A stretch of 64,000 nt of DNA from Undibacterium sp. KW1 (lineage in GTDB: Bacteria > Pseudomonadota > Gammaproteobacteria > Burkholderiales > Burkholderiaceae_D), in assembly GCF_009937955.1 (NCBI RefSeq), contig NZ_AP018440.1, forward strand, positions 62,001 through 126,000, read 5' to 3'. The first letter of the stretch is position 1; every line of letters starts with the position of its first letter. The position numbers and the translations under genes are program-made. Below are positions 1 to 64,000 of the stretch, piece after piece. A model generated the notes under the pieces. That model saw only the letters and a list, made by a program, of their open reading frames with translations, was not told the DNA's origin and made no database searches.

Positions 1-3000
1 ATTCTGCTCTGCAGGCAAAGCTGAGCGGTACAGCAGACCCCTTGCATGACTCACTAAAACAAACTGAATACAATCTGCGCGGACAAATCAAAAACGCCTT
101 TGATGCCATGGGAAACAAAACAGCCTATGTCTACAACGCATTTGGTCAGCTCGCGCGCGAAAATCTCATTGCAGGCAATGTGGTGCTGGAGACTCATGCC
201 TACCAATATGATCATCGTGGTTTTAAAATTGCCGATACTGCAGGTGCTGGCCCGACAGTATCAACTCAATCCACGCAATTTGATGCATTTGGTCGCGTTA
301 CGGCAGTGACAGATGGAAACGGCCAAACAGTTACCAATCAATATGACAGAGATGGTCGCTTAATCGTCACGACGGATGGTAACAATGCGCAAAAGACCAT
401 GTCTTATGATGCCTTTAGCCGCACACTGGAGGTCAAAGATGCTTTAGGTCATTCAACTATCTACCGCTACAACGATGTTGAGCATAGTATGATTATGACT
501 ACGCCTGAAGGCTTGTCAACGAAAACCACCTACAACGGATCTGGACTGGTTTTCATGGTTGACGATCCTGTTGGTAATGCAGAGTATTACACCTACAGAA
601 ACGACGGCAGCATAGATTATGCATTGACTGAACATGCTAACAAACTTGTCCGTAATTATTACGACAATGCTGACCGCGTCATACAAACGACGGACAACGC
701 CGGTGTGATCACTCAGTTTACGTATGACACAGAAAACCGTGTCCTGACAAAAATCTTTGATCCGAACGGGCTCAAACTCAAGACCAGTTATACATACGAT
801 GCGCAAGGTCGCGTCAGCACTACTACCGATGCTAGCGGAGTCGTTACGCAGAATGAATACGACCTCAATGGAAACATTGCCAAAGTAACTGTCGATCCAA
901 CCGGTTTGAATCTGCAGACTGAATACACGCATGATGCTAAGGGCAGGGAACTGACAGTCAAGCGTAGCCAGGGAGGTGTTTTGGCTACCTCCGTAAAATA
1001 TGTGTATAACGATCAGGGACAGCGCATACAGGAAATCAAAGATCCTGATGGTCTGGCATTAACTACAGCCTATGAGTATGACGGTGTCGGCAATGTTATT
1101 CACGTTACCGATGGCAATGGACACGTCACGACGTATTCCTATGACGCAGCGAATCGTTTGCTTAGTACCACGGATGCTCTTGGTAACGTCAGTAGCAATG
1201 TTTACGATGGCATAGGCAACAAAATCAGTAGTACGGATGGGCTGGGAAAAACGACCACCTATAAGTACGACAAAGATAGCCGATTGCTTGAGCAAACGAG
1301 TCCGCTAGGTGTCGTATTGAAGTACACCTACGACGTCGGTGGTAACCGTATTACGGCAACCGATGGAAATGGGCAGGTTACCAAATACACCTACGACGTT
1401 GCGCACCGCGTACAGACAGTAACAGACCCACTGGGCCGTGTCCGTACCAATTTCTGGGATACATATGGACATTTAACAACTGAGAGAGATTGGTCTGGTG
1501 GCCTGACAAATCATTCTTATGATGCAGCCGGGCGAATGACTTCAGAGTCTGTTCCCTTTGGCAATCGTATTTATACATATGATGCCTCTGGTAATCGTCT
1601 GAGTGCGACGCAGCCAGGTAATCTGACTACCAAGTATACATATGATTCCGCGAACAGACTTACTTCACAGATCGATCCAGAGGGTAATGTCACCCGCTAT
1701 ACCTATGATGCTGTGGGCAATCGACTGACCGAAACCGACGCACGAGGTAATACAAAGAGCTATGCTTACAATGCGGCCAATCTGCTTGTGCAAGAGACGG
1801 ATCCATTAGGTAATAAAACGCAATATGCTTACGATGCGGCGGGTAATCGCATCAGTGCAACGTTGGCGAATGGCTCAAAAATTCTCTATGGCTATGATGC
1901 TGATAGCCAATTGGTCCAGGTTACAGATGCTGTTGGTAATATCACCCGCTATGGCTATGACGCAAATCATAACCGCACAAGCGTGACTGATGGATTGGGT
2001 AATATCAAACGCTTCGAGTTTGATGCGGCAAACCGACTGACCGCCGAGATAAATGCTCTTGGCAAGAGCAAGGTCTATGTCTACGATCTGAATGGAAACA
2101 GGACCTCGCAGAAGGATGAGAATGGTAATGTCACGCTCTATGAGTATGACAAGGCAAATCGTCTGATCAAAGAAACCAATGCATTAGGGCAGATAAAATC
2201 GTTTTCTTACGATGTAATGAATAACCTCATTAGCTCAAGTGAAAATGGGGTAACTGTTCAGCGAGAATACAACTACGATACGCCAGCTCAACTCACTCGG
2301 ATTTATGACAATACGTCCCTCCGGGAAGGTGATCTGCAATACACGCTGGATGACGCCAGAAACCGAACCTCGGTCTACATAGCCAGAAGAAATTCTCGCA
2401 TCTCCTACACTTACGATAAAAATGGACGGTTACTGACAGAAAAGGATGAGCTCAATAACGGTGTCGCAAAAACATATTCTTACGATGCCGTCGGCAATCT
2501 GATCAAATCTACAGATACCATGGGTCGTGTCACGACCTATACCTATGATGCCCTGAATCACCTGACAAAAGAAACAGATGCACTGGGTTACACCAGACTG
2601 TACGCCTACGATGTCATGGGTAACCGTACCAGCATCACGGACGAGAACGGCCATGTGACCCAGTTTGCTTACGATGGCGATAGCCGCCTTGTCAGCCAAA
2701 CTGATGCACTTGGGAAAGTAACGCAATACAGCTATGATGCCGCAGGTAATCGTACATTAGTCACCGACGCGTTGAACCAGGTCACGAAGTATGACTACGA
2801 TGCAGAACACAGGCTCATTTCCGTCACCGATGCGCTGGGTAACAAGACCAGCTATACCTATGATAATGTTGGCAATCGCACAGAAATAAAGGATGCCAAG
2901 GGCTTTGTCCAAAAAACGACCTATGATGCAGCTAATCGTGTTACCAGCCATATCGATGAACTTGGTGGAATCGAGACATACGCCTATGATGCAGGTGGAA

Positions 3001-6000
3001 GCCTTGCCTCAGTAATCGATGCAAACGGCGGTACGACCAGTTATACCTACGATACTGGCCACCGTCTGGTCAGCAAAACGGATGCTCTCGGCAAGGTAAC
3101 AACCTACAGCTACAGGAATTATGGCTATGAACGAGACCAAACCGTAATAAGCACCACTGATGCCAATGGCAATATTGTAGACGATATTGTCAATACCTCT
3201 GGCAAGGTGACCATGCATGGTCATGATTATGTATGGGCAAAAAATACATATGATGCTGCTGGCAATAAGATCGCATCCTATGATGAAAAAAATCAAGCCA
3301 CTACCTATGCCTACGATGACAAAAACCGTTTGACTAGCAAGACGGATGCACTTGGCAATAAAATCAGCTACGAATACGACGGAGTAGGCAATCTCACTAA
3401 AATGACAGATGCCAATGGCAAAGTCACCACCTACGTCTACGACGCCAACAACCAGCTCACCAGCACCACTGATGCGCTTGGTAATGTACAAAGCCAGAAC
3501 TACAATGCCGTAGGCAATATCAGTAGCAAAACTGACGGTAATGGCAATACCACCAGCTATTACTACGATGCTGATAATCGTCTGAACAAAACAGTCGACG
3601 CCTTGGGCGTAGCAGAAACCTACACCTATGACAGCGTGGGCAATCGTGCAACGGTCACAGACCGCAATGGCAATACCGTCAGCTACGAGTACAACGGCAA
3701 GCATCAACTCAGCAAGCTGACGTCTGCACTTGGTTTTAACGAAAGCTATGCCTATGACAAAGTTGGTAACCTCACCGCAGTCACCAACAAAAACGGCTTT
3801 ACGACGCTGTATGAATACGATGCCGATAACCGCATCACCAAAAAAACGGATGCACTTGGTTTCACCACCAGCTATACCTACGACAATGTGGGTAACCTGC
3901 TCAAGGAAATCAACACCAACGGCATCGTCATTACCAGTAATACTTACGATGACCACAATCGCTTGACCAAGACAGTTGATGCGCTCGGCAATACGACGTC
4001 ATACACCTACGATAATATTGGCAATCGCCTGACGATGACGAATGCCAACGGTAATCTCACCAGTTATAGCTATGATGCGCTCAATCGCATCAAGGTCGTG
4101 ACCGATGCATTGTCAAAGACAACGGTCTTTACTTATGATGCTGCTGGCAATCGCACCAAGATCACCGACAAGAATGGCAATGCCACCACTTATACGTATG
4201 ATGGCCTCAACCGTGTCGTGGCAGAGACTGATGCGCTAAACAACGTTACGTCTTACACCTATGATGCTGCCGGTAACCGCACCTTGCTGACCGACGCAAA
4301 TGGACACGCTATCACCTACATCTATGATGCTGACAATCGTCTCACGAGTATCAGGGACGCACTGAATCAATCCACAGTCATCGAGTACGATAAAGTTGGC
4401 AATAGCAGCAAAGTCATCGATGGCAATGGTCACGCGACCACCTACAGCTATGACGCTGACAATCGACTGGTCAGCGAACAAGACGCGTTGGGTCACATCA
4501 CCAGCTACGAATACGACAGCATAGGCAATCGCAGCAAAGTCATTGATGCCAATGCTCATGCGACCAGCTACACTTATGATGGCATGAATCGCGTCACCAG
4601 TCAGACAGACGCACTGGGCCATGTCACCACTATCGAATATGATGCCTTCGGTAATCGCAGCAAGGTCACGGATGCCAATGGCCATGCAGTCAGCTACACC
4701 TATGATGTCAACAACCAACTCCTGACTGAAAAAGATGCACTCGGCAAGATCAGCACGTATACCTATGATGCCATGGGTAACCGCATCACCAGTACCGATG
4801 CCAGAGGTAACACCACCAGCTACAGTTACGACAAGCTCAACCGCCTCATCAGTAGCACTGATGCATACGGCAAAATCACCAGCTTCACCTATGATGCCGT
4901 CGGTAACCGTATCAGCAGCATTGATGCCAATGGTGTCACTACCAGCTATGCTTATGATCTTGCAAACCACCTCATCAGTGAAACCGATGCCTACAACAAG
5001 GTAATCAGCTACGCCTATGACGCCAAGGGCAATCGCGTCAAAGTGACCGACAAAAATGGCCATGCCACATTGTACGTCTATGATGCTGATGACCAGCTCA
5101 CCAGCCTGACAGATGCAGATGGCAATGTGACTACCTATGCCTACGACGCAATTGGTAAGCTCACAAAACTGACCGACCCTAACGGCCATGTCACAAGCTA
5201 TACCTACGATGCAGCTAATCGCCTTGCTAGTGAAAAAGATGCGCTGGGCCAAATCACGTCCTATGCCTACGACGCCGTTGGTAACCGCACTACATATACA
5301 GACAGAAATGGCCACACCACGACTTATGTCTATGATGCCGATGACCGTCTTGTCAGCGAAACTGACCCTATGGGCTTTGTTACTGCCTATGAGTACGACG
5401 CCGTCAATAATCGCAGCAAGGTGACAGACAAAAACGGTCACGCCACGCTTTACACTTACGATGCCAATAACCGCATCAGCTCGGAAACTGATGCGCTCGG
5501 CAATGTCACTGCAATCAGCTATGATGCCAACGGTAACCGCAGCACAGTCACTGATGCCAAGGGCAATGTCAGCAGTTTTGCCTATGACAAGCTCAATCGC
5601 CTCGTTGCTCAGACGGACACACTTGGCAATGTCACCAGCTACACTTATGATGCAGTCGGTAACCAACTCAGCAGTACGGACGCCAACGCACATGTCCGTA
5701 CTGCCACCTACGACAAACTCAACCGTATGGTCACCCAGACCGATGCCTTGGGTAAGGTCACCAGTTTTATCTATGACGCTGTAGGTAATCGTATCAGCAG
5801 CACCAACGCCAGATTAGCTACCACCACTTACACTTACGATGCCGCCAATCGCCTTATCGCGCAGACAGATGCATTGGGTAAAATCAGCCGTGTAGATTAC
5901 GATGCAGCCGGTAACCGCGTTAAATTGACCGATGCGAACGGCAATGCGATAACTTACGTCTATGATGCGAACAACCGTGTTGCCAGCGAAACTGATGCTC

Positions 6001-9000
6001 TAGGCAAGATCACTGCCTATGAATATGATGCCGAAGGTAACCGTACCAAAACCACAGATGCCAACGGCCATGTCACCACCTTCGTCTATGACGCAGATGA
6101 TCGCCTGGTCAGTGAAACTGACCCTATGGGCTTCGTCACAGCCTATGAGTACGATGCAGTAGGCAAGCGCACCAAGGTGACGGATGCCAATGGTAATGCC
6201 ACCACTTATGCCTACGATGCCGATAATCGCGTCATCAGTCAGACCAATGCGCTGGGTCACGTTACCACCATAGAATACGATGCTCTGGGTAACCGTAGCA
6301 AAGTCACCGATGCCAATGGCCACGCTACCAGCTACACCTATGATGCTGAAAACCGTTTGCTCACTGAGACAGATGCTTTGGGCAATGTCACGAGCTACGC
6401 ATATGATGCGGTCGGCAATCGTATCAAGCGCACAGATGCGAATTTGCATGCAACCACGTATGCCTATGACGCCAATGACCGCCTGATTAGTGAGACAGAT
6501 CCTTTCGGCAAAGTCACGTCCTATACTTATGATGCCGTTGGCAACCGTGCCACCATTACCGACAGGAATCTGCATGTCACCAGCTTTGCCTACGACTTGC
6601 TGAACCGCGTAAGTAGCGAGACAGATGGTACAGGTGCTACTACCAGCTATGTCTATGACAATGTAGGTAACCGCATCAAGGTGACGGATGGCAATAACCA
6701 TGCCACTACCTATGTCTATGATGCTGATAACCGCGTCACCAGCATGACTGACGCGCTGAGCAAGGTCACCAGCTATGTCTATGATGCCGTTGGCAACCGG
6801 ACCAAGGTCACCGACGCCAATTTGCACAGCACTACTTACATCTACGATGCCGATGATCGCCTTGTCAGCGAAACTGATGCGTTGGGCCATATCACCAGTT
6901 ATGAATACGACAAAGTAGGGACTTTGACCAAGCGCACAGACGCCAATGGTCATGCAACGACTTATGCTTACGATGCCATTTATCGCCTGCTCAGCAAGAC
7001 TGATCCGCTCGCTCTGGTCACTGCCTTTGCCTACGATGCCGTCGGTAACCGCACCAAAGTAACAGATGCCAATGGTCATGCAACGACCTATACCTACGAC
7101 GCCGACAATCGCCTGACATCAGAAAAAGATGCGCTAGGCAATATCACAGCCTATGGCTACGACGCCGTTGGCAACTGTACCAAGGTGACAGACGCTAACA
7201 ATCATGCCACCAACTTTGCCTATGATGCAGAAAACCGACTCATCAGCCAGACCGATGCATTAGGCAAAATCACGACCTATGCCTACAATGATGGTGGCAA
7301 CCGTATCAAGATGACCGACGCCAACGGCCACAGCACCAGCTATACCTATGATGGTGTCAATCGTCTTGCCAGTGTCACCGATGCCTTGGGTAACAGTAGC
7401 TACCTCACTTATGACGGTATAGGTTTGCTGATCAGCCGTAATGAAGGAATAGGGCACGTCACCGGTTTCACCTATGATGCCGCCAACCACCTGATTAAGC
7501 AGACAGATGGCCTGGGTAATTTCAAGACCTTCGACTACGATGCTGTTGGTAACCGTACCAAAATGACCGATGCCAACGGCAATGTCACTACCTACGTCTA
7601 TGATGCCGACAACCGCCTCAGCAGTCAGACAGATGCCCTGGGTGACATTACCGGTTACATTTATGATGCCGTTGGCAATCGCGCCAAGTTCACCGATGCC
7701 AATGGCCATGCCACGACCTACGTATTTGATGCTGACGACAGACTCATCAGTGAAACCGATGCACTGGGGCAGGTCACAGCTTATGAATACGATGGCGTAG
7801 GCAAACTCACTAAACGCACAGACGCCAACGGACATGCCACGACCTACGTCTATGACGCAGTCAACCGCCTGTTGAGTGAAACTGATCCCATGGGTTTCGT
7901 GACATCTTACGTCTATGATGCGGTAGGTAAACTCACCAAACGCACCGACGCCAATGGCCATGAAACCAGCTTTACCTATGATGCCGATAATCGCCTGGTG
8001 ACAGAAAAAGACGCGCTGGGTAATATCACCAGCTACGACTACGACGCCGTTGGTAACCGCATCACCATGACAGATGCCAACCTGCACGTCACGACATATA
8101 CTTATGATGCAGATAACCGCCTGAGTACTGCAAAAGATGCCCTGGGCAATGTCACCAGTTATGCCTATGACGAAGTAGGCAATCGCGTCAAGGTCACCGA
8201 CGCAAATGGACACGCAGTCAAATTTTCCTTTGATAAAGCCAACCAGCTCATCAGCGAAACTGATGGCGTTGGCGCTGTAACATCCTATGCTTATGATAAG
8301 CAAGGCAACCTCATCACCAAAACCGATGCCCGTGGCGCTGTCACGACATTTGGATATGATGCTGCCAACCGCATGGTCAACCAGCAAGATGCTCTGGGCA
8401 AAATCACGACATTTGAATACGATGCCGTCGGCAAACGCACAAAGGCCATAGACGCCAATGGCCATGCCACAACCTATGCCTATGACGCCGATAATCGTCT
8501 TGTCAGCGAAACGGATGCGCTGGGTAAAATCACCAGCTACGCCTATGATGCAGTTGGCAACCGCACTAAAGCGACAGATGCCAATGGTCACTCCACAACC
8601 TATATCTATGACGCTGATGACCGCCTCACCAGTGAAACAGATCCGCTGGGCTATGTTACTGCCTATGAATATGATTCAGTCGGCAAACGTACCAAGCGCA
8701 CTGATGCTCATGGCAATGTCACCATTTTTGCGTATGATGCCGATGACCGTCTGGTCAGCCAGACCGATGCGCTGGGCAATGTCACCACCATAGAATACGA
8801 TGCAGTTGGCAACCGCAGTAAAGTCACTGACGCCAATGGCCACGCTACCAGCTATGGCTACAACGCCGCCAACCGCCTGGTCACGCAAACAGATGCACTC
8901 GGCAATGTCACTTCCTATGGCTATGACGCAGCCGGTAACCGCATCACCGTAACTGACCCCAATCTCAATGTCACCACCTTCAGCTACGACGCAGACAATC

Positions 9001-12000
9001 GTCTTGCAGGTGAAAAAGATGCCTACGGTAATACCATCGTCTATAACTATGATGCTGTCGGTAACCGCAGCAAAGTCACAGACAGGAACAATAACGTCAC
9101 CATCTATGGCTACGACTTACTCAATCGTCTCACAAAAGTCACCAATGCCCTTGGTGAAATAAGCACCTATGCCTATGATGATGTAGGTAATCGCATCAAG
9201 GCTACCGATGCCAATGGTGGCATCACAAGCTACAGCTACGACGCTAATAACCGCCTACTCACACAGACGGATGCGCTCGGCAATGTCAGTACTCTTGAAT
9301 ACGATGCAGTCGGCAATCGTAGCAAAATCACTGACGCCAATGGTCATTTCACTATCTACGTCTATGATGCTGACGACCGCCTGGTCAGTGATACAGACCC
9401 GTTGGGTCATGTCACTTCTTATGAATACAACAAAGTAGGCAAGCTGACCAAGCGCACTGATGCCAATGGCCATGTCACCACTTACAAGTATGACGACATC
9501 TACCGTCTCACCAGTGAAACAGACCCAATGGGTTTCATCACGGTCTACGCCTATGATGCCGTCGGTAATCGCACCAAAATCACGGATAAAAACGGCAATG
9601 CCCTTACTTACACCTATGACGCAGTCAACCGTGTCCTCAGTGAAAAAGATGCACTGAACAAGCTGACCTCTTATGCCTATGATGCTGCTGGCAACAGGAC
9701 TGCACTCACAGATAAAAATGGTCACACCACCACTTGGGGCTTTGATGCCGATAACCGCATCATCAGCGAAACCGACGCTCTTGGTAAAGTCACCAGTATT
9801 GAATACGACGCTGTCGGCAACCGCGTCAAAGTTACTGACCCTAATCTGAATGTCACCAAATATGCCTATGATGCACTCAACCGTCTGGCAATAGAGACTG
9901 ACGCATTAGGTAAATTCACAACTTATAATTACGATGCCGTCGGCAATCGCAGCAAGATCACCGACAAGAATGGTCATGAAACTACTTTCATCTACGATCT
10001 CGCCAACCGCCTGACAGGTCAGGTCGATGGCGTCGGCCAGCTCACCAGCTATGCCTACGATGCTGTTGGTAACCGTATCAAGACCACAGATGCCAACAAG
10101 CATGCCACCATTTTTGCATACGATGCTAATGACCGCCTCATCAGTCAGACAGATGCACTCGGTCAAGTCACCAGCCTGGAGTACGATGCCGTCGGCAATC
10201 GCACTAAATTTATTGATGGCAATGGCCATGCCACCAGCTATGCTTATGATGCAGATGACCGCCTCATCAGCCAGACTGATGCACTCGGCAATATCACCTC
10301 GTATGAGCTTGATGCCGAAGGCCACCGTATCAAACTGACAGACGCCAATGGCCATGCCACCAGCTACGTGTACGATGCTATTTATCGCCTGACCAGCGAA
10401 AAAGATGCATTGAACCACATCACCGCCTACGAATACGATGCCGTCGGCAACCGCAGCAAGATCACTGATGCAAACGGTCACGCCACCAGCTTCACCTATG
10501 ATGCCGTTGACCGCCTCGTCAGCCGTACAGATGCACTGGGCAAGACCGCAGGCTACACCTACGATGCCGCAGGCAACCGCGTCAGCACGACAGATGAAAA
10601 CGGCCATACCGTCAGTTACGCTTACGACAAGGTCAATCGTCTCATTACCCAGACAGATGCGCTGGGTTATGTAGTCGCATTTGAATACGATGCCGTAGGT
10701 AACCGCAGCAAGATGACAGACCAGAACGGTAATGTCACCAAATACGGCTACGATAGTAATAACCGCCTGTTCACAGTCACCGATGCCCTCAGTGGCATGA
10801 CCCAATACAGCTATGATGCCGTAGGTAACCGCATTAAAGTCACCGACGCCAATCAGCACAGCAATTATTTCCAGTACGATGCCGTCAATCAACTGGTTGC
10901 CAGTGTCGATGCCGAGGGTTATGTTGTCAGCCGTCACTATGACCAGGCAGGCAACCTCGCATCGCTAACACATTTCGCCAACAAGTTTGCAGTTGCCAAC
11001 TGGGATGGCAAAACGGTCATCAGCGTTACCGGCAATGCAGCCCTGGATCAGTCCGAGGGCTATGCCTATGACGCCGTCAACCGCCAGATTCAACACACCG
11101 ATGGTGAGGGCCATACCAGCAGCCAAAGCTATGATGCAGTAGGTAATGTCCTCAGTGTCACCGACGCAAATGGTCACGCCACTACAATGGCTTATGATGC
11201 CGTCAATCGCATGACGACTCAAACCAATGCCGTCGGTGCCACTAATACACTGGAATACGATGCAGTCGGCAACCGCAGCAAAGTCACTGATGCTTTAGGC
11301 AATGCCACCGGCTATGCCTACGATGCCAATAACCGCATGATCAGCTCTACGGCAGCCAACGGCATCATTACCGCCTTTGCCTACGACGGCATAGGCACCA
11401 TGATCAGCCGTACCGAGGCCTCAGGCAGTAGCAAAGCGGCCAAAACCAGTTGGGCTTACAATGCCGCCAACCAGAAAGTCAGCGAGACTGATGCCATGGG
11501 CGGCGTCACCACCTATGTCAATGACAAAGTTGGCAATCTCATCACCAAGACAGATGCACTTGGTAATAGTATCGTATACGACTATGACGCTAAAAACCGT
11601 CTGATCAAACAGACAGATGCACTTGAATTTGTCACCCAATATACCTACGACGCCAAAGACAATCTGCTCAGCACGACAGATGCGCGTCATGGCGTCGCAA
11701 GCAATAGCTACGATGCGAATGACAGACTGATCAGTGCAACTGACCGCAATAGCAATGCCACTACCCATGCTTACGACCAAAGCGGCAATGAAGTGCGTCA
11801 AAGCCGTGGCGGATTCACCGTTGAATACCGCTACAACCGCGCTGGCCAACGCACCGGCTTGACCGACGGTAATGGCTATGCCACAAACTTCGTTCTGGAT
11901 GCCGTTGGCAATGTCTTGCAAAGCAGCCAGCAGATAGACAAGAATGGCAAATACGCCACCACTACCTACACCTACGATGCAGTCAATCGCCGTGCATCAG

Positions 12001-15000
12001 AAAAGTCTGCTGAAGGTTACCTGACCACCTTCGCTTACGATCTGGTCAATAATCTCACCAGCAAAACCGGCCATACCAGTATTGCCGCCGGTGGGGCAGG
12101 GGATGTCGCTTACACCCAAAGCTACCGCTACGACACCGTCTATCAGATGACCGGCATGACCGACATCAACGGCGCCATCAGCAGCTTTGGCTATGACGAA
12201 CTTGGTAACCGCGTCAGCGTCGGCCAATTCATCGGTACCGCGCAAGAGCGTCATTCCAGCAGCAGCTATGACTTGCTGAACCGTAAAGTCACTGATATCG
12301 ATGTGCTCGGCAAAGTCACCAGCTATCAATACGACGCTGTTGACAACCTGCTCGTTACAACCGATGGTGACCGCGTCACCACCAATGTCTATGATGCTGT
12401 CCACAATCTGGTTAAATCGACTAACCCACTGGGTCACATCAGCCTGTTTGAATACGACGCCAATGGCAACAAGATCAGGCAAACCGTTGCTGCAGGCTTG
12501 GCAGAAGAGCAGAAATTCATCTACTCCTACGATGCAGAAAACCAGCTCGTCCTCAGCACCAACCTGACCATAGGCAACCGCAAGACAGCCATTGCCTATG
12601 ATGCGCTGGGTAACCGTATCAGCATTGCCGAGGTCAATGGCAGCACTATCAGTGAACAGACCTTCCACTATGATGCCAATCATAACGTCGATAGCAGTAC
12701 CGACAATGCCCACGTCAAGACCACTTATGTCTATGATGGTGCCGGCAACCTCATCAGCAGCACCGAAGCAAAAGGCACGGCAGGCAAAGAACGTACCACC
12801 AGCTACAGCTATAACCTCGACAAGCAACTCACCAGCATTACTGACCCCATGGGCTTCAGCACCAGCTTTGTCGTTGATGGCCGTGGCAACCGAGTACAGA
12901 TTCGCGATGCCGAAGGTCACCTGACGCAGCAGACATTCGACATCAGCAATCACCTGCTGACAGTGCAAACAGAAACTGCCAAGTTCACCAGCAACAACTA
13001 CAATATTGCCGGCAACCTGGTCAGTACAACTACAGGCAAGGCAGATGGCAGCGACGCCCGCACGGTAAGCTATGGCTATGACAAAAAAGACCGTGTCATT
13101 TCCACGATAGATGGCGAAGGCTATCAGACCGTCATCGGCTATGACCTGTTCGACAACAAGCTCAGCATCACAGGCGGCAACTTTGTTGCTACTCCGGCAG
13201 CGCCTGCAAATGCCCCAACTCCGGCGCCTGTTCCAGCACTCAGCGATGCCGACAAATCAGCGCTGTCCAAACCATCTACCCATACAGCTGTGTATGACAA
13301 GCTCAACCGTCTCATCAGCAGCACAGATGGTGAGGGCAATGTCACCACCTATGGCTATGACGCCCGTGGCAACCGCACCAGCGTTACCGAAGCCAGCAAT
13401 ACACGTCCCGCCACTACGACCTATACCTATGACGGTGCTGACCGCGTCATCAAGATCGTCAGCCCAGAAGGTGCAGAAACCATCTACACCTATGGCGAAC
13501 AACACACCACCAAGCCAGCGAGTGAAACACGCAAGAACCGCACTGGCCCGGCAGTCACTACTACCTATGATTACGATGCCAATGGCCGATTGATACAGCA
13601 AACTATTGCTGGTGTCAGCCTCATCAAGCACGAGTTTGATGTGCTCGGCAATGAAATCAGCACCACCAATGGTACACAAACCATCAAGCATGAATACGAT
13701 GTCGATGGCAGGGAAATCGCCAGCATAGACAATGCTGGCAAACGCACTGAATATACCTACGACAAAAACGGTAACCGCAACAGTGTCAAAGACGTTAAAG
13801 GCAACACCAGCTACTTCTGGTATGACGCCGATAAACGCATGGTCGCCAGCCTTGATGCCGAAGGCTACCTGACCAGTTACCAGTACGACACAGCGAATAA
13901 CCGTACCGGCATGACCCAGTACGCCGCCCGCTACACTGGTGGCATCAATCTTGGCCAGGTGCCGCAGGCTGCCCAGCAAGCCATGGACCGCAGCGTTGTT
14001 ATTGAATACGATAAAAACAACCACGTCATCGCCCAGACCACTGCAGACCATGTCCGCAGCGAGTTCGTCAATGACGGCGCAGGTAACAAGGTACTTGATA
14101 AAAACTTTGTCGATACCGCCGTCAAGCGCAACACCAGCTACAGCTATGACAATAATGGCCGCCTGCTGAGCAAGACCACAGCAGACGGCGTGACCGCTTC
14201 CTACACCTATGATGGGGCAGGGCGCGTCATCACAGAGCAACTCCAGAAAGCAGGCGAAGTCATCAAGCTCAGCCGCAATGCCTATGATCTTGATGGCCAC
14301 CTCGTCAGCACCACGCTCGACCCTAGTGGCATAGCCATCACCCAGACCCAGAAAGTCGATGATCTTGGCAATGTCCTGGAAAGTCGTGACGGCGAAGGCC
14401 GCCTGACCACCATGCAATATGACGCCATGGGCAGGCTAAAGCAAGTCAAGGATGCATCCGGCACAATCTTGCAGTCCTTTGACTACGACATCAACGGCAA
14501 CGTCACCAGTGAATACGGCAAGGACGGTCACAAGACCTATACCTATGATGCCAATAACCATCGCACCAGTGTCACTTACGACAGCGTAGGCAAGTTTGAA
14601 CTTGAAAGCGGTTACGGCACCAGCAATGGCCTGACCACCATGCAATACGATGCCGTGGGCAATGTCATCCAGGTCACCAATGCGGCTGGCTTTAAAACCA
14701 CCAATTACTATGACCGCGACAATCGCCTGATTGCCCAGCTTGATACCGACAATGTCCTGCATGAGTTTGACTATGACGCCTTTGGCGACAAAATCGGCGA
14801 ACGCATGTACATGACACGCCTGGACAAGTCAGCACAAGACCCGGCAGCTCGCCCGGTCGCACCGGCAGGCGAAATGCGCCTCTATGGTTTTGAGTTTGAC
14901 CAGATGGGCAGACAGGTGCGCAAGCTCTACCCGCAAGTCATCATCACCCATCTGGGCAATAGCGCCACCAGCAACCCCACGGCCAGCCAGAACCTGGAAA

Positions 15001-18000
15001 GGCCAGAAGAAACAGCACGTTATGACGCCGCAGGCAATGTCATTGAATCCGTCGCCGTCAATGGCAGCCATACCTATGGCTATTACGACGCCGTTGGCCG
15101 CCTCATCGCCCAGGTGGATGCCCTTGGTTATCTGACCCGCTTTGACTATGACAAGAGCGGTAACCTGCTGCAAAAACGCATGTATACCGCAGCAATTGAC
15201 CTCAGCAAGTTTGACCCGGCCAAGATACCTGTGGCAGTGGGTGGCAAGGTCGCCATCAGCAACTATGTCTATGATGCAGCCAACCGTCTGGTAGAACAAC
15301 GTTCACCAGCCAGCCTGCTGATGGACCAGGACAGCCATACAGAAACCAGTGACATCACCATCACCCGCTACCGTTACGACAAGAGCGGCAACCTGGTGCA
15401 AAAAACCGTTGGTGCTGGCAGCAGCGTAGAGCAGAGTGAATACAATTACTATGACAGCCGCAACCGCCGCATCGCCAGCGTCAGCCTGGGCCGCGCGCTG
15501 ACACTGTATAGCTACGACGACCAAAACCGTCTGCAAGCCAAGCTCAGCTACGTCACAGCCATACCACGCAGCGCAGACCTGGCCAGTGTTGCAGCTAACA
15601 CCACTGCATTGCTGGCACTCGTCGCCTCCAACCCTGGCGACAAGGCTACCCGTTATACCTATGACGCGCGTGGTCAGGTTACTAGCGAGGCAGAAGCAAT
15701 CAACCAGGCCAGTGCTTCTGTCAAAGACGCAGAGAGCTTTAATATCGTCTTCACCAGCGCCTATACCAAGAACTATCAGTACGATGCCATGGGCAACCGT
15801 ACTCTGCTTGACGACAATGGCCATGTAACCCGCTCACAATATGATGCCGCCAATCGCGTCACCCATATCGTCGGCCCTGACGGCACAGGCTCGCGCCAGG
15901 CCTATGATGCCGCTGGCAATGTCACCCATAGTGTCACTGGTGAGCGCGCCAGCGAAGCCATTGCCGCCACCAATGTCCACGCCAGCCTCAGCGATGCCTT
16001 GAGTACCACCCTCAATATCAGCTACCACCTGAGCGATTTGCGCATCCCATCCTACGTCGTGTGGGACAGCGTTTCGCACGCCACGCTGGATGGCTATACC
16101 GGCAAGTCCGGGCTCACCGTCAATGGCACTTCGCAAGATGGCTACAGCAGCGTTCCACGCCCAGCCTATAACAGCACCACCTACTACCGTGTGGTCACAC
16201 AAGACAAGGCAGGCAATCTCGCCTATAGCGAAGAAATCAAGCTGGAAATGCCGCCAGAAGTACAAGACGTCAAGGCCAGTGTCGATCTGTATGGCCAGGT
16301 TCACGTCAAGGCACGCTTTGGTCCCGGCATCAATACCCCAACCCTGATCTACGGCCCGCACGGTGCAACCAATACCGGCGTGACCATGAACGCCACAGGC
16401 GACGGTTATTACGAAGGCATACTGCCAGCAGGGCTGGACCCCAATACCCTGGCATTCCGCCTCGGTTGGGCCAATGCCAACGGCGTCGCCTTTGCCAGTA
16501 CCGAACAAAGCTTTGAAGCCCCGGCCAAACGCCAGGGCAGCGTCAACACGCTCTCAGAAGTCGTCACCGACAAAGGCCTGCTGCTCAAGTTCGACAGCCA
16601 GATGCAACCGCTGGGTGCCACCAACATCAGTTTGTTGACAGCCAAATGGCGCGTCTATAAAAAAGGCGTCAATACCGACCCGTTTGCCTCTACCGGCAAT
16701 ACCCTCGACAATGGCCAGTACCACCTCGTATTAGGTGACACCAAGGCCATGAACGCCGGTGTTGAATATGAAATCGTGATCGAAGGCGTCGATAAAGACG
16801 GCAAAGAAGTCATCGTCGATCACATGATCTACAAAATGACAGGCAACACCGCCAATACCACTGTGTACAACACCGTTGCCTGGTCAGCCCCACCAGATGG
16901 CGATTCACAAGTCATCATCGTCAAAGGCCAGCCAGTACCAACAGAACGCATCAAAGGCAGTGCCCCCGTCGCCAACGACCCGGGCAACCCAGGTGTAGAT
17001 GACCGCGTCATCGCCCACCTGCCGCTGGCCGTCAACAGCAGCAGTGTAGGCATCTACTACACCAACCACAACGAAGACCAGAACCAGACCGGTATCAGCA
17101 GCAGCAAATGGATGGAATGGGTTCCCAACTTCGTCAATGGCGAAGACAAAGGCTACTTCGTCCACAAAGGCTACGACCTCAACCTCTACACCATCCTGCC
17201 GCCTAGCGACAGCAGCCGCATGGCCACAGGTTTGCATTTCTCCTGGAACGATGCCGCCACCGGTGGCCTTACCTTTGCCAACGACATCGTCATGGAACAA
17301 TATGGCGGTGGTTACAAAGGCCTCATAGAACACATCCCATTACCAGCCAAAGCCATCAACTACAAAGTCTGGTACCGAGATGCGCTCGGCCATGAAGTCA
17401 TCGTCGATTGGTACAAGGCCAACACCAACCTCACCAGCAACCACCAGGCCAATAGCGAAACCGTGCTCGCAGTAGAGACAGGTGCCGCCATCACCGGCCT
17501 CGTCATGAGCAATGGCCGTTTCAATGGCGGCAGCCTCAACGTGCGCCCAGCGGCAGAATTCATGGACACCATGGTCGTCGCCACCAGCGCCACCGGCCAG
17601 GGCAGCGGCAAACAAGATATCGTCCCCGGTGTTGCCGGTTACTACCGCGATAACCGCTACAACGCCATGAACGCCTTGGTCGGCAGCAGCAGCGACGACC
17701 ACGTCTGGCGCAACTTTGGTGTCGATGCCGACGGCCATGCCGTAGAAACCGACGTCACCGTCACAGAAGGTGGCAATGCCGTCTCCACCAGCTACGCCCA
17801 CTACGATGCACTTGGCCGCCAGGACGCCAGCTACAGCGACGTCTTCACCGCCACCACCATCGTCGGCGGTAGCCCCGTTCAGACCACCCAGCGCAGCGTC
17901 ACCCGCCAAGGCTACGACTACGCAGGCAACGTCAACAGCCAGACCGATGCCACAGGCAACACCAGCACTGCAACATACGACGAAGCAGGCCGCCTCGCCA

Positions 18001-21000
18001 GCCAGACCGACGCCTTGGGTCACACCAAGACCTTCCACTACGACGCCCAGAACCGCCTGGTTGCCACCACCGATGAAAACGGCCACACCAGCTACCGTCA
18101 CTACGACCAAAGTGGTCAGGTCGATAAAACTACCGACGGCACTGGCCTCAGCCAGCAATACCAGCACGACGCCTTTGGCCGCACCATCCGCCAGATCGAT
18201 GGCAATGCCAACACCACCGACCTGCGTTACGACCAGCGTGACCATGTCCTGCAACAAGGCGATACCGTCTTCGAACTCGACACCTGGGGCCAGCGCATCG
18301 CCCAGCATGATGTAGGCGACGCCACCGCCGCCAACGGCCACCGCCGTCGAACCACCTATGACGAATATGGCCGCGTCACCAGCGTCACAGAATGGAAACA
18401 ACTCAAAGACCAGGCACTGCCACAAGCAGTCACTACCTACCGCAGCTATGACACCTACGGCAACCTCAAAGCAGAGGTCGATGGTAACGGCAAAGGCACC
18501 ACCTACGAGTACGACGGTTTTGCCCGCCTGATCCGCCGTACAGACCAGGCAGGGCATACCACCGTCTATACCTACGACGAACAAGGCCGCCAGATCAAAC
18601 AGACAGGTAGCGAAGGCCAGAACATAGAAAAACGCTATGACAACGCCGGTCACCTCATCCAGGTCACCGACTACGCCACCGGTACGCAAACTGACTACGG
18701 CTACAACCTCAACGGCCAGCGGACCCAGGAAAAAGTCCACAGCCAGCGCGACGCCCAGGGCCAGGCCCATGACCGCGATGTGCGCAACGACTACGACGCC
18801 CTAGGCCGCCTCACCGGCTGGAGCGACGTCATCAACGGCGTCACAGAAAGCATGCAATACGACGCCGTTGGCAACCGCACCCGCGTCTATGGCAGCGGTG
18901 GTGGTGCCAGCGCCGACCACATCAGCGTCTATGATGCTGCCGACCGCCTCACCAGCACCATCACCGCCGATGGCGAAGTCAGCCTCACCTATGACGCTGC
19001 GGGCAACCGCAAGACCAGCACCGTAGGCGGCGTCACCACCACCTACGGCTACGACAACCACAACCGCGTCATCGGTGCCAGCAGCACCGATGGCACCAGC
19101 CAGCAATGGGACTACGACAACGCAGGCAACATCACCATGCATGGTGAATTCAAAAACGGCCAGGTCGTCAAACTCACCCGCAGCCGCTACGACCAGACCG
19201 GCCAGGTCCTTTGGACCCGCGTTGATGAAAACACCGGCACCCCCAAAGCCAGCATGCAAGAAACCGCCAATCAATACGACGCCGCAGGCCACCTGTTAGC
19301 CAGCAGCCTCCACATGATTGACGACAAGGTCAACAAAACCTACCAGTACCTGCACGATATCGACGCCACCGGACAAGAAAACCGCATCCGCGCCTATGGC
19401 GACGCCAACGGCAGCAGCATCATGGTCTATAACGCCGACCACCAGCTCGTCATCGTCAACCAGGGCAAAGGCGATGGCAAAGACCGCCAAGAACTTACCA
19501 GTTACATCTATAACGCCGACAACCAGATCATCAGCAAAATCCACGATGACGGCAAACACGGTGTAGAGCGGATGGAATACCACTACACCAACGGCAACAT
19601 CCAGGCCCAGACCGGGACAGATGCCGAAGGCAAAAACCAGAGCAAGATCGACACCGGCAACTACGCCCTGTTCCAGATGCTTGACGACGCCCACCCCGGT
19701 GCCGTCAGCCACTACACCATCAGGACAGGCGACACCCTGCAAGGCATCGCCAGCGCCGTGTATGGCACCAGCAGCTTGTGGTACCTCATTGCGGATGCCA
19801 ATGGATTAACTGCCGACAGCAGCCTCGTCGATGGCAGCGTTATTACCATCCCCAATACTGCACAGACGGGGCGCATCGACAGCAACCGCTTCAAGGTTTA
19901 TAACGCCAGTGAGATTGAGGGTAGCAAGATGCCTAACCTGGCGGCGCCAGGGCAGGGGAATTGCGCGACAGTCACCAAAATCATCATGATTGTCGTCGCC
20001 GTTGTTGTGGCAGCCTATTCAGCCGGAACAATGGCAGGAGTCGCAGGCAACTTCATGCAGGTTCTGGCAGGAGGGGCCAGCGTCTTGACAGGTGGCGTGG
20101 TTGGCGCAAGCAGTGTTGCAGCGTCAGTCGCTGGAGGCGTTGGGCTGACAGCAGTCACCACTGTTGGCTCTCTCGGTGCAGTCCTGACCACCGCAGGCAC
20201 CGCTTTCGTTGCCGGAGCCGCAGGCTCAGTGGCCAGCCAGCTCGTAGGTAGAGCCATCAATCCCGATATGGAGTTTAGCTGGAAGCAGGTTGGCTTGGCA
20301 GGGCTTGCAGCAGGCATCACCGCAGGTGTGGGTGGTGTATTAGGTCCTGTTTCCAACACAGACGCATTCGCACGCGCCGCCAACGTTGCGGGCCGCACCA
20401 TGGCTGGTAATGCAATTACCCAAAAAATTGCAGTTGTAGCCCACTGGCAACAAGAGTTCGACTGGAAAGGTGTGGCAGCCGCAGGTATAGGTAGCGTAGC
20501 CAGTTCTGCTGCCAATGGCATCATGGGCGACAAACTCTTTAACAGCACCTTCACTGACTGGGGTGGCAAACTTGCCCGCGCCACCATCAGCAGCATCGCC
20601 TCTGGTGTCGCTGCCAATGCTTACCAGAATGGCCGTGTCGATCTGACCCAGATCGTCTTGAATTCCTTTGCCAGTTCGCTGGGCAATGGGATTGTGGAGA
20701 CGGGGATGGAGGAATTGCGCAAGAAAGATGAGGCAGAACAAAGAGAACTTCAACTTCAACACGATGAAGACATGCGCGATGCCGCGATGGCCCAAGCGTT
20801 GGGGCAGACTGCGTTGACGAATCAGAGCAAAAATACATCGCCAAATAAGGGGTACATAAATAATACAGTTTTGGAGAAGCCCTCTGAAAACAGCGGCTAT
20901 AGCGGGCCAAGTATTGATAGTTTATTGAACTCAATGCCTGACATTGACGTGGCTGGTGGTGGTAGTGTCAGTATCAAAGTTAATAAATCAATCTCGTATA

Positions 21001-21488
21001 GTAGTGTCGATATGTTCAATGACACTGTACGCGAAGCTAAACGCGGGCCACTGGGTAGCGATGGCATATCGATTGATGAATTGGAAAAAATACTGCCTAA
21101 GCGAGGTGATGTAGCAATACTTCCTGGTAATCGAGTTCTATTTTCAGATGGCCACATGAAAATAAACAGGAGCATAGGTTATTCTAACGAAGAGAATCTT
21201 AGCACCAATGACTTACCCTTTAACGGGAAAATGGGCACTATCATCTTTGTCGACACAAACGCCAAAAAAACTTTCGATGGTCCTGTGGTTGAGCATAACG
21301 AAAATTTGCGAACCGTTCCTTCAAAAATACCAGATGCGGATACTTCACTAAGAAGGGGGCAGGAGTCGAGAACATTGAATATTCTGCCAAAGAGGAACTT
21401 GATAATGGAGACACGCGCTACCATTACCTTGAATCTGTCGTACAAGTGCATAAAGACGGAGGGTATTCATCCCAAAATGTGCCATTGA
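1..21488 (+). CDS. Giant Rhs/YD-repeat protein, 5' end outside window
   Basis: The frame is open from the first bases of the window, so the gene starts upstream; the TTG at 42 is not a credible start. About 7,160 codons are seen before the stop at 21486-21488. Rhs proteins form a large beta-cage that encloses a C-terminal toxin for delivery to neighbouring cells. Order along the gene: YD repeats with the consensus YDA-GNR--TDANG-TTY to about nt 15,950; a beta-rich non-YD stretch to about 17,780; more YD repeats to about 19,660; a LysM domain at about 19,710-19,860; a hydrophobic Gly/Ala-rich stretch at about 19,975-20,270; then a polar linker. No classic Rhs core end motif is evident before the hydrophobic stretch. 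The last ~45 codons after nt 21,355 look out of frame, because coding continues in the -1 frame into the Hint/toxin ORF. Read as one gene, more than 7,900 codons lie in the window. The YD-repeat assignment is certain; the delivery role is from the family. Confidence 0.93.
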   Translation, partial: SALQAKLSGTADPLHDSLKQTEYNLRGQIKNAFDAMGNKTAYVYNAFGQLARENLIAGNVVLETHAYQYDHRGFKIADTAGAGPTVSTQSTQFDAFGRVTAVTDGNGQTVTNQYDRDGRLIVTTDGNNAQKTMSYDAFSRTLEVKDALGHSTIYRYNDVEHSMIMTTPEGLSTKTTYNGSGLVFMVDDPVGNAEYYTYRNDGSIDYALTEHANKLVRNYYDNADRVIQTTDNAGVITQFTYDTENRVLTKIFDPNGLKLKTSYTYDAQGRVSTTTDASGVVTQNEYDLNGNIAKVTVDPTGLNLQTEYTHDAKGRELTVKRSQGGVLATSVKYVYNDQGQRIQEIKDPDGLALTTAYEYDGVGNVIHVTDGNGHVTTYSYDAANRLLSTTDALGNVSSNVYDGIGNKISSTDGLGKTTTYKYDKDSRLLEQTSPLGVVLKYTYDVGGNRITATDGNGQVTKYTYDVAHRVQTVTDPLGRVRTNFWDTYGHLTTERDWSGGLTNHSYDAAGRMTSESVPFGNRIYTYDASGNRLSATQPGNLTTKYTYDSANRLTSQIDPEGNVTRYTYDAVGNRLTETDARGNTKSYAYNAANLLVQETDPLGNKTQYAYDAAGNRISATLANGSKILYGYDADSQLVQVTDAVGNITRYGYDANHNRTSVTDGLGNIKRFEFDAANRLTAEINALGKSKVYVYDLNGNRTSQKDENGNVTLYEYDKANRLIKETNALGQIKSFSYDVMNNLISSSENGVTVQREYNYDTPAQLTRIYDNTSLREGDLQYTLDDARNRTSVYIARRNSRISYTYDKNGRLLTEKDELNNGVAKTYSYDAVGNLIKSTDTMGRVTTYTYDALNHLTKETDALGYTRLYAYDVMGNRTSITDENGHVTQFAYDGDSRLVSQTDALGKVTQYSYDAAGNRTLVTDALNQVTKYDYDAEHRLISVTDALGNKTSYTYDNVGNRTEIKDAKGFVQKTTYDAANRVTSHIDELGGIETYAYDAGGSLASVIDANGGTTSYTYDTGHRLVSKTDALGKVTTYSYRNYGYERDQTVISTTDANGNIVDDIVNTSGKVTMHGHDYVWAKNTYDAAGNKIASYDEKNQATTYAYDDKNRLTSKTDALGNKISYEYDGVGNLTKMTDANGKVTTYVYDANNQLTSTTDALGNVQSQNYNAVGNISSKTDGNGNTTSYYYDADNRLNKTVDALGVAETYTYDSVGNRATVTDRNGNTVSYEYNGKHQLSKLTSALGFNESYAYDKVGNLTAVTNKNGFTTLYEYDADNRITKKTDALGFTTSYTYDNVGNLLKEINTNGIVITSNTYDDHNRLTKTVDALGNTTSYTYDNIGNRLTMTNANGNLTSYSYDALNRIKVVTDALSKTTVFTYDAAGNRTKITDKNGNATTYTYDGLNRVVAETDALNNVTSYTYDAAGNRTLLTDANGHAITYIYDADNRLTSIRDALNQSTVIEYDKVGNSSKVIDGNGHATTYSYDADNRLVSEQDALGHITSYEYDSIGNRSKVIDANAHATSYTYDGMNRVTSQTDALGHVTTIEYDAFGNRSKVTDANGHAVSYTYDVNNQLLTEKDALGKISTYTYDAMGNRITSTDARGNTTSYSYDKLNRLISSTDAYGKITSFTYDAVGNRISSIDANGVTTSYAYDLANHLISETDAYNKVISYAYDAKGNRVKVTDKNGHATLYVYDADDQLTSLTDADGNVTTYAYDAIGKLTKLTDPNGHVTSYTYDAANRLASEKDALGQITSYAYDAVGNRTTYTDRNGHTTTYVYDADDRLVSETDPMGFVTAYEYDAVNNRSKVTDKNGHATLYTYDANNRISSETDALGNVTAISYDANGNRSTVTDAKGNVSSFAYDKLNRLVAQTDTLGNVTSYTYDAVGNQLSSTDANAHVRTATYDKLNRMVTQTDALGKVTSFIYDAVGNRISSTNARLATTTYTYDAANRLIAQTDALGKISRVDYDAAGNRVKLTDANGNAITYVYDANNRVASETDALGKITAYEYDAEGNRTKTTDANGHVTTFVYDADDRLVSETDPMGFVTAYEYDAVGKRTKVTDANGNATTYAYDADNRVISQTNALGHVTTIEYDALGNRSKVTDANGHATSYTYDAENRLLTETDALGNVTSYAYDAVGNRIKRTDANLHATTYAYDANDRLISETDPFGKVTSYTYDAVGNRATITDRNLHVTSFAYDLLNRVSSETDGTGATTSYVYDNVGNRIKVTDGNNHATTYVYDADNRVTSMTDALSKVTSYVYDAVGNRTKVTDANLHSTTYIYDADDRLVSETDALGHITSYEYDKVGTLTKRTDANGHATTYAYDAIYRLLSKTDPLALVTAFAYDAVGNRTKVTDANGHATTYTYDADNRLTSEKDALGNITAYGYDAVGNCTKVTDANNHATNFAYDAENRLISQTDALGKITTYAYNDGGNRIKMTDANGHSTSYTYDGVNRLASVTDALGNSSYLTYDGIGLLISRNEGIGHVTGFTYDAANHLIKQTDGLGNFKTFDYDAVGNRTKMTDANGNVTTYVYDADNRLSSQTDALGDITGYIYDAVGNRAKFTDANGHATTYVFDADDRLISETDALGQVTAYEYDGVGKLTKRTDANGHATTYVYDAVNRLLSETDPMGFVTSYVYDAVGKLTKRTDANGHETSFTYDADNRLVTEKDALGNITSYDYDAVGNRITMTDANLHVTTYTYDADNRLSTAKDALGNVTSYAYDEVGNRVKVTDANGHAVKFSFDKANQLISETDGVGAVTSYAYDKQGNLITKTDARGAVTTFGYDAANRMVNQQDALGKITTFEYDAVGKRTKAIDANGHATTYAYDADNRLVSETDALGKITSYAYDAVGNRTKATDANGHSTTYIYDADDRLTSETDPLGYVTAYEYDSVGKRTKRTDAHGNVTIFAYDADDRLVSQTDALGNVTTIEYDAVGNRSKVTDANGHATSYGYNAANRLVTQTDALGNVTSYGYDAAGNRITVTDPNLNVTTFSYDADNRLAGEKDAYGNTIVYNYDAVGNRSKVTDRNNNVTIYGYDLLNRLTKVTNALGEISTYAYDDVGNRIKATDANGGITSYSYDANNRLLTQTDALGNVSTLEYDAVGNRSKITDANGHFTIYVYDADDRLVSDTDPLGHVTSYEYNKVGKLTKRTDANGHVTTYKYDDIYRLTSETDPMGFITVYAYDAVGNRTKITDKNGNALTYTYDAVNRVLSEKDALNKLTSYAYDAAGNRTALTDKNGHTTTWGFDADNRIISETDALGKVTSIEYDAVGNRVKVTDPNLNVTKYAYDALNRLAIETDALGKFTTYNYDAVGNRSKITDKNGHETTFIYDLANRLTGQVDGVGQLTSYAYDAVGNRIKTTDANKHATIFAYDANDRLISQTDALGQVTSLEYDAVGNRTKFIDGNGHATSYAYDADDRLISQTDALGNITSYELDAEGHRIKLTDANGHATSYVYDAIYRLTSEKDALNHITAYEYDAVGNRSKITDANGHATSFTYDAVDRLVSRTDALGKTAGYTYDAAGNRVSTTDENGHTVSYAYDKVNRLITQTDALGYVVAFEYDAVGNRSKMTDQNGNVTKYGYDSNNRLFTVTDALSGMTQYSYDAVGNRIKVTDANQHSNYFQYDAVNQLVASVDAEGYVVSRHYDQAGNLASLTHFANKFAVANWDGKTVISVTGNAALDQSEGYAYDAVNRQIQHTDGEGHTSSQSYDAVGNVLSVTDANGHATTMAYDAVNRMTTQTNAVGATNTLEYDAVGNRSKVTDALGNATGYAYDANNRMISSTAANGIITAFAYDGIGTMISRTEASGSSKAAKTSWAYNAANQKVSETDAMGGVTTYVNDKVGNLITKTDALGNSIVYDYDAKNRLIKQTDALEFVTQYTYDAKDNLLSTTDARHGVASNSYDANDRLISATDRNSNATTHAYDQSGNEVRQSRGGFTVEYRYNRAGQRTGLTDGNGYATNFVLDAVGNVLQSSQQIDKNGKYATTTYTYDAVNRRASEKSAEGYLTTFAYDLVNNLTSKTGHTSIAAGGAGDVAYTQSYRYDTVYQMTGMTDINGAISSFGYDELGNRVSVGQFIGTAQERHSSSSYDLLNRKVTDIDVLGKVTSYQYDAVDNLLVTTDGDRVTTNVYDAVHNLVKSTNPLGHISLFEYDANGNKIRQTVAAGLAEEQKFIYSYDAENQLVLSTNLTIGNRKTAIAYDALGNRISIAEVNGSTISEQTFHYDANHNVDSSTDNAHVKTTYVYDGAGNLISSTEAKGTAGKERTTSYSYNLDKQLTSITDPMGFSTSFVVDGRGNRVQIRDAEGHLTQQTFDISNHLLTVQTETAKFTSNNYNIAGNLVSTTTGKADGSDARTVSYGYDKKDRVISTIDGEGYQTVIGYDLFDNKLSITGGNFVATPAAPANAPTPAPVPALSDADKSALSKPSTHTAVYDKLNRLISSTDGEGNVTTYGYDARGNRTSVTEASNTRPATTTYTYDGADRVIKIVSPEGAETIYTYGEQHTTKPASETRKNRTGPAVTTTYDYDANGRLIQQTIAGVSLIKHEFDVLGNEISTTNGTQTIKHEYDVDGREIASIDNAGKRTEYTYDKNGNRNSVKDVKGNTSYFWYDADKRMVASLDAEGYLTSYQYDTANNRTGMTQYAARYTGGINLGQVPQAAQQAMDRSVVIEYDKNNHVIAQTTADHVRSEFVNDGAGNKVLDKNFVDTAVKRNTSYSYDNNGRLLSKTTADGVTASYTYDGAGRVITEQLQKAGEVIKLSRNAYDLDGHLVSTTLDPSGIAITQTQKVDDLGNVLESRDGEGRLTTMQYDAMGRLKQVKDASGTILQSFDYDINGNVTSEYGKDGHKTYTYDANNHRTSVTYDSVGKFELESGYGTSNGLTTMQYDAVGNVIQVTNAAGFKTTNYYDRDNRLIAQLDTDNVLHEFDYDAFGDKIGERMYMTRLDKSAQDPAARPVAPAGEMRLYGFEFDQMGRQVRKLYPQVIITHLGNSATSNPTASQNLERPEETARYDAAGNVIESVAVNGSHTYGYYDAVGRLIAQVDALGYLTRFDYDKSGNLLQKRMYTAAIDLSKFDPAKIPVAVGGKVAISNYVYDAANRLVEQRSPASLLMDQDSHTETSDITITRYRYDKSGNLVQKTVGAGSSVEQSEYNYYDSRNRRIASVSLGRALTLYSYDDQNRLQAKLSYVTAIPRSADLASVAANTTALLALVASNPGDKATRYTYDARGQVTSEAEAINQASASVKDAESFNIVFTSAYTKNYQYDAMGNRTLLDDNGHVTRSQYDAANRVTHIVGPDGTGSRQAYDAAGNVTHSVTGERASEAIAATNVHASLSDALSTTLNISYHLSDLRIPSYVVWDSVSHATLDGYTGKSGLTVNGTSQDGYSSVPRPAYNSTTYYRVVTQDKAGNLAYSEEIKLEMPPEVQDVKASVDLYGQVHVKARFGPGINTPTLIYGPHGATNTGVTMNATGDGYYEGILPAGLDPNTLAFRLGWANANGVAFASTEQSFEAPAKRQGSVNTLSEVVTDKGLLLKFDSQMQPLGATNISLLTAKWRVYKKGVNTDPFASTGNTLDNGQYHLVLGDTKAMNAGVEYEIVIEGVDKDGKEVIVDHMIYKMTGNTANTTVYNTVAWSAPPDGDSQVIIVKGQPVPTERIKGSAPVANDPGNPGVDDRVIAHLPLAVNSSSVGIYYTNHNEDQNQTGISSSKWMEWVPNFVNGEDKGYFVHKGYDLNLYTILPPSDSSRMATGLHFSWNDAATGGLTFANDIVMEQYGGGYKGLIEHIPLPAKAINYKVWYRDALGHEVIVDWYKANTNLTSNHQANSETVLAVETGAAITGLVMSNGRFNGGSLNVRPAAEFMDTMVVATSATGQGSGKQDIVPGVAGYYRDNRYNAMNALVGSSSDDHVWRNFGVDADGHAVETDVTVTEGGNAVSTSYAHYDALGRQDASYSDVFTATTIVGGSPVQTTQRSVTRQGYDYAGNVNSQTDATGNTSTATYDEAGRLASQTDALGHTKTFHYDAQNRLVATTDENGHTSYRHYDQSGQVDKTTDGTGLSQQYQHDAFGRTIRQIDGNANTTDLRYDQRDHVLQQGDTVFELDTWGQRIAQHDVGDATAANGHRRRTTYDEYGRVTSVTEWKQLKDQALPQAVTTYRSYDTYGNLKAEVDGNGKGTTYEYDGFARLIRRTDQAGHTTVYTYDEQGRQIKQTGSEGQNIEKRYDNAGHLIQVTDYATGTQTDYGYNLNGQRTQEKVHSQRDAQGQAHDRDVRNDYDALGRLTGWSDVINGVTESMQYDAVGNRTRVYGSGGGASADHISVYDAADRLTSTITADGEVSLTYDAAGNRKTSTVGGVTTTYGYDNHNRVIGASSTDGTSQQWDYDNAGNITMHGEFKNGQVVKLTRSRYDQTGQVLWTRVDENTGTPKASMQETANQYDAAGHLLASSLHMIDDKVNKTYQYLHDIDATGQENRIRAYGDANGSSIMVYNADHQLVIVNQGKGDGKDRQELTSYIYNADNQIISKIHDDGKHGVERMEYHYTNGNIQAQTGTDAEGKNQSKIDTGNYALFQMLDDAHPGAVSHYTIRTGDTLQGIASAVYGTSSLWYLIADANGLTADSSLVDGSVITIPNTAQTGRIDSNRFKVYNASEIEGSKMPNLAAPGQGNCATVTKIIMIVVAVVVAAYSAGTMAGVAGNFMQVLAGGASVLTGGVVGASSVAASVAGGVGLTAVTTVGSLGAVLTTAGTAFVAGAAGSVASQLVGRAINPDMEFSWKQVGLAGLAAGITAGVGGVLGPVSNTDAFARAANVAGRTMAGNAITQKIAVVAHWQQEFDWKGVAAAGIGSVASSAANGIMGDKLFNSTFTDWGGKLARATISSIASGVAANAYQNGRVDLTQIVLNSFASSLGNGIVETGMEELRKKDEAEQRELQLQHDEDMRDAAMAQALGQTALTNQSKNTSPNKGYINNTVLEKPSENSGYSGPSIDSLLNSMPDIDVAGGGSVSIKVNKSISYSSVDMFNDTVREAKRGPLGSDGISIDELEKILPKRGDVAILPGNRVLFSDGHMKINRSIGYSNEENLSTNDLPFNGKMGTIIFVDTNAKKTFDGPVVEHNENLRTVPSKIPDADTSLRRGQESRTLNILPKRNLIMETRATITLNLSYKCIKTEGIHPKMCH
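1000..11900 (+). repeat. Tandem YD-repeat coding array, period about 126 bp
   Basis: The coding DNA repeats in pairs of ~21-residue YD units. Each pair has one half of the type YDADNRL-S-TDALG and one half of the type YDAVGNR-KVTDANGH. This gives a DNA period close to 126 bp over roughly 10 kb, or about 80 double units. Neighbouring units often share runs of more than 15 identical bases, for example around the YDAVGNR codons. The period is less exact before 1 kb and after 12 kb. Confidence 0.85.
15955..17780 (+). other. Beta-rich non-YD insert within the Rhs protein
   Basis: About 600 residues without YD motifs sit between two blocks of YD repeats, in frame. The composition (alternating hydrophobic/polar, rich in Thr, Val, Gly, Asn) and phrases such as TTYYRVVTQDKAGN and EYEIVIEGVDKDG resemble Ig-like or FN3-like beta-sandwich domains, perhaps four to five in a row. 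I do not recognise a specific family. They could be spacer or binding domains on the outside of the Rhs shell. Confidence 0.5.
19710..19860 (+). other. LysM domain inside the Rhs protein
   Basis: The translated sequence has the LysM pattern: YTIRTGDTLQGIA, then YGTSSLWYLIADANGL, then a Gly-x-Val/Ile-ITIPN end. It lies directly after the last YD repeats and before the hydrophobic segment. LysM domains bind N-acetylglucosamine polymers such as peptidoglycan. Here it may anchor the protein or help the released toxin part cross the target wall; that role is inferred. Confidence 0.8.
21350..21361 (+). other. Frame break between Rhs core and Hint/toxin ORF
   Basis: The Rhs frame reads AGA AGG GGG CAG across a run of five G (21355-21359) and then gives low-complexity out-of-frame text to a stop at 21488. 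The -1 frame is open from 21299 and from here reads KKGAGVENIEYSAKEELDNG, which continues naturally into the next ORF. One base added to the G run would join the two. It may be a real mutation, a slippage-controlled switch or an assembly indel; the sequence alone cannot decide. Confidence 0.75.
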
Positions 21489-23725
21489 GTACCGAGATTC
21501 CATTGCGTGAGGGCGCATACGAAGCGATGCAAATACGCTTAAAGGAAAGTCCTGACGAGATCGAGCGAATGTATATTGGCGACTATTTGAAACGAGTAGA
21601 CGCTGAAATCCAATCTGGAGACAGAGCGACTATTGAGGCAGTATTTGAGACACGTTCTGCCGAAGCCAGACGTGGCGATTATCGAAATTACGATGAGCTC
21701 ATGATGTTGGGTCGCGCCTTGCATCCAGAAAATAAATCGGGGCAGGTCGTCGATATGAAAAGCGCACTCAAGGATGTTGTAAAAATTTCTGCAATCAGCG
21801 CAGTTGCGGGCGTCTTTGTCCCGCCACCAGTTGCACGAGGAATATTGACCGCGACAAGCAGATTTGTTGGCACTTGGTGGAAGGCCGGTCTCGGTGTGGC
21901 GGTTGCCGACCAGTCAGCTGCATTTTATGCAACAAGTATCACTGGAGCTGAATTGACCTTGCAAATGGGAACAGGTGCAGTAATACCTAGTCTTGCTGGC
22001 GAGCTCGCTATGGAATTCAAAGGAGCAAAAAATGTATTGAGTGCCCAAAAGACGTTCGCAGGAACATCGGAAGAGCTTGCTGCACTCATGCTGAAAAATG
22101 ATGCCAGATTAAAAGACTTGGCAGCTTCAACACGAAGTCTGGAAAAAGAGATCGGTGTAGCTCCAGCAGCAAAAACTGAGCTGGAAATAACATCTCAAGC
22201 GTCAAATGTTGGTAATAGAAGTGTGGCGACGCCAAGTTCTTCAGCAAGTCAAACTGAGTTGCAAGCGACTAATAGCACTTTGAGAAATGAGTCAAGAGGA
22301 GCCTCAGTCGCCAAAGTAGAGCAGGAACTTGCAACAGAGTCAGGCGCTGCAAAGTCATTGAACCAGGAAGGTAATTGGGGAGCTTCGGCAATCAAAAATG
22401 ACGCAGCTCTGGCTAATTCGGAAAGACAAGTGGGAGCTAGTGCTGCCAGAAACGAAGCCGGTGCTACTAATCCAGCTAGGGAAATAGGGCAATCAGAAAG
22501 AAATCTCGGAGGAGGGCAAGCAAATATAGGTAGTGGAGCTGAGCGCGTTGAAAATGCAGCCGCAGCTCAGGCTTTAAGGAGTGATAGCGCAATTGCACGT
22601 GCAGAAACACAAGCGGCGTCTGCCGCAGATAATTTAGCTACCAGGGGAAATCTGCAGCAAATTTTAGGTACCTCAACGTCCAAAGTCTCGGGCAACCTAC
22701 AAGTCACAAGACGAGCGTGCTTTGTTGCAGGCACATTGGTGCAAACAAACGCGGGCTTGAAAGCCATTGACCAGTTGACGGTTGGCGAACGTGTACTCTC
22801 CATGAGCGAAGAGACAAGCGAGATCACTTACAAAGGTGTTGTGCGTACCATGCGCATACCTGACAAGGAGATTTACCGCATCTCAGTAAGCGGTAATAAC
22901 AATGACATAGAAGTAATTCGCGCCACAGAAAACCATCCGTTCTGGTTGGAAGGCACGGGTTGGGTACAGGCGGGCGATCTGCAAGCTGACGACAAACTGA
23001 CCACTCCAGAAGGCCAGGTTGTTGGTGTTGTCGCTGTTGAGAACGAGTCTGCTACAGAGACCGTGTATAACATTGAAGTGGCTGATTTCCATACTTACTT
23101 CGTTGGGCATTCACAGGTTCTTGTTCACAATGATGATTGTGAAATCCTAGAAGTACTCCATACTAGAGCGAAGGGTAATGTTGTATCGTTCAAATTTGAT
23201 CCTAGTGGCAATGTTAAAATTGGATACGGTGCTAATGCTGAGACTGGGGTGACGCATTCTGTTTCTGCGGAGACGATGGCTGCGGCAAGGGCTAGGTCTG
23301 GGATGCAAAGCAGTACCGGTAAAACAGGTAATGTAGGGTCTTTTTCTGCTGATGCACCATATGTTCATAGATTTGATCCTACAGTACCAGGCAGACCAGA
23401 TCCTAAATTTTCATTAGACTCAATGAATTTTGAAAATCCAATCGGACATAATGCTCAAGGTTTCCCAAGGGACGCTGGAAAGTTCTGGAAACAGTGGATT
23501 GAATTGAATCCGGAATCAATTAGCAAGAATAATAGGTATTTAATTGAAAATTATGATCGACTAAAAGTTTCTCCTAGGGTCGATCAAACTTGGATACAAT
23601 CATTTCCAGAACATGGTAATTATTTGAGTGATGTCCTTATTCATCACCATGTTGATCACGGAAAATACACAATCCCTGTTCCTGGTAAAACGCATGTCGG
23701 ATCTGGTGGTCCCTGGCATTTATAA
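21446..23725 (+). CDS. Rhs C-terminal region: Hint domain plus HNH-like toxin
   Basis: This is the 3' continuation of the giant Rhs gene in the -1 frame (open from 21299; GTG at 21446 is only the first start-like codon). Residues ~1-110 are a linker. Residues ~110-420 are Ala/Ser/Asn-rich and low in structure. A Hint (intein-like) domain covers nt 22718-23131: it opens with CFVAGTLV (Cys at residue 425), has the block TENHPFWL, and ends with VHND. Such domains cut themselves to release the toxin. The last ~195 residues form the toxin. Its C-terminus has HHH followed by DHGKYTIPVPGKTH and GGPWH, resembling the His-rich active site of HNH/endonuclease-VII-like (LHH/WHH/GHH type) nuclease toxins. 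The SUKH gene next door supports this, since SUKH proteins are common immunity partners. Nuclease activity is inferred. Without frame restoration the toxin would not be attached to the Rhs shell. Confidence 0.85.
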   Translation: MHKDGGYSSQNVPLSTEIPLREGAYEAMQIRLKESPDEIERMYIGDYLKRVDAEIQSGDRATIEAVFETRSAEARRGDYRNYDELMMLGRALHPENKSGQVVDMKSALKDVVKISAISAVAGVFVPPPVARGILTATSRFVGTWWKAGLGVAVADQSAAFYATSITGAELTLQMGTGAVIPSLAGELAMEFKGAKNVLSAQKTFAGTSEELAALMLKNDARLKDLAASTRSLEKEIGVAPAAKTELEITSQASNVGNRSVATPSSSASQTELQATNSTLRNESRGASVAKVEQELATESGAAKSLNQEGNWGASAIKNDAALANSERQVGASAARNEAGATNPAREIGQSERNLGGGQANIGSGAERVENAAAAQALRSDSAIARAETQAASAADNLATRGNLQQILGTSTSKVSGNLQVTRRACFVAGTLVQTNAGLKAIDQLTVGERVLSMSEETSEITYKGVVRTMRIPDKEIYRISVSGNNNDIEVIRATENHPFWLEGTGWVQAGDLQADDKLTTPEGQVVGVVAVENESATETVYNIEVADFHTYFVGHSQVLVHNDDCEILEVLHTRAKGNVVSFKFDPSGNVKIGYGANAETGVTHSVSAETMAAARARSGMQSSTGKTGNVGSFSADAPYVHRFDPTVPGRPDPKFSLDSMNFENPIGHNAQGFPRDAGKFWKQWIELNPESISKNNRYLIENYDRLKVSPRVDQTWIQSFPEHGNYLSDVLIHHHVDHGKYTIPVPGKTHVGSGGPWHL

Positions 23726-23739
23726 AAATGGAAGTTAAT

Positions 23740-24297
23740 ATGAAATTACTATCTATCGAAAAAATTCAAGCTGGGCTTGATAAGGAATTTTTTCCTTTAG
23801 AGCCTATGTTAAGTGGTTATCGAATAATAAGAAAAATTTTACCCGAGGATAAGGTTGCAAAGACTGAGGCAACTTTAGGGGTTAAATTTCCAAATGAATT
23901 TCGAACTATTATTTCAGAATTCGATTTTGGAATGCTTACTATTGGTCCTATTGTTTTTTGCGCAAAAGGTGATTACATCCAAGAGCTGATTGATCTAAAT
24001 ACAAGCGTTTGTTGGTGGAGGGAGGGGCAAAGACCCGAAAATATGATCATGATAGGAAACTCAGATCCGTTTACTATCTTGCTTGATGTGAATTCGGGAT
24101 GCGTATTTGCTATGGACCCTGAGGTTGGTTGGGAAAAATCTAAAATAATCGCAGGAAATTTTTTGGATTTTTTTCGCGGGATTGGAACGGCGATGCTTAT
24201 GAGAAATGAGATAGATGATCGAAGAGGTTTGGCTCAAGGCATTTTTGAGAATGTAAAAAGTGAAGACCTTGAGTTTTGGTCTCAGTTGGCACAGTAA
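23740..24297 (+). CDS. SUKH (SMI1/KNR4) family immunity protein
   Basis: A 185-residue cytoplasmic protein with the SUKH pattern: an N-terminal helical part, then EATLGVKFPNEFRTIISEF (the fold's signature helix with a small-residue turn), a GPIVF strand, NMIMIGNSDPFTILLDV, and a C-terminal helix around NFLDFFRGIG. SUKH proteins bind and neutralise Rhs/CDI-type nuclease toxins. I chose ATG 23740 over ATG 23728 because GGAAG lies 5 bases before it. It begins 15 bases after the toxin stop on the same strand, as expected for a toxin-immunity pair. Base composition is more AT-rich than the Rhs core, as is usual for swapped toxin/immunity tips. Partner specificity is inferred from adjacency. Confidence 0.85.
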   Translation: MKLLSIEKIQAGLDKEFFPLEPMLSGYRIIRKILPEDKVAKTEATLGVKFPNEFRTIISEFDFGMLTIGPIVFCAKGDYIQELIDLNTSVCWWREGQRPENMIMIGNSDPFTILLDVNSGCVFAMDPEVGWEKSKIIAGNFLDFFRGIGTAMLMRNEIDDRRGLAQGIFENVKSEDLEFWSQLAQ

Positions 24298-24500
24298 TTT
24301 GATTGCTGCTGCCCTGTTCACCGTTCAGTTAAACCAAATTGTTGCGCACGCCGCTTCCATCGTACTTCCTCCCAAATTGTCATCGCACGATTTTGGCAAG
24401 ATTGAGCCGGGATTACCCCATTCCGGTCATACGATTTTGCATGTCCAGCTTCACTTAAATCATAACGACAACCAAATTGCCGTCATATCGAATGTCGTGT

Positions 24501-24522
24501 AAAAGGGGGCATGTCGCCCCCC
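24501..24522 (-). terminator. Terminator of transposon copy 1
   Basis: Read on the minus strand: GGGGGC, a 5-base loop, GCCCCC, then TTTT. It lies just after the 62-aa gene at the end of the transposon operon. Confidence 0.75.
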
Positions 24523-24549
24523 GAAAGATATGATGATATCGGCTACCCG

Positions 24550-24738
24550 CTAAAACGACTCATCATCATCCGACTCCCTCTGTATTGGATTGTGCTGTGA
24601 CGCTTCTTGCAGCATGATTTTTATATCATCGCCGTAAGCCTGCATCAACATGTCACGCACCTGATCAAGAAACTCAACGATGGTGTACGCGTCCTCTGGC
24701 CGAAGGTAAGTGTTGAGCTTGTGGATACGCATGCTCAT
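24550..24738 (-). CDS. Small transposon protein (62 aa), copy 1
   Basis: Identical in sequence to the 62-aa gene of the intact copy (26163-26351), where the annotation is given. It sits in a truncated transposon and its upstream ATPase gene is cut, so it is probably not expressed. Confidence 0.55.
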   Translation of the reverse strand: MSMRIHKLNTYLRPEDAYTIVEFLDQVRDMLMQAYGDDIKIMLQEASQHNPIQRESDDDESF

Positions 24739-24895
24739 GATGGCACCCGCTGCGGTTTGACCTGTTGCTTAAGCAAAGCATCGTGTGAACGCCAGTGCGG
24801 CTGCAGAAGCGCGGCATTGACATGCGACACCGTGCAAATGCGTTGATGATCGAGGCAAGCAGCAATCAGACTAGCGTAACAAAGGTTACGACATA
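24735..24895 (-). pseudogene. TniB-like ATPase, C-terminal fragment (copy 1)
   Basis: The last ~53 codons of the transposon ATPase, ending in the same four-base ATGA overlap with the 62-aa gene as in intact copies. The 5' part, including both Walker motifs, is missing because copy 2 begins at 24896. Confidence 0.85.
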
Positions 24896-25056
24896 TGTTG
24901 CGCACGCCGCTTCCATCGTACTTCCTCCCAAATTGTCATCGCACGATTTTGGCAAGATTGAGCCGGGATTACCCCATTCCGGTCATACGATTTTGCATGT
25001 CCAGCTTCACTTAAATCATAACGACAACCAAATTGCCGTCATATCGAATGTCGTGT

Positions 25057-25078
25057 AAAAGGGGGCATGTCGCCCCCC
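25057..25078 (-). terminator. Terminator of transposon copy 2
   Basis: Same GGGGGC/GCCCCC hairpin followed by TTTT on the minus strand as in the other copies. Confidence 0.75.
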
Positions 25079-25105
25079 GAAAGATATGATGATATCGGCT
25101 ACCCG

Positions 25106-25294
25106 CTAAAACGACTCATCATCATCCGACTCCCTCTGTATTGGATTGTGCTGTGACGCTTCTTGCAGCATGATTTTTATATCATCGCCGTAAGCCTGCA
25201 TCAACATGTCACGCACCTGATCAAGAAACTCAACGATGGTGTACGCGTCCTCTGGCCGAAGGTAAGTGTTGAGCTTGTGGATACGCATGCTCAT
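25106..25294 (-). CDS. Small transposon protein (62 aa), copy 2
   Basis: Same sequence as the gene at 26163-26351. It overlaps the ATPase stop by four bases. Its upstream ATPase gene is split by copy 3. Confidence 0.55.
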   Translation of the reverse strand: MSMRIHKLNTYLRPEDAYTIVEFLDQVRDMLMQAYGDDIKIMLQEASQHNPIQRESDDDESF

Positions 25295-25952
25295 GATGGC
25301 ACCCGCTGCGGTTTGACCTGTTGCTTAAGCAAAGCATCGTGTGAACGCCAGTGCGGCTGCAGAAGCGCGGCATTGACATGCGACACCGTGCAAATGCGTT
25401 GATGATCGAGGCAAGCAGCAATCAGACTAGCGTAACAAAGGTTACGACATAGCCGCAAATTACCCTGCACCGCCCGCAATACGACCTGCAAGGCTGCCTC
25501 ATCGAAAGTGTTGGCACCCAAACCAACAGCAGCCAGCTCGGTGACGACAAATTTGGTCAAGTCATCGTCATGCAACGGCAACACCTGCCTGGAATAACTG
25601 ATCCGGCTCTTGATGTCTTCATTACACGTCATTGACAAACGAAACATCAACTCAGGATGCCCCAGCAACACCAGATTGTGCTTTTTAGGGAAACGCTCAA
25701 ACAACAAGCGCAATTTACGTAAAATGCCCACATCCAGCAAGTGCGCCTCATCGATCACGATATACAGCGTTTTTTGCGATTGTACATGACGGTAAGCCGC
25801 TTGTATCAGCTCTTTTTCAATGTCTTTCATTGGCGCATTCACCTGCAACGACTCCGCCAATTGCTTCAAGATAGGCTGATAAGTATGCATCGTCTGGCTA
25901 AAAGACACCACCACCGTATCGCGCTCCTTACCCAAGTGTTCCAGATGTTCGC
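25291..25952 (-). pseudogene. TniB-like ATPase of copy 2, C-terminal part
   Basis: This part carries the Walker B motif (IVIDEAHLL) to the C-terminus. The coding sequence is cut at 25953 by insertion of copy 3. The matching N-terminal part lies at 29290-29460, and the five bases TTCGC occur at both junctions. Confidence 0.9.
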
Positions 25953-25987
25953 TGTTGCGCACGCCGCTTCCATCGTACTTCCTCCCA

Positions 25988-26112
25988 AATTGTCATCGCA
26001 CGATTTTGGCAAGATTGAGCCGGGATTACCCCATTCCGGTCATACGATTTTGCATGTCCAGCTTCACTTAAATCATAACGACAACCAAATTGCCGTCATA
26101 TCGAATGTCGTG
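25988..26112. repeat. Repeated end motifs of the transposon (right end)
   Basis: Several copies of a TCAT-n-CGA-type motif are spaced through the right end: TGTCATCGCACGATTTTGG at 25991, GTCATACGATTTTGC at 26039, ATCATAACGACAACC at 26072, and GTCATATCGAATGTCG at 26095. This resembles the multiple transposase-binding sites in the ends of Tn7-like and Tn5053-like elements. The same motifs are in all four copies. Confidence 0.55.
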
Positions 26113-26113
26113 T

Positions 26114-26135
26114 AAAAGGGGGCATGTCGCCCCCC
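26114..26135 (-). terminator. Terminator of transposon copy 3
   Basis: GGGGGC, 5-base loop, GCCCCC and TTTT on the minus strand, 28 bases after the stop of the 62-aa gene. Confidence 0.78.
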
Positions 26136-26162
26136 GAAAGATATGATGATATCGGCTACCCG

Positions 26163-26351
26163 CTAAAACGACTCATCATCATCCGACTCCCTCTGTATTG
26201 GATTGTGCTGTGACGCTTCTTGCAGCATGATTTTTATATCATCGCCGTAAGCCTGCATCAACATGTCACGCACCTGATCAAGAAACTCAACGATGGTGTA
26301 CGCGTCCTCTGGCCGAAGGTAAGTGTTGAGCTTGTGGATACGCATGCTCAT
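26163..26351 (-). CDS. Small acidic transposon protein (62 aa)
   Basis: The last gene of the transposon operon; its ATG overlaps the stop of the ATPase gene by four bases (ATGA), which suggests coupled translation. It has a helical N-terminus (LNTYLRPEDAYTIVEFLDQ) and a very acidic C-terminal tail (SDDDESF). No family is recognised. Conservation in all four copies, including truncated ones, and its fixed place after the ATPase argue that it is a real gene. A role as a small accessory of transposition or regulation is a guess. Confidence 0.65.
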   Translation of the reverse strand: MSMRIHKLNTYLRPEDAYTIVEFLDQVRDMLMQAYGDDIKIMLQEASQHNPIQRESDDDESF

Positions 26352-27175
26352 GATGGCACCCGCTGCGGTTTGACCTGTTGCTTAAGCAAAGCATCGTGTG
26401 AACGCCAGTGCGGCTGCAGAAGCGCGGCATTGACATGCGACACCGTGCAAATGCGTTGATGATCGAGGCAAGCAGCAATCAGACTAGCGTAACAAAGGTT
26501 ACGACATAGCCGCAAATTACCCTGCACCGCCCGCAATACGACCTGCAAGGCTGCCTCATCGAAAGTGTTGGCACCCAAACCAACAGCAGCCAGCTCGGTG
26601 ACGACAAATTTGGTCAAGTCATCGTCATGCAACGGCAACACCTGCCTGGAATAACTGATCCGGCTCTTGATGTCTTCATTACACGTCATTGACAAACGAA
26701 ACATCAACTCAGGATGCCCCAGCAACACCAGATTGTGCTTTTTAGGGAAACGCTCAAACAACAAGCGCAATTTACGTAAAATGCCCACATCCAGCAAGTG
26801 CGCCTCATCGATCACGATATACAGCGTTTTTTGCGATTGTACATGACGGTAAGCCGCTTGTATCAGCTCTTTTTCAATGTCTTTCATTGGCGCATTCACC
26901 TGCAACGACTCCGCCAATTGCTTCAAGATAGGCTGATAAGTATGCATCGTCTGGCTAAAAGACACCACCACCGTATCGCGCTCCTTACCCAAGTGTTCCA
27001 GATGTTCGCGAATGACAGATTTGCCGACGCCAGGATGACCCACAATCACCGAGAAGCCCCCGTGCTGCGCATGAACCCTGATCATCTCCACGGCTTCGGC
27101 CTGCTGCGGCAACAACGCCACCTCACTGCGGTAAAACGGCTCTTTAGTTAAACCGAAGGTGGCCTTAATCATCAT
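26348..27175 (-). CDS. TniB/ExeA-like AAA ATPase of the transposon
   Basis: 275 residues from ATG 27175. Walker A is GHPGVGKS (residues 46-53) and Walker B is LYIVIDEAH (about 118-126). The N-terminus FGLTKEPFYRSE and the arrangement are typical of the ExeA/TniB/MuB-type ATPases that partner DDE transposases and choose target DNA. The start codon lies inside the last codons of the transposase gene, in a different frame, after a run of six G. The open frame extends upstream to 27340, but ATG ATG ATT AAG at 27175 is the natural start and matches the point where the two proteins join in copy 4. The gene is intact here. Confidence 0.88.
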   Translation of the reverse strand: MMIKATFGLTKEPFYRSEVALLPQQAEAVEMIRVHAQHGGFSVIVGHPGVGKSVIREHLEHLGKERDTVVVSFSQTMHTYQPILKQLAESLQVNAPMKDIEKELIQAAYRHVQSQKTLYIVIDEAHLLDVGILRKLRLLFERFPKKHNLVLLGHPELMFRLSMTCNEDIKSRISYSRQVLPLHDDDLTKFVVTELAAVGLGANTFDEAALQVVLRAVQGNLRLCRNLCYASLIAACLDHQRICTVSHVNAALLQPHWRSHDALLKQQVKPQRVPS

Positions 27176-28409
27176 GCCCCCCAACCGTTGCCGGCAGACG
27201 CAAGCGCGCATTGGCGTATAAATCCAGCACCGTTGCTTCCCCCATGCGGTGGCCGTTGAAATACACCACAAAACGGTCACGGCGCATGCGGTCATAGCGC
27301 ACCTGAATGGATTTGTCGCGTAAATCGACCGGGCATTCATAGCGCTGCGAATGGATCGAGAATACGTTGGTCTTACTCACCTTACGCGTCTCCTCCATAA
27401 AAAACACTTCTGCAGAAAACGCATCGTCAGTCAAAAACTTCACCCGGTTACGGTCCAGATTGAAACGATCAACCGGCGTCATCCCTATGGCACTATGAGA
27501 CTTCGAATTGTATTCCCCCTCCACCCATTCATGCGTCAGGCGATTCAATTCTTCCAGAGACGTGAAGCTGGGATGCAAGGTCAGAAAGCGATCCCGGAAC
27601 CCCCTGAAGAAACGCTCGATCTTGCCCTTGGCCGCACCGTCACGAATCGGCGCATGAGAGAGATGAATATCCAGCCGCACACAAGCCTGCAGAATTTCCT
27701 TGGCGGAATAATTCGCGCCATTGTCGAAATAGAGCCGCTCCGGCTTACCGCGCTTGTATAAAGCCGATCGGAAGGCCAACACCATGTTCTCGGTATTGTC
27801 GCGGTAGAAAAACTCGGCATGTGTCACCACCCTGGACGCATCATCGATGAAGGCGATCAGGAAAGTCTTTCTCCAATGACCATCCGCCTGTTTGATGGTC
27901 GGGCCATACAAGGTGTCAGCTTGCCACAATTGATTGGCGAACTGCATGGCAAACGACAAGCGTTGCTTTTGCACAGCCTTGTCATCCAGTAACTGGTGGG
28001 TGCGTATCATCCTATAAAACGTGGTCGGTGCTAATTGCGAGCGGGTGAACAAACCGCGCTGCAAAAGTACCCGGTATAGAACGCTTTTGGGGATCACGCC
28101 GACCTTATTGTGTGTCAGCGTCGGCAGCACTTCATGGATTGCCTCGGCCAACTGATTCACCTGCACCTTGCGATAAGCATCTTTATCGGAACGGGTCTTG
28201 TTTTGCAGGGTGGTCATGCCATGGCTTTTATGACGATACAGCCATGTACTGATGGTGCGCCAGGTGAACTGGTGCAGGTGACCTGACAAGCCATCGATAA
28301 AGGTTTTATCGGCGACGAACTTGATGCGCTCGCGCATGCTATTGCCGGGGGCATCATGCACGGCATTCAACACCCGTAGTCGTAATTCAAATGAAGGTTT
28401 AGCAGCCAT
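27165..28409 (-). CDS. DDE transposase (Mu/TniA-like, rve core)
   Basis: 414 residues from ATG 28409, which has AGGAG 7 bases upstream; the longer open frame to 28616 lacks such a site. The N-terminal ~150 residues are helix-turn-helix-rich and would bind the ends. The catalytic core has D165 (QADTLYG), D229 (YFDNGANY) and E265 (KGKIERFF), giving the D-D-35-E spacing of retroviral-integrase-type transposases. A C-terminal beta-barrel of the Mu type follows. It ends in VGGHDD after a six-G run and overlaps the ATPase start by 11 bases. It should cut and join transposon ends together with the ATPase. Confidence 0.9.
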   Translation of the reverse strand: MAAKPSFELRLRVLNAVHDAPGNSMRERIKFVADKTFIDGLSGHLHQFTWRTISTWLYRHKSHGMTTLQNKTRSDKDAYRKVQVNQLAEAIHEVLPTLTHNKVGVIPKSVLYRVLLQRGLFTRSQLAPTTFYRMIRTHQLLDDKAVQKQRLSFAMQFANQLWQADTLYGPTIKQADGHWRKTFLIAFIDDASRVVTHAEFFYRDNTENMVLAFRSALYKRGKPERLYFDNGANYSAKEILQACVRLDIHLSHAPIRDGAAKGKIERFFRGFRDRFLTLHPSFTSLEELNRLTHEWVEGEYNSKSHSAIGMTPVDRFNLDRNRVKFLTDDAFSAEVFFMEETRKVSKTNVFSIHSQRYECPVDLRDKSIQVRYDRMRRDRFVVYFNGHRMGEATVLDLYANARLRLPATVGGHDD

Positions 28410-28573
28410 GCGTTCTCCTGTTGAGTCAAAAAAGAAGGCAAAGCCTATCTGCGTCATCCAAAATGATCGAGAGTCAAAACCTGTTGCACGGGCAAGGAAA
28501 GAGAAATCAATGGAGCTGAATCTACAGAAACGATGGGAATGTGGAAAAAAGTCTGACGACCGGCGAACACGCA

Positions 28574-29131
28574 TCACAGAAATGATCGTTGCAATTGCGA
28601 CTGATAGGCCGTGCAAAGGTGCTGTCCAAAGCGCTGCAATAAGGTTTGGAATGTTGACATCAATGACCCCAGACGCGCAGAACGATGTGTTGTCATGAAC
28701 GGATTGGCATCCTGTAGTGGTGGTCGGTGCGGTAAGCTACGGTAGACACTCGCCTGCATGTGTAAGCGATGCAACCATCGATACGCATTGCGCGGCATGC
28801 TGACACCGGTCGCCTGGTGATAAGCGTGCTGGACGGTCATGCCCGCCATCAGCAAGAGCACCAACGCCACCACACAGCAGCCAGCATGATGTAAATAGCG
28901 GATGGTCGAGTCCAGATAAAGCTGCATGGTACGCCCGCAACCGGTGCGATGATGGCGGTTGGAGCAGTAGACGCGTTTGCCAACTGCTTGCGGTTCGGCA
29001 CCCAAGCGTTTCTTGCGGATGAAGCCGTGCGAAACCAAGTGCTGTGTTTGCTGACAATGCTTGCATTGCGCGTACTCCAGCTGCATGGTCTGTTGGTGAA
29101 TGGCTTGAAGGTTGGGATAGTAGCGTTGCAT
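28574..29131 (-). CDS. Zn-ribbon transposon protein (185 aa)
   Basis: The first gene of the transposon operon. The N-terminus has a zinc-ribbon pattern, CKHC (about residues 22-25) followed by YCSNRHHRTGCGRTMQLY, like the DNA-binding ribbon of IS1/IS1595 InsA-type proteins. A hydrophobic stretch (CCVVALVLLLMAGMTVQHAY) and a helix-turn-helix-like part (HQATGVSMPRNAYRWLHRL) follow. It has no DDE core. It probably binds DNA as a target-selection or regulatory factor, taking the place that TniQ/TnsD has in related elements; that comparison is an inference. The start has only a weak AGGTG site upstream. Confidence 0.7.
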   Translation of the reverse strand: MQRYYPNLQAIHQQTMQLEYAQCKHCQQTQHLVSHGFIRKKRLGAEPQAVGKRVYCSNRHHRTGCGRTMQLYLDSTIRYLHHAGCCVVALVLLLMAGMTVQHAYHQATGVSMPRNAYRWLHRLHMQASVYRSLPHRPPLQDANPFMTTHRSARLGSLMSTFQTLLQRFGQHLCTAYQSQLQRSFL

Positions 29132-29289
29132 GACGGCACCTGAATCGGAAAAGATGCCTATTTTGCAGTATTCAATTTGGTACAGGAAAATTCGCTTGGG
29201 CGAATTGGCGTTATAGCTGACAGGTTCTTTGATGATGGGAAATCGGTACAGATAGGCTGATTTGTACGGTGGGAGCTGGGGAAATTACA

Positions 29290-29460
29290 TTCGCGAATGA
29301 CAGATTTGCCGACGCCAGGATGACCCACAATCACCGAGAAGCCCCCGTGCTGCGCATGAACCCTGATCATCTCCACGGCTTCGGCCTGCTGCGGCAACAA
29401 CGCCACCTCACTGCGGTAAAACGGCTCTTTAGTTAAACCGAAGGTGGCCTTAATCATCAT
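29290..29460 (-). pseudogene. TniB-like ATPase of copy 2, N-terminal part
   Basis: Codons 1-~57 of the copy 2 ATPase, from ATG 29460 to the point where copy 3 inserted within the Walker A region (GHPGVGKS). It completes the split gene at 25291-25952. Confidence 0.88.
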
Positions 29461-30694
29461 GCCCCCCAACCGTTGCCGGCAGACGCAAGCGCGCATTGGC
29501 GTATAAATCCAGCACCGTTGCTTCCCCCATGCGGTGGCCGTTGAAATACACCACAAAACGGTCACGGCGCATGCGGTCATAGCGCACCTGAATGGATTTG
29601 TCGCGTAAATCGACCGGGCATTCATAGCGCTGCGAATGGATCGAGAATACGTTGGTCTTACTCACCTTACGCGTCTCCTCCATAAAAAACACTTCTGCAG
29701 AAAACGCATCGTCAGTCAAAAACTTCACCCGGTTACGGTCCAGATTGAAACGATCAACCGGCGTCATCCCTATGGCACTATGAGACTTCGAATTGTATTC
29801 CCCCTCCACCCATTCATGCGTCAGGCGATTCAATTCTTCCAGAGACGTGAAGCTGGGATGCAAGGTCAGAAAGCGATCCCGGAACCCCCTGAAGAAACGC
29901 TCGATCTTGCCCTTGGCCGCACCGTCACGAATCGGCGCATGAGAGAGATGAATATCCAGCCGCACACAAGCCTGCAGAATTTCCTTGGCGGAATAATTCG
30001 CGCCATTGTCGAAATAGAGCCGCTCCGGCTTACCGCGCTTGTATAAAGCCGATCGGAAGGCCAACACCATGTTCTCGGTATTGTCGCGGTAGAAAAACTC
30101 GGCATGTGTCACCACCCTGGACGCATCATCGATGAAGGCGATCAGGAAAGTCTTTCTCCAATGACCATCCGCCTGTTTGATGGTCGGGCCATACAAGGTG
30201 TCAGCTTGCCACAATTGATTGGCGAACTGCATGGCAAACGACAAGCGTTGCTTTTGCACAGCCTTGTCATCCAGTAACTGGTGGGTGCGTATCATCCTAT
30301 AAAACGTGGTCGGTGCTAATTGCGAGCGGGTGAACAAACCGCGCTGCAAAAGTACCCGGTATAGAACGCTTTTGGGGATCACGCCGACCTTATTGTGTGT
30401 CAGCGTCGGCAGCACTTCATGGATTGCCTCGGCCAACTGATTCACCTGCACCTTGCGATAAGCATCTTTATCGGAACGGGTCTTGTTTTGCAGGGTGGTC
30501 ATGCCATGGCTTTTATGACGATACAGCCATGTACTGATGGTGCGCCAGGTGAACTGGTGCAGGTGACCTGACAAGCCATCGATAAAGGTTTTATCGGCGA
30601 CGAACTTGATGCGCTCGCGCATGCTATTGCCGGGGGCATCATGCACGGCATTCAACACCCGTAGTCGTAATTCAAATGAAGGTTTAGCAGCCAT
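29450..30694 (-). CDS. DDE transposase, copy 2
   Basis: Identical protein to 27165-28409, with the same AGGAG-preceded start (ATG 30694), the same D-D-35-E residues and the same six-G run before the stop. The gene is intact although its ATPase partner is split, so transposase made here could act with ATPase from copy 3 or 4. Confidence 0.88.
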   Translation of the reverse strand: MAAKPSFELRLRVLNAVHDAPGNSMRERIKFVADKTFIDGLSGHLHQFTWRTISTWLYRHKSHGMTTLQNKTRSDKDAYRKVQVNQLAEAIHEVLPTLTHNKVGVIPKSVLYRVLLQRGLFTRSQLAPTTFYRMIRTHQLLDDKAVQKQRLSFAMQFANQLWQADTLYGPTIKQADGHWRKTFLIAFIDDASRVVTHAEFFYRDNTENMVLAFRSALYKRGKPERLYFDNGANYSAKEILQACVRLDIHLSHAPIRDGAAKGKIERFFRGFRDRFLTLHPSFTSLEELNRLTHEWVEGEYNSKSHSAIGMTPVDRFNLDRNRVKFLTDDAFSAEVFFMEETRKVSKTNVFSIHSQRYECPVDLRDKSIQVRYDRMRRDRFVVYFNGHRMGEATVLDLYANARLRLPATVGGHDD

Positions 30695-30858
30695 GCGTTC
30701 TCCTGTTGAGTCAAAAAAGAAGGCAAAGCCTATCTGCGTCATCCAAAATGATCGAGAGTCAAAACCTGTTGCACGGGCAAGGAAAGAGAAATCAATGGAG
30801 CTGAATCTACAGAAACGATGGGAATGTGGAAAAAAGTCTGACGACCGGCGAACACGCA

Positions 30859-31416
30859 TCACAGAAATGATCGTTGCAATTGCGACTGATAGGCCGTGCA
30901 AAGGTGCTGTCCAAAGCGCTGCAATAAGGTTTGGAATGTTGACATCAATGACCCCAGACGCGCAGAACGATGTGTTGTCATGAACGGATTGGCATCCTGT
31001 AGTGGTGGTCGGTGCGGTAAGCTACGGTAGACACTCGCCTGCATGTGTAAGCGATGCAACCATCGATACGCATTGCGCGGCATGCTGACACCGGTCGCCT
31101 GGTGATAAGCGTGCTGGACGGTCATGCCCGCCATCAGCAAGAGCACCAACGCCACCACACAGCAGCCAGCATGATGTAAATAGCGGATGGTCGAGTCCAG
31201 ATAAAGCTGCATGGTACGCCCGCAACCGGTGCGATGATGGCGGTTGGAGCAGTAGACGCGTTTGCCAACTGCTTGCGGTTCGGCACCCAAGCGTTTCTTG
31301 CGGATGAAGCCGTGCGAAACCAAGTGCTGTGTTTGCTGACAATGCTTGCATTGCGCGTACTCCAGCTGCATGGTCTGTTGGTGAATGGCTTGAAGGTTGG
31401 GATAGTAGCGTTGCAT
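30859..31416 (-). CDS. Zn-ribbon transposon protein, copy 2
   Basis: Same 185-residue protein as at 28574-29131, intact, at the left end of copy 2. Confidence 0.68.
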   Translation of the reverse strand: MQRYYPNLQAIHQQTMQLEYAQCKHCQQTQHLVSHGFIRKKRLGAEPQAVGKRVYCSNRHHRTGCGRTMQLYLDSTIRYLHHAGCCVVALVLLLMAGMTVQHAYHQATGVSMPRNAYRWLHRLHMQASVYRSLPHRPPLQDANPFMTTHRSARLGSLMSTFQTLLQRFGQHLCTAYQSQLQRSFL

Positions 31417-31574
31417 GACGGCACCTGAATCGGAAAAGATGCCTATTTTGCAGTATTCAATTTGGTACAGGAAAATTCGCTTGGGCGAATTGGCGTTATA
31501 ACTGACAGGTTCTTTGATGATGGGAAATCGGTACAGATAGGCTGATTTGTACGGTGGGAGCTGGGGAAATTACA

Positions 31575-31654
31575 TTCCATGCGAACTTGCGTCTGCCCGG
31601 GTACAACGGTGTCACGGATTAGGCATTTTTTGCTACGTCGGTGACCTCATTCCA
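31575..31654. other. Short spacer between transposon copy 2 and IS3
   Basis: 80 bases with no recognisable gene. They do not match the interior of copy 1, which should follow here if copy 2 had simply inserted into copy 1. Confidence 0.6.
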
Positions 31655-31714
31655 TGAGGTATCCTGACTTTTTCGGACATTCCTGTTTGTTAAAATAAAC
31701 GATCAGGAGAAATA

Positions 31715-32026
31715 ATGAAACAGAAAAAGAGATATACACCGGAATTGCGGGAAGAAGCAGTGAAACTTGTGTTGGCACAAGGATTGACACTAGAGGAAGC
31801 GGCATCTCGTATCGCCATTCCGAAAGGGACTTTGGTTGGTTGGGTGAATGCGGCCAAGAGTGGACAGACACAGAAGACAGCCCCAGGAAGTCGCACGGTG
31901 CCGGAGCTCGAAGCGGAAGTCGCCAAACTGCGCAAGGAGCTGGCCCAGGCAAAGATGGAGCGCGATATCGTAAAAAAGGCGGCAGCGTACTTTGCGCAGG
32001 AGTCGCTGCCAAATACGCGTTCATGA
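31715..32026 (+). CDS. IS3-family OrfA
   Basis: 103 residues with an N-terminal helix-turn-helix (RYTPELREEAVKLVLAQG...TLVGWVNAA) and a C-terminal leucine-zipper-like helix (LEAEVAKLRKELAQAKMERD). The AGGAG site is 7 bases before ATG. It contains the slippery heptamer A_AAA_AAG at 31972-31978, where a -1 shift gives the OrfAB transposase. OrfA ends in TGA overlapping the OrfB ATG at 32023. Confidence 0.92.
   Translation: MKQKKRYTPELREEAVKLVLAQGLTLEEAASRIAIPKGTLVGWVNAAKSGQTQKTAPGSRTVPELEAEVAKLRKELAQAKMERDIVKKAAAYFAQESLPNTRS
31972..31978 (+). promoter_or_regulatory. -1 frameshift site A_AAA_AAG of IS3
   Basis: The heptamer is in the correct phase of orfA (GTA AAA AAG) and the -1 frame is open onward through orfB. 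This is the standard IS3-family arrangement for making OrfAB. Confidence 0.8.
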
Positions 32027-32410
32027 AGACCATGCGACTCGACTACCCCGTTGCCAGCTTATGCCGCAGCTTTGGCGTCTCACGCAGTGGTTTCTATGCC
32101 TGGCTCAACAGTATCCCGTCGGAACGTGCCAAGGTGGATGAACGTCTCAAGCTGGCCATCACAGCGGTTCACAAGCAAAGCCGGGAGACTTATGGTCCCC
32201 TGCGTATGCAACCGGAGCTGGCAGCGCAAGGGTTTAAAGCGGGTCGTGACCGTATTATTCGATTGCGCCGGGTGCTAGCACTACGTTGCAAGCAAAAACG
32301 GAAATTTAAGGCGACAACCAACTCGAATCATCAATTTCCTGTTGCAGAAAATCTGCTGAACCAAACATTTACTCCACGCAGTCCAAATGAAGCATGGGTG
32401 ACCGATATCA
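32023..32410 (+). pseudogene. IS3 OrfB, 5' part before the intron
   Basis: Codons for the HTH_21 region and the start of the rve core, ending at VTDI (the first catalytic Asp of the DDE triad). Interrupted by the group II intron at 32411. If the intron splices, this exon joins 34244-34716 and restores DITYISTGEGWLYLAG. Confidence 0.9.
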
Positions 32411-32924
32411 GTGTGCCGCAGCAAGCGGCGTAAGAGATGAGGGTATGGCCCCTCGCAATCGGCTTGCAGGAGCGAGTTGCAAACCACCATAAGCGGCACT
32501 GGTCAAAAGCCTTTGTCGTGAGCGTTATGGAAAAGGCGCCTCAAGGCGTCAGGTATGGAACAGGAAGACGAACAACCGTGAACTGCCGTTCAAGTGTCGA
32601 AAGTACTCAGATGACATCAAAACCGGGGAGTGATGTTGCCCCGCGATCAGTCTGGCCGTTACCTGCTTACGGGCCAGGCGGTGTCCGGCATAGAGGCAGC
32701 GTGATCCTGCTCCGGGCTCTTACGTTGAACTGCGGGAACCTTCGGTGGCGATGCGAAGCGAAAGGCACAAGTCCGAAAGGCGAGGCCGATAGTAGCGATG
32801 CGCCACCAAGGGACGGAGCAGCTCGTAGTAGCGTCGAAACCGCTGTAATGACGGTGGAGCGAAGGAGCTGCGTTATCCCGGCATTGTGTTGCGTCAACCG
32901 CGTAAGCGGGAGGAGCGTAGCCTA

Positions 32925-34166
32925 ATGACCAAGCCTTATGACATTCCCAAGGCGCTTGTCTGGGAAGCTTATCAATGTGTGAAAGCGAACGGAGGATCAG
33001 CAGGTATAGACAGTGAATCACTGGAACAATTCGAGAGCCATCTCAGTGGCAACCTGTATAAGCTCTGGAACCGTATGTGTTCGGGAAGTTATTTGCCACC
33101 TCCGGTCAAAGGTGTGCCCATTCCGAAGAAGTCTGGCGGAGTGCGCATGCTAGGTGTACCGACCGTGGCGGATAGAGTGGCGCAAACGGTAGTCAAGCGG
33201 CTGCTGGAGCCAGTCATTGATCCCATGTTCCACACTAATTCCTATGGCTATCGTCCCGGGCGCTCGGCGCACGACGCGATTGCCATGGTGAGGCGGCGAA
33301 GCTGGGAATATGACTGGGTGATCGAGTTCGATATCAAGGGACTCTTTGATAACATCGATCATGAACTGCTCATGCGAGCAGTTAGAAAACACTGCCAGAT
33401 TCCATGGGTACTGCTGTATGTCGAGCGTTGGCTTAAAGCGCCAATGCAAGCGCCAGATGGCACTCTTGTGGAGAGGACTCGGGGCGCGCCTCAAGGTGGT
33501 GTCGTCAGTCCTTTGCTAGCCAACTTGTTTATGCACTATGCGTTTGACAAATGGGTAGGCCGCCATCTCCCAAGCGTGCGGTTCTGCCGATACGCCGATG
33601 ACGGCGTCGTCCACTGTCGAAGTCTAGCGCAGGCCGAGTTTGCATTGGCAAAAATTGACGCCCGCTTCCGAGAATGCGGGCTTGAGCTGCATCCAGAGAA
33701 AACACGAATCGTATACTGCAAAGACATCAATCGGCAGGGAGAATTCCCGTGCGTGCAATTCACCTTCCTTGGCTACACGTTTCGACCGCGTAAAGCGATG
33801 GATAAGTATGGTCGCGCTTATGTGAACTTCGCTCCCGCCGTTAGCCGTAATGCCCTCAAGACAATGCGGCAGACGATACGAGGGTGGCACCTGCAGCTGA
33901 AATGTGACAAGAATGTGGCCGATCTGTCGGCCATGTTCAATCCGATACTTCGTGGCTGGCATCAATATTACGGTCGGTTCTATGAATCGGCCATGTCTGC
34001 CGTGTGGAAACACTTGAATGACTACCTGACGCGTTGGATGATGCGCAAGTACAAGCACGTGGTCCGGCATAAGACCCGGGCACGTCACGCCCTTGGGCAG
34101 CTTGCGCGCAAGTATCCCGAGGCCTTCTGGCATTGGAAACTGGGATGTTTGCCTAATGCTGGATGA
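32925..34166 (+). CDS. ltrA: Group II intron reverse transcriptase/maturase
   Basis: 413 residues from ATG 32925, preceded by GGGAGGAG at 9 bases; a longer frame from 32886 is less likely. Reverse transcriptase motifs run in order: SAGIDSESLEQF, PIPKKSGGVRMLGVPTVADR, SYGYRPGRSAHDAI, IEFDIKGLFDNIDH, APQGGVVSPLLANL and the catalytic RYADDGVVHC, then FLGYTFRPR. A maturase (X) domain follows around FNPILRGWHQYYGRFYESAM. No HNH endonuclease domain is present at the C-terminus. It should aid splicing and retrohoming of the intron. The gene symbol is the generic one for this family. Confidence 0.93.
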   Translation: MTKPYDIPKALVWEAYQCVKANGGSAGIDSESLEQFESHLSGNLYKLWNRMCSGSYLPPPVKGVPIPKKSGGVRMLGVPTVADRVAQTVVKRLLEPVIDPMFHTNSYGYRPGRSAHDAIAMVRRRSWEYDWVIEFDIKGLFDNIDHELLMRAVRKHCQIPWVLLYVERWLKAPMQAPDGTLVERTRGAPQGGVVSPLLANLFMHYAFDKWVGRHLPSVRFCRYADDGVVHCRSLAQAEFALAKIDARFRECGLELHPEKTRIVYCKDINRQGEFPCVQFTFLGYTFRPRKAMDKYGRAYVNFAPAVSRNALKTMRQTIRGWHLQLKCDKNVADLSAMFNPILRGWHQYYGRFYESAMSAVWKHLNDYLTRWMMRKYKHVVRHKTRARHALGQLARKYPEAFWHWKLGCLPNAG

Positions 34167-34169
34167 TGG

Positions 34170-34243
34170 GAGCCGGATGAGCTGAGAGGTTCACGTCCGG
34201 TTCTGAGAGGGGCCGCGGGTGCAATTCCCGCGGTCTACTCACC
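34170..34243 (+). ncRNA. Group II intron domains V and VI
   Basis: Domain V runs from GAGCCGGATGAGC to CGTCCGGTTC (34170-34204), a 34-nt hairpin with the AGC catalytic triad. Domain VI follows as a GCCGCGGG/CCCGCGGT stem, with the probable branch-point A at 34237, seven bases from the 3' end. The last base is set by the restored orfB frame and may be off by one. Confidence 0.85.
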
Positions 34244-34716
34244 CCTATATCAGCACTGGAGAAGGCTGGCTTTATCTAGCAGGAATCAAGGATGTTTATA
34301 CCTGCGAGATTGTTGGCTATGCCATGGGAGAACGCATGACGCAGGCCTTGACAGCAAAGGCACTGTGGAAGGCAGTCAGCAATAAACGACCACCACCTGG
34401 TCTGATTCATCACTCAGACCGTGGTAGCCAATACTGCGCACTGGGCTACAGAGAATTGCTAGAGCAATTTGGCATGCAGGCATCCATGTCACGCAAAGGA
34501 AACTGCTATGACAATGCGCCTATGGAGAGTTTCTGGGGAAGCCTGAAAAATGAACTCATACATCACCAGCACTATGCAACACGTGCTGATGCACAGGCGG
34601 CTATCCAGGAATACATCGAAAGCTTTTATAACCGCCAGCGACGTCACTCGCGTCTTGGCAATATACCGCCAGCCTTGTTTGCTGAAAATTTTAATCGGCA
34701 CTCACAGGCAGCTTAG
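34244..34716 (+). pseudogene. IS3 OrfB, 3' part after the intron
   Basis: It carries the second and third catalytic regions of the DDE core, HHSDRGSQY and NAPMESFWGSLKNEL, and the C-terminal YNRQRRHSRLG block, ending at the TAG at 34714. Together with 32023-32410 it makes a normal OrfB. Confidence 0.9.
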
Positions 34717-34818
34717 AACATGAGTGTCCGTTATTGACAGTACACCTCAGGCTAAATGAAACTGTGGGGTGCGGACAATAACTTGGAATAGTTTTAGATG
34801 CAAATCAACACAATTAGG

Positions 34819-35571
34819 CTATTTGATTCGAAATATGACATCAACGGCCGACCTCAACTTTAAAGGGGGAATAGAAAATAAGTCTTCCCCAATTGCTTTG
34901 CGGCGCTCAACTTCTGAATAAGAAGTTGATTTCTCACTCACCAATCCAATTGCGGTACTTAGATTTTTAAGCTTTCCTTCAGTGATTGCCGTTACGGCAC
35001 CCAAGCGCTTGCCATAGGCGCTCAACAATCCACTGGCTTTTCTTTGAGCGTCTTTGGCCGCCTCAATAGACAAATCCAATTCAATTTGGTCTCGTAAAGT
35101 GGAATCGAAAGAGGTTTCAACTTTATCGATGTTACTCAACTTGAGAAGGGAAAACATAATGGCTTGCCAATTTTTCAAGTCACGTATTTTGAGAACAACT
35201 CTATAACTCAGTTGATAAATTGGCTCAGCCGTATTTGGGTTGGCAACATCTTTTTTCATCTCTTTTCTCGCGTCGCGAATAATCATGTCTTCTTCCTGTA
35301 TACCTTGCATTGCAACTATAGACTTAATTTCCGACACTCGCGCCATCGCGATGGAAAGCGCCTTTTCTGAATCAATATCGCTAACGTTTACGTCAAAATT
35401 GATTTCTCCAAAGTCTGGATTTACCTGTATATAGGCGATACCTGTACTATGAATAAACGGATAATCTGGTAATTGAGATGCAATTCCCGAATTATGAAAA
35501 CACAACGCGATACCAAGGAAAAGTATTTTCTTAATCGCAGTGGCGAAATCTTGAAATGAGCGAGTTAGCAT
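34819..35571 (-). CDS. SIMPL-domain (DUF541) secreted/periplasmic protein
   Basis: 250 residues. The N-terminus has basic residues, then a hydrophobic core (KKILFLGIALCFHNSGIAS), a likely signal peptide. The mature part fits the SIMPL family: a start like STGIAYIQVNPDFGEINFDV, then repeated A/S-rich helices (EAAKDAQRKASGLLSAYGKRLGAV) and a C-terminal strand SAVDVIFRIK. Such proteins (the E. coli YggE type) are periplasmic or outer-membrane-facing with poorly defined roles, often linked with oxidative stress. It stands alone between mobile elements, and its ribosome site is weak. It may be a passenger, or chromosomal DNA trapped between insertions. Confidence 0.75.
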   Translation of the reverse strand: MLTRSFQDFATAIKKILFLGIALCFHNSGIASQLPDYPFIHSTGIAYIQVNPDFGEINFDVNVSDIDSEKALSIAMARVSEIKSIVAMQGIQEEDMIIRDARKEMKKDVANPNTAEPIYQLSYRVVLKIRDLKNWQAIMFSLLKLSNIDKVETSFDSTLRDQIELDLSIEAAKDAQRKASGLLSAYGKRLGAVTAITEGKLKNLSTAIGLVSEKSTSYSEVERRKAIGEDLFSIPPLKLRSAVDVIFRIK

Positions 35572-35758
35572 AATCCGTTTATTTAGAACGAGGGGTTGAA
35601 AAAAAACAAAAACTTGATAGGGATTAATATTATTCTTTTAACAATTACAAATCAAGCTCAATTTATAAATTTGCTGAGTCAGGAAGTTCATAGGTCACTA
35701 CATGTTGATTTACACTGAAAATTGCCCCTAGGAAGTGCAGCGTAAAACTTGGACTGGT
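35572..35758. other. AT-rich intergenic region with probable IS end
   Basis: No gene. TGAAAATTGCCCCTAGGAAG at 35716 has the look of the terminal repeat of the IS3-family remnant that follows. Confidence 0.4.
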
Positions 35759-36031
35759 TTATGCCGTGAATCCGAAGCTTTCTCGGTATTCTAGGGGACT
35801 GAGTGAGCCAAGGGATATTTTAATGCGCTTTTCGTTATACCAGCGAATATAAGAATCAACTACCTGAATGAATTGCTCAACGGTCGTAGTCTGCCAGTCC
35901 CGAGGGTAGAGCAACTCTGTCTTCAACCGTCCGAAGAAGCCCTCGCAGGCGGCATTGTCGGGTAAGCATCCTTTGCGCATCATCGAACGAACAGCTTTGC
36001 GTTGTGTATCCTTGAGAGCCACCAAGGCCAA
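35759..36031 (-). pseudogene. IS3-family (IS150/IS51-like) transposase, C-terminal remnant
   Basis: The translated sequence GCLPDNAACEGFFGRLKTEL, YIRWYNEKRIKISLGSLSP and EYRESFG is the C-terminal end of an IS3-type OrfB, including the catalytic Glu region. The N-terminal and central parts are missing. It is a different IS from the element at 31655. Confidence 0.85.
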
Positions 36032-36158
36032 CGATAGTGGGTGCCACGATAAGACTAAACGACAGGTCGGTCTTCGCCGCCGTTGGCTAGCCCAATGTGC
36101 CCCCCGCTCCTTTTATAAGAAAACTAAGCCGGTGATGCCATATTGGTAAAAGAGTCTA

Positions 36159-36180
36159 AAAGCCACCTTTTGGTGGCTTT
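36159..36180. terminator. Terminator-like hairpin
   Basis: A perfect 9-bp stem, AAAGCCACC/GGTGGCTTT, with a TTTT loop. It has A and T at its edges and could stop transcription in either direction. Confidence 0.6.
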
Positions 36181-36253
36181 GACTTTCTGGATGGCGATCT
36201 TTGATTATACGTCACATTAGTTCTCTATTTTCAGGACTAGCTGCAGTTAAATA

Positions 36254-36532
36254 TTAATTTACTAAGTTTGGGATTGTAGCTATAACTCGACGTTTCTCAA
36301 ACGTTCTGACCCTGTCATAGTCCCAGAAACCAACAGTGCTACTAGATACATCAACTACCACGCGGGGCTCCAGGATATTTCCTGGCACGACGCAATACCC
36401 CCCAACGCGCAGATCGCCAGTTTCTAAATAGCCACTTCGCCACTCATCGCCAAAACGCAAATGGCGCTTGAGCCAGTTATTGGCGCGTTCAGTTGCCTCC
36501 GGGGTTGGCTTGACGGTAAGCTCACAACCTAC
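36254..36532 (-). pseudogene. C-terminal fragment of an unknown protein
   Basis: An open frame of ~92 codons without a good start, truncated at its 5' side at a stop near 36533. The text looks like real protein (ATERANNWLKRHLRFGDEW, GYCVVPGNILEPRVVVDV, RRVIATIPNLVN). I do not recognise a family. Its place next to mobile elements suggests a cut gene. Confidence 0.4.
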
Positions 36533-36673
36533 CTACCGTGTGCAAGTACGGAGCCATCGAATGCTCTAGGGAACGTCAGATTTAGTTCTAAGGAATATCT
36601 GATTAAGTTCTAGGGGCTGTTAACATTCAATAAAATGTGTTTACATTCGGTATTCGACAAATAGGATACCGAA

Positions 36674-37431
36674 ATGCAAAGCGACCGCAAGATGTTAAGA
36701 GATGATCAATGGAAGAAGATAGAAGCCTTGTTACCTGGGAAAGTGGGTGATCCGGGGCGGTCAGGAGAGAATAATCGTCAATTTGTTGAAGCTGTTTTAT
36801 GGATAGTGCGAACCAGTTCACCCTGGCGTGATTTACCAGCGGAATTAGGGAATTGGCATACGACCAATACGCGTTTTAAGCGCTGGGGTGAAGCAGGTGT
36901 ATGGCAAGAAATAGTGGAAGCAGTGAGCGGCGATCGGGATATGGAAGCGCTGATGATTGATAGCACGGTGGTGAGAGCACATCAACATGCCTCAGGTGCT
37001 GCAAAAAAGAAGGGCGTCAAGCGATAGGACGTTCACGCGGCGGCCTGACCAGCAAAATACACGTCGCGGTGGATGCGCTTGGCAATCCTGTGCGCTGGTT
37101 ACTGACAGGGGGAGAGCAATCCGATATGAATCAAGGTTTGCCATTGATTAAAGGGTTTCAGGCGAAGGCGATATTGGCCGACAAAGGTTATGACTCGAAT
37201 GTTTTTGTGGATTACATTCATGCCAACGGGATGCTGGCCGTTATTCCGCCAAAGAAAAACAGATTGGTGCAGCGTGAATATGACCGCCACTTATACAAAG
37301 ATAGAAATGTTGTTGAACGTTTTTTCAATCGCATAAAGCAATTCCGTAGGCTTGCAACACGGTATGAAAAATTGGATAGAAACTTCCTTTCCTTCATCAA
37401 TCTTGTATTTGCTTACCTTTGGATTTATTGA
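36674..37431 (+). CDS. IS5-family transposase, made by -1 frameshift
   Basis: The first frame (36674-37027) starts MQSDRKMLRDDQWKKIEALL and includes the first catalytic Asp region (MIDSTVVRAHQHA). The second frame (open before 37027, to 37431) has RSRGGLTSKIHVAVDALG, ILADKGYDSN and the catalytic Glu region RNVVERFFNRIKQFRR. The frames join at the heptamer A_AAA_AAG (37003-37009), correctly phased as GCA AAA AAG, giving a product of about 252 residues. The ends are intact, so the element may be active. Confidence 0.9.
37003..37009 (+). promoter_or_regulatory. -1 frameshift site A_AAA_AAG of the IS5-family element
   Basis: The heptamer lies a few codons before the first-frame stop, in slippery phase, and the -1 frame contains the rest of the transposase. 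Confidence 0.8.
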
Positions 37432-37580
37432 ATGTTAACAGCCCCTAATTTTCTTTGATTTTCAATCATGTGACGAACAGAGAATAAAAGCGTCTTCATA
37501 ACATGATTATCTTCAGAGATTTGGGGAGGTAACTCGCCAATTTTTTCACTTTTCGTGCGATGTCTCGCACCTTGGGCACA

Positions 37581-37730
37581 CTATGACCCTTGCATGCGCA
37601 TCAAGCGCCTGCGAACCCTAGACAAGTTCGCCAGTGCACAGGTCACAAACAAGCGATGCGCATTCTTTTGCAAACCACGATATCTGACTTTGGTAAATCC
37701 AAAGGTCGCGGTAGGGTTATGATATACACA
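37581..37730 (-). pseudogene. Transposase C-terminal remnant
   Basis: On the minus strand the frame ending at the stop 37581-37583 reads ATFGFTKVRYRGLQKNAHRL and then FVTCALANLSRVRRRLM. This is the typical C-terminal end of an IS5-group transposase (KVRYRGLxKN...ANL). The rest of that IS is gone. Confidence 0.75.
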
Positions 37731-37739
37731 GGTCAATGA

Positions 37740-37775
37740 ACAAGGCGTCAATTCAATATTGAATTGACGCCTTGT
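37740..37775. repeat. 36-bp perfect palindrome
   Basis: ACAAGGCGTCAATTCAAT followed directly by its reverse complement, with no loop. It lies 43 bases beyond the stop of the large minus-strand gene, so it may act as that gene's transcript end, though a T run is lacking on that side. It could also be a protein-binding or element-end site. Confidence 0.8.
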
Positions 37776-37818
37776 CTGTTTTGGTCATGCGGTTTTTACG
37801 AGAACGTCTGGCTTGTTT

Positions 37819-40800
37819 TTATTTCGCCTGTATATTCCCCAGCAGGAGCAAATCACCTGGTACATCACAACTGCTGAAGCTGATGTAATTGCCTGAAGGG
37901 AATAGCAGGTTTTTCAGCGCAAAGACAGAAACCGCTTCAAAATTGATGGACAGTTTTTTCTCTATCTGTGGTGGGATCTGGCTATTGATACGCTGGTTGA
38001 CCTGGCTCTTGAGGTCATCTGATCCGCTGGGTCCGCCGCCTGACATATGGCCTTCCACCTTGACCCCTGTGCTTTGCATGGCGATGTTGATCTTCTGGTT
38101 GCGGCCGTCACCGCCCACTGACAAAGGCATGAAGGCTTGTACATTCAGACTGACTTCGGTGCTGAGGTCTTTGTCTGAGGTGCTGGTGCAATTGAAGAAG
38201 CAGGGATAGAACGTGGTTGACGAATGCTCTTTATAATTCATGACCTGATTTTGGGTGCCGCCATAAACAAGCTGTCCATTCGACTGGACTTTCAGGGTGG
38301 TGCCGTTCAGACTCCAGGCGATGTCATTACCGCCGGGGATGGAGTAGGTATAGCGCGTCGTTGATCCGCCGCCCTGACCGGAAACACTGCTGCTATGGTT
38401 GAGCGGGCTCAGGTCGACGGTGGCAGTCACGCTGGCGCTGGTGAAGGTGGCTGTCCAGGCCTTGGCGCTGCTGCCGGGGTTCTGGCCTTGCAGTGTCCAG
38501 CCATTATTGCGCAGGCTTTGCGGCAGTATGTCGCGGAACACCAGTTGAGAGCTGACGATCATGCTGGTGTTCTGACCCTGTGGCAGCGGTTCAGGCACGT
38601 TGTTGAGTGAAGCCAGCGAGTAATTGAGCAGGTCACGCCCTCCAGTCATAATGTAGAGCTGCAACATCTGGTTGCCGCTGGCGGTCTGCAGGGGCTTGAA
38701 CAGGAAGTTGCTGGGTTTTAAGGCGGGCAGGGTGGGGATCTCCGTCAGGTCCAGCTGGTTGATCAGGTAGACCACCGGGTTCTGCGTGAAGTAAGCCTGT
38801 ACAGCCTTGTTGAATTCGACCTTGGTGGCGTCACTGAGCCGGATATTGCCTATCGAAAATGCACCTTGCAGCATATTCAGTTCTACCCTGAGTACGTCAT
38901 GGTTCTGGTTGCCAACCTTGACCTGGCCGTTGACCTTGCCCAAGGGTACGTAGGCCGTCATGGTTTCGCCGGTGATGTTTTGCGGCGGATCACATACCTC
39001 CGGAGCAGAACCTATCTTGGTACATACCTTCATCGTACCCTTGAGAATTTCCATGTCCAGCCTGGCTGTATTGTTGCTGTTGACGCTGAATTCCAGTTTG
39101 GGGTAACCATACTCGACTTCAAAATAGGTGTTGATGGTGACATTGCCCGGATATTTTTCTGAAGTAGAGACGACGATCCTGTTCTTGTAAGTGGTCGATG
39201 TCTTTAACTCTTCATACTGGATGGCAAGGACGCGGTTGATTTCTGACAAGCCCATGTTGAACACGACGTCCCAGCCATTGGTGCAGCTGCCTTGCTGATA
39301 TAGCGCTGTCAGCAGGTTTTCTTTGGATGGCAGGGCGAATGCCTTGAGGGCGGCATGATCCGCTTCTGGCGCAATTGCCCTGCGTGCTACCGGGCCTGCC
39401 AGTGCACTGACAGCAGGTGTGACCATGCGCAGCCTGGCCAGCATGGCCGGGTCGACGATACGCGCTTCCAGTACAAAGGATAGACGCAGGGTGACTGTGC
39501 CTGAGGTAAAACGCAAGCCGCGATTGGTCTGGGTTGCTGGGAAAGAAATTTCCCAGGTAGAGAACGGTGTCACCCGGCTGACACCTTCTGACCAGGATTC
39601 ACCATGATCAGAGAAGGTCGGGCTGTTATCTTCACACTGATAGCCATAGATGCGTTCGCGCCATGGTGTGCGGAAGCTCAACCGGTCACGGTTCATGTCG
39701 CGGTCATTGAAAGGGTTGCCGTTATAGGCAAGCCGCAGCAGGTATTGCCCGCTGTCGGTACCCGCGACACCTTCGACAGTGGCCAGCACGGCAATGATGC
39801 GGGCATTGGCATACTTATAGAAGACAGCATTGTCCAGGAAGATGGTCTGGCTGTAGATATTGCCGTTGGTCAGCTCTTGCGGATTGACGCCCTCGATCAC
39901 GAATTCTATGGGTTTGGTGCGCACCGGCTGGTAAGGTGCCAGCGCACTCTTTGCCGCCAGGGTGCGGCCGTGTTGCTGCACGATGGCGGCGCTGAACTTG
40001 AGCAGACTGAAAGACGTAATTGGTGTAGCTGCCTGCAGGTAGGCATATTGCAATGCCTGGTCCTGCGTCAGGAAAGCCCTGGCCAGTATGGTCAGCATCT
40101 GGTTCTGCATATAGGTCAGCTGGCCAGTCAGGCCCATCAGATCGATGGCAGAACGGTCAAGGTCCTTGACATTGGCAGGATTGAGTTTATTTTGCAGCTC
40201 GGCCAGTCGGGCTGCCTGACGGGCATTGAGTTCTTGCTGCAATTGATTGGTATAGATGTTGCGCTGTATGGTGTGCAATGAAGATTCTGCACCGGCGACA
40301 GCCTTGCCGCGCAATACCATGATCTTGAAGGCGGTCTGCAATGCAGCCTTTTCTGCCTTGACATCGGGGCCGGTTGCCATCACCTGGTCAAAATAAAGCG
40401 ACATCTCATCCCATGACTGGCTTGAGGGATTGCCAAACTGCCCGGCATCGAGGCCGTCAAGTGCGGCTTGTGCACCATTGAGTCCTGTCAGGCCGGTGCT
40501 GATGCCGGTATACAGTTTTTGCGTGGCGTTGAGTACATTCAGGGTTTTCTGTATGCGTTGCGCCATCAGCCCCAGGTCCTTGACAGCAGAAATGGACGAG
40601 GCCGGAATCAAGAAGGACGTACCCAGGCTGAACAGGTTGGTCGCCACATCCAGACCAAACTTGATGATCTCCATGGTTTCCCATTTTTCGACCGCGGACT
40701 TGTACTGTTGCGTGGCGACATCCACATCCCCTCTGGCATGCAACAGTTGCTTGTTGAGTTCATTGAGTTTTGTCTGCTGTTGTGCAGCTTCAGCCTTGCC

Positions 40801-42834
40801 CTGGTCTATCATTGACTGGTAAAAGCCCTGCATGTCTTTTTGCTGAGCGATATTAGCATCGACAATGCCACTGACCAGCTTGCCTGATTCGATGATGTTT
40901 TCATTGAGGGTCTTGCCGACATCGATGACCAGTTCCTGCAGGCGGCGGTTAGCCATGCGCTGTTCATTCTGCACCAGTTGCAGCTGGATACGGTCAAGGT
41001 AGCCGAGAATTTTCTGTACATATTGCTGGTAATCGTCGAATGGCAGAATCGGTACGAAGGCGCCTGATTCCGGGTCGTTGACAAAATTCGCCAGGTCCAT
41101 GGCGCGCACGCGCAGGACGATCACTTCGGGGTCGTCGGGCAGGACAGGTATCCAGCTGGCTATCCAGTTCAGGTAACGGCGCATCAGTAATTGCAGGCCA
41201 TCGTTTGCGCAGGCTGACTGGTCGCTCAGCACGGCTTCGGCAAAGCTCATTGAATATTGCAGACTGTTGATCAGCTTCGGTACAGCTTCCTGATCAGGCG
41301 ACAGGCGCACATCTCCAGCCAGTATGGGTACTGCGCCGGCGCCGCTGCCTTGCAGACCAAAGCGCAGGCCGTCCACAATCACGCTATAGCGGTCACCTGC
41401 CCGGTTGCGCACTACCAGTGCCCCGAGAAATTCGTCGCAGGCCAGCTTGAGCTGGTCGTAACCGGCGTCACTCAATTCCAGCTGGCGCGGCTGCCCCTTG
41501 CTGCGCATGTCAAACACTTGGGCATACAGGCTCAGGTTCTTGCCAGGCACAGCAAAGGCGGCATTGGTCTTCAGGGCCAGCACATTGGCAAACAGGGTGA
41601 AATTGATGACCTCGGAGGCGGCGACGAACTGCATCTCGCCTATGTCAAGGCGGGCCTTGTAGACATTGATGTTTGGCGTAGCGATGAAGGATGTTACATC
41701 ATTGAAATCGGCTGGCAGCATGCGTTCAAAATCGCGGTCGTCATAGACCATGAAGTTGGCTTGCACATTGTCGCGATATTTCTGCACCATCGCCCCCTTG
41801 AATACCCGCTGCCAGAGCAAGAGCCGCTTCTGTTCTATCATCACCCCCATGCTGGCGAGCGTTACCTTGCTGACGGTCTGTTCGGTAAACTGTTCTTGCA
41901 GGGTAAACAGGCTAAAGCTGGCATTGGGGTTGAACAAGGCAAAGATACTGTTCTTTTGCGACCAGATTTTGTCCAGCCAGGACTGGTTTTGCAGGCTGTT
42001 AGTAAATGCCGCGCTATTGCTGAGGCACAAGACCTTGCCATATTCAGCCACCAGGCCAAATACGCCTGTCTTGCTGTCAGTGGTGAACTGCACAAAATCC
42101 TGTGAACCCGGGCCGGACAGGATGTTATTGCCATTGGCATAGGCTTCTTCGATGCGGGTAAATTTTTCTGGCATGTAGGCAAATACCTGCAGGATGGTGT
42201 CGCCAAATTCCAGTGCCGACACATAGTGCGTGCCGTATTGCTTAAAGGACGCCAGAACCCGTTCTGCATCGCTTTGCACCAATTGATCACCATAGTCTTG
42301 CTGACGACTGCGGCCTGCATGGGGCAGCTTGGTGATGTCAGACATGAAGCTCTCTGTCAGGTGATAGGCTGCATCGGGCTGACGTGGCCGCGCATGCACC
42401 AGAATGCCGCCAGTCTGTGACGCATGAGTGACTTCACTGTCAACACGACGCAATTTCACCAATGCATAGCGATAGTCTGCCTTGGTCAGGTCAACGCCGA
42501 TTGCGCCGGACAACTGTTGTAGCGAAGCGGTGCTCTGATAGGCGCCGCCAAGCAGGGCGCCGGCGCCGATCTGTACCGCGTCAATGTCAGCAGCCGGGGT
42601 CAGTATCTGGTAAGGGATAAGCGCATCAAGCAGGCTCAGTGCATTGTTGTGCAGGCTGATGTCGGGATAAGTCCAGGTACCGCGTTCCATCGATACGGCG
42701 GGCGCGGCGGGCGTCATGGCTTCGTCCGTGGTCGGGTAGAGAATATTGAGTTTGTTTCGTGCCGGATCCCAGTCTGGATTGAGGCCGATGGTGAGGTTGG
42801 TGGAAAATCCCAAGACAAAGCTGGAGGTAGTCAT
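37819..42834 (-). CDS. Large MACPF-motif protein, candidate pore-former
   Basis: 1,671 residues from ATG 42834. I chose the second of two adjacent ATGs because GGAAG lies 5 bases before it. Residues ~115-300 fit a MACPF-like region: YGTHY at about 201-205, then six residues and G-D (the family signature is Y/W-G-T/S-H-F/Y, six residues, G-G). The middle (about 600-950) is mostly long helices with Gln-rich coiled coil (LVQNEQRMANRRLQELVID, QQKDMQGFYQSMIDQ) and a hydrophobic stretch (TNLFSLGTSFLIPASSISAV), as in alpha-helical pore-forming toxins. The C-terminal ~600 residues are beta-rich, ending with SINFEAVSVFALKNLLFPSG and VPGDLLLLGNIQAK, perhaps a lipid-binding fold. No signal peptide is seen. 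The gene stands alone. MACPF proteins make membrane pores; that this one does is inferred from one motif. Confidence 0.6.
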   Translation of the reverse strand: MTTSSFVLGFSTNLTIGLNPDWDPARNKLNILYPTTDEAMTPAAPAVSMERGTWTYPDISLHNNALSLLDALIPYQILTPAADIDAVQIGAGALLGGAYQSTASLQQLSGAIGVDLTKADYRYALVKLRRVDSEVTHASQTGGILVHARPRQPDAAYHLTESFMSDITKLPHAGRSRQQDYGDQLVQSDAERVLASFKQYGTHYVSALEFGDTILQVFAYMPEKFTRIEEAYANGNNILSGPGSQDFVQFTTDSKTGVFGLVAEYGKVLCLSNSAAFTNSLQNQSWLDKIWSQKNSIFALFNPNASFSLFTLQEQFTEQTVSKVTLASMGVMIEQKRLLLWQRVFKGAMVQKYRDNVQANFMVYDDRDFERMLPADFNDVTSFIATPNINVYKARLDIGEMQFVAASEVINFTLFANVLALKTNAAFAVPGKNLSLYAQVFDMRSKGQPRQLELSDAGYDQLKLACDEFLGALVVRNRAGDRYSVIVDGLRFGLQGSGAGAVPILAGDVRLSPDQEAVPKLINSLQYSMSFAEAVLSDQSACANDGLQLLMRRYLNWIASWIPVLPDDPEVIVLRVRAMDLANFVNDPESGAFVPILPFDDYQQYVQKILGYLDRIQLQLVQNEQRMANRRLQELVIDVGKTLNENIIESGKLVSGIVDANIAQQKDMQGFYQSMIDQGKAEAAQQQTKLNELNKQLLHARGDVDVATQQYKSAVEKWETMEIIKFGLDVATNLFSLGTSFLIPASSISAVKDLGLMAQRIQKTLNVLNATQKLYTGISTGLTGLNGAQAALDGLDAGQFGNPSSQSWDEMSLYFDQVMATGPDVKAEKAALQTAFKIMVLRGKAVAGAESSLHTIQRNIYTNQLQQELNARQAARLAELQNKLNPANVKDLDRSAIDLMGLTGQLTYMQNQMLTILARAFLTQDQALQYAYLQAATPITSFSLLKFSAAIVQQHGRTLAAKSALAPYQPVRTKPIEFVIEGVNPQELTNGNIYSQTIFLDNAVFYKYANARIIAVLATVEGVAGTDSGQYLLRLAYNGNPFNDRDMNRDRLSFRTPWRERIYGYQCEDNSPTFSDHGESWSEGVSRVTPFSTWEISFPATQTNRGLRFTSGTVTLRLSFVLEARIVDPAMLARLRMVTPAVSALAGPVARRAIAPEADHAALKAFALPSKENLLTALYQQGSCTNGWDVVFNMGLSEINRVLAIQYEELKTSTTYKNRIVVSTSEKYPGNVTINTYFEVEYGYPKLEFSVNSNNTARLDMEILKGTMKVCTKIGSAPEVCDPPQNITGETMTAYVPLGKVNGQVKVGNQNHDVLRVELNMLQGAFSIGNIRLSDATKVEFNKAVQAYFTQNPVVYLINQLDLTEIPTLPALKPSNFLFKPLQTASGNQMLQLYIMTGGRDLLNYSLASLNNVPEPLPQGQNTSMIVSSQLVFRDILPQSLRNNGWTLQGQNPGSSAKAWTATFTSASVTATVDLSPLNHSSSVSGQGGGSTTRYTYSIPGGNDIAWSLNGTTLKVQSNGQLVYGGTQNQVMNYKEHSSTTFYPCFFNCTSTSDKDLSTEVSLNVQAFMPLSVGGDGRNQKINIAMQSTGVKVEGHMSGGGPSGSDDLKSQVNQRINSQIPPQIEKKLSINFEAVSVFALKNLLFPSGNYISFSSCDVPGDLLLLGNIQAK

Positions 42835-42837
42835 CAT

Positions 42838-43954
42838 GTCTTCCTTGTGTATTGCCGGTCAGTCATGATGCATGGGTACAGGTCACGAGTAGGCCACGAA
42901 TTGTGGTCATGCCTGATCGTACCGGACACCCGCCGGGCAGGCTGCCAGGGAGGGGAGGGCACAAGGACGCAACATGCTTGCCGGGCTGTTTGATCTTGTT
43001 GAACAACGATTCATGTGTTGCGCGGCAAAAATTCATACAACGTACTCTTGCTGCCGGCACCGCATGTGCTGCCTGGTTGGATAACGGTGTTCTTTTTAGC
43101 AACAACAATTATCTAATAGGCTAGATTAATTATAAATATTAGACCTTGAGGCAGCAAGGAAGATTTCAAATAAATAACTATTATTTGATTTCCTGGTATC
43201 ACCCGGCGGGCTGGAATTGCCGGTGCAGTCAAGCTGGGGTCGTGCCGAGATAATGGCAAAATTATCACATAACACTTTCAGTTATATAGAGTGAAAAAAT
43301 TCGCAATTATTTGCATAAGTGCCTATTTTCCCGACCCAGCATCTTGCAACAGCATTTCCCTTTTCCTGATCACTACTCTCATCTTCCTATCGCAGATCTT
43401 GAGAATGAAGAACAGCGACGTTTAGAAAGCGCACGCGACTGACATTTACAGAACTCACGCAAAGCGCATAGATATAGTATGTAGCACTGGGGTAATGGCT
43501 CCTTCCATCTGGATGCACGTAGCATGCTCAAGAGCGCCTATCGATCATCGCCACCTGTTGAAAACAGACTAATCGTTGGTGATGCCATCAATTAGGGAAG
43601 TCTTAATAGTTCCCAATAGGTTATCGCACAATCACTTGAATGAATTGCCGACGGAGGGGATTAGCGCAAATTGCGTGACTAACCCTTCGCGCAATGGCGC
43701 GATTCAATTTTGCCAGGCTATCACGCTCTTTTTTACCCATTCTTTCATGAGCAAGATTTGAAGAAATATATATGAGTGAAGCAAATTAAATTAACAATCA
43801 TTATCAAAATATAATTCTTAATTAGCAATTATACATGATAAATTGTTGTCTATTACTTACTTTTTAATTGGGCAGTCAAATGAACAAAACTTGAAATAAC
43901 TTCTAAAGCTAATGGTCAAACTCAAGGCAAGCAAGAATCTAAGTGTCTTTGTAA
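42838..43954. other. 1.1 kb without a recognisable gene
   Basis: The first ~300 bases hold the upstream region of the large minus-strand gene, with AAGGAAG as its ribosome site. The rest is AT-rich, especially 43760-43870, with short open frames only. I see no transposase text, tRNA or repeat in it. It separates the large gene from the run of small plus-strand genes. Confidence 0.5.
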
Positions 43955-44197
43955 GTGCTTTGGGTATGTAAGTTGATGACAAAGTGCCCTGTCTTCTTGT
44001 CCCACCATTTCATTATCTACGATGCTGTTGTTAAGAAAAAACCTGGTGTTGAATTGTTGAGTCGGGCAGCATTGCGGCCTTTAGATCCAATTCTTGTGGT
44101 AGGTAGGCCCACCTGGTCGGAAATGATAGGTAATCGAAGTTGGAGATCCCTGGGAGGTGTGGAAGGAAAGGGATTTTTAGCATCCGCTGAGTTTTAG
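43955..44197 (+). CDS. Small open frame, uncertain
   Basis: 80 codons, with no clear ribosome site and no recognised family. Phrases such as AALRPLDPILVVGRPTWSEM look protein-like, so it may be a gene fragment at the edge of the small-gene run. Confidence 0.25.
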   Translation: MLWVCKLMTKCPVFLSHHFIIYDAVVKKKPGVELLSRAALRPLDPILVVGRPTWSEMIGNRSWRSLGGVEGKGFLASAEF

Positions 44198-44209
44198 GCT
44201 ATTTCGACG

Positions 44210-44320
44210 ATGGCGAAAGGTGTCCGTGCATTGTCTTTGGGGACGTGGGATCTGTACATGTATTCTGGTGAATTGCCAACGAATACTGGCGTTAGCGCCC
44301 CGCAGCCGGTTAACTGCTAA
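44210..44320 (+). CDS. Possible 36-residue peptide gene
   Basis: ATG 44210 to TAA 44320 gives MAKGVRALSLGTWDLYMYSG and continues to PQPVNC. It ends 18 bases before the next gene. Codon use looks coding, but the ribosome site is poor. It could be a remnant of a longer protein. Confidence 0.3.
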   Translation: MAKGVRALSLGTWDLYMYSGELPTNTGVSAPQPVNC

Positions 44321-44338
44321 CGAAAGGGAAATAATAGA

Positions 44339-44581
44339 ATGTTTGATAACATTGAATCTATGCAGGAAATGAAGAAGCGGCTTGGGGACTCTGGCGCTGC
44401 TGGTCAAGTCAATGCGGTCATCGCTGCAATTGCTGCAATCAACAGGGCTTCAGGCCAGCTAGACCAAGGTAATCGCGCCACTGCTCTCTTCCACCTGGCT
44501 GCTGCGCTGACTGGCACCCAAGAATCCGCAGTAGCGGCGCTTGAGGATGCTGTTTTCATTGCGCAACCATCGACCTACTGA
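44339..44581 (+). CDS. Small Ala-rich helical protein, unknown
   Basis: 80 residues with AAAGGG upstream of ATG 44339. It has an amphipathic, Ala-rich helical build (VNAVIAAIAAINRASGQLDQ, ATALFHLAAALTGTQESAVA) and no cysteines or membrane span. I recognise no family. It is the first well-supported gene of the co-directional run, 20 bases before the next. Confidence 0.5.
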   Translation: MFDNIESMQEMKKRLGDSGAAGQVNAVIAAIAAINRASGQLDQGNRATALFHLAAALTGTQESAVAALEDAVFIAQPSTY

Positions 44582-44601
44582 CCGAGGAAAATATAGTAGT
44601 C

Positions 44602-45201
44602 ATGCATAAATTTTGTGATTCGTGCCAAGCGTGGGAGCCATCTGCCAGTCAGCAAAGCGGAATGGTTGGTGGCAAAGGCCAGTGTCGGGTCAATCCGCCA
44701 TTTATGAATGGCTGGCCGAAGACTTCCAACAGGGACTGGTGTCTCGCGTGGGTTGAAGACAAAAGAATAAAGCCAGCAGCAGCGCAAAGAAAAAAATCGG
44801 AACCACTCCCGATAGGTTTTGATTACACTTTCGTTCGTGATTTTCCTGATTTGGCCAATATGTGGTTAAAAGCTGCCCGTTCAGAAGAGAACATCCCTGC
44901 TATTCTTCAGCCACTTATTGAGCATCCGTTAGAAAATCTTATGACGCCCCCGTTGTCAGACGATGACGAAGTCTGTAATGATTTGCTGCTTTGGGCAGAA
45001 AAGTTGCCTGGCTCGGGCACACCAGAGGAACTTGATGATGTTGGTTATCGCAGTGTACTGACTTCTTTCGAATATCCCGAATATATCGAAGAATGTAAAC
45101 AGGCACTTGCGTCTTTACCAGATAATCATCCTTGGAAAATACAAAAAATTGTAGGCCAATCAGCTACAAAACGGTCAAAGAAAACCAAGTCTCCAGTTTA
45201 A
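44602..45201 (+). CDS. Cys-rich N-terminus protein, unknown
   Basis: 199 residues. The N-terminus has four cysteines in the order CDSC, GQCRVNPP and DWCLAW, a pattern seen in many phage- and island-borne hypothetical proteins and likely to bind a metal. The remaining ~140 residues are acidic and helical (ANMWLKAARSEENIPAILQP, EVCNDLLLWAEKLPG). A Lys-rich tail ends the protein. The function is unknown. It is preceded by GAGGAAAA at a long spacing and followed 19 bases later by the next gene. Confidence 0.6.
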   Translation: MHKFCDSCQAWEPSASQQSGMVGGKGQCRVNPPFMNGWPKTSNRDWCLAWVEDKRIKPAAAQRKKSEPLPIGFDYTFVRDFPDLANMWLKAARSEENIPAILQPLIEHPLENLMTPPLSDDDEVCNDLLLWAEKLPGSGTPEELDDVGYRSVLTSFEYPEYIEECKQALASLPDNHPWKIQKIVGQSATKRSKKTKSPV

Positions 45202-45220
45202 TTCGAAGAAGGAAAATGTT

Positions 45221-45514
45221 TTGGAAAATGAACGTAACAACCGCGACTGGATTGGGTCGGTTCTGATTACAGTACTGATTGCTATCCCAAGTGTGATGGC
45301 TTACCAATCATTCGGAGTGCAGACAGCCAAGTTTACTGTCGTTTCAATGTCCGGCCCCGACGTTTCTCGACTTGTGACAGTCAAAATGGAGAATGAAGAT
45401 CGTTACGGTGTTAAGCGGAAATGCACTCAGACTGTCAAAGTAGAAGTCACGGCTGCCGATCATACTGCTCTAATTTCACCAGTGTTGGACGGCTGCAAGT
45501 CGGATAGACAATAA
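45221..45514 (+). CDS. Small single-span membrane protein, unknown
   Basis: 97 residues with TTG start at 45221, preceded by AAGGAAAA at 7 bases. A hydrophobic segment (WIGSVLITVLIAIPSVMAY) lies near the N-terminus, so it is probably an inner-membrane protein with the C-terminal part outside. Two cysteines (KRKCTQ, DGCKSD) in that part may form a disulfide. No family is recognised. Confidence 0.5.
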   Translation: MENERNNRDWIGSVLITVLIAIPSVMAYQSFGVQTAKFTVVSMSGPDVSRLVTVKMENEDRYGVKRKCTQTVKVEVTAADHTALISPVLDGCKSDRQ

Positions 45515-45591
45515 AGGAAAAAAATTGAACGACAAAACCACATCACACATGCTCATTACAAGCGAACATGGTTCCGGTGTTTCAATATTAG

Positions 45592-45843
45592 CGATTTGCT
45601 CAGCTAGAGGGCAAGAAGTTGGTCGTAGTACACGAGCACGTTGATACGACGGAAGAAAGAGAGGCGGGGGAACCGATAGCCCGTGACGAAATCGAAGCAT
45701 TCCTGAAGACCAAGATAGAAGCTGATGAAGCGGAAACAGGTTTGTATGATACTGGGGAATGGTTCGTTGTCGTTGATCGCGTGGATGATGAATTTACTTT
45801 CCAATGGTTCGACAGCCCGATACATTTAGACGACGTGCTGTAA
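45592..45843 (+). CDS. Small acidic protein, start unclear
   Basis: The frame is open from 45592 and TTG 45619 is the first start-like codon. The protein text is convincing (KLVVVHEHVDTTEEREAGEP, GEWFVVVDRVDDEFTFQWFD) and very acidic. The region before it (from TTG 45525, after AAGGAAAAAAA) is coding-like in another frame, so the gene may have lost its 5' end by a small frameshift. Confidence 0.4.
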   Translation, partial: RFAQLEGKKLVVVHEHVDTTEEREAGEPIARDEIEAFLKTKIEADEAETGLYDTGEWFVVVDRVDDEFTFQWFDSPIHLDDVL

Positions 45844-45869
45844 TTAACAGTTAACCAAAGGAAAACAGA

Positions 45870-46151
45870 ATGATTGCTCCCGAAAGACTTATTGCAGCCG
45901 GTTTCAAAAAAAGGGCCAGTTCGGACGGGAGCGCGCAAGAATTTTTGAAAACTGTCCCCGTCAAATTTCTCAGTAAGGAAATACGTGATCTATTCAAAGG
46001 AACCGATGTGAATGATTCCGATATTGCGACAGTTTGGATTGAAATGGAGGTCGGAGTGGGGATTAGTGTATGGGATTGCAATGCACATTATGGCACCTAT
46101 TCATTTGAAGAACCACTAGGTAGATTGATTCTACAAGGTGCTGGACTATAA
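45870..46151 (+). CDS. Small protein, unknown
   Basis: 93 residues with AAAGGAAAAC before ATG 45870, a good site. Sequence: MIAPERLIAAGFKKRASSDG, then a beta-rich C-terminal half (VWIEMEVGVGISVWDCNAHY). It resembles small immunity- or phage-type proteins in size and build, but I recognise no family. It begins 26 bases after the previous stop. Confidence 0.55.
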   Translation: MIAPERLIAAGFKKRASSDGSAQEFLKTVPVKFLSKEIRDLFKGTDVNDSDIATVWIEMEVGVGISVWDCNAHYGTYSFEEPLGRLILQGAGL

Positions 46152-46188
46152 CTTTTGTTTGGCTTTGAAATTGACTGAGGAAATAATA

Positions 46189-46488
46189 ATGGGACAAGCA
46201 AAAAATCGTGGAACATTGGAACAGCGGGCAGCTGATGCGAAGGCGAAGCTAGACTCTATAAAACCGGCTGGAATTGTCTGTAATGAATGCAAAGCAGATA
46301 TACTTGAGATTCAGACAATGAACACGCGTGGTATGCCTGGCATTGCCGGAGTGTTTGCTGGCGTTTGTGCGTGCGGAAGCACCACTTACGCGATGCAGGG
46401 TGACAAGGAGGCAATTGCTGACTTGATGCTGGCAATGGAGTCTGCTAATGCAAGTGAGGCCAAAATAACTCTGCAAAAGTTGTCTTGA
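46189..46488 (+). CDS. Small zinc-ribbon-like protein, unknown
   Basis: 99 residues from ATG 46189 after GAGGAAATAAT. It has a helical N-terminus (GQAKNRGTLEQRAADAKAKL) and two cysteine pairs, VCNECKAD and VCACGS, that could bind zinc. The rest is helical. Function unknown; part of the same run of genes. Confidence 0.55.
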   Translation: MGQAKNRGTLEQRAADAKAKLDSIKPAGIVCNECKADILEIQTMNTRGMPGIAGVFAGVCACGSTTYAMQGDKEAIADLMLAMESANASEAKITLQKLS

Positions 46489-46517
46489 TAGAAGATCGTT
46501 GGAACAGGAAAAAAGCG

Positions 46518-46777
46518 ATGCATGAATATGAATTGGGGACGTCATAGAGGCATTAAAGCCCTGTCCATTTTGCGGCGGTGCTGGTAGGCTGATATCTGGC
46601 ACTGGACAAAACGGACTAAACAAGCACTCCTGCATGTGCTCTATGTGCTGCGCTCAAATTGGCTGGTCGGATGCGGAATCAAGGGAAAATGAAGCTGATG
46701 CCATCAGCGGAGCCATTGCCTTTTGGAATTGTAGGGAATGCGCTCAAGAGCGCAGCGACGGAGGGAAAACGTTCTAG
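46518..46777 (+). pseudogene. Lar-like (restriction alleviation) gene with a frame break
   Basis: From 46532 an open frame reads ALKPCPFCGGAGRLISG, then HSCMCSMCCAQIGWSDAESR and AISGAIAFWN to TAG 46775-46777. That is the Lar-family pattern: CPFCGG, two more cysteine pairs, and A---WN near the end. Lar proteins of phages and islands modulate type I restriction. The frame has no start of its own. ATG 46518, with AGGAAAA upstream, runs into it only if one G is added to the GGGG run at 46534-46537. So the gene is broken by one base, or the assembly has an indel. Confidence 0.65.
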
Positions 46778-46810
46778 CTAACCACCTGGAAGCAAATTTA
46801 AGGCTAAGCT

Positions 46811-47089
46811 ATGGAAGCAATAATTGCAATTGTCATCATCATCTACATTCTCAATCGAGTTTTTCGGCCATTCCAGGTTCGTTGTCCGGAATGTGGTGGT
46901 AAGGGGGTGAAGCACATTCCAAGAGATTACAGCAATGAATACCCGCAGGGCGGTTTCGACGTGAATTGTCGAAACTGTGGCGGTGACGGCCAAGCTACGA
47001 CGAAAACGAAGTCATATTTGTGGGGACCACCATATTCGAAAGAAGTTGAGAATCCAGGCCGTAAGGGTTCAGGCTGGGTCTGGAAGTAA
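46811..47089 (+). CDS. Membrane-anchored zinc-finger protein, unknown
   Basis: 92 residues. An N-terminal membrane span (AIIAIVIIIYILNRVF) is followed by two CxxCGGxG motifs (CPECGGKG and CRNCGGDG), as in the zinc fingers of DnaJ. The C-terminus is polar. It may hold a zinc ribbon at the inner face of the membrane. No family is assigned. AAGG lies 8 bases before ATG. Confidence 0.55.
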   Translation: MEAIIAIVIIIYILNRVFRPFQVRCPECGGKGVKHIPRDYSNEYPQGGFDVNCRNCGGDGQATTKTKSYLWGPPYSKEVENPGRKGSGWVWK

Positions 47090-47108
47090 AAGAAAACGAG
47101 GAAAACGC

Positions 47109-47435
47109 ATGTACTTTTACCTTATGATTGGTTTGCTAACCGTCATCTCGCCGATTGTATATCTTTCTGCGTGTAGGGTTAAAGCCCGTCGCAGCGGCAA
47201 TCCTGCCCCTCGGCTGTTTGAGAAGCCTGTCCAAGTTGGCGCGGTAATTGCGCTATCGTGGATAGCATATTTTTTTGCCATTCAAGCGTGCTACCAGGGC
47301 GCTTGCCACTATGTGCTCTACAGGGATGGCCGGTCGGGAACACTACCGACATTTGAAGAATCGCGTGAACTCGCTGCCTGGCACGAATGGCTGCCGCCAT
47401 CGGAGATATTAGTTCACAGCGCAAGTGCGCGCTAA
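47109..47435 (+). CDS. Small two-span membrane protein, unknown
   Basis: 108 residues from ATG 47109, with GAGGAAAA upstream. Two hydrophobic segments are seen: MIGLLTVISPIVYLSA at the N-terminus and VGAVIALSWIAYFFAIQA in the middle. Three cysteines lie in and after the second span. The start is 19 bases after the previous stop, and the two membrane proteins may work together. No family is recognised. Confidence 0.5.
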   Translation: MYFYLMIGLLTVISPIVYLSACRVKARRSGNPAPRLFEKPVQVGAVIALSWIAYFFAIQACYQGACHYVLYRDGRSGTLPTFEESRELAAWHEWLPPSEILVHSASAR

Positions 47436-47551
47436 AAGCAGAGAAAAATGACTTCGGATCGAGGAAAATCGTTCCATCATTGAAACTATTTGAGGGCAAC
47501 TGTTTAGTACGTAGATAAATTCATTTGAAGCTAAATTCTTGGGAGAAGATT

Positions 47552-48520
47552 ATGATTGATGAAAGTTCAATAGACTCAATAGAAGCCACACGCACTTTAG
47601 TCATGGCCGCAAAAAATGCTTTGTATGAGGCATTAAGACAGCGGCAGAGTGGTCCGGAAATTTGTTTGGCTGAGATGACAAATAAAAGGACAGGTAAGAG
47701 CGGATTACGTATTGACAACGGAGCAGAAGATGAAATTCGAAGTGTTCTTGAATTAAAACTTGGAAATAAAATAGTAATTATTGGTGAAGAAAGTTTGGTC
47801 AGCACGGATACCATTATGACTAATCTTGTTCCACACGGTAGCATTGCAGCCCTTATCGATCCGATCGATGGCACTGACTTACTTGAGCTGGGAATAGAAA
47901 ATTGGTGTTGTGCTGGAATATTGTTTGATCCCCACGTTCCAGCGATTCTAGGTTCTGTTATTGCTCAGGCGAACGGCGATATATTTTTTGCTAGTACCTC
48001 TGATCCCGATGCGAAAGTTTGGGCCACGAAAGCAGGCGATTCGAATGAAACGATAATAAGTCGAAAAATGCGTGGCCCTGGTACGTGCAAGGAATTCAAT
48101 GAATCTGTTATCTCATTCTACGGCCAAAAAATCAACGCTTTTAGGTCACTATCCAAGTTTCCAAAGCTCGAAGAAAAATTTACTCAAATGGAGAAGGCAC
48201 CTCCTCCAAACTTCCGTTTGCATACCCTAAGTGGTAACCCTATGATGGTTCGACTAGCCGATCGTGCAAAAATGAAGGATGGAAAGAACACTTGTAAGGG
48301 TATCGATCTCCTCTTTTCTCTTCGGGACCAATTTCTTCATGATGTTGTTCCAGGCATGTTTATTGCCATGAAAGCTGGGGCACATGCTTATTTGCTCGAT
48401 GGAACTCCTATCACCTATACAATGTTGGCTGAAAAGCTATTGCAACCAGGTACAAGAATGAAGTATGTCCTCTCATCTACGCCTGAATTAGCTAAAGAAT
48501 TTTTATCCTATATTAACTAG
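47552..48520 (+). CDS. Inositol-monophosphatase-family phosphatase
   Basis: 322 residues from ATG 47552 after GGGAGAAG. Motifs of the Mg-dependent, Li-sensitive phosphatase family: IIGEES (metal-binding Glu, about residues 76-81), LIDPIDGTD (about 101-109, metal-binding Asp residues and phosphate-binding GT), and near the C-terminus HDVVPGMFIAMKAGAHAYLL, the counterpart of the W-D-x-A-G--I--EAGG motif. The Asp is present and the Gly-Gly is changed. Relatives act on inositol phosphates, PAP (CysQ) or fructose bisphosphate; the substrate here cannot be told. It is the only clear enzyme in the run of small genes, and its lower GC suggests transfer. It stands ~115 bases after its upstream neighbour and may have its own promoter. 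Confidence 0.78.
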   Translation: MIDESSIDSIEATRTLVMAAKNALYEALRQRQSGPEICLAEMTNKRTGKSGLRIDNGAEDEIRSVLELKLGNKIVIIGEESLVSTDTIMTNLVPHGSIAALIDPIDGTDLLELGIENWCCAGILFDPHVPAILGSVIAQANGDIFFASTSDPDAKVWATKAGDSNETIISRKMRGPGTCKEFNESVISFYGQKINAFRSLSKFPKLEEKFTQMEKAPPPNFRLHTLSGNPMMVRLADRAKMKDGKNTCKGIDLLFSLRDQFLHDVVPGMFIAMKAGAHAYLLDGTPITYTMLAEKLLQPGTRMKYVLSSTPELAKEFLSYIN

Positions 48521-48578
48521 CGCTTTGGTTAGCTAGTGAACCAAGTACTGCGCTTTGCTGTGAAAGGCAAAAAGCAGT

Positions 48579-48965
48579 ATGGACGAGAGCGAGGTCGACG
48601 GACGCTGGACTGAACCGCAAGGTATCCCGGTTGGGGAGCTTGTCTGGCTCTCGCCAGACACGGGTGGCCTTCAAATTCATATTGCCACTACCGCAGGCAA
48701 GCAGGTTGCAACGATCCGCAAGCATGCGTATGTGACGGGTTTCAATGGTCACTTCAGCGGTTTGATGTGGAGTAAGCCGCTAGTGGGATCGGTGGCCGAA
48801 CTGATTGCGGAGAAAGAGACGGCAGTGAAGGAATTTACTGATTTTCGCACGCCGAAAGCTGCTGTGAAATACGCAGTGGACCGCTTACCTGAGAGCGCTT
48901 GCAATGACCAAAGGAAAACGCACCAGGTAACACCATTGCCAGCCACGAGTTGGCAGTACCACTGA
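48579..48965 (+). CDS. Hypothetical protein (128 aa)
   Basis: ATG 48579 follows GAAAGGCAAAAAGCAGT. The N-terminal half is beta-rich (GIPVGELVWLSPDTGGLQIH); the C-terminal half has helices (VAELIAEKETAVKEFTDFRT). No family is recognised. GC is higher than in the phosphatase gene before it, so the two may have different origins. Confidence 0.45.
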   Translation: MDESEVDGRWTEPQGIPVGELVWLSPDTGGLQIHIATTAGKQVATIRKHAYVTGFNGHFSGLMWSKPLVGSVAELIAEKETAVKEFTDFRTPKAAVKYAVDRLPESACNDQRKTHQVTPLPATSWQYH

Positions 48966-49011
48966 GAAGGCCGGCACCCCGCCAGGCCGTGGAAAGGAAA
49001 CAAGGTAATAG

Positions 49012-49476
49012 ATGGGTGATCTTACAAAATTTATTCTCTGCGCAAAACTTGATTGCAATAGTGCAAGTGACATGATGGATATTATCAGCAACTATGCTGA
49101 TAAAGATTTCATTCTGCCAGAGCACGAATTTTTTTCTGCTGAGAGGTGGCAATTGCTCTTGTATAGATGCAGTGTAGAAGTAATCAATGACGACGTTACC
49201 CTGAATGTGTCCGCTAAATTCAAGCATTACGATAATGAAATTGAAAAGTTTTGCGACTGGATCACCTCAAAACTGTCACCAGAGATGGGTGAACAAGTTA
49301 TTGGATCGATTGAAGTATTGGCGTGCGCAGAGGGTTATCCAGGAAATAGCCGGGAAACCCTTGCTTGGAAAAATAATGAGATAGTGTTTCAAGACTTCAA
49401 ACCACATGAAGATAACCCAGACAACTGGGATAACTGTCCAAGGAATACAGAATGGATGAAAATAAAAGCGTGCTGA
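49012..49476 (+). CDS. Hypothetical protein (154 aa)
   Basis: ATG 49012 with CAAGGTAATAG upstream. A mixed alpha/beta soluble protein (FILCAKLDCNSASDMMDIIS, WQLLLYRCSVEVINDDVTLN, WKNNEIVFQDF). Its layout, with a central beta-sheet and a C-terminal strand, is like several immunity-protein families, but I cannot assign one. It overlaps the next gene by 25 bases, so they form an operon. Confidence 0.5.
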   Translation: MGDLTKFILCAKLDCNSASDMMDIISNYADKDFILPEHEFFSAERWQLLLYRCSVEVINDDVTLNVSAKFKHYDNEIEKFCDWITSKLSPEMGEQVIGSIEVLACAEGYPGNSRETLAWKNNEIVFQDFKPHEDNPDNWDNCPRNTEWMKIKAC

Positions 49477-49850
49477 GAGTCAAATTCGACATTTGCTATC
49501 AAGGCGAAAGAGTGTCGATTGAACGCATCGACCAACTGAAAGAGAAGATACTTACCGCCGGTATCGACGAAATGTTGGCAAGCAAGCTGGAATCAGAGGC
49601 GCTGAGTTACAGCATGGACATCCAGCATGTTGGGCCGTCTGGTTATCGCTCCCCCGTTTTGAATGCCGAACAATTGAAAGAAGATGTGTCGAATTTTGTC
49701 GGGTCAATTCTCAACGATTTCAAATTGGGCGCAATTGATGCTACACAAGTTACCACGGCCATAGAAAACGTCATCGGTGCTGTGGATGAAGGTGATTGCG
49801 AAAAGGCAGTGCATTGGTTGCGTGCTGGACGAAAATTGATCCGACAGTAA
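49452..49850 (+). CDS. Hypothetical protein (132 aa)
   Basis: ATG 49452 lies inside the previous gene, with AAGGAATACAG before it. A mostly helical soluble protein (SIERIDQLKEKILTAGIDEM, DATQVTTAIENVIGAVDEGD, AVHWLRAGRKLIRQ). No family is recognised. The overlap implies translational coupling with the gene at 49012. Confidence 0.5.
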   Translation: MDENKSVLRVKFDICYQGERVSIERIDQLKEKILTAGIDEMLASKLESEALSYSMDIQHVGPSGYRSPVLNAEQLKEDVSNFVGSILNDFKLGAIDATQVTTAIENVIGAVDEGDCEKAVHWLRAGRKLIRQ

Positions 49851-49860
49851 AGCAATAATT

Positions 49861-50067
49861 GTGAGCTTGAACAAATCGAAAATAGGCATGACAGTTCAAG
49901 ATGCCTACAGCCTGGTTACTATGATTGATGCAGGGACTTTCCCGACGTCGGCATTTGCAGACGGAAAAGGTCGAACGTTTGAAATATTCAAGACCGATAT
50001 GCTGCCACATCGCCAGAAGTTCATAGCGCATTTATGCTTGAGTTCGAAGAATAGGAAAATACAATGA
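49861..50067 (+). CDS. Small hypothetical protein (68 aa)
   Basis: GTG start at 49861, 11 bases after the previous stop; an internal ATG at 49888 is an alternative. Text: KIGMTVQDAYSLVTMIDAGT then a C-terminal helix with basic residues. Not recognised. It overlaps the start of the next, interrupted frame by four bases (ATGA). Confidence 0.4.
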   Translation: MSLNKSKIGMTVQDAYSLVTMIDAGTFPTSAFADGKGRTFEIFKTDMLPHRQKFIAHLCLSSKNRKIQ

Positions 50068-50134
50068 TATCGATTGAATTATTGCACCAAAGATTGGAAC
50101 TGGACCTCCAAAGCTATGCCCAAAGCAGGATGAG
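50064..50134 (+). pseudogene. 5' end of a gene cut by IS3
   Basis: ATG 50064, in ATGA overlap with the previous stop, opens a frame reading MISIELLHQRLELDLQSYAQ, interrupted at 50134 by the IS3 copy with duplication GAG. Beyond the IS the frame stops after nine codons, so either the gene was short (about 31 codons) or it has decayed. Confidence 0.4.
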
Positions 50135-50167
50135 TGAGGTGTACTGTCAATAACGGACACTCATGTT

Positions 50168-50853
50168 CTAAGCTGCCTGCGATTGCCGATAAAAATTTTC
50201 AGCAAACAAGGCAGGCGACATATTGCCTAGACGCGAGTGACGTCGCTGGCGGTTATAAAAGCTTTCGATGTATTCCTGGATAGCAGCCTGTGCATCAGCA
50301 CGTGTTGCATAGTGCTGGTGATGTATGAGTTCATTTTTCAGGCTTCCCCAGAAACTCTCCATAGGCGCATTGTCATAGCAGTTTCCTTTGCGTGACATGG
50401 ATGCCTGCATGCCAAATTGTTCTAGCAATTCTCTGTAGCCCAGTGCGCAGTATTGGCTACCACGGTGATATCGGTCACCCATACTTCATTTGGACTGCGT
50501 GGAGTAAATGTTTGGTTCAGCAGATTTTCTGCAACAGGAAATTGATGATTCGAGTTGGTTGTCGCCTTAAATTTCCGTTTTTGCTTGCAACGTAGTGCTA
50601 GCACCCGGCGCAATCGAATAATACGGTCACGACCCGCTTTAAACCCTTGCGCTGCCAGCTCCGGTTGCATACGCAGGGGACCATAAGTCTCCCGGCTTTG
50701 CTTGTGAACCGCTGTGATGGCCAGCTTGAGACGTTCATCCACCTTGGCACGTTCCGACGGGATGCTGTTTAGCCAGGCATAGAAGCCGCTACGGGAGACG
50801 CCAAAGCTGCGACACAAGCTGGCAATGGGATAATCGAGTCGCATGGTCTTCAT
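50168..50853 (-). pseudogene. IS3 OrfB with internal deletion
   Basis: The N-terminal part (50853 down to about 50467) is normal up to VTDIT. Then ~175 bases are missing, the frame changes, and the C-terminal part resumes with RGSQYCALGYRELLEQFG to the stop at 50168. The region between the first and second catalytic Asp is lost, so the protein cannot be active. Confidence 0.88.
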
Positions 50854-51161
50854 GAACGCGTATTTGGCAGCGACTCCTGCGCAAAGTACGCTGCCGCCTT
50901 TTTTACGATATCACGCTCCATCTTTGCCTGGGCCAGCTCCTTGCGCAGCTTGGCTACCTCCGCTTCGAGTTCCGGCACGGTACGGCTTCCTGGTGCTGTC
51001 TTCTGCGTCTGGCCATTCTTGGCCGCATTTACCCAGCCAACCAAAGTCCCTTTCGGAATGGCAAGGCGTGATGCAGCTTCCTCTAGTGTCAACCCTTGTG
51101 CCAACACAAGTTTCACTGCTTCTTCCCGTAACTCTGGCGTGTATCTCTTTTTCTGTTTCAT
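50850..51161 (-). CDS. IS3-family OrfA, second copy
   Basis: 103 residues, nearly the same as the OrfA at 31715-32026 (one visible difference is SRLAIPKG against SRIAIPKG). It has the same start context and slippery A_AAA_AAG. The protein may be made, but without active OrfB it could only repress. Confidence 0.88.
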   Translation of the reverse strand: MKQKKRYTPELREEAVKLVLAQGLTLEEAASRLAIPKGTLVGWVNAAKNGQTQKTAPGSRTVPELEAEVAKLRKELAQAKMERDIVKKAAAYFAQESLPNTRS

Positions 51162-51268
51162 TATTTCTCCTGATCGTTTATTTTAACAAACAGGAATGTC
51201 CGTAAAAGTCAGGATACCTCAGAGCTCTATGCTAGTGATTCCGATGTGATATTTGCTAGCAATTTCTA

Positions 51269-52141
51269 AGAGGCTGTTCGAGATCTTATTGTAAACAAAA
51301 GGAATATTGCGTAAACTTAGGTGATGAGAAAAGCCTACCCAAGCGACATCAGTAGAGAACAGTTTGCGAAGATAGAAGATATTCTGCTGAGCGCACGCAA
51401 GAAAACCAAGCCGCGCCAAGTGGATTTATATGATGTTTTTTGCGCGGTATTGTACGTGTTAAAAAGCGGCTGCCAGTGGGACATGATACCGAGCGACTTT
51501 CCTCCTAAAAGTACGGTGTACACGTACTTTAAGCAATGGAAAGAGAAGCCGTTGGGAAGTGAGTTAAGCCTGCTGGAGCAGGCTTTAAAAAAATCAGGTT
51601 GGCGCGGCCCGTACCAAACATGGTCGGAACGTACACAGCACCTTTTTGATCGTTGACGCCCAGAGTGTCAAAAACACGGATACGGCAAAACACAAAGGCT
51701 ACGATGCAGGGAAGAAAATATCAGGAATCAAGCGCCATATTGCCGTTGACACAGAGGGGCTACCTCATGCCATTGCCGTGACAACAGCCGACATCACGGA
51801 TAGAAAGGGAGCACTGGAAGCGTTTGAGCGGCACAAGCATTCCTTGGGCAAGGTTGCCAGCGTGCTTGTCGATGGTGGTTATACGGGGCGCCCTTTTGCT
51901 GAGGGTGTCCATCAAATTCTGGGGGCGTCCGTACAAGTTGCCAAGCGCAATGAACTCCACACCTTTAGTGTCATGCCTCAGCGGTGGGTGGTGGAACGCT
52001 CTTTTGCCTGGCTTGAGAAATGCCATCGCCTTTGGAAAAACTGTGAGCGACAATTGAATACCAGCTTGCAATTCGTTAATTTGGCATTCCTCACTTTGCT
52101 CTTGCGGCGCGGGTGATCAAAAAAGATCTCGAACAGGTTCT
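51269..52141 (+). mobile_element. IS5-family (IS427-like) element, copy A
   Basis: 873 bp with ends AGAGGCTGTTCGAGATCT and, reversed, AGAACCTGTTCGAGATCT. TA is duplicated at 51267-51268 and 52142-52143. A second copy of the same length is at 59906-60778. Confidence 0.9.
51324..52116 (+). CDS. IS5-family transposase, two overlapping frames (copy A)
   Basis: The first frame (ATG 51324 to 51656) has the N-terminal domain: REQFAKIEDILLSARKKTKP, CQWDMIPSDFPPKSTVYTYF, WSERTQHLFDR. The second frame (to 52116) has the catalytic part: IVDAQSVKNTDTAKHKGYDA, HIAVDTEGLPHAI, VLVDGGYTGRPF and WVVERSFAWLEKCHRLWKN with the Glu. The join is at CCTTTTTGA (51641-51648) and needs a +1 (or -2) shift. Both copies in the window have it, so it is a property of the element and not a chance error. 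This suggests programmed slippage on the T run. Confidence 0.88.
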
Positions 52142-52465
52142 TAGATTTCGGTGCAGTTTAGGACATGAATGGATTGCCACCGCGAAACATATTGTTTATA
52201 GGAAAAGCTGGTGTCCTCAATGCCGTGGACAGCATTACAACAAACATGATTTGAAAACATTTCAGTTGATAGCTGAAAAGAGGGGCGGGAGATGTTTATC
52301 GATTGAATACGCAGGAATTCGCAAACACCTGCAATTTGTATGTGATCAAGGGCATGAATGGCGAGCCCAACCGTGTAATATTTTGCACCGTCAATCCTGG
52401 TGTCCAGTTTGTGCAAATGGGCGGAATGAAACGTTTAAAAGGCAGAATGCCCTACAAATGTTAAG
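52142..52465 (+). pseudogene. Zinc-ribbon repeat protein remnant
   Basis: The frame reads RFRCSLGHEWIATAKHIVYR, SWCPQCRGQHYNKHDLKTFQ and then again FVCDQGHEWRAQPCNILHRQ, SWCPVCANGRNETF. This is two units of a C--GHEW...SWCPxC zinc ribbon, as found in phage and homing-endonuclease-linked proteins. It follows IS5 copy A directly. The DNA on the other side of that IS reads in the same frame but meets a TGA. The 3' side joins unrelated DNA near 52470. So this is a broken gene. Confidence 0.6.
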
Positions 52466-52651
52466 GACTCCGCGCGCCTCGAGAACACCATCGAATCCCC
52501 TAACCATTCCCATGTCACCGTTAGGAAAGCGAATCGCTGAAATTTCTTGCGCCGACGCACGTATGAGGTCTGCGACCAAGGCCGGAAAAACAGTCCGCGC
52601 ACGAAGCGTGTCTGCCCAAGTCTGTAAATGCAGTGCAGTGATCCAGCGCAA
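52466..52651 (-). pseudogene. N-terminal fragment of a large, possibly nuclease-type protein
   Basis: The frame starts at ATG 52651 and reads MRWITALHLQTWADTLRART, PALVADLIRASAQEI and IRFPNGDMGMVRGFDGVLEA before it runs into the zinc-ribbon remnant. The wording is like the first ~60 residues of large island-borne proteins with a restriction-endonuclease-like N-terminal domain. I cannot name the family. Only the start of the gene is left. Confidence 0.4.
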
Positions 52652-52746
52652 TTTCGTGCTCCATTCATTTTAATGTAAGCGATCATCGACCAAGAATATC
52701 AAAAAGTCAATGAATCGTGTATAGACAAAGATCAATTTCGAAAACG

Positions 52747-53817
52747 CTATTCTCCATCACCATCTGGATCGGTCTCCCGCTCTCTTATTTGTGCAATACT
52801 CCCATTGCCAGTCGTTTTCAAACCATCTTCAAGACCACCCGCATCCAACAAATCCAACTGCCGACCATCTTCTTCAACGGCCAGGGCAGGGGAGAGAGCA
52901 ACGGACGCCAGAGCCAATTCCTTAATCATCGCATCCCTCTGCAAATTCAAGGCAGTCAACTGACCCTTCAGCGCATTAATTTCCCCTCTGGAAGCATCGA
53001 TCGTCGAACGGGCATTTTGCAACTGGCTTTTCACAAGATCCACCTCGGTCTGATTTCTGGAACGCAGAGAAAGTGCTTCCCCCTCCCAATGCAACGACTT
53101 GGCCCGAGCCTCCTCAATCTGCTGCAGCATATGCCGCTCCATCCCGCGATAACGCTGCTCATTCTGGATACCAGCCGCTTCAAACTCCGCCAACCGGCTC
53201 TTATGATCCGCATTCAGATTAGCCAGGCTGTCCTGGTATTGGGATGACAGTTGCTGCATCGCTTCCACATGCCGCCTGTCGCGCTCGTCAATCGCCTGCT
53301 GCATAGCCTCCAGCCTTTGTAACAGCACACCTTGTTCTGCTTTCAGGCCATCATTCATTTGCAAGGCCTGCTGCAAGCGCTCCTGAGAAACCGCCAGGCT
53401 CGTCGTCTGACCAGCCAATTCACCTTGCACTTGCTCCAGAAGCTTTTGTTTCTCCTCAACAAGTGAAGCCATTTGGGCATGCTCCTGAGTAAGCTGCGCA
53501 CGCTCCTGGGTCAGAAGGGACTTTTCGTGGGCGAGATGACCCTGGGCTGCAGCGGTGGCTGTCGCCCACAACTGCCGCATGAGTTCCGCCACTTCGTCTG
53601 GCATCCCCTGGCCAGCCGCTTGCGCACAGTGATGACTGAACAAGCGCTCATACCAGGCATGGATATCGGCCTGAACGTCCGTGTCCGATCCGCCCTTGTA
53701 ATAACCGCGCACTTTGGAGACCGACGGTTTTTCTGATGCGGCAGCCAGGGTATTACACGCAGCCCAGACAGCTTCACGCCTGGTGTAAGAACGGTCTGAA
53801 AGAACAGAAGTAGACAT
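52747..53817 (-). CDS. KfrA-like DNA-binding coiled-coil protein
   Basis: 356 residues from ATG 53817, with AGGAAATACGT upstream. The N-terminal ~110 residues fit the KfrA N-terminal DNA-binding domain (SYTRREAVWAACNTLAAASE, KPSVSKVRGYYKGGSDTDVQ, then a helix ending in LMRQLWATA). Residues ~115-305 are one long coiled coil rich in Gln, Glu, Leu and Ala (ERAQLTQEHAQMASLVEEKQ). The tail is acidic (REREITDPDGDGE-like). KfrA proteins of plasmids repress their own promoter and help plasmid partition by forming filaments; relatives occur in chromosomal islands. No partner gene is left next to it. An AT-rich upstream region could hold its operator. Confidence 0.78.
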   Translation of the reverse strand: MSTSVLSDRSYTRREAVWAACNTLAAASEKPSVSKVRGYYKGGSDTDVQADIHAWYERLFSHHCAQAAGQGMPDEVAELMRQLWATATAAAQGHLAHEKSLLTQERAQLTQEHAQMASLVEEKQKLLEQVQGELAGQTTSLAVSQERLQQALQMNDGLKAEQGVLLQRLEAMQQAIDERDRRHVEAMQQLSSQYQDSLANLNADHKSRLAEFEAAGIQNEQRYRGMERHMLQQIEEARAKSLHWEGEALSLRSRNQTEVDLVKSQLQNARSTIDASRGEINALKGQLTALNLQRDAMIKELALASVALSPALAVEEDGRQLDLLDAGGLEDGLKTTGNGSIAQIRERETDPDGDGE

Positions 53818-54224
53818 ACGTATTTCCTGAAGGAAGAAAAGCTAAAAAATTGCCATTAGCTCAATGAAATCGGCGACAACCCGCAAAAGAAGGGAATTTT
53901 CTTATTGGGAACGACCTAATAATAAATATATTATTTTATTTCGTCAATATTCAGACGTTTAATCTAATAATTGCATGATTATCTTACTTATCATGTATTA
54001 TTTAGGTGATGCCCCCAAGGTGAGAATTCCTGCATCTACTTGATTCAAGCAACTGCGTGAAACATTTAAGGAAATTCGACGCGGGATTTAGCTGAAAGCC
54101 TTATGTGATAAAGCTTTTCAGCTACTTTGGAAGAGAAAATATTAGATATAAATGTTTCACGATCGTCAGGATTCAATCAACTCTGAATCTTGATTCCCTT
54201 TTTGCTATACATCTTTTTGACGAG
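53818..54224. other. AT-rich intergenic region upstream of the kfrA-like gene
   Basis: It holds the likely promoter and operator of the kfrA-like gene. The segment 53915-54005 is very AT-rich and contains an inverted repeat AATAATA-4-TATTATT. The remaining ~200 bases show no gene. Confidence 0.4.
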
Positions 54225-54403
54225 GCATACCACATTCGCCCTCACTATGCCTGCCGCGGCTGCGATACAGTCACTGTGGCAGCGATCCCGCCAGCAGTGA
54301 TCGACGGCGGCCTGGCCGCTCCTGGTTTGCTGGCCTGGGTGGCGGTCAGCAAGTTTGCCGATCATTTGCCGCTGTACCGACTCGAACAGATCGCTGCCCG
54401 CCA
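54225..54403 (+). pseudogene. IS66-family transposase fragment
   Basis: The frame reads HIRPHYACRGCDTVTVAAIP, DGGLAAPGLLAWVAVSKFAD and HLPLYRLEQIAARQ, the zinc-finger-to-core junction of IS66 TnpC (Y-C--C...G---P-LLA---SKF-DHLPLYR-E-I-AR). It ends abruptly where transposon copy 4 begins. No other IS66 sequence is in the window. Confidence 0.88.
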
Positions 54404-54561
54404 GGTAATTTCCCCAGCTCCCACCGTACAAATCAGCCTATCTGTACCGATTTCCCATCATCAAAGAACCTGTCAGTTATAACGCCAATTCGCCCAAGCG
54501 AATTTTCCTGTACCAAATTGAATACTGCAAAATAGGCATCTTTTCCGATTCAGGTGCCGTC

Positions 54562-55119
54562 ATGCAACGCTACTATCCCAACCTTCAAGCCATTCACCAA
54601 CAGACCATGCAGCTGGAGTACGCGCAATGCAAGCATTGTCAGCAAACACAGCACTTGGTTTCGCACGGCTTCATCCGCAAGAAACGCTTGGGTGCCGAAC
54701 CGCAAGCAGTTGGCAAACGCGTCTACTGCTCCAACCGCCATCATCGCACCGGTTGCGGGCGTACCATGCAGCTTTATCTGGACTCGACCATCCGCTATTT
54801 ACATCATGCTGGCTGCTGTGTGGTGGCGTTGGTGCTCTTGCTGATGGCGGGCATGACCGTCCAGCACGCTTATCACCAGGCGACCGGTGTCAGCATGCCG
54901 CGCAATGCGTATCGATGGTTGCATCGCTTACACATGCAGGCGAGTGTCTACCGTAGCTTACCGCACCGACCACCACTACAGGATGCCAATCCGTTCATGA
55001 CAACACATCGTTCTGCGCGTCTGGGGTCATTGATGTCAACATTCCAAACCTTATTGCAGCGCTTTGGACAGCACCTTTGCACGGCCTATCAGTCGCAATT
55101 GCAACGATCATTTCTGTGA
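54562..55119 (+). CDS. Zn-ribbon transposon protein, copy 4
   Basis: Same 185-residue protein as at 28574-29131. Upstream, within the left end, is an inverted repeat AATTCGC-4-GCGAATT and repeated TGTACC-type motifs (54430-54520) that may bind transposase or overlap the operon promoter. Confidence 0.68.
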   Translation: MQRYYPNLQAIHQQTMQLEYAQCKHCQQTQHLVSHGFIRKKRLGAEPQAVGKRVYCSNRHHRTGCGRTMQLYLDSTIRYLHHAGCCVVALVLLLMAGMTVQHAYHQATGVSMPRNAYRWLHRLHMQASVYRSLPHRPPLQDANPFMTTHRSARLGSLMSTFQTLLQRFGQHLCTAYQSQLQRSFL

Positions 55120-55283
55120 TGCGTGTTCGCCGGTCGTCAGACTTTTTTCCACATTCCCATCGTTTCTGTAGATTCAGCTCCATTGATTTCTCTTTCCTTG
55201 CCCGTGCAACAGGTTTTGACTCTCGATCATTTTGGATGACGCAGATAGGCTTTGCCTTCTTTTTTGACTCAACAGGAGAACGC

Positions 55284-57344
55284 ATGGCTGCTAAACCTTC
55301 ATTTGAATTACGACTACGGGTGTTGAATGCCGTGCATGATGCCCCCGGCAATAGCATGCGCGAGCGCATCAAGTTCGTCGCCGATAAAACCTTTATCGAT
55401 GGCTTGTCAGGTCACCTGCACCAGTTCACCTGGCGCACCATCAGTACATGGCTGTATCGTCATAAAAGCCATGGCATGACCACCCTGCAAAACAAGACCC
55501 GTTCCGATAAAGATGCTTATCGCAAGGTGCAGGTGAATCAGTTGGCCGAGGCAATCCATGAAGTGCTGCCGACGCTGACACACAATAAGGTCGGCGTGAT
55601 CCCCAAAAGCGTTCTATACCGGGTACTTTTGCAGCGCGGTTTGTTCACCCGCTCGCAATTAGCACCGACCACGTTTTATAGGATGATACGCACCCACCAG
55701 TTACTGGATGACAAGGCTGTGCAAAAGCAACGCTTGTCGTTTGCCATGCAGTTCGCCAATCAATTGTGGCAAGCTGACACCTTGTATGGCCCGACCATCA
55801 AACAGGCGGATGGTCATTGGAGAAAGACTTTCCTGATCGCCTTCATCGATGATGCGTCCAGGGTGGTGACACATGCCGAGTTTTTCTACCGCGACAATAC
55901 CGAGAACATGGTGTTGGCCTTCCGATCGGCTTTATACAAGCGCGGTAAGCCGGAGCGGCTCTATTTCGACAATGGCGCGAATTATTCCGCCAAGGAAATT
56001 CTGCAGGCTTGTGTGCGGCTGGATATTCATCTCTCTCATGCGCCGATTCGTGACGGTGCGGCCAAGGGCAAGATCGAGCGTTTCTTCAGGGGGTTCCGGG
56101 ATCGCTTTCTGACCTTGCATCCCAGCTTCACGTCTCTGGAAGAATTGAATCGCCTGACGCATGAATGGGTGGAGGGGGAATACAATTCGAAGTCTCATAG
56201 TGCCATAGGGATGACGCCGGTTGATCGTTTCAATCTGGACCGTAACCGGGTGAAGTTTTTGACTGACGATGCGTTTTCTGCAGAAGTGTTTTTTATGGAG
56301 GAGACGCGTAAGGTGAGTAAGACCAACGTATTCTCGATCCATTCGCAGCGCTATGAATGCCCGGTCGATTTACGCGACAAATCCATTCAGGTGCGCTATG
56401 ACCGCATGCGCCGTGACCGTTTTGTGGTGTATTTCAACGGCCACCGCATGGGGGAAGCAACGGTGCTGGATTTATACGCCAATGCGCGCTTGCGTCTGCC
56501 GGCAACGGTTGGGGGCATGATGATTAAGGCCACCTTCGGTTTAACTAAAGAGCCGTTTTACCGCAGTGAGGTGGCGTTGTTGCCGCAGCAGGCCGAAGCC
56601 GTGGAGATGATCAGGGTTCATGCGCAGCACGGGGGCTTCTCGGTGATTGTGGGTCATCCTGGCGTCGGCAAATCTGTCATTCGCGAACATCTGGAACACT
56701 TGGGTAAGGAGCGCGATACGGTGGTGGTGTCTTTTAGCCAGACGATGCATACTTATCAGCCTATCTTGAAGCAATTGGCGGAGTCGTTGCAGGTGAATGC
56801 GCCAATGAAAGACATTGAAAAAGAGCTGATACAAGCGGCTTACCGTCATGTACAATCGCAAAAAACGCTGTATATCGTGATCGATGAGGCGCACTTGCTG
56901 GATGTGGGCATTTTACGTAAATTGCGCTTGTTGTTTGAGCGTTTCCCTAAAAAGCACAATCTGGTGTTGCTGGGGCATCCTGAGTTGATGTTTCGTTTGT
57001 CAATGACGTGTAATGAAGACATCAAGAGCCGGATCAGTTATTCCAGGCAGGTGTTGCCGTTGCATGACGATGACTTGACCAAATTTGTCGTCACCGAGCT
57101 GGCTGCTGTTGGTTTGGGTGCCAACACTTTCGATGAGGCAGCCTTGCAGGTCGTATTGCGGGCGGTGCAGGGTAATTTGCGGCTATGTCGTAACCTTTGT
57201 TACGCTAGTCTGATTGCTGCTTGCCTCGATCATCAACGCATTTGCACGGTGTCGCATGTCAATGCCGCGCTTCTGCAGCCGCACTGGCGTTCACACGATG
57301 CTTTGCTTAAGCAACAGGTCAAACCGCAGCGGGTGCCATCATGA
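55284..57344 (+). CDS. Transposase-ATPase fusion, copy 4
   Basis: In this copy the G run at 56511-56515 has five G, so the transposase (from ATG 55284) reads straight into the ATPase (own ATG at 56517): ...LPATVGGMMIKATFGLTK... The fused product would be 686 residues with D165, D229, E265 and the Walker motifs all intact. In copies 2 and 3 six G make two separate, overlapping genes. The fusion may be an indel unique to this copy, an assembly difference, or a natural form that other copies reach by slippage. Confidence 0.85.
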   Translation: MAAKPSFELRLRVLNAVHDAPGNSMRERIKFVADKTFIDGLSGHLHQFTWRTISTWLYRHKSHGMTTLQNKTRSDKDAYRKVQVNQLAEAIHEVLPTLTHNKVGVIPKSVLYRVLLQRGLFTRSQLAPTTFYRMIRTHQLLDDKAVQKQRLSFAMQFANQLWQADTLYGPTIKQADGHWRKTFLIAFIDDASRVVTHAEFFYRDNTENMVLAFRSALYKRGKPERLYFDNGANYSAKEILQACVRLDIHLSHAPIRDGAAKGKIERFFRGFRDRFLTLHPSFTSLEELNRLTHEWVEGEYNSKSHSAIGMTPVDRFNLDRNRVKFLTDDAFSAEVFFMEETRKVSKTNVFSIHSQRYECPVDLRDKSIQVRYDRMRRDRFVVYFNGHRMGEATVLDLYANARLRLPATVGGMMIKATFGLTKEPFYRSEVALLPQQAEAVEMIRVHAQHGGFSVIVGHPGVGKSVIREHLEHLGKERDTVVVSFSQTMHTYQPILKQLAESLQVNAPMKDIEKELIQAAYRHVQSQKTLYIVIDEAHLLDVGILRKLRLLFERFPKKHNLVLLGHPELMFRLSMTCNEDIKSRISYSRQVLPLHDDDLTKFVVTELAAVGLGANTFDEAALQVVLRAVQGNLRLCRNLCYASLIAACLDHQRICTVSHVNAALLQPHWRSHDALLKQQVKPQRVPS

Positions 57345-57529
57345 GCATGCGTATCCACAAGCTCAACACTTACCTTCGGCCAGAGGACGCGTACACCATC
57401 GTTGAGTTTCTTGATCAGGTGCGTGACATGTTGATGCAGGCTTACGGCGATGATATAAAAATCATGCTGCAAGAAGCGTCACAGCACAATCCAATACAGA
57501 GGGAGTCGGATGATGATGAGTCGTTTTAG
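57341..57529 (+). CDS. Small transposon protein (62 aa), copy 4
   Basis: Same as the gene at 26163-26351, with the ATGA overlap to the ATPase stop. Confidence 0.62.
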   Translation: MSMRIHKLNTYLRPEDAYTIVEFLDQVRDMLMQAYGDDIKIMLQEASQHNPIQRESDDDESF

Positions 57530-57557
57530 CGGGTAGCCGATATCATCATATCTTTCG

Positions 57558-57578
57558 GGGGGCGACATGCCCCCTTTT
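57558..57578 (+). terminator. Terminator of transposon copy 4
   Basis: GGGGGC, loop GACAT, GCCCCC, TTTT on the plus strand, after the 62-aa gene. Confidence 0.78.
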
Positions 57579-57739
57579 ACACGACATTCGATATGACGGC
57601 AATTTGGTTGTCGTTATGATTTAAGTGAAGCTGGACATGCAAAATCGTATGACCGGAATGGGGTAATCCCGGCTCAATCTTGCCAAAATCGTGCGATGAC
57701 AATTTGGGAGGAAGTACGATGGAAGCGGCGTGCGCAACA

Positions 57740-59524
57740 GTCAGCATGCGCTGCTACCACAACATCCTGTGCACGGGTGTTAACTGTCAGTGCTGCAGTG
57801 TTGATGAGCGTGGCCCTTTGGACTGTGGCGAGCAGGTTGCCCGCACCGTCGTACTGGTATTCGGTGACAGCACCGGCAGCGCTGACGGTTTTACTCAGGT
57901 GGCCTGCTGCATCATAGAAGCTGCGGCTGATCAGGTCGTTCGCTGAGCTGGTCAACATGGGCAGCAGGTCGTAGAAGACGCGGGCTGGTGGAGTAACGGG
58001 TGTCTCAGCAGGGGCGACGCCCTGTTCTGCCCAGACGGAGGTGCCTTCTGCACCTGGAGTTTCGCCTTTGTTGAACCATTGGGCCAGCCACAGGTGGCCG
58101 TTGTATTTGATGACTTCGCCGCCGATATAGGTAACACCAGCACCCCATGGGGCATAGGTGCCTGCTTCGGGAGCCTGGGCCCAGACCTGGGTTTCACCGG
58201 GTACATCACCGTGTGTTGGCCAGCGCGGTGTCCAGCGCTGCCCATCATGAATGACGATCTGACCCTCGACATATTCAGGGCCAGCGGACCAGGGAGGATT
58301 GGTACCTGCAGGAACCACCTGACTCCAGACATGTTCGACACCAGGGGCAAAGCCAGGCGTGGTTGTCCAGTTGGCTTTCCATATCTGGCCGTCGTGAGTC
58401 ACTATCTGGTTGACGACATATTCAACACCTGCCATCCACGGACGTATCGTGCCTGGTGCCGGTACTTGCGTCCATACCTTATTGACACCGGGTTCATCAC
58501 CCAGGCCGGTATCCCAGCGGGCCATATAGACTTGGCCGTTGAAGCTGACAGTCTGGCCTTCCATGTAATACTGGCTGGCGGACCAGGCAGCGACGCTGTC
58601 GGGGGAGACGACTTCCAGCCATTTGACGGAAGTGGCGTTCGGCTCACTGCCCTGGGTATCAACCCGTGCCTGGTACACCTTGCCATTGTGGGTCACCTGC
58701 TCACCCATCAAGTAGGCTGTATCCGTATTCCATTCAGGCGTGCTGACCGTTATCGGGCCTGGAGCAGACGATGTCGTTCCTCCAGAATTTGTCGGAGGTG
58801 CTGACGATACCGGCGGCGTAACCGGAGTGGTTGACGGGGTTGTTGTCGCAGGCACAGCGACGGTATCGGTATTGCTGATCAGTTGCGCGATCTGTGTGGC
58901 AGTCAAAGGCACACTGTGCTGTATGGTCTGGATGCGCTGGCCCAGGGCATTGTAGACATACTGGGTGACCTTGCCATCTCCATCGACCATGCCTTGCAGG
59001 TTGCCTGCGGCGTCGTAGATGTACAGTTGTTTGACGCCGGTCGCGTCGGTACTGACGCTGAGACGGCCCAGGGCATCATAGCGGTAGCTGCTTTGCGCCT
59101 GGCCACCAGCGATGGTGGAAATCAGTTGACCAGCCACATCATACACGGCGGTATCAATGCGGCCATTGGCCTGGGTCTGGGTGATGGTGTGGCCGGCGTC
59201 ATCATAGTGATTGACAGTGTTGTGGCCGAGGGCGTCAGTGGTCGAGAGCACGCGGCCCAGGCCATCATAGACATAGCTGGTCTGGTTATGGTCGGCATCG
59301 ACCTTGAGCAGCAGATTGCCTGCGGCATCATAACTATAGCTGCTGACGGACTCTTTGCCATCGACAATACCATTGCCGTTGGCGTCAACGGCGTTATAGC
59401 TTGTCATGCTGGTGAGCTGGCCGCGGCTATTGTACTGGTAGTCAGTACGGCTGGTCTGGGCCGGGTTCTGGGCAGCGGCCCAGGTTTCCAGTTGGGCCTG
59501 GCTCAGGCTTTGGCTGGCGCTCAA
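57740..59524 (-). pseudogene. Rhs/YD-repeat gene fragment with carbohydrate-binding-like repeats
   Basis: An open frame of ~595 codons with neither its natural start nor end. The 5' half has YD repeats (TSYVYDGLGRVLSTTDALGH, SYRYDALGRLSVSTDATG). Then a Thr/Pro/Ser-rich linker precedes five ~45-residue repeats of the type W---Y--G--V-HNG--Y-A-W-T-G--PG---VW, like CBM5/12 chitin-binding modules. YD repeats resume at the end (YEYDGAGNLLATVQ-like). The 3' end is cut by transposon copy 4 at 57739. The 5' end meets unrelated DNA at 59521. The downstream toxin is not in the window on this side. It is a different Rhs gene from the giant one, as the latter has no such modules in the part seen. Confidence 0.85.
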
Positions 59525-59640
59525 TTCTGACTATGACCAATGGTTAATTTGAAACGGGGCAGCTCCTCTGCCACACGCATCACTTCTTGGGGAATAGTCC
59601 GAACATTCCAGAATTTGTTTAGGTGAAATCGGAAATAATT
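59521..59640 (-). pseudogene. Short unknown gene fragment
   Basis: The minus-strand frame ending at TGA 59521-59523 reads RFHLNKFWNVRTIPQEVMRV then AEELPRFKLTIGHSQN. It looks like the C-terminal end of a protein, but I do not recognise it. It abuts the Rhs fragment and marks the junction. Confidence 0.3.
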
Positions 59641-59905
59641 TTAACTTCCGTTTTTAATTCTTAAAATCAGCTAAACACATTCCATTCGTTAATTAATAAC
59701 ATCAAAATCTAAGAATATCATTCGGCGCTAGATTTAAAGAAAAATGGGGCAGTAATGCATAGAAAGCATCGGCAATTCACTGTTTGGTGGTATTTAAGCA
59801 TTTTTTTATGGTGGACTTGAAGCAAGGCGTAAGGCGAACAAGGTGACCGTGGTGACTAACAGGTGCTGGCGTGAGTGAAGCGTTTGTTGCGTCGCTTCGC
59901 TCCTA
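59641..59905. other. Intergenic DNA, nothing recognised
   Basis: AT-rich, with short open frames only. The last bases CCTA precede IS5 copy B. Confidence 0.4.
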
Positions 59906-60778
59906 AGAACCTGTTCGAGATCTTTTTTGATCACCCGCGCCGCAAGAGCAAAGTGAGGAATGCCAAATTAACGAATTGCAAGCTGGTATTCAATTGTCGC
60001 TCACAGTTTTTCCAAAGGCGATGGCATTTCTCAAGCCAGGCAAAAGAGCGTTCCACCACCCACCGCTGAGGCATGACACTAAAGGTGTGGAGTTCATTGC
60101 GCTTGGCAACTTGTACGGACGCCCCCAGAATTTGATGGACACCCTCAGCAAAAGGGCGCCCCGTATAACCACCATCGACAAGCACGCTGGCAACCTTGCC
60201 CAAGGAATGCTTGTGCCGCTCAAACGCTTCCAGTGCTCCCTTTCTATCCGTGATGTCGGCTGTTGTCACGGCAATGGCATGAGGTAGCCCCTCTGTGTCA
60301 ACGGCAATATGGCGCTTGATTCCTGATATTTTCTTCCCTGCATCGTAGCCTTTGTGTTTTGCCGTATCCGTGTTTTTGACACTCTGGGCGTCAACGATCA
60401 AAAAGGTGCTGTGTACGTTCCGACCATGTTTGGTACGGGCCGCGCCAACCTGATTTTTTTAAAGCCTGCTCCAGCAGGCTTAACTCACTTCCCAACGGCT
60501 TCTCTTTCCATTGCTTAAAGTACGTGTACACCGTACTTTTAGGAGGAAAGTCGCTCGGTATCATGTCCCACTGGCAGCCGCTTTTTAACACGTACAATAC
60601 CGCGCAAAAAACATCATATAAATCCACTTGGCGCGGCTTGGTTTTCTTGCGTGCGCTCAGCAGAATATCTTCTATCTTCGCAAACTGTTCTCTACTGATG
60701 TCGCTTGGGTAGGCTTTTCTCATCACCTAAGTTTACGCAATATTCCTTTTGTTTACAATAAGATCTCGAACAGCCTCT
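59906..60778 (-). mobile_element. IS5-family (IS427-like) element, copy B
   Basis: 873 bp, same as the element at 51269-52141 but inverted. TA is duplicated at 59904-59905 and 60779-60780. Confidence 0.9.
59931..60723 (-). CDS. IS5-family transposase, two overlapping frames (copy B)
   Basis: Same proteins as copy A: the first frame 60723-60391 and the second 60401-59931, joined at the same T run with the same +1/-2 shift. Confidence 0.88.
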
Positions 60779-60780
60779 TA

Positions 60781-61220
60781 GCGGTCTCGATCTGGCACCT
60801 GATCAATAATAAATAATGACTTAATAACATTGTAGTATTACCATACAATTAACTTAGTATCGATTTTGGTCGCTCTTGCCTCACATTAAGTTACTGTATT
60901 ACAACACTAGTGTTGCCTCGGCTCGTCAGATAGCCGGTATCGGTTAGTACACCCATGGAGTAAGCCCTCCAGTGTATTTTACCGCTAGAAGTAGTGAGCT
61001 AAATTGAGTTAGAACTGGTACACTAGAAGGCTAGGTGTTAAGCGGCATTGGTCGCCAAGCGCTGCAGGCAATGCCCAATCTGATACGGGAAGTGTAATGC
61101 CCGAGCTGTTTGATGCAGCTTTTGTTGGGGAAGTTCGAATGACGGAGCGGAGCTGATCAGTGCGTCGCCCAGGGGTTGTCTGCAGTCTCTGACACCATCA
61201 TTCCAGAAAGAGGTAATTAA
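60781..61220. promoter_or_regulatory. Upstream region of the ietAS-like operon
   Basis: 440 bases without a gene. The first ~130 are AT-rich. The last bases give the ribosome site AAAGAGG, 7 bases before the ATPase ATG. A promoter is expected here, but no box is clear enough to name. It may also include the insertion edge of the island. Confidence 0.4.
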
Positions 61221-62297
61221 ATGTCGGCAAGTTTAAAAGGTGATCGCCAAGCTCTACAGCGGACAATGGAGGCCATCATTGCCAAGTCGCAGCGAAATGC
61301 GACAAGACAACCTGAACTGCCAGGGCTGAATGGGCAAACACAAAGCGGTGGCGAAAATTTAACAAAAGTGCTGCCCGAGCGTATCGCCGAGCTTGTCTAC
61401 AACATTCCTGCCAAACGTCGATTCGATGATTTATTCCTCCAGCCGGAGGTAGTCGAAGAAGTCACGGAATTTATCTACGAGTATTCGCACTCAGCACTGC
61501 TGCGTGCCAACTCGCTGGAGCCGCGGCATACAGTATTGCTGGTAGGTCCTCCAGGCAATGGGAAAACCAGTTTGGCAGAGGCACTTGCTACAGAATTGTC
61601 CCTTCCTCTGCTCTCGATTCGCTACGACGCTATTGTAGATAGCTTTTTGGGGGAGACTTCGAATCGCCTGCGCAAGCTCATTGACTATGCAACACTCAAT
61701 CCATGTGTTTTATTCTTCGACGAATTTGATGCTGTCGGGAAAGAGCGCAACGATCCGCAGGAAACCGGCGAAATCAAGCGTGTGGTGAGCTCCTTGCTAG
61801 TTCAGATGGACCATTTGCCGAGCCACACATTGGTCGTATGCGCGACCAATCATCCGGAGTTATTGGATCGCGCAGTATGGCGTCGGTTTGAATTAAAACT
61901 CGATATTGAACGCCCTGATAGCTCTCAATTAAAAAGATGGTTTACCCGATTTAGCCAATCGTTAAATAGCGTAGACTTGGGTTTAACACCTGATGAATTC
62001 GCGGAGTATATGGCCGGTGAAAATATGTCCGAGGTTGAGGCCTTTACCTTGGACGTTAGAAGGAAGATAATATTGTCGAAGGGCAGTGTAACCCCTGCAG
62101 ATGCTATGCAGCATGTATTAACTCGCCTGAAGAAGCGCCCGACAAACAATATTACTCTCCCAGGGGATCATGGCGAACGAATATCCGATAACCAGGCTGA
62201 AGCGCGTCCAAAAAGACGCGCCTCGAATAAAGGGACGAAAGGCGCACCTCCCAAGAAAATTCCCGTATCAAAAGCAGATAGAACGCCTGGGAAATAA
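61221..62297 (+). CDS. ietA: IetA-like AAA ATPase of the IetAS defence pair
   Basis: 358 residues. The N-terminal ~65 residues are polar. The AAA core follows: Walker A GPPGNGKT (109-116), Walker B VLFFDEFD (about 163-170), sensor-1 region VVCATNHPELLD and the Arg-finger segment WRRFE. It is close to FtsH/Cdc48-type AAA modules but has no membrane span or protease domain of its own. A helical lid and a Lys/Pro-rich tail end the protein. The next gene overlaps it by 128 bases and codes for a subtilisin-like protease; this order and pair is that of IetAS, reported as an anti-phage system and earlier as a plasmid stability pair in Agrobacterium. The ATPase probably controls or feeds the protease. 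Assignment rests on domains, order and size. Confidence 0.82.
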   Translation: MSASLKGDRQALQRTMEAIIAKSQRNATRQPELPGLNGQTQSGGENLTKVLPERIAELVYNIPAKRRFDDLFLQPEVVEEVTEFIYEYSHSALLRANSLEPRHTVLLVGPPGNGKTSLAEALATELSLPLLSIRYDAIVDSFLGETSNRLRKLIDYATLNPCVLFFDEFDAVGKERNDPQETGEIKRVVSSLLVQMDHLPSHTLVVCATNHPELLDRAVWRRFELKLDIERPDSSQLKRWFTRFSQSLNSVDLGLTPDEFAEYMAGENMSEVEAFTLDVRRKIILSKGSVTPADAMQHVLTRLKKRPTNNITLPGDHGERISDNQAEARPKRRASNKGTKGAPPKKIPVSKADRTPGK

Positions 62298-64000
62298 ATT
62301 CGACTCTGCTTTTCGCAACATCGAGCAGTATGAACAAGGCGTAGACGTCTCCATTGATCCCCGAAATGTCGTCCCTGAACGTGCTTTGGTGTTTGAGCTT
62401 ATCGGGAAAGTAGCTGATTTCGAAGTCGCCGCACAGGCTCTTGGCCTGGAGTGGCTCGGCAGCCAAGATCCTGGGAAATACGAACGGATCTCCCAGGATG
62501 ACGATGTCGAAGAGGAAGAGGACGACGCCGAGGCTGAAGCCGGGGGAGACGGTGGAGTTCTTTATCTGACGATGCCGAGCTTAAACGGGCTCAAAGGTCT
62601 ACTGGCTCAATGGAATCGTTATAAACGCGATGAGCCCCCGGCTTATGACAAGCGGGCACTGTGGGCGATGTTCAGCTACCTTGCAGATCTGCGTGTCTGG
62701 TCTGAAAAAGACCGAATCGACCCTGCCCTTGCACGCCATATCGGCGCATTAGTCGCAGCTCACCCGGATCGCCAGGTGCTCGTGGAGCTCGATTTCTGGT
62801 ACCGAAGCGAGAAAGAACGCCGAGATAACTCAATCGAAACGCTTCATCGCCTTCTTGATGAGGCAGGTGGAGAAATGCTCGACCAGGTCGACATTAGCGA
62901 GATTAAATACCAGGGCGCCTTGGTAAGCTTACCTGTTGCGGTGGCTCAAGAGCTTTCCAAAGGCAACAAACTGGCGCGGTTCGACGACATCATGACGATC
63001 CGCCCACAATCTCTTTATTCTGCAGAGATACCCTCAGAAGAGCCAGCTACTGGCCCTGCTTTCCCAACCCAAGAACCAACTCGCCAGTGCATTACGGCGC
63101 TGCTTGACGGCTACCCGGTGAGTGGACATGCTGCGCTCGTCAACCGGGTCACCGTTCACGAAGTGGACGTGCGTGGAGGGAATGTTCCGGCTTTATCCCG
63201 TAACCACGGGACCGCCATGGCATCGCTCATTGTCCACGGAGATCTTCAAGCATCAACGGGCGCCATCAGCCGTCCAGTCGCGATCATTCCCGTTTTGACC
63301 GATTCGGGCAAGGCCGGCAGCCGAGAGACAACGCCGAAAGGAAAGTTGCCGATCGGGGTAATTTACCGTGCGCTGCAAGCATTGGTTGCCAGCCGCGGCA
63401 ATCCGGAGTTAGCTGGGGTCACGGTCGTCAATCATTCCATTTGCGACACTTATGCACCGTTTGTGCGGCGACCATCGCCGTGGGCGACATTACTCGACTA
63501 TTTCAGCCACAAACACCGCCTGCTCTTTATTGTCAGTGCCGGCAATATTGCGGAATCGTTCCCGTTGGGCGATGTGTACGCGGATCTGAACGAATTCAAC
63601 ATCGCACTGCCCGAAGAACGGGAAGCTGCACTGCTGCTTGCAATTAATGAAGCGAAGGCTACGCGCGGGATTTTGAGTCCGGCCGAGGCGATAAATGGCG
63701 TGACAGTGGGGGCACTACATATTGATGGCGCGGGCCCGCAGGCCTCGGGGATCGATCCGTATCCGAGTGTAAGGATGACCAACCTGGCATCTGCGACCGG
63801 ATTTGGTGTCAATCGCAGCTTGAAGCCGGATCTAGTAGAGCAAGGCGGGCGATTTGCCGCAGGCTGCTCTAACATCCAGGGCGGCGGTGGCGTCAAAGTT
63901 CATGCCCAGACTGCCGCCGGGATGGGGCATCAAGTAGCGAGCCCGTCGGTGAGCGGTGATCTGACCCACGTGACGCGTACTGCCGGGACCAGCAATGCCG
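62170..64000 (+). CDS. ietS: IetS-like subtilisin (S8) protease, 3' end outside window
   Basis: The frame from ATG 62170 stays open to the window end (610 codons). Start: MANEYPITRLKRVQKDAPRI, with AGGGG just upstream and inside the ietA gene. The N-terminal ~300 residues are not protease-like and include an acidic stretch (DDVEEEEDDAEAEAGG, about 117-132). The S8 triad can be placed: Asp in ALLDGYPVSG (about residue 315), His in RNHGTAMASLI (about 349) and Ser in AGTSNA at 63985-64000, the very edge. VSAGNIAES gives the oxyanion Asn. The long overlap with the ATPase gene implies coupled translation. An in-frame ATG at 62573 is an alternative start but would drop conserved-looking text. Predicted role: phage-triggered proteolysis with IetA. 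Confidence 0.82.
   Translation, partial: MANEYPITRLKRVQKDAPRIKGRKAHLPRKFPYQKQIERLGNKFDSAFRNIEQYEQGVDVSIDPRNVVPERALVFELIGKVADFEVAAQALGLEWLGSQDPGKYERISQDDDVEEEEDDAEAEAGGDGGVLYLTMPSLNGLKGLLAQWNRYKRDEPPAYDKRALWAMFSYLADLRVWSEKDRIDPALARHIGALVAAHPDRQVLVELDFWYRSEKERRDNSIETLHRLLDEAGGEMLDQVDISEIKYQGALVSLPVAVAQELSKGNKLARFDDIMTIRPQSLYSAEIPSEEPATGPAFPTQEPTRQCITALLDGYPVSGHAALVNRVTVHEVDVRGGNVPALSRNHGTAMASLIVHGDLQASTGAISRPVAIIPVLTDSGKAGSRETTPKGKLPIGVIYRALQALVASRGNPELAGVTVVNHSICDTYAPFVRRPSPWATLLDYFSHKHRLLFIVSAGNIAESFPLGDVYADLNEFNIALPEEREAALLLAINEAKATRGILSPAEAINGVTVGALHIDGAGPQASGIDPYPSVRMTNLASATGFGVNRSLKPDLVEQGGRFAAGCSNIQGGGGVKVHAQTAAGMGHQVASPSVSGDLTHVTRTAGTSNA

What the first reader, a model, noticed from the sequence alone, without database searches (positions are those of the whole stretch)
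1..23725. One of the larger Rhs genes: more than 7,900 codons in the window and still open on the left
Usual Rhs proteins have about 1,400-2,500 residues. Here the YD array alone fills ~16 kb and the 5' end is not reached. Such a shell would hold far more volume than known Rhs cages, or form several cages, or a fibre. The layout YD / beta-domains / YD / LysM / hydrophobic / Hint / toxin is unusual.
Basis: partly seen in the sequence, partly recalled or inferred. Interest (0 to 1): 0.7.

Follow-up and report, generated by a model that had tools for sequence, protein, structure and literature searches.

The report
Giant YD toxin, flagellum-type exporter
A bacterial plasmid carries a gene for an 8,200-residue repeat protein of a toxin-carrying family, and bacteria with such genes usually also carry a second, propeller-less flagellum-type machine, which is probably how these giant proteins leave the cell.

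Summary
The giant is real but is not one gene to 23,725. It starts 3.2 kb left of the window, runs 8,221 codons and stops at 21,488; the Hint/HNH-toxin part lies in another frame. Assembly collapse is unlikely: a same-genus relative has the array unit for unit (76% identity, no repeat gained or lost, dN/dS about 0.11) in one open frame of 8,802 codons with a different C-terminus.

No PAAR, VgrG or SpvB domain was found at its start, and no TssK in the genome. Giants of this family (YD toxins and cadherin-type proteins, frames up to 15,898 codons) share an N-terminal module, mostly a fixed-spacing promoter, and occur with a second flagellar-type export locus without flagellin. Its FliF is in 31 of 294 family genomes; 30 of these are among the 36 with a strong giant start, the 31st has contig-end fragments. 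Six of the 36 lack it (four incomplete assemblies, two with short frames). The link held in one genome of another order and three of five plasmid records.

Best reading: a flagellum-derived type III system for giants; export is inferred. The window copy and both chromosomal giants are frame-broken; error or mutation cannot be told.

The parts
1..21488 (+). Giant YD-repeat ORF, 3' 7,161 codons; starts outside the window at C2:58,823 (8,221 aa in all)
2481..12935 (+). Regular part of the YD array (residues 1887-5371), 42-residue super-repeat; repeat number the same in the same-genus orthologue
15843..17912 (+). Region without strong YD units (residues about 6341-7030), beta-type by look, conserved in the orthologue (identity 0.87 over residues 6421-7000)
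17913..19052 (+). Second YD stretch (residues about 7031-7410)
19713..19853 (+). LysM domain (22.1 bits, cut-off 20.9)
19962..20410 (+). Hydrophobic Gly/Ala-rich region after LysM (boundaries by eye)
21299..21488 (+). Interval in which the reading frame changes (the two open frames overlap here)
21299..23725 (+). Second open frame with the pre-toxin, Hint and toxin parts (first start codon 21,446, 759 aa)
22736..23134 (+). PT-HINT domain (101 bits)
23447..23710 (+). Tox-HNH-HHH nuclease toxin domain (96 bits)
23728..24297 (+). SMI1/KNR4 (SUKH-1) protein, probable immunity gene
59593..59622 (-). Giant-type promoter CTAAAC-N15-YGGACTATT in front of a remnant of another giant
57674..59524 (-). 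Remnant of a second giant: YD repeats and five CBM5/12 modules, no N-terminal module

Best explanation
The window gene is a plasmid-borne giant YD-repeat polymorphic toxin (carrier, Hint, HNH nuclease, SUKH immunity). It belongs to a family of giant proteins that are most likely exported by a dedicated flagellum-derived type III secretion system. SHOWN by sequence: the giants share an N-terminal module, and most of those examined a promoter CTAAA-N16-(T/C)GGAYW. Nearly all genomes with long giant frames carry a second FliF, with a syntenic locus of export gate, ATPase, rod, L/P rings and hook, plus a FliA-like sigma factor and TPR proteins, but no flagellin; its FliF lies 6-19 kb from a giant in 18 of the 21 genomes where both are on one contig. 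INFERRED: the sigma factor reads the giant promoter; the TPR proteins are chaperones or targeting factors; the N-terminal module is the export signal; the chain is threaded out unfolded and folds outside into a YD shell or fibre; LysM and the hydrophobic part hold or pass the C-terminus; Hint frees the nuclease. In the sequence as held, the window copy would make carrier without toxin.
For: FliF2 profile over 294 family genomes: 31 with E <= 2.7e-92, next best 3.5e-54; 30 of 31 are among the 36 strong N-term carriers, hypergeometric P 6e-34, and 15 of 15 FliF2 genera among 19 carrier genera of 44, P 1.7e-8 (no correction for phylogeny). The 31st, G228, has contig-end N-term fragments (E 7.5e-15). 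FliF2 within 25 kb of a giant in 18 of 31, same contig in 21. Own locus C1:4,414,008-4,437,053: Pfam FliF, FliE, FliP, FliO, FliM/FliN, FlgC, FlgD, FlgE, FlgG, FlgI, FlhA, FlhB, FliR, T3SS ATPase, sigma-70 regions, FliQ; Flagellin_N matches only elsewhere. Promoter: 17 of 22 giants at one spacing, Markov control mean 0.04; in the own genome 4 matches, all exact: before own1, own2, own3 (from which the pattern was read) and, new, before a giant remnant. Outside the sample: Parachitinimonas caeni, found by giant N-term only, has FliF2 at 1.1e-118 and 20 of 26 locus proteins in one stretch; three of five giant-bearing plasmid records carry it. Swapped C-terminus in the orthologue.
Against: No export was shown. 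Six of 36 carriers lack FliF2: four are incomplete assemblies (68-92%; one of them, G031, has giant frames of 5,329 and 4,282 codons), two (G241, G079) are complete but hold only 657- and 401-codon giant frames. The two Eleftheria plasmids with giants lack FliF2; their chromosome was not searched. The window's own plasmid has no FliF match, so its giant would rely on the chromosome. In Parachitinimonas the stretch read showed no match to the TPR proteins, the small protein or the sigma factor (the stretch ends soon after FliP), and it is on another contig than the giant. A canonical sigma-28 pattern found 0 of 18 promoters; the motif used was then read from these same sequences. The FliA-like protein is below the NCBIfam cut-off (91 of 189.6 bits), and TPR similarity to T3SS chaperones is marginal (LcrH/SycD E 0.008, SctY E 7e-5, both under cut-off). 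Passing chains of 5,000-16,000 residues through such a channel has no precedent known to me.
Confidence: 0.78

Rival explanations
1. The giants leave by another route (type I, II or an unknown system) and share only regulation and location with the second flagellar locus, as surface factors produced together.
For: Export was not measured. The giants have no domain that ties them to the flagellar gate. Some giants lie far from the locus: the window gene is on a plasmid without FliF, and in 10 of 31 genomes FliF2 is on another contig than any giant start found, mostly in draft assemblies.
Against: 30 of 31 co-occurrence over 15 genera, synteny in another order and on a conjugative Burkholderia ubonensis plasmid where locus, TPR genes and giant are adjacent. 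No exporter gene of another type stood out among the gene clusters shared between 19 stretches (judged from ORF starts of the clusters printed; other exporters were not searched for).
Confidence: 0.13
2. The second locus is an ordinary lateral flagellum, and the giants are accessory proteins of its filament.
For: Rod, L/P ring, hook, hook cap and FliM/FliN genes are all there. A Janthinobacterium genome paper speaks of polar and lateral flagella gene sets (PMC8929069, passages); whether that is this locus is not known.
Against: No flagellin, FliD, FlgK/FlgL or Mot gene is among the features listed for the two annotated plasmid loci (the tool says such tables are incomplete); the own Flagellin_N matches lie 1.9 Mb or more away. 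The protein at the FliG position is 226 aa and matches no Pfam or NCBIfam model.
Confidence: 0.05
3. A classical Rhs toxin loaded on a type VI spike or a Tc-type carrier.
For: YD repeats, Hint, nuclease toxin and immunity gene.
Against: No PAAR, VgrG or SpvB domain in the first 1,092 residues. No TssK in the genome with the E. coli control positive. TssK in 22 of 36 carriers against 165 of 294 overall, Fisher P 0.59.
Confidence: 0.02
4. The window copy is a decaying pseudogene, so its array is a relic. (Not exclusive with the best explanation, which concerns the family.)
For: Frame break before Hint; both chromosomal giants are also frame-broken; a truncated giant remnant lies on the same plasmid.
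Against: dN/dS about 0.11 in the array (synonymous sites are saturated in windows over the first 2,000 residues) and no stop in 8,221 codons. All three breaks lie near short homopolymer runs, which also fits sequencing error. The orthologue frames are open. The selection measured is that of the lineage, so a very recent break is not excluded.
Confidence: 0.35

Closest known systems
Rhs / YD-repeat polymorphic toxins (PMC3482391, passages seen; solved Rhs cores 8qja, 7q97, 8uxt)
   Same: YD repeats, C-terminal toxin, Hint release domain, SUKH immunity; the array model matches Rhs cores locally (Foldseek E 6.4e-48)
   Different: About five or more times longer, 42-residue regular array, no PAAR/VgrG found, LysM and hydrophobic part before the toxin, tied to a flagellar-type locus
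Bacterial flagellum (flagellar type III secretion system)
   Same: Gate, ATPase, MS ring, rod, L/P rings, hook, FliM/FliN and a FliA-like sigma factor recognised
   Different: No flagellin in the locus, no recognisable FliG, added TPR proteins, giant cargo genes next door
Non-flagellar type III secretion (injectisome), derived from the flagellum (PMC3459982, start of abstract and passages seen)
   Same: A flagellar export machine turned to protein delivery
   Different: Keeps FlgH/FlgI rings, rod and hook; no secretin among the features listed for the two annotated loci
Flagellar type III system of a non-flagellated predatory bacterium (Fulano 2020; seen only as a cited sentence and reference in PMC13288982; that it concerns Lysobacter is recalled)
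   Same: Said there to secrete antimicrobial toxins through a flagellar system
   Different: The paper was not held, so a link to giant YD cargo in it is neither shown nor excluded
Database entries 'LysM peptidoglycan-binding domain-containing protein' / 'YD repeat-containing protein' of Variovorax and Paraburkholderia
   Same: Relatives of the LysM-to-hydrophobic region in proteins of 4,739-5,130 aa; one carries an AHH toxin domain
   Different: Named by domain only; no export route given there

Membership tests
Polymorphic toxin (YD/Rhs carrier type) | Constant carrier with exchangeable C-terminal toxin | tested here: met
   Orthologue 75.7% identical to residue 7,982, then a different C-terminus (its own toxin type was not identified); kin with Ntox15 or AHH ends
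Polymorphic toxin (YD/Rhs carrier type) | Toxin domain followed by an immunity gene | tested here: met
   Tox-HNH-HHH 96 bits, then SMI1/KNR4 32.3 bits (cut-off 25.4); the toxin is out of frame with the carrier
Rhs element core protein (NCBIfam NF041261) | Score above the curated cut-off of 2000 bits | tested here: not met
   105 and 90 bits on two pieces; pieces, not the whole protein, were scanned
Closed Rhs/Tc cage | Shell that superposes on solved cages | tested here: inconclusive
T6SS Rhs effector | PAAR/VgrG N-terminus and a T6SS in the genome | tested here: not met
   Pfam on the first 1,092 aa: RHS repeats only; TssK 0 of 1 with control positive; other T6SS markers not tested
Tc toxin (TcB-TcC) | SpvB/TcdB-type N-terminal domains | tested here: not met
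   None at E <= 0.01 on the first 1,092 aa
Flagellar-type export apparatus (second locus of the genome) | Export gate FlhA, FlhB, FliP, FliQ, FliR, ATPase and MS ring | tested here: met
Flagellum (motility) | Flagellin gene in the locus | tested here: not met
   Flagellin_N only at C1:2,489,436 and 2,254,526; none listed in the loci
Flagellum (motility) | FliG rotor protein | tested here: inconclusive
   226-aa protein at the FliG position without Pfam or NCBIfam match
Injectisome | Secretin outer-membrane ring | tested here: inconclusive
   None among the features listed for two annotated loci, FlgH and FlgI there instead; no secretin search of the own genome was made
Substrate of the second flagellar-type system | Secretion lost when the system is removed | not testable with these tools
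   needs an experiment

The most novel reading that the evidence does not exclude
A new class of secretion machine: flagella that lost their filament and export one kind of giant protein instead, so that a single chain of 4,000-16,000 residues takes the filament's place as a tethered fibre, ending either in a swappable toxin or in an adhesive cadherin-type array. The module moves between species; one copy sits on a conjugative plasmid.
Probability: 0.4. Interest if true: 0.95.

Novelty: new variant of a known kind. Interest (0 to 1): 0.86.

Why it matters
It would answer how some of the largest bacterial proteins get out of the cell and give giant YD toxins a delivery route other than T6SS, Tc or Sec. 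It would be a fresh case of a flagellum turned into a secretion machine, with cargo, sigma factor, promoter, chaperone candidates and signal module all named and open to gene-deletion tests in environmental bacteria. The frozen repeat number over more than 200 units also makes array length a testable trait.

Tried and rejected
Canonical sigma-28 pattern: 0 of 18 upstream regions; loose versions of the later motif gave 11 and 13 of 19. The fixed-spacing motif came from looking at the sequences, so its count is not an independent test; controls are the spacing scan (of the 12 other spacings from 10 to 22, eleven give 0 regions and spacing 11 gives 2), the Markov shuffles (mean 0.04 regions, at most 1 region in any of 1,000 runs) and the genome-wide search (4 matches, all exact; reversed-pattern control 2 matches with up to 1 mismatch). 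Promoter rows dropped: L012, L013, L014, L019, L021 (no start codon found by my script), L020 (same gene as G235), L094 (not added).

Genome-contig scan with the single N-term sequence: 1 relative only. Self-BLAST for internal blocks gave nothing; block against block worked. Shifted self-alignment of the array slid to identity and was dropped, replaced by four non-overlapping pieces. T6SS association rejected.

Literature: ten searches. No row listed links giant YD proteins with a flagellar locus; three searches held 155, 112 and 177 papers, of which 15, 12 and 15 were listed. Subscription papers and preprints are not held.

N-term threshold: 64 of 294 genomes match at E <= 0.001, but hits weaker than 1e-10 sit mostly in Rhs-size frames of about 1,400-1,900 codons; I used E <= 1e-20 (36 genomes), chosen after seeing the table. 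stretches were chosen around TPR or giant hits, so TPR presence there is no evidence; one search is the unselected test; 32 of 37 genomes have a TPR match at E <= 1e-6, several weak or in long unrelated frames.
Full report
1. What is in the sequence. The window is C2:62,001-126,000 of a two-contig genome; C2 is 135,601 bp, plasmid-sized, C1 6,557,365 bp. DNA of the window matches the Undibacterium sp. YM2 plasmid pUYM01 at 98% over 27% of a 24.9-kb query, so the genus is probably Undibacterium (inference). The YD frame is open from the left edge to a stop at 21,488; upstream it begins at ATG C2:58,823, giving 8,221 aa. PT-HINT, Tox-HNH-HHH and an SMI1/KNR4 gene follow, but Hint and toxin lie in a different frame, open from 21,299. 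So the finding's single gene of more than 7,900 codons is two frames.

2. The break. The genome has two more giants on C1, and each also changes frame once; all three breaks are near short homopolymer runs. In a same-genus genome, G298, the counterparts are open over 8,802 and 9,671 codons, and a more distant kin, G203b, runs 9,723 codons in one frame to PT-HINT and Ntox15. The break is therefore specific to this genome's copies: sequencing error or recent mutation.

3. The array is genuine and frozen. 199 strong YD units, 42-residue super-repeat. Longest exact direct repeat 24 bp, best 252-bp self-identity 79%. Against G298, residues 1-7,982 align at 75.7% identity; within residues 1,401-5,700 the only gaps are of 1, 2 and 5 residues, dS is about 1.36 and dN/dS about 0.11; in the 400-residue windows over the first 2,000 residues synonymous sites are saturated. 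In 135 of 164 42-residue windows the best match in G298 is the one at the orthologous position. A second pair, G192/G203a (10,955 and 10,887 codons), aligns at 75.7% with no gap of 8 or more residues before column 9,579. Paralogues in one genome, G203a/G203b, differ by blocks of 824, 126 and 42 residues besides smaller gaps. So unit number changes between paralogues but is held between orthologues. After residue 7,982 the C-terminus of G298 is a different one: the exchange expected of a polymorphic toxin.

4. Shape. A model of 840 array residues is all hairpins (pLDDT 85) but has pTM 0.33; it matches Rhs, teneurin and Tc shells locally (E down to 6.4e-48) with TM about 0.3 and large rmsd. Cage or fibre cannot be told. 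The chromosomal giant own2 has three blocks of about 1,800-1,950 residues, 61-73% identical, each with its own shell start, and G298b shows three such starts at like places.

5. Not T6SS, not Tc. The first 1,092 residues match only RHS repeats in Pfam; the other chromosomal kin, own3, has a sub-threshold DUF6531. TssK is absent from the own genome with the E. coli control positive and is no commoner in carriers, 22 of 36, than overall, 165 of 294.

6. The family. The first 220 residues find strong relatives (E <= 1e-20) in 36 of 294 family genomes. Besides YD toxins these include giants with hardly any YD: G107 with 15,898, G227 with 12,805 and G259 with 12,840 codons; for G107 and G227 the C-terminal 900 residues match cadherin-like and DUF642 domains. 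The start is a charge-poor, Gly/Ser/Asn-rich segment MVAIVxGNGLGL... in 22 aligned sequences. It resembles type III signals in character only; that is recalled, not tested.

7. The neighbours. A TPR gene stands divergently beside own1 and own2 (79% identical) and has a match at E <= 1e-6 in 32 of 37 genomes; by my reading it is within 25 kb of a giant in about 20 of them. Clustering the genes of 19 stretches around TPR or giant hits gave flagellar genes. In the own genome C1:4,414,008-4,437,053, between own3 and own2, with FliF 17 kb from the start of own3, holds FliP, FliO, FliN, a FliM-type protein, FlgE, FlgD, ATPase, FliF, FliE, FlgC, FlgI, FlgG, FlhA, FlhB, FliR and a sigma factor (Pfam), FliQ and, below cut-off, FliH (NCBIfam), FlgB and FlgF (by comparison with pUYM01) and FlgH and FlgA (by tblastn to the genes so named on pUYM01). 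I call two more FliJ and FliK from position alone; they matched no NCBIfam model. The main FliF is at C1:2,481,092 and C2 has none; Flagellin_N matches are at C1:2,489,436 and 2,254,526 only.

8. The unselected test. FliF of this locus, run over the same 294 genomes, falls into two classes: 31 genomes at E <= 2.7e-92 and the rest from 3.5e-54 up. 30 of the 31 are among the 36 giant carriers (P 6e-34; by genus 15 of 15 within 19 of 44, P 1.7e-8; neither corrects for phylogeny). The 31st, G228, has giant starts cut by contig ends. The six carriers without it are four incomplete assemblies, one of which (G031) has giant frames of 5,329 and 4,282 codons, and two complete genomes with giant frames of only 657 and 401 codons. 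Where both are on one contig (21 of 31), 18 are within 25 kb and three are 83-113 kb apart.

9. Outside the sample. Parachitinimonas caeni (Neisseriales) was found by the giant start only; it has this FliF type at 1.1e-118 besides its ordinary one, and 20 of 26 own-locus proteins match one 20-kb stretch in the same order, the sigma factor and TPR proteins not among them; it lies on another contig than that giant. Of five plasmid records with a giant start, three carry the locus, and these three head the list of FliF-matching plasmid records (91 records of 72,556, 30 listed); the lead of the B. ubonensis record (6e-59 against 1e-47 for the next) is modest. On the conjugative B. ubonensis plasmid pMSMB2035 the locus from FlhB to sigma factor, two TPR genes and a 4,897-aa giant are adjacent. 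In the Variovorax record 22 of 26 proteins, TPR and sigma among them, lie in the 20 kb before the giant. On pUYM01 FliF lies 12.7 kb from a 12,948-aa giant. The two Eleftheria plasmids carry giants without the locus.

10. The promoter. Upstream of 17 of 22 giants stands CTAAA-N16-(T/C)GGA(T/C)(A/T) at one spacing; Markov-shuffled regions give 0.04 regions on average and at most 1 in any of 1,000 runs. The 22 include related genes, the motif was read from them, and five loci were dropped. In the own genome CTAAAC-N15-YGGACTATT has four matches, all exact: before own1, own2 and own3, from which it was read, and before the remnant in the window (control 2). TAAA with a GATA-type -10 box at this spacing is what I recall of sigma-28 promoters; the locus codes for a FliA/WhiG-like factor (91 bits, below the cut-off of 189.6). 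That this factor reads this promoter is inferred.

11. Mechanism. Most likely the giants are the main or sole substrates of a filament-less flagellar-type exporter: expressed by its sigma factor, brought by TPR proteins, threaded N-terminus first, folding outside. YD giants end in exchangeable toxins; cadherin-type giants may be adhesins. How the toxin enters a target cell is unknown; LysM, the hydrophobic part and Hint suggest wall contact, membrane passage and release. own3 carries CBM5/12 modules, which hints at chitinous targets for that member.

12. Known or new. YD polymorphic toxins, flagellar export and flagellum-derived secretion are known kinds (PMC3482391 and PMC3459982, passages seen). 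A flagellar system that secretes antimicrobial toxins is cited in PMC13288982 (passage seen); the cited paper was not held. PMC3482391 asks, for a different RNase family of firmicutes, whether a toxin may be delivered by the flagellar system. In a paper on huge proteins (PMC11573180, passages) the terms RHS and toxin do not occur. Ten searches listed nothing on giant YD proteins with a flagellar locus (see tried and rejected). I rate it a new variant of a known kind.

Noticed in passing
window 57674-59622 (-): Remnant of a second giant: exact giant promoter followed, without the N-terminal module, by YD repeats and five CBM5/12 modules.
   Followed up: partly
window 32439-34243 (+): Group II intron (RF01999 and RF00029) with its reverse transcriptase at 32886-34166; related copies on Acinetobacter and other plasmids.
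   Followed up: partly
window 61221-64000 (+): IetA-type ATPase (PADLOC E 1e-120) followed by a 610-codon frame that runs off the window, possibly the partner of an IetAS defence system (partner not tested).
   Followed up: partly
window 27165-31416 and 54562-57344: Repeated unit, two copies 2,285 bp apart and a third place with some of the same ORF sizes; looks like an insertion sequence.
   Followed up: no
G000:C1:4484880-4512311 (-) (L006, L007): Chromosomal giant with three tandem blocks of about 1,800-1,950 residues and an exact 1,070-bp direct repeat.
   Followed up: partly
G000:C1:4951345-4962316 (L009): A further YD gene region cut into several frames.
   Followed up: no
L097:15338-16470: On pUYM01 FlgI is annotated in two pieces, so that copy of the locus may itself be broken.
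   Followed up: no
L005:8283-11703 (-): HipA toxin-like gene and a ParA-like gene upstream of the giant on the plasmid; G298 has a like-ordered set near its TPR gene (ORF starts only).
   Followed up: no
paralogues G203a/G203b (L025-L028): Paralogous giants in one genome differ by 126 and 42 residues (multiples of 21) and by one block of 824, while orthologues keep repeat number.
   Followed up: partly
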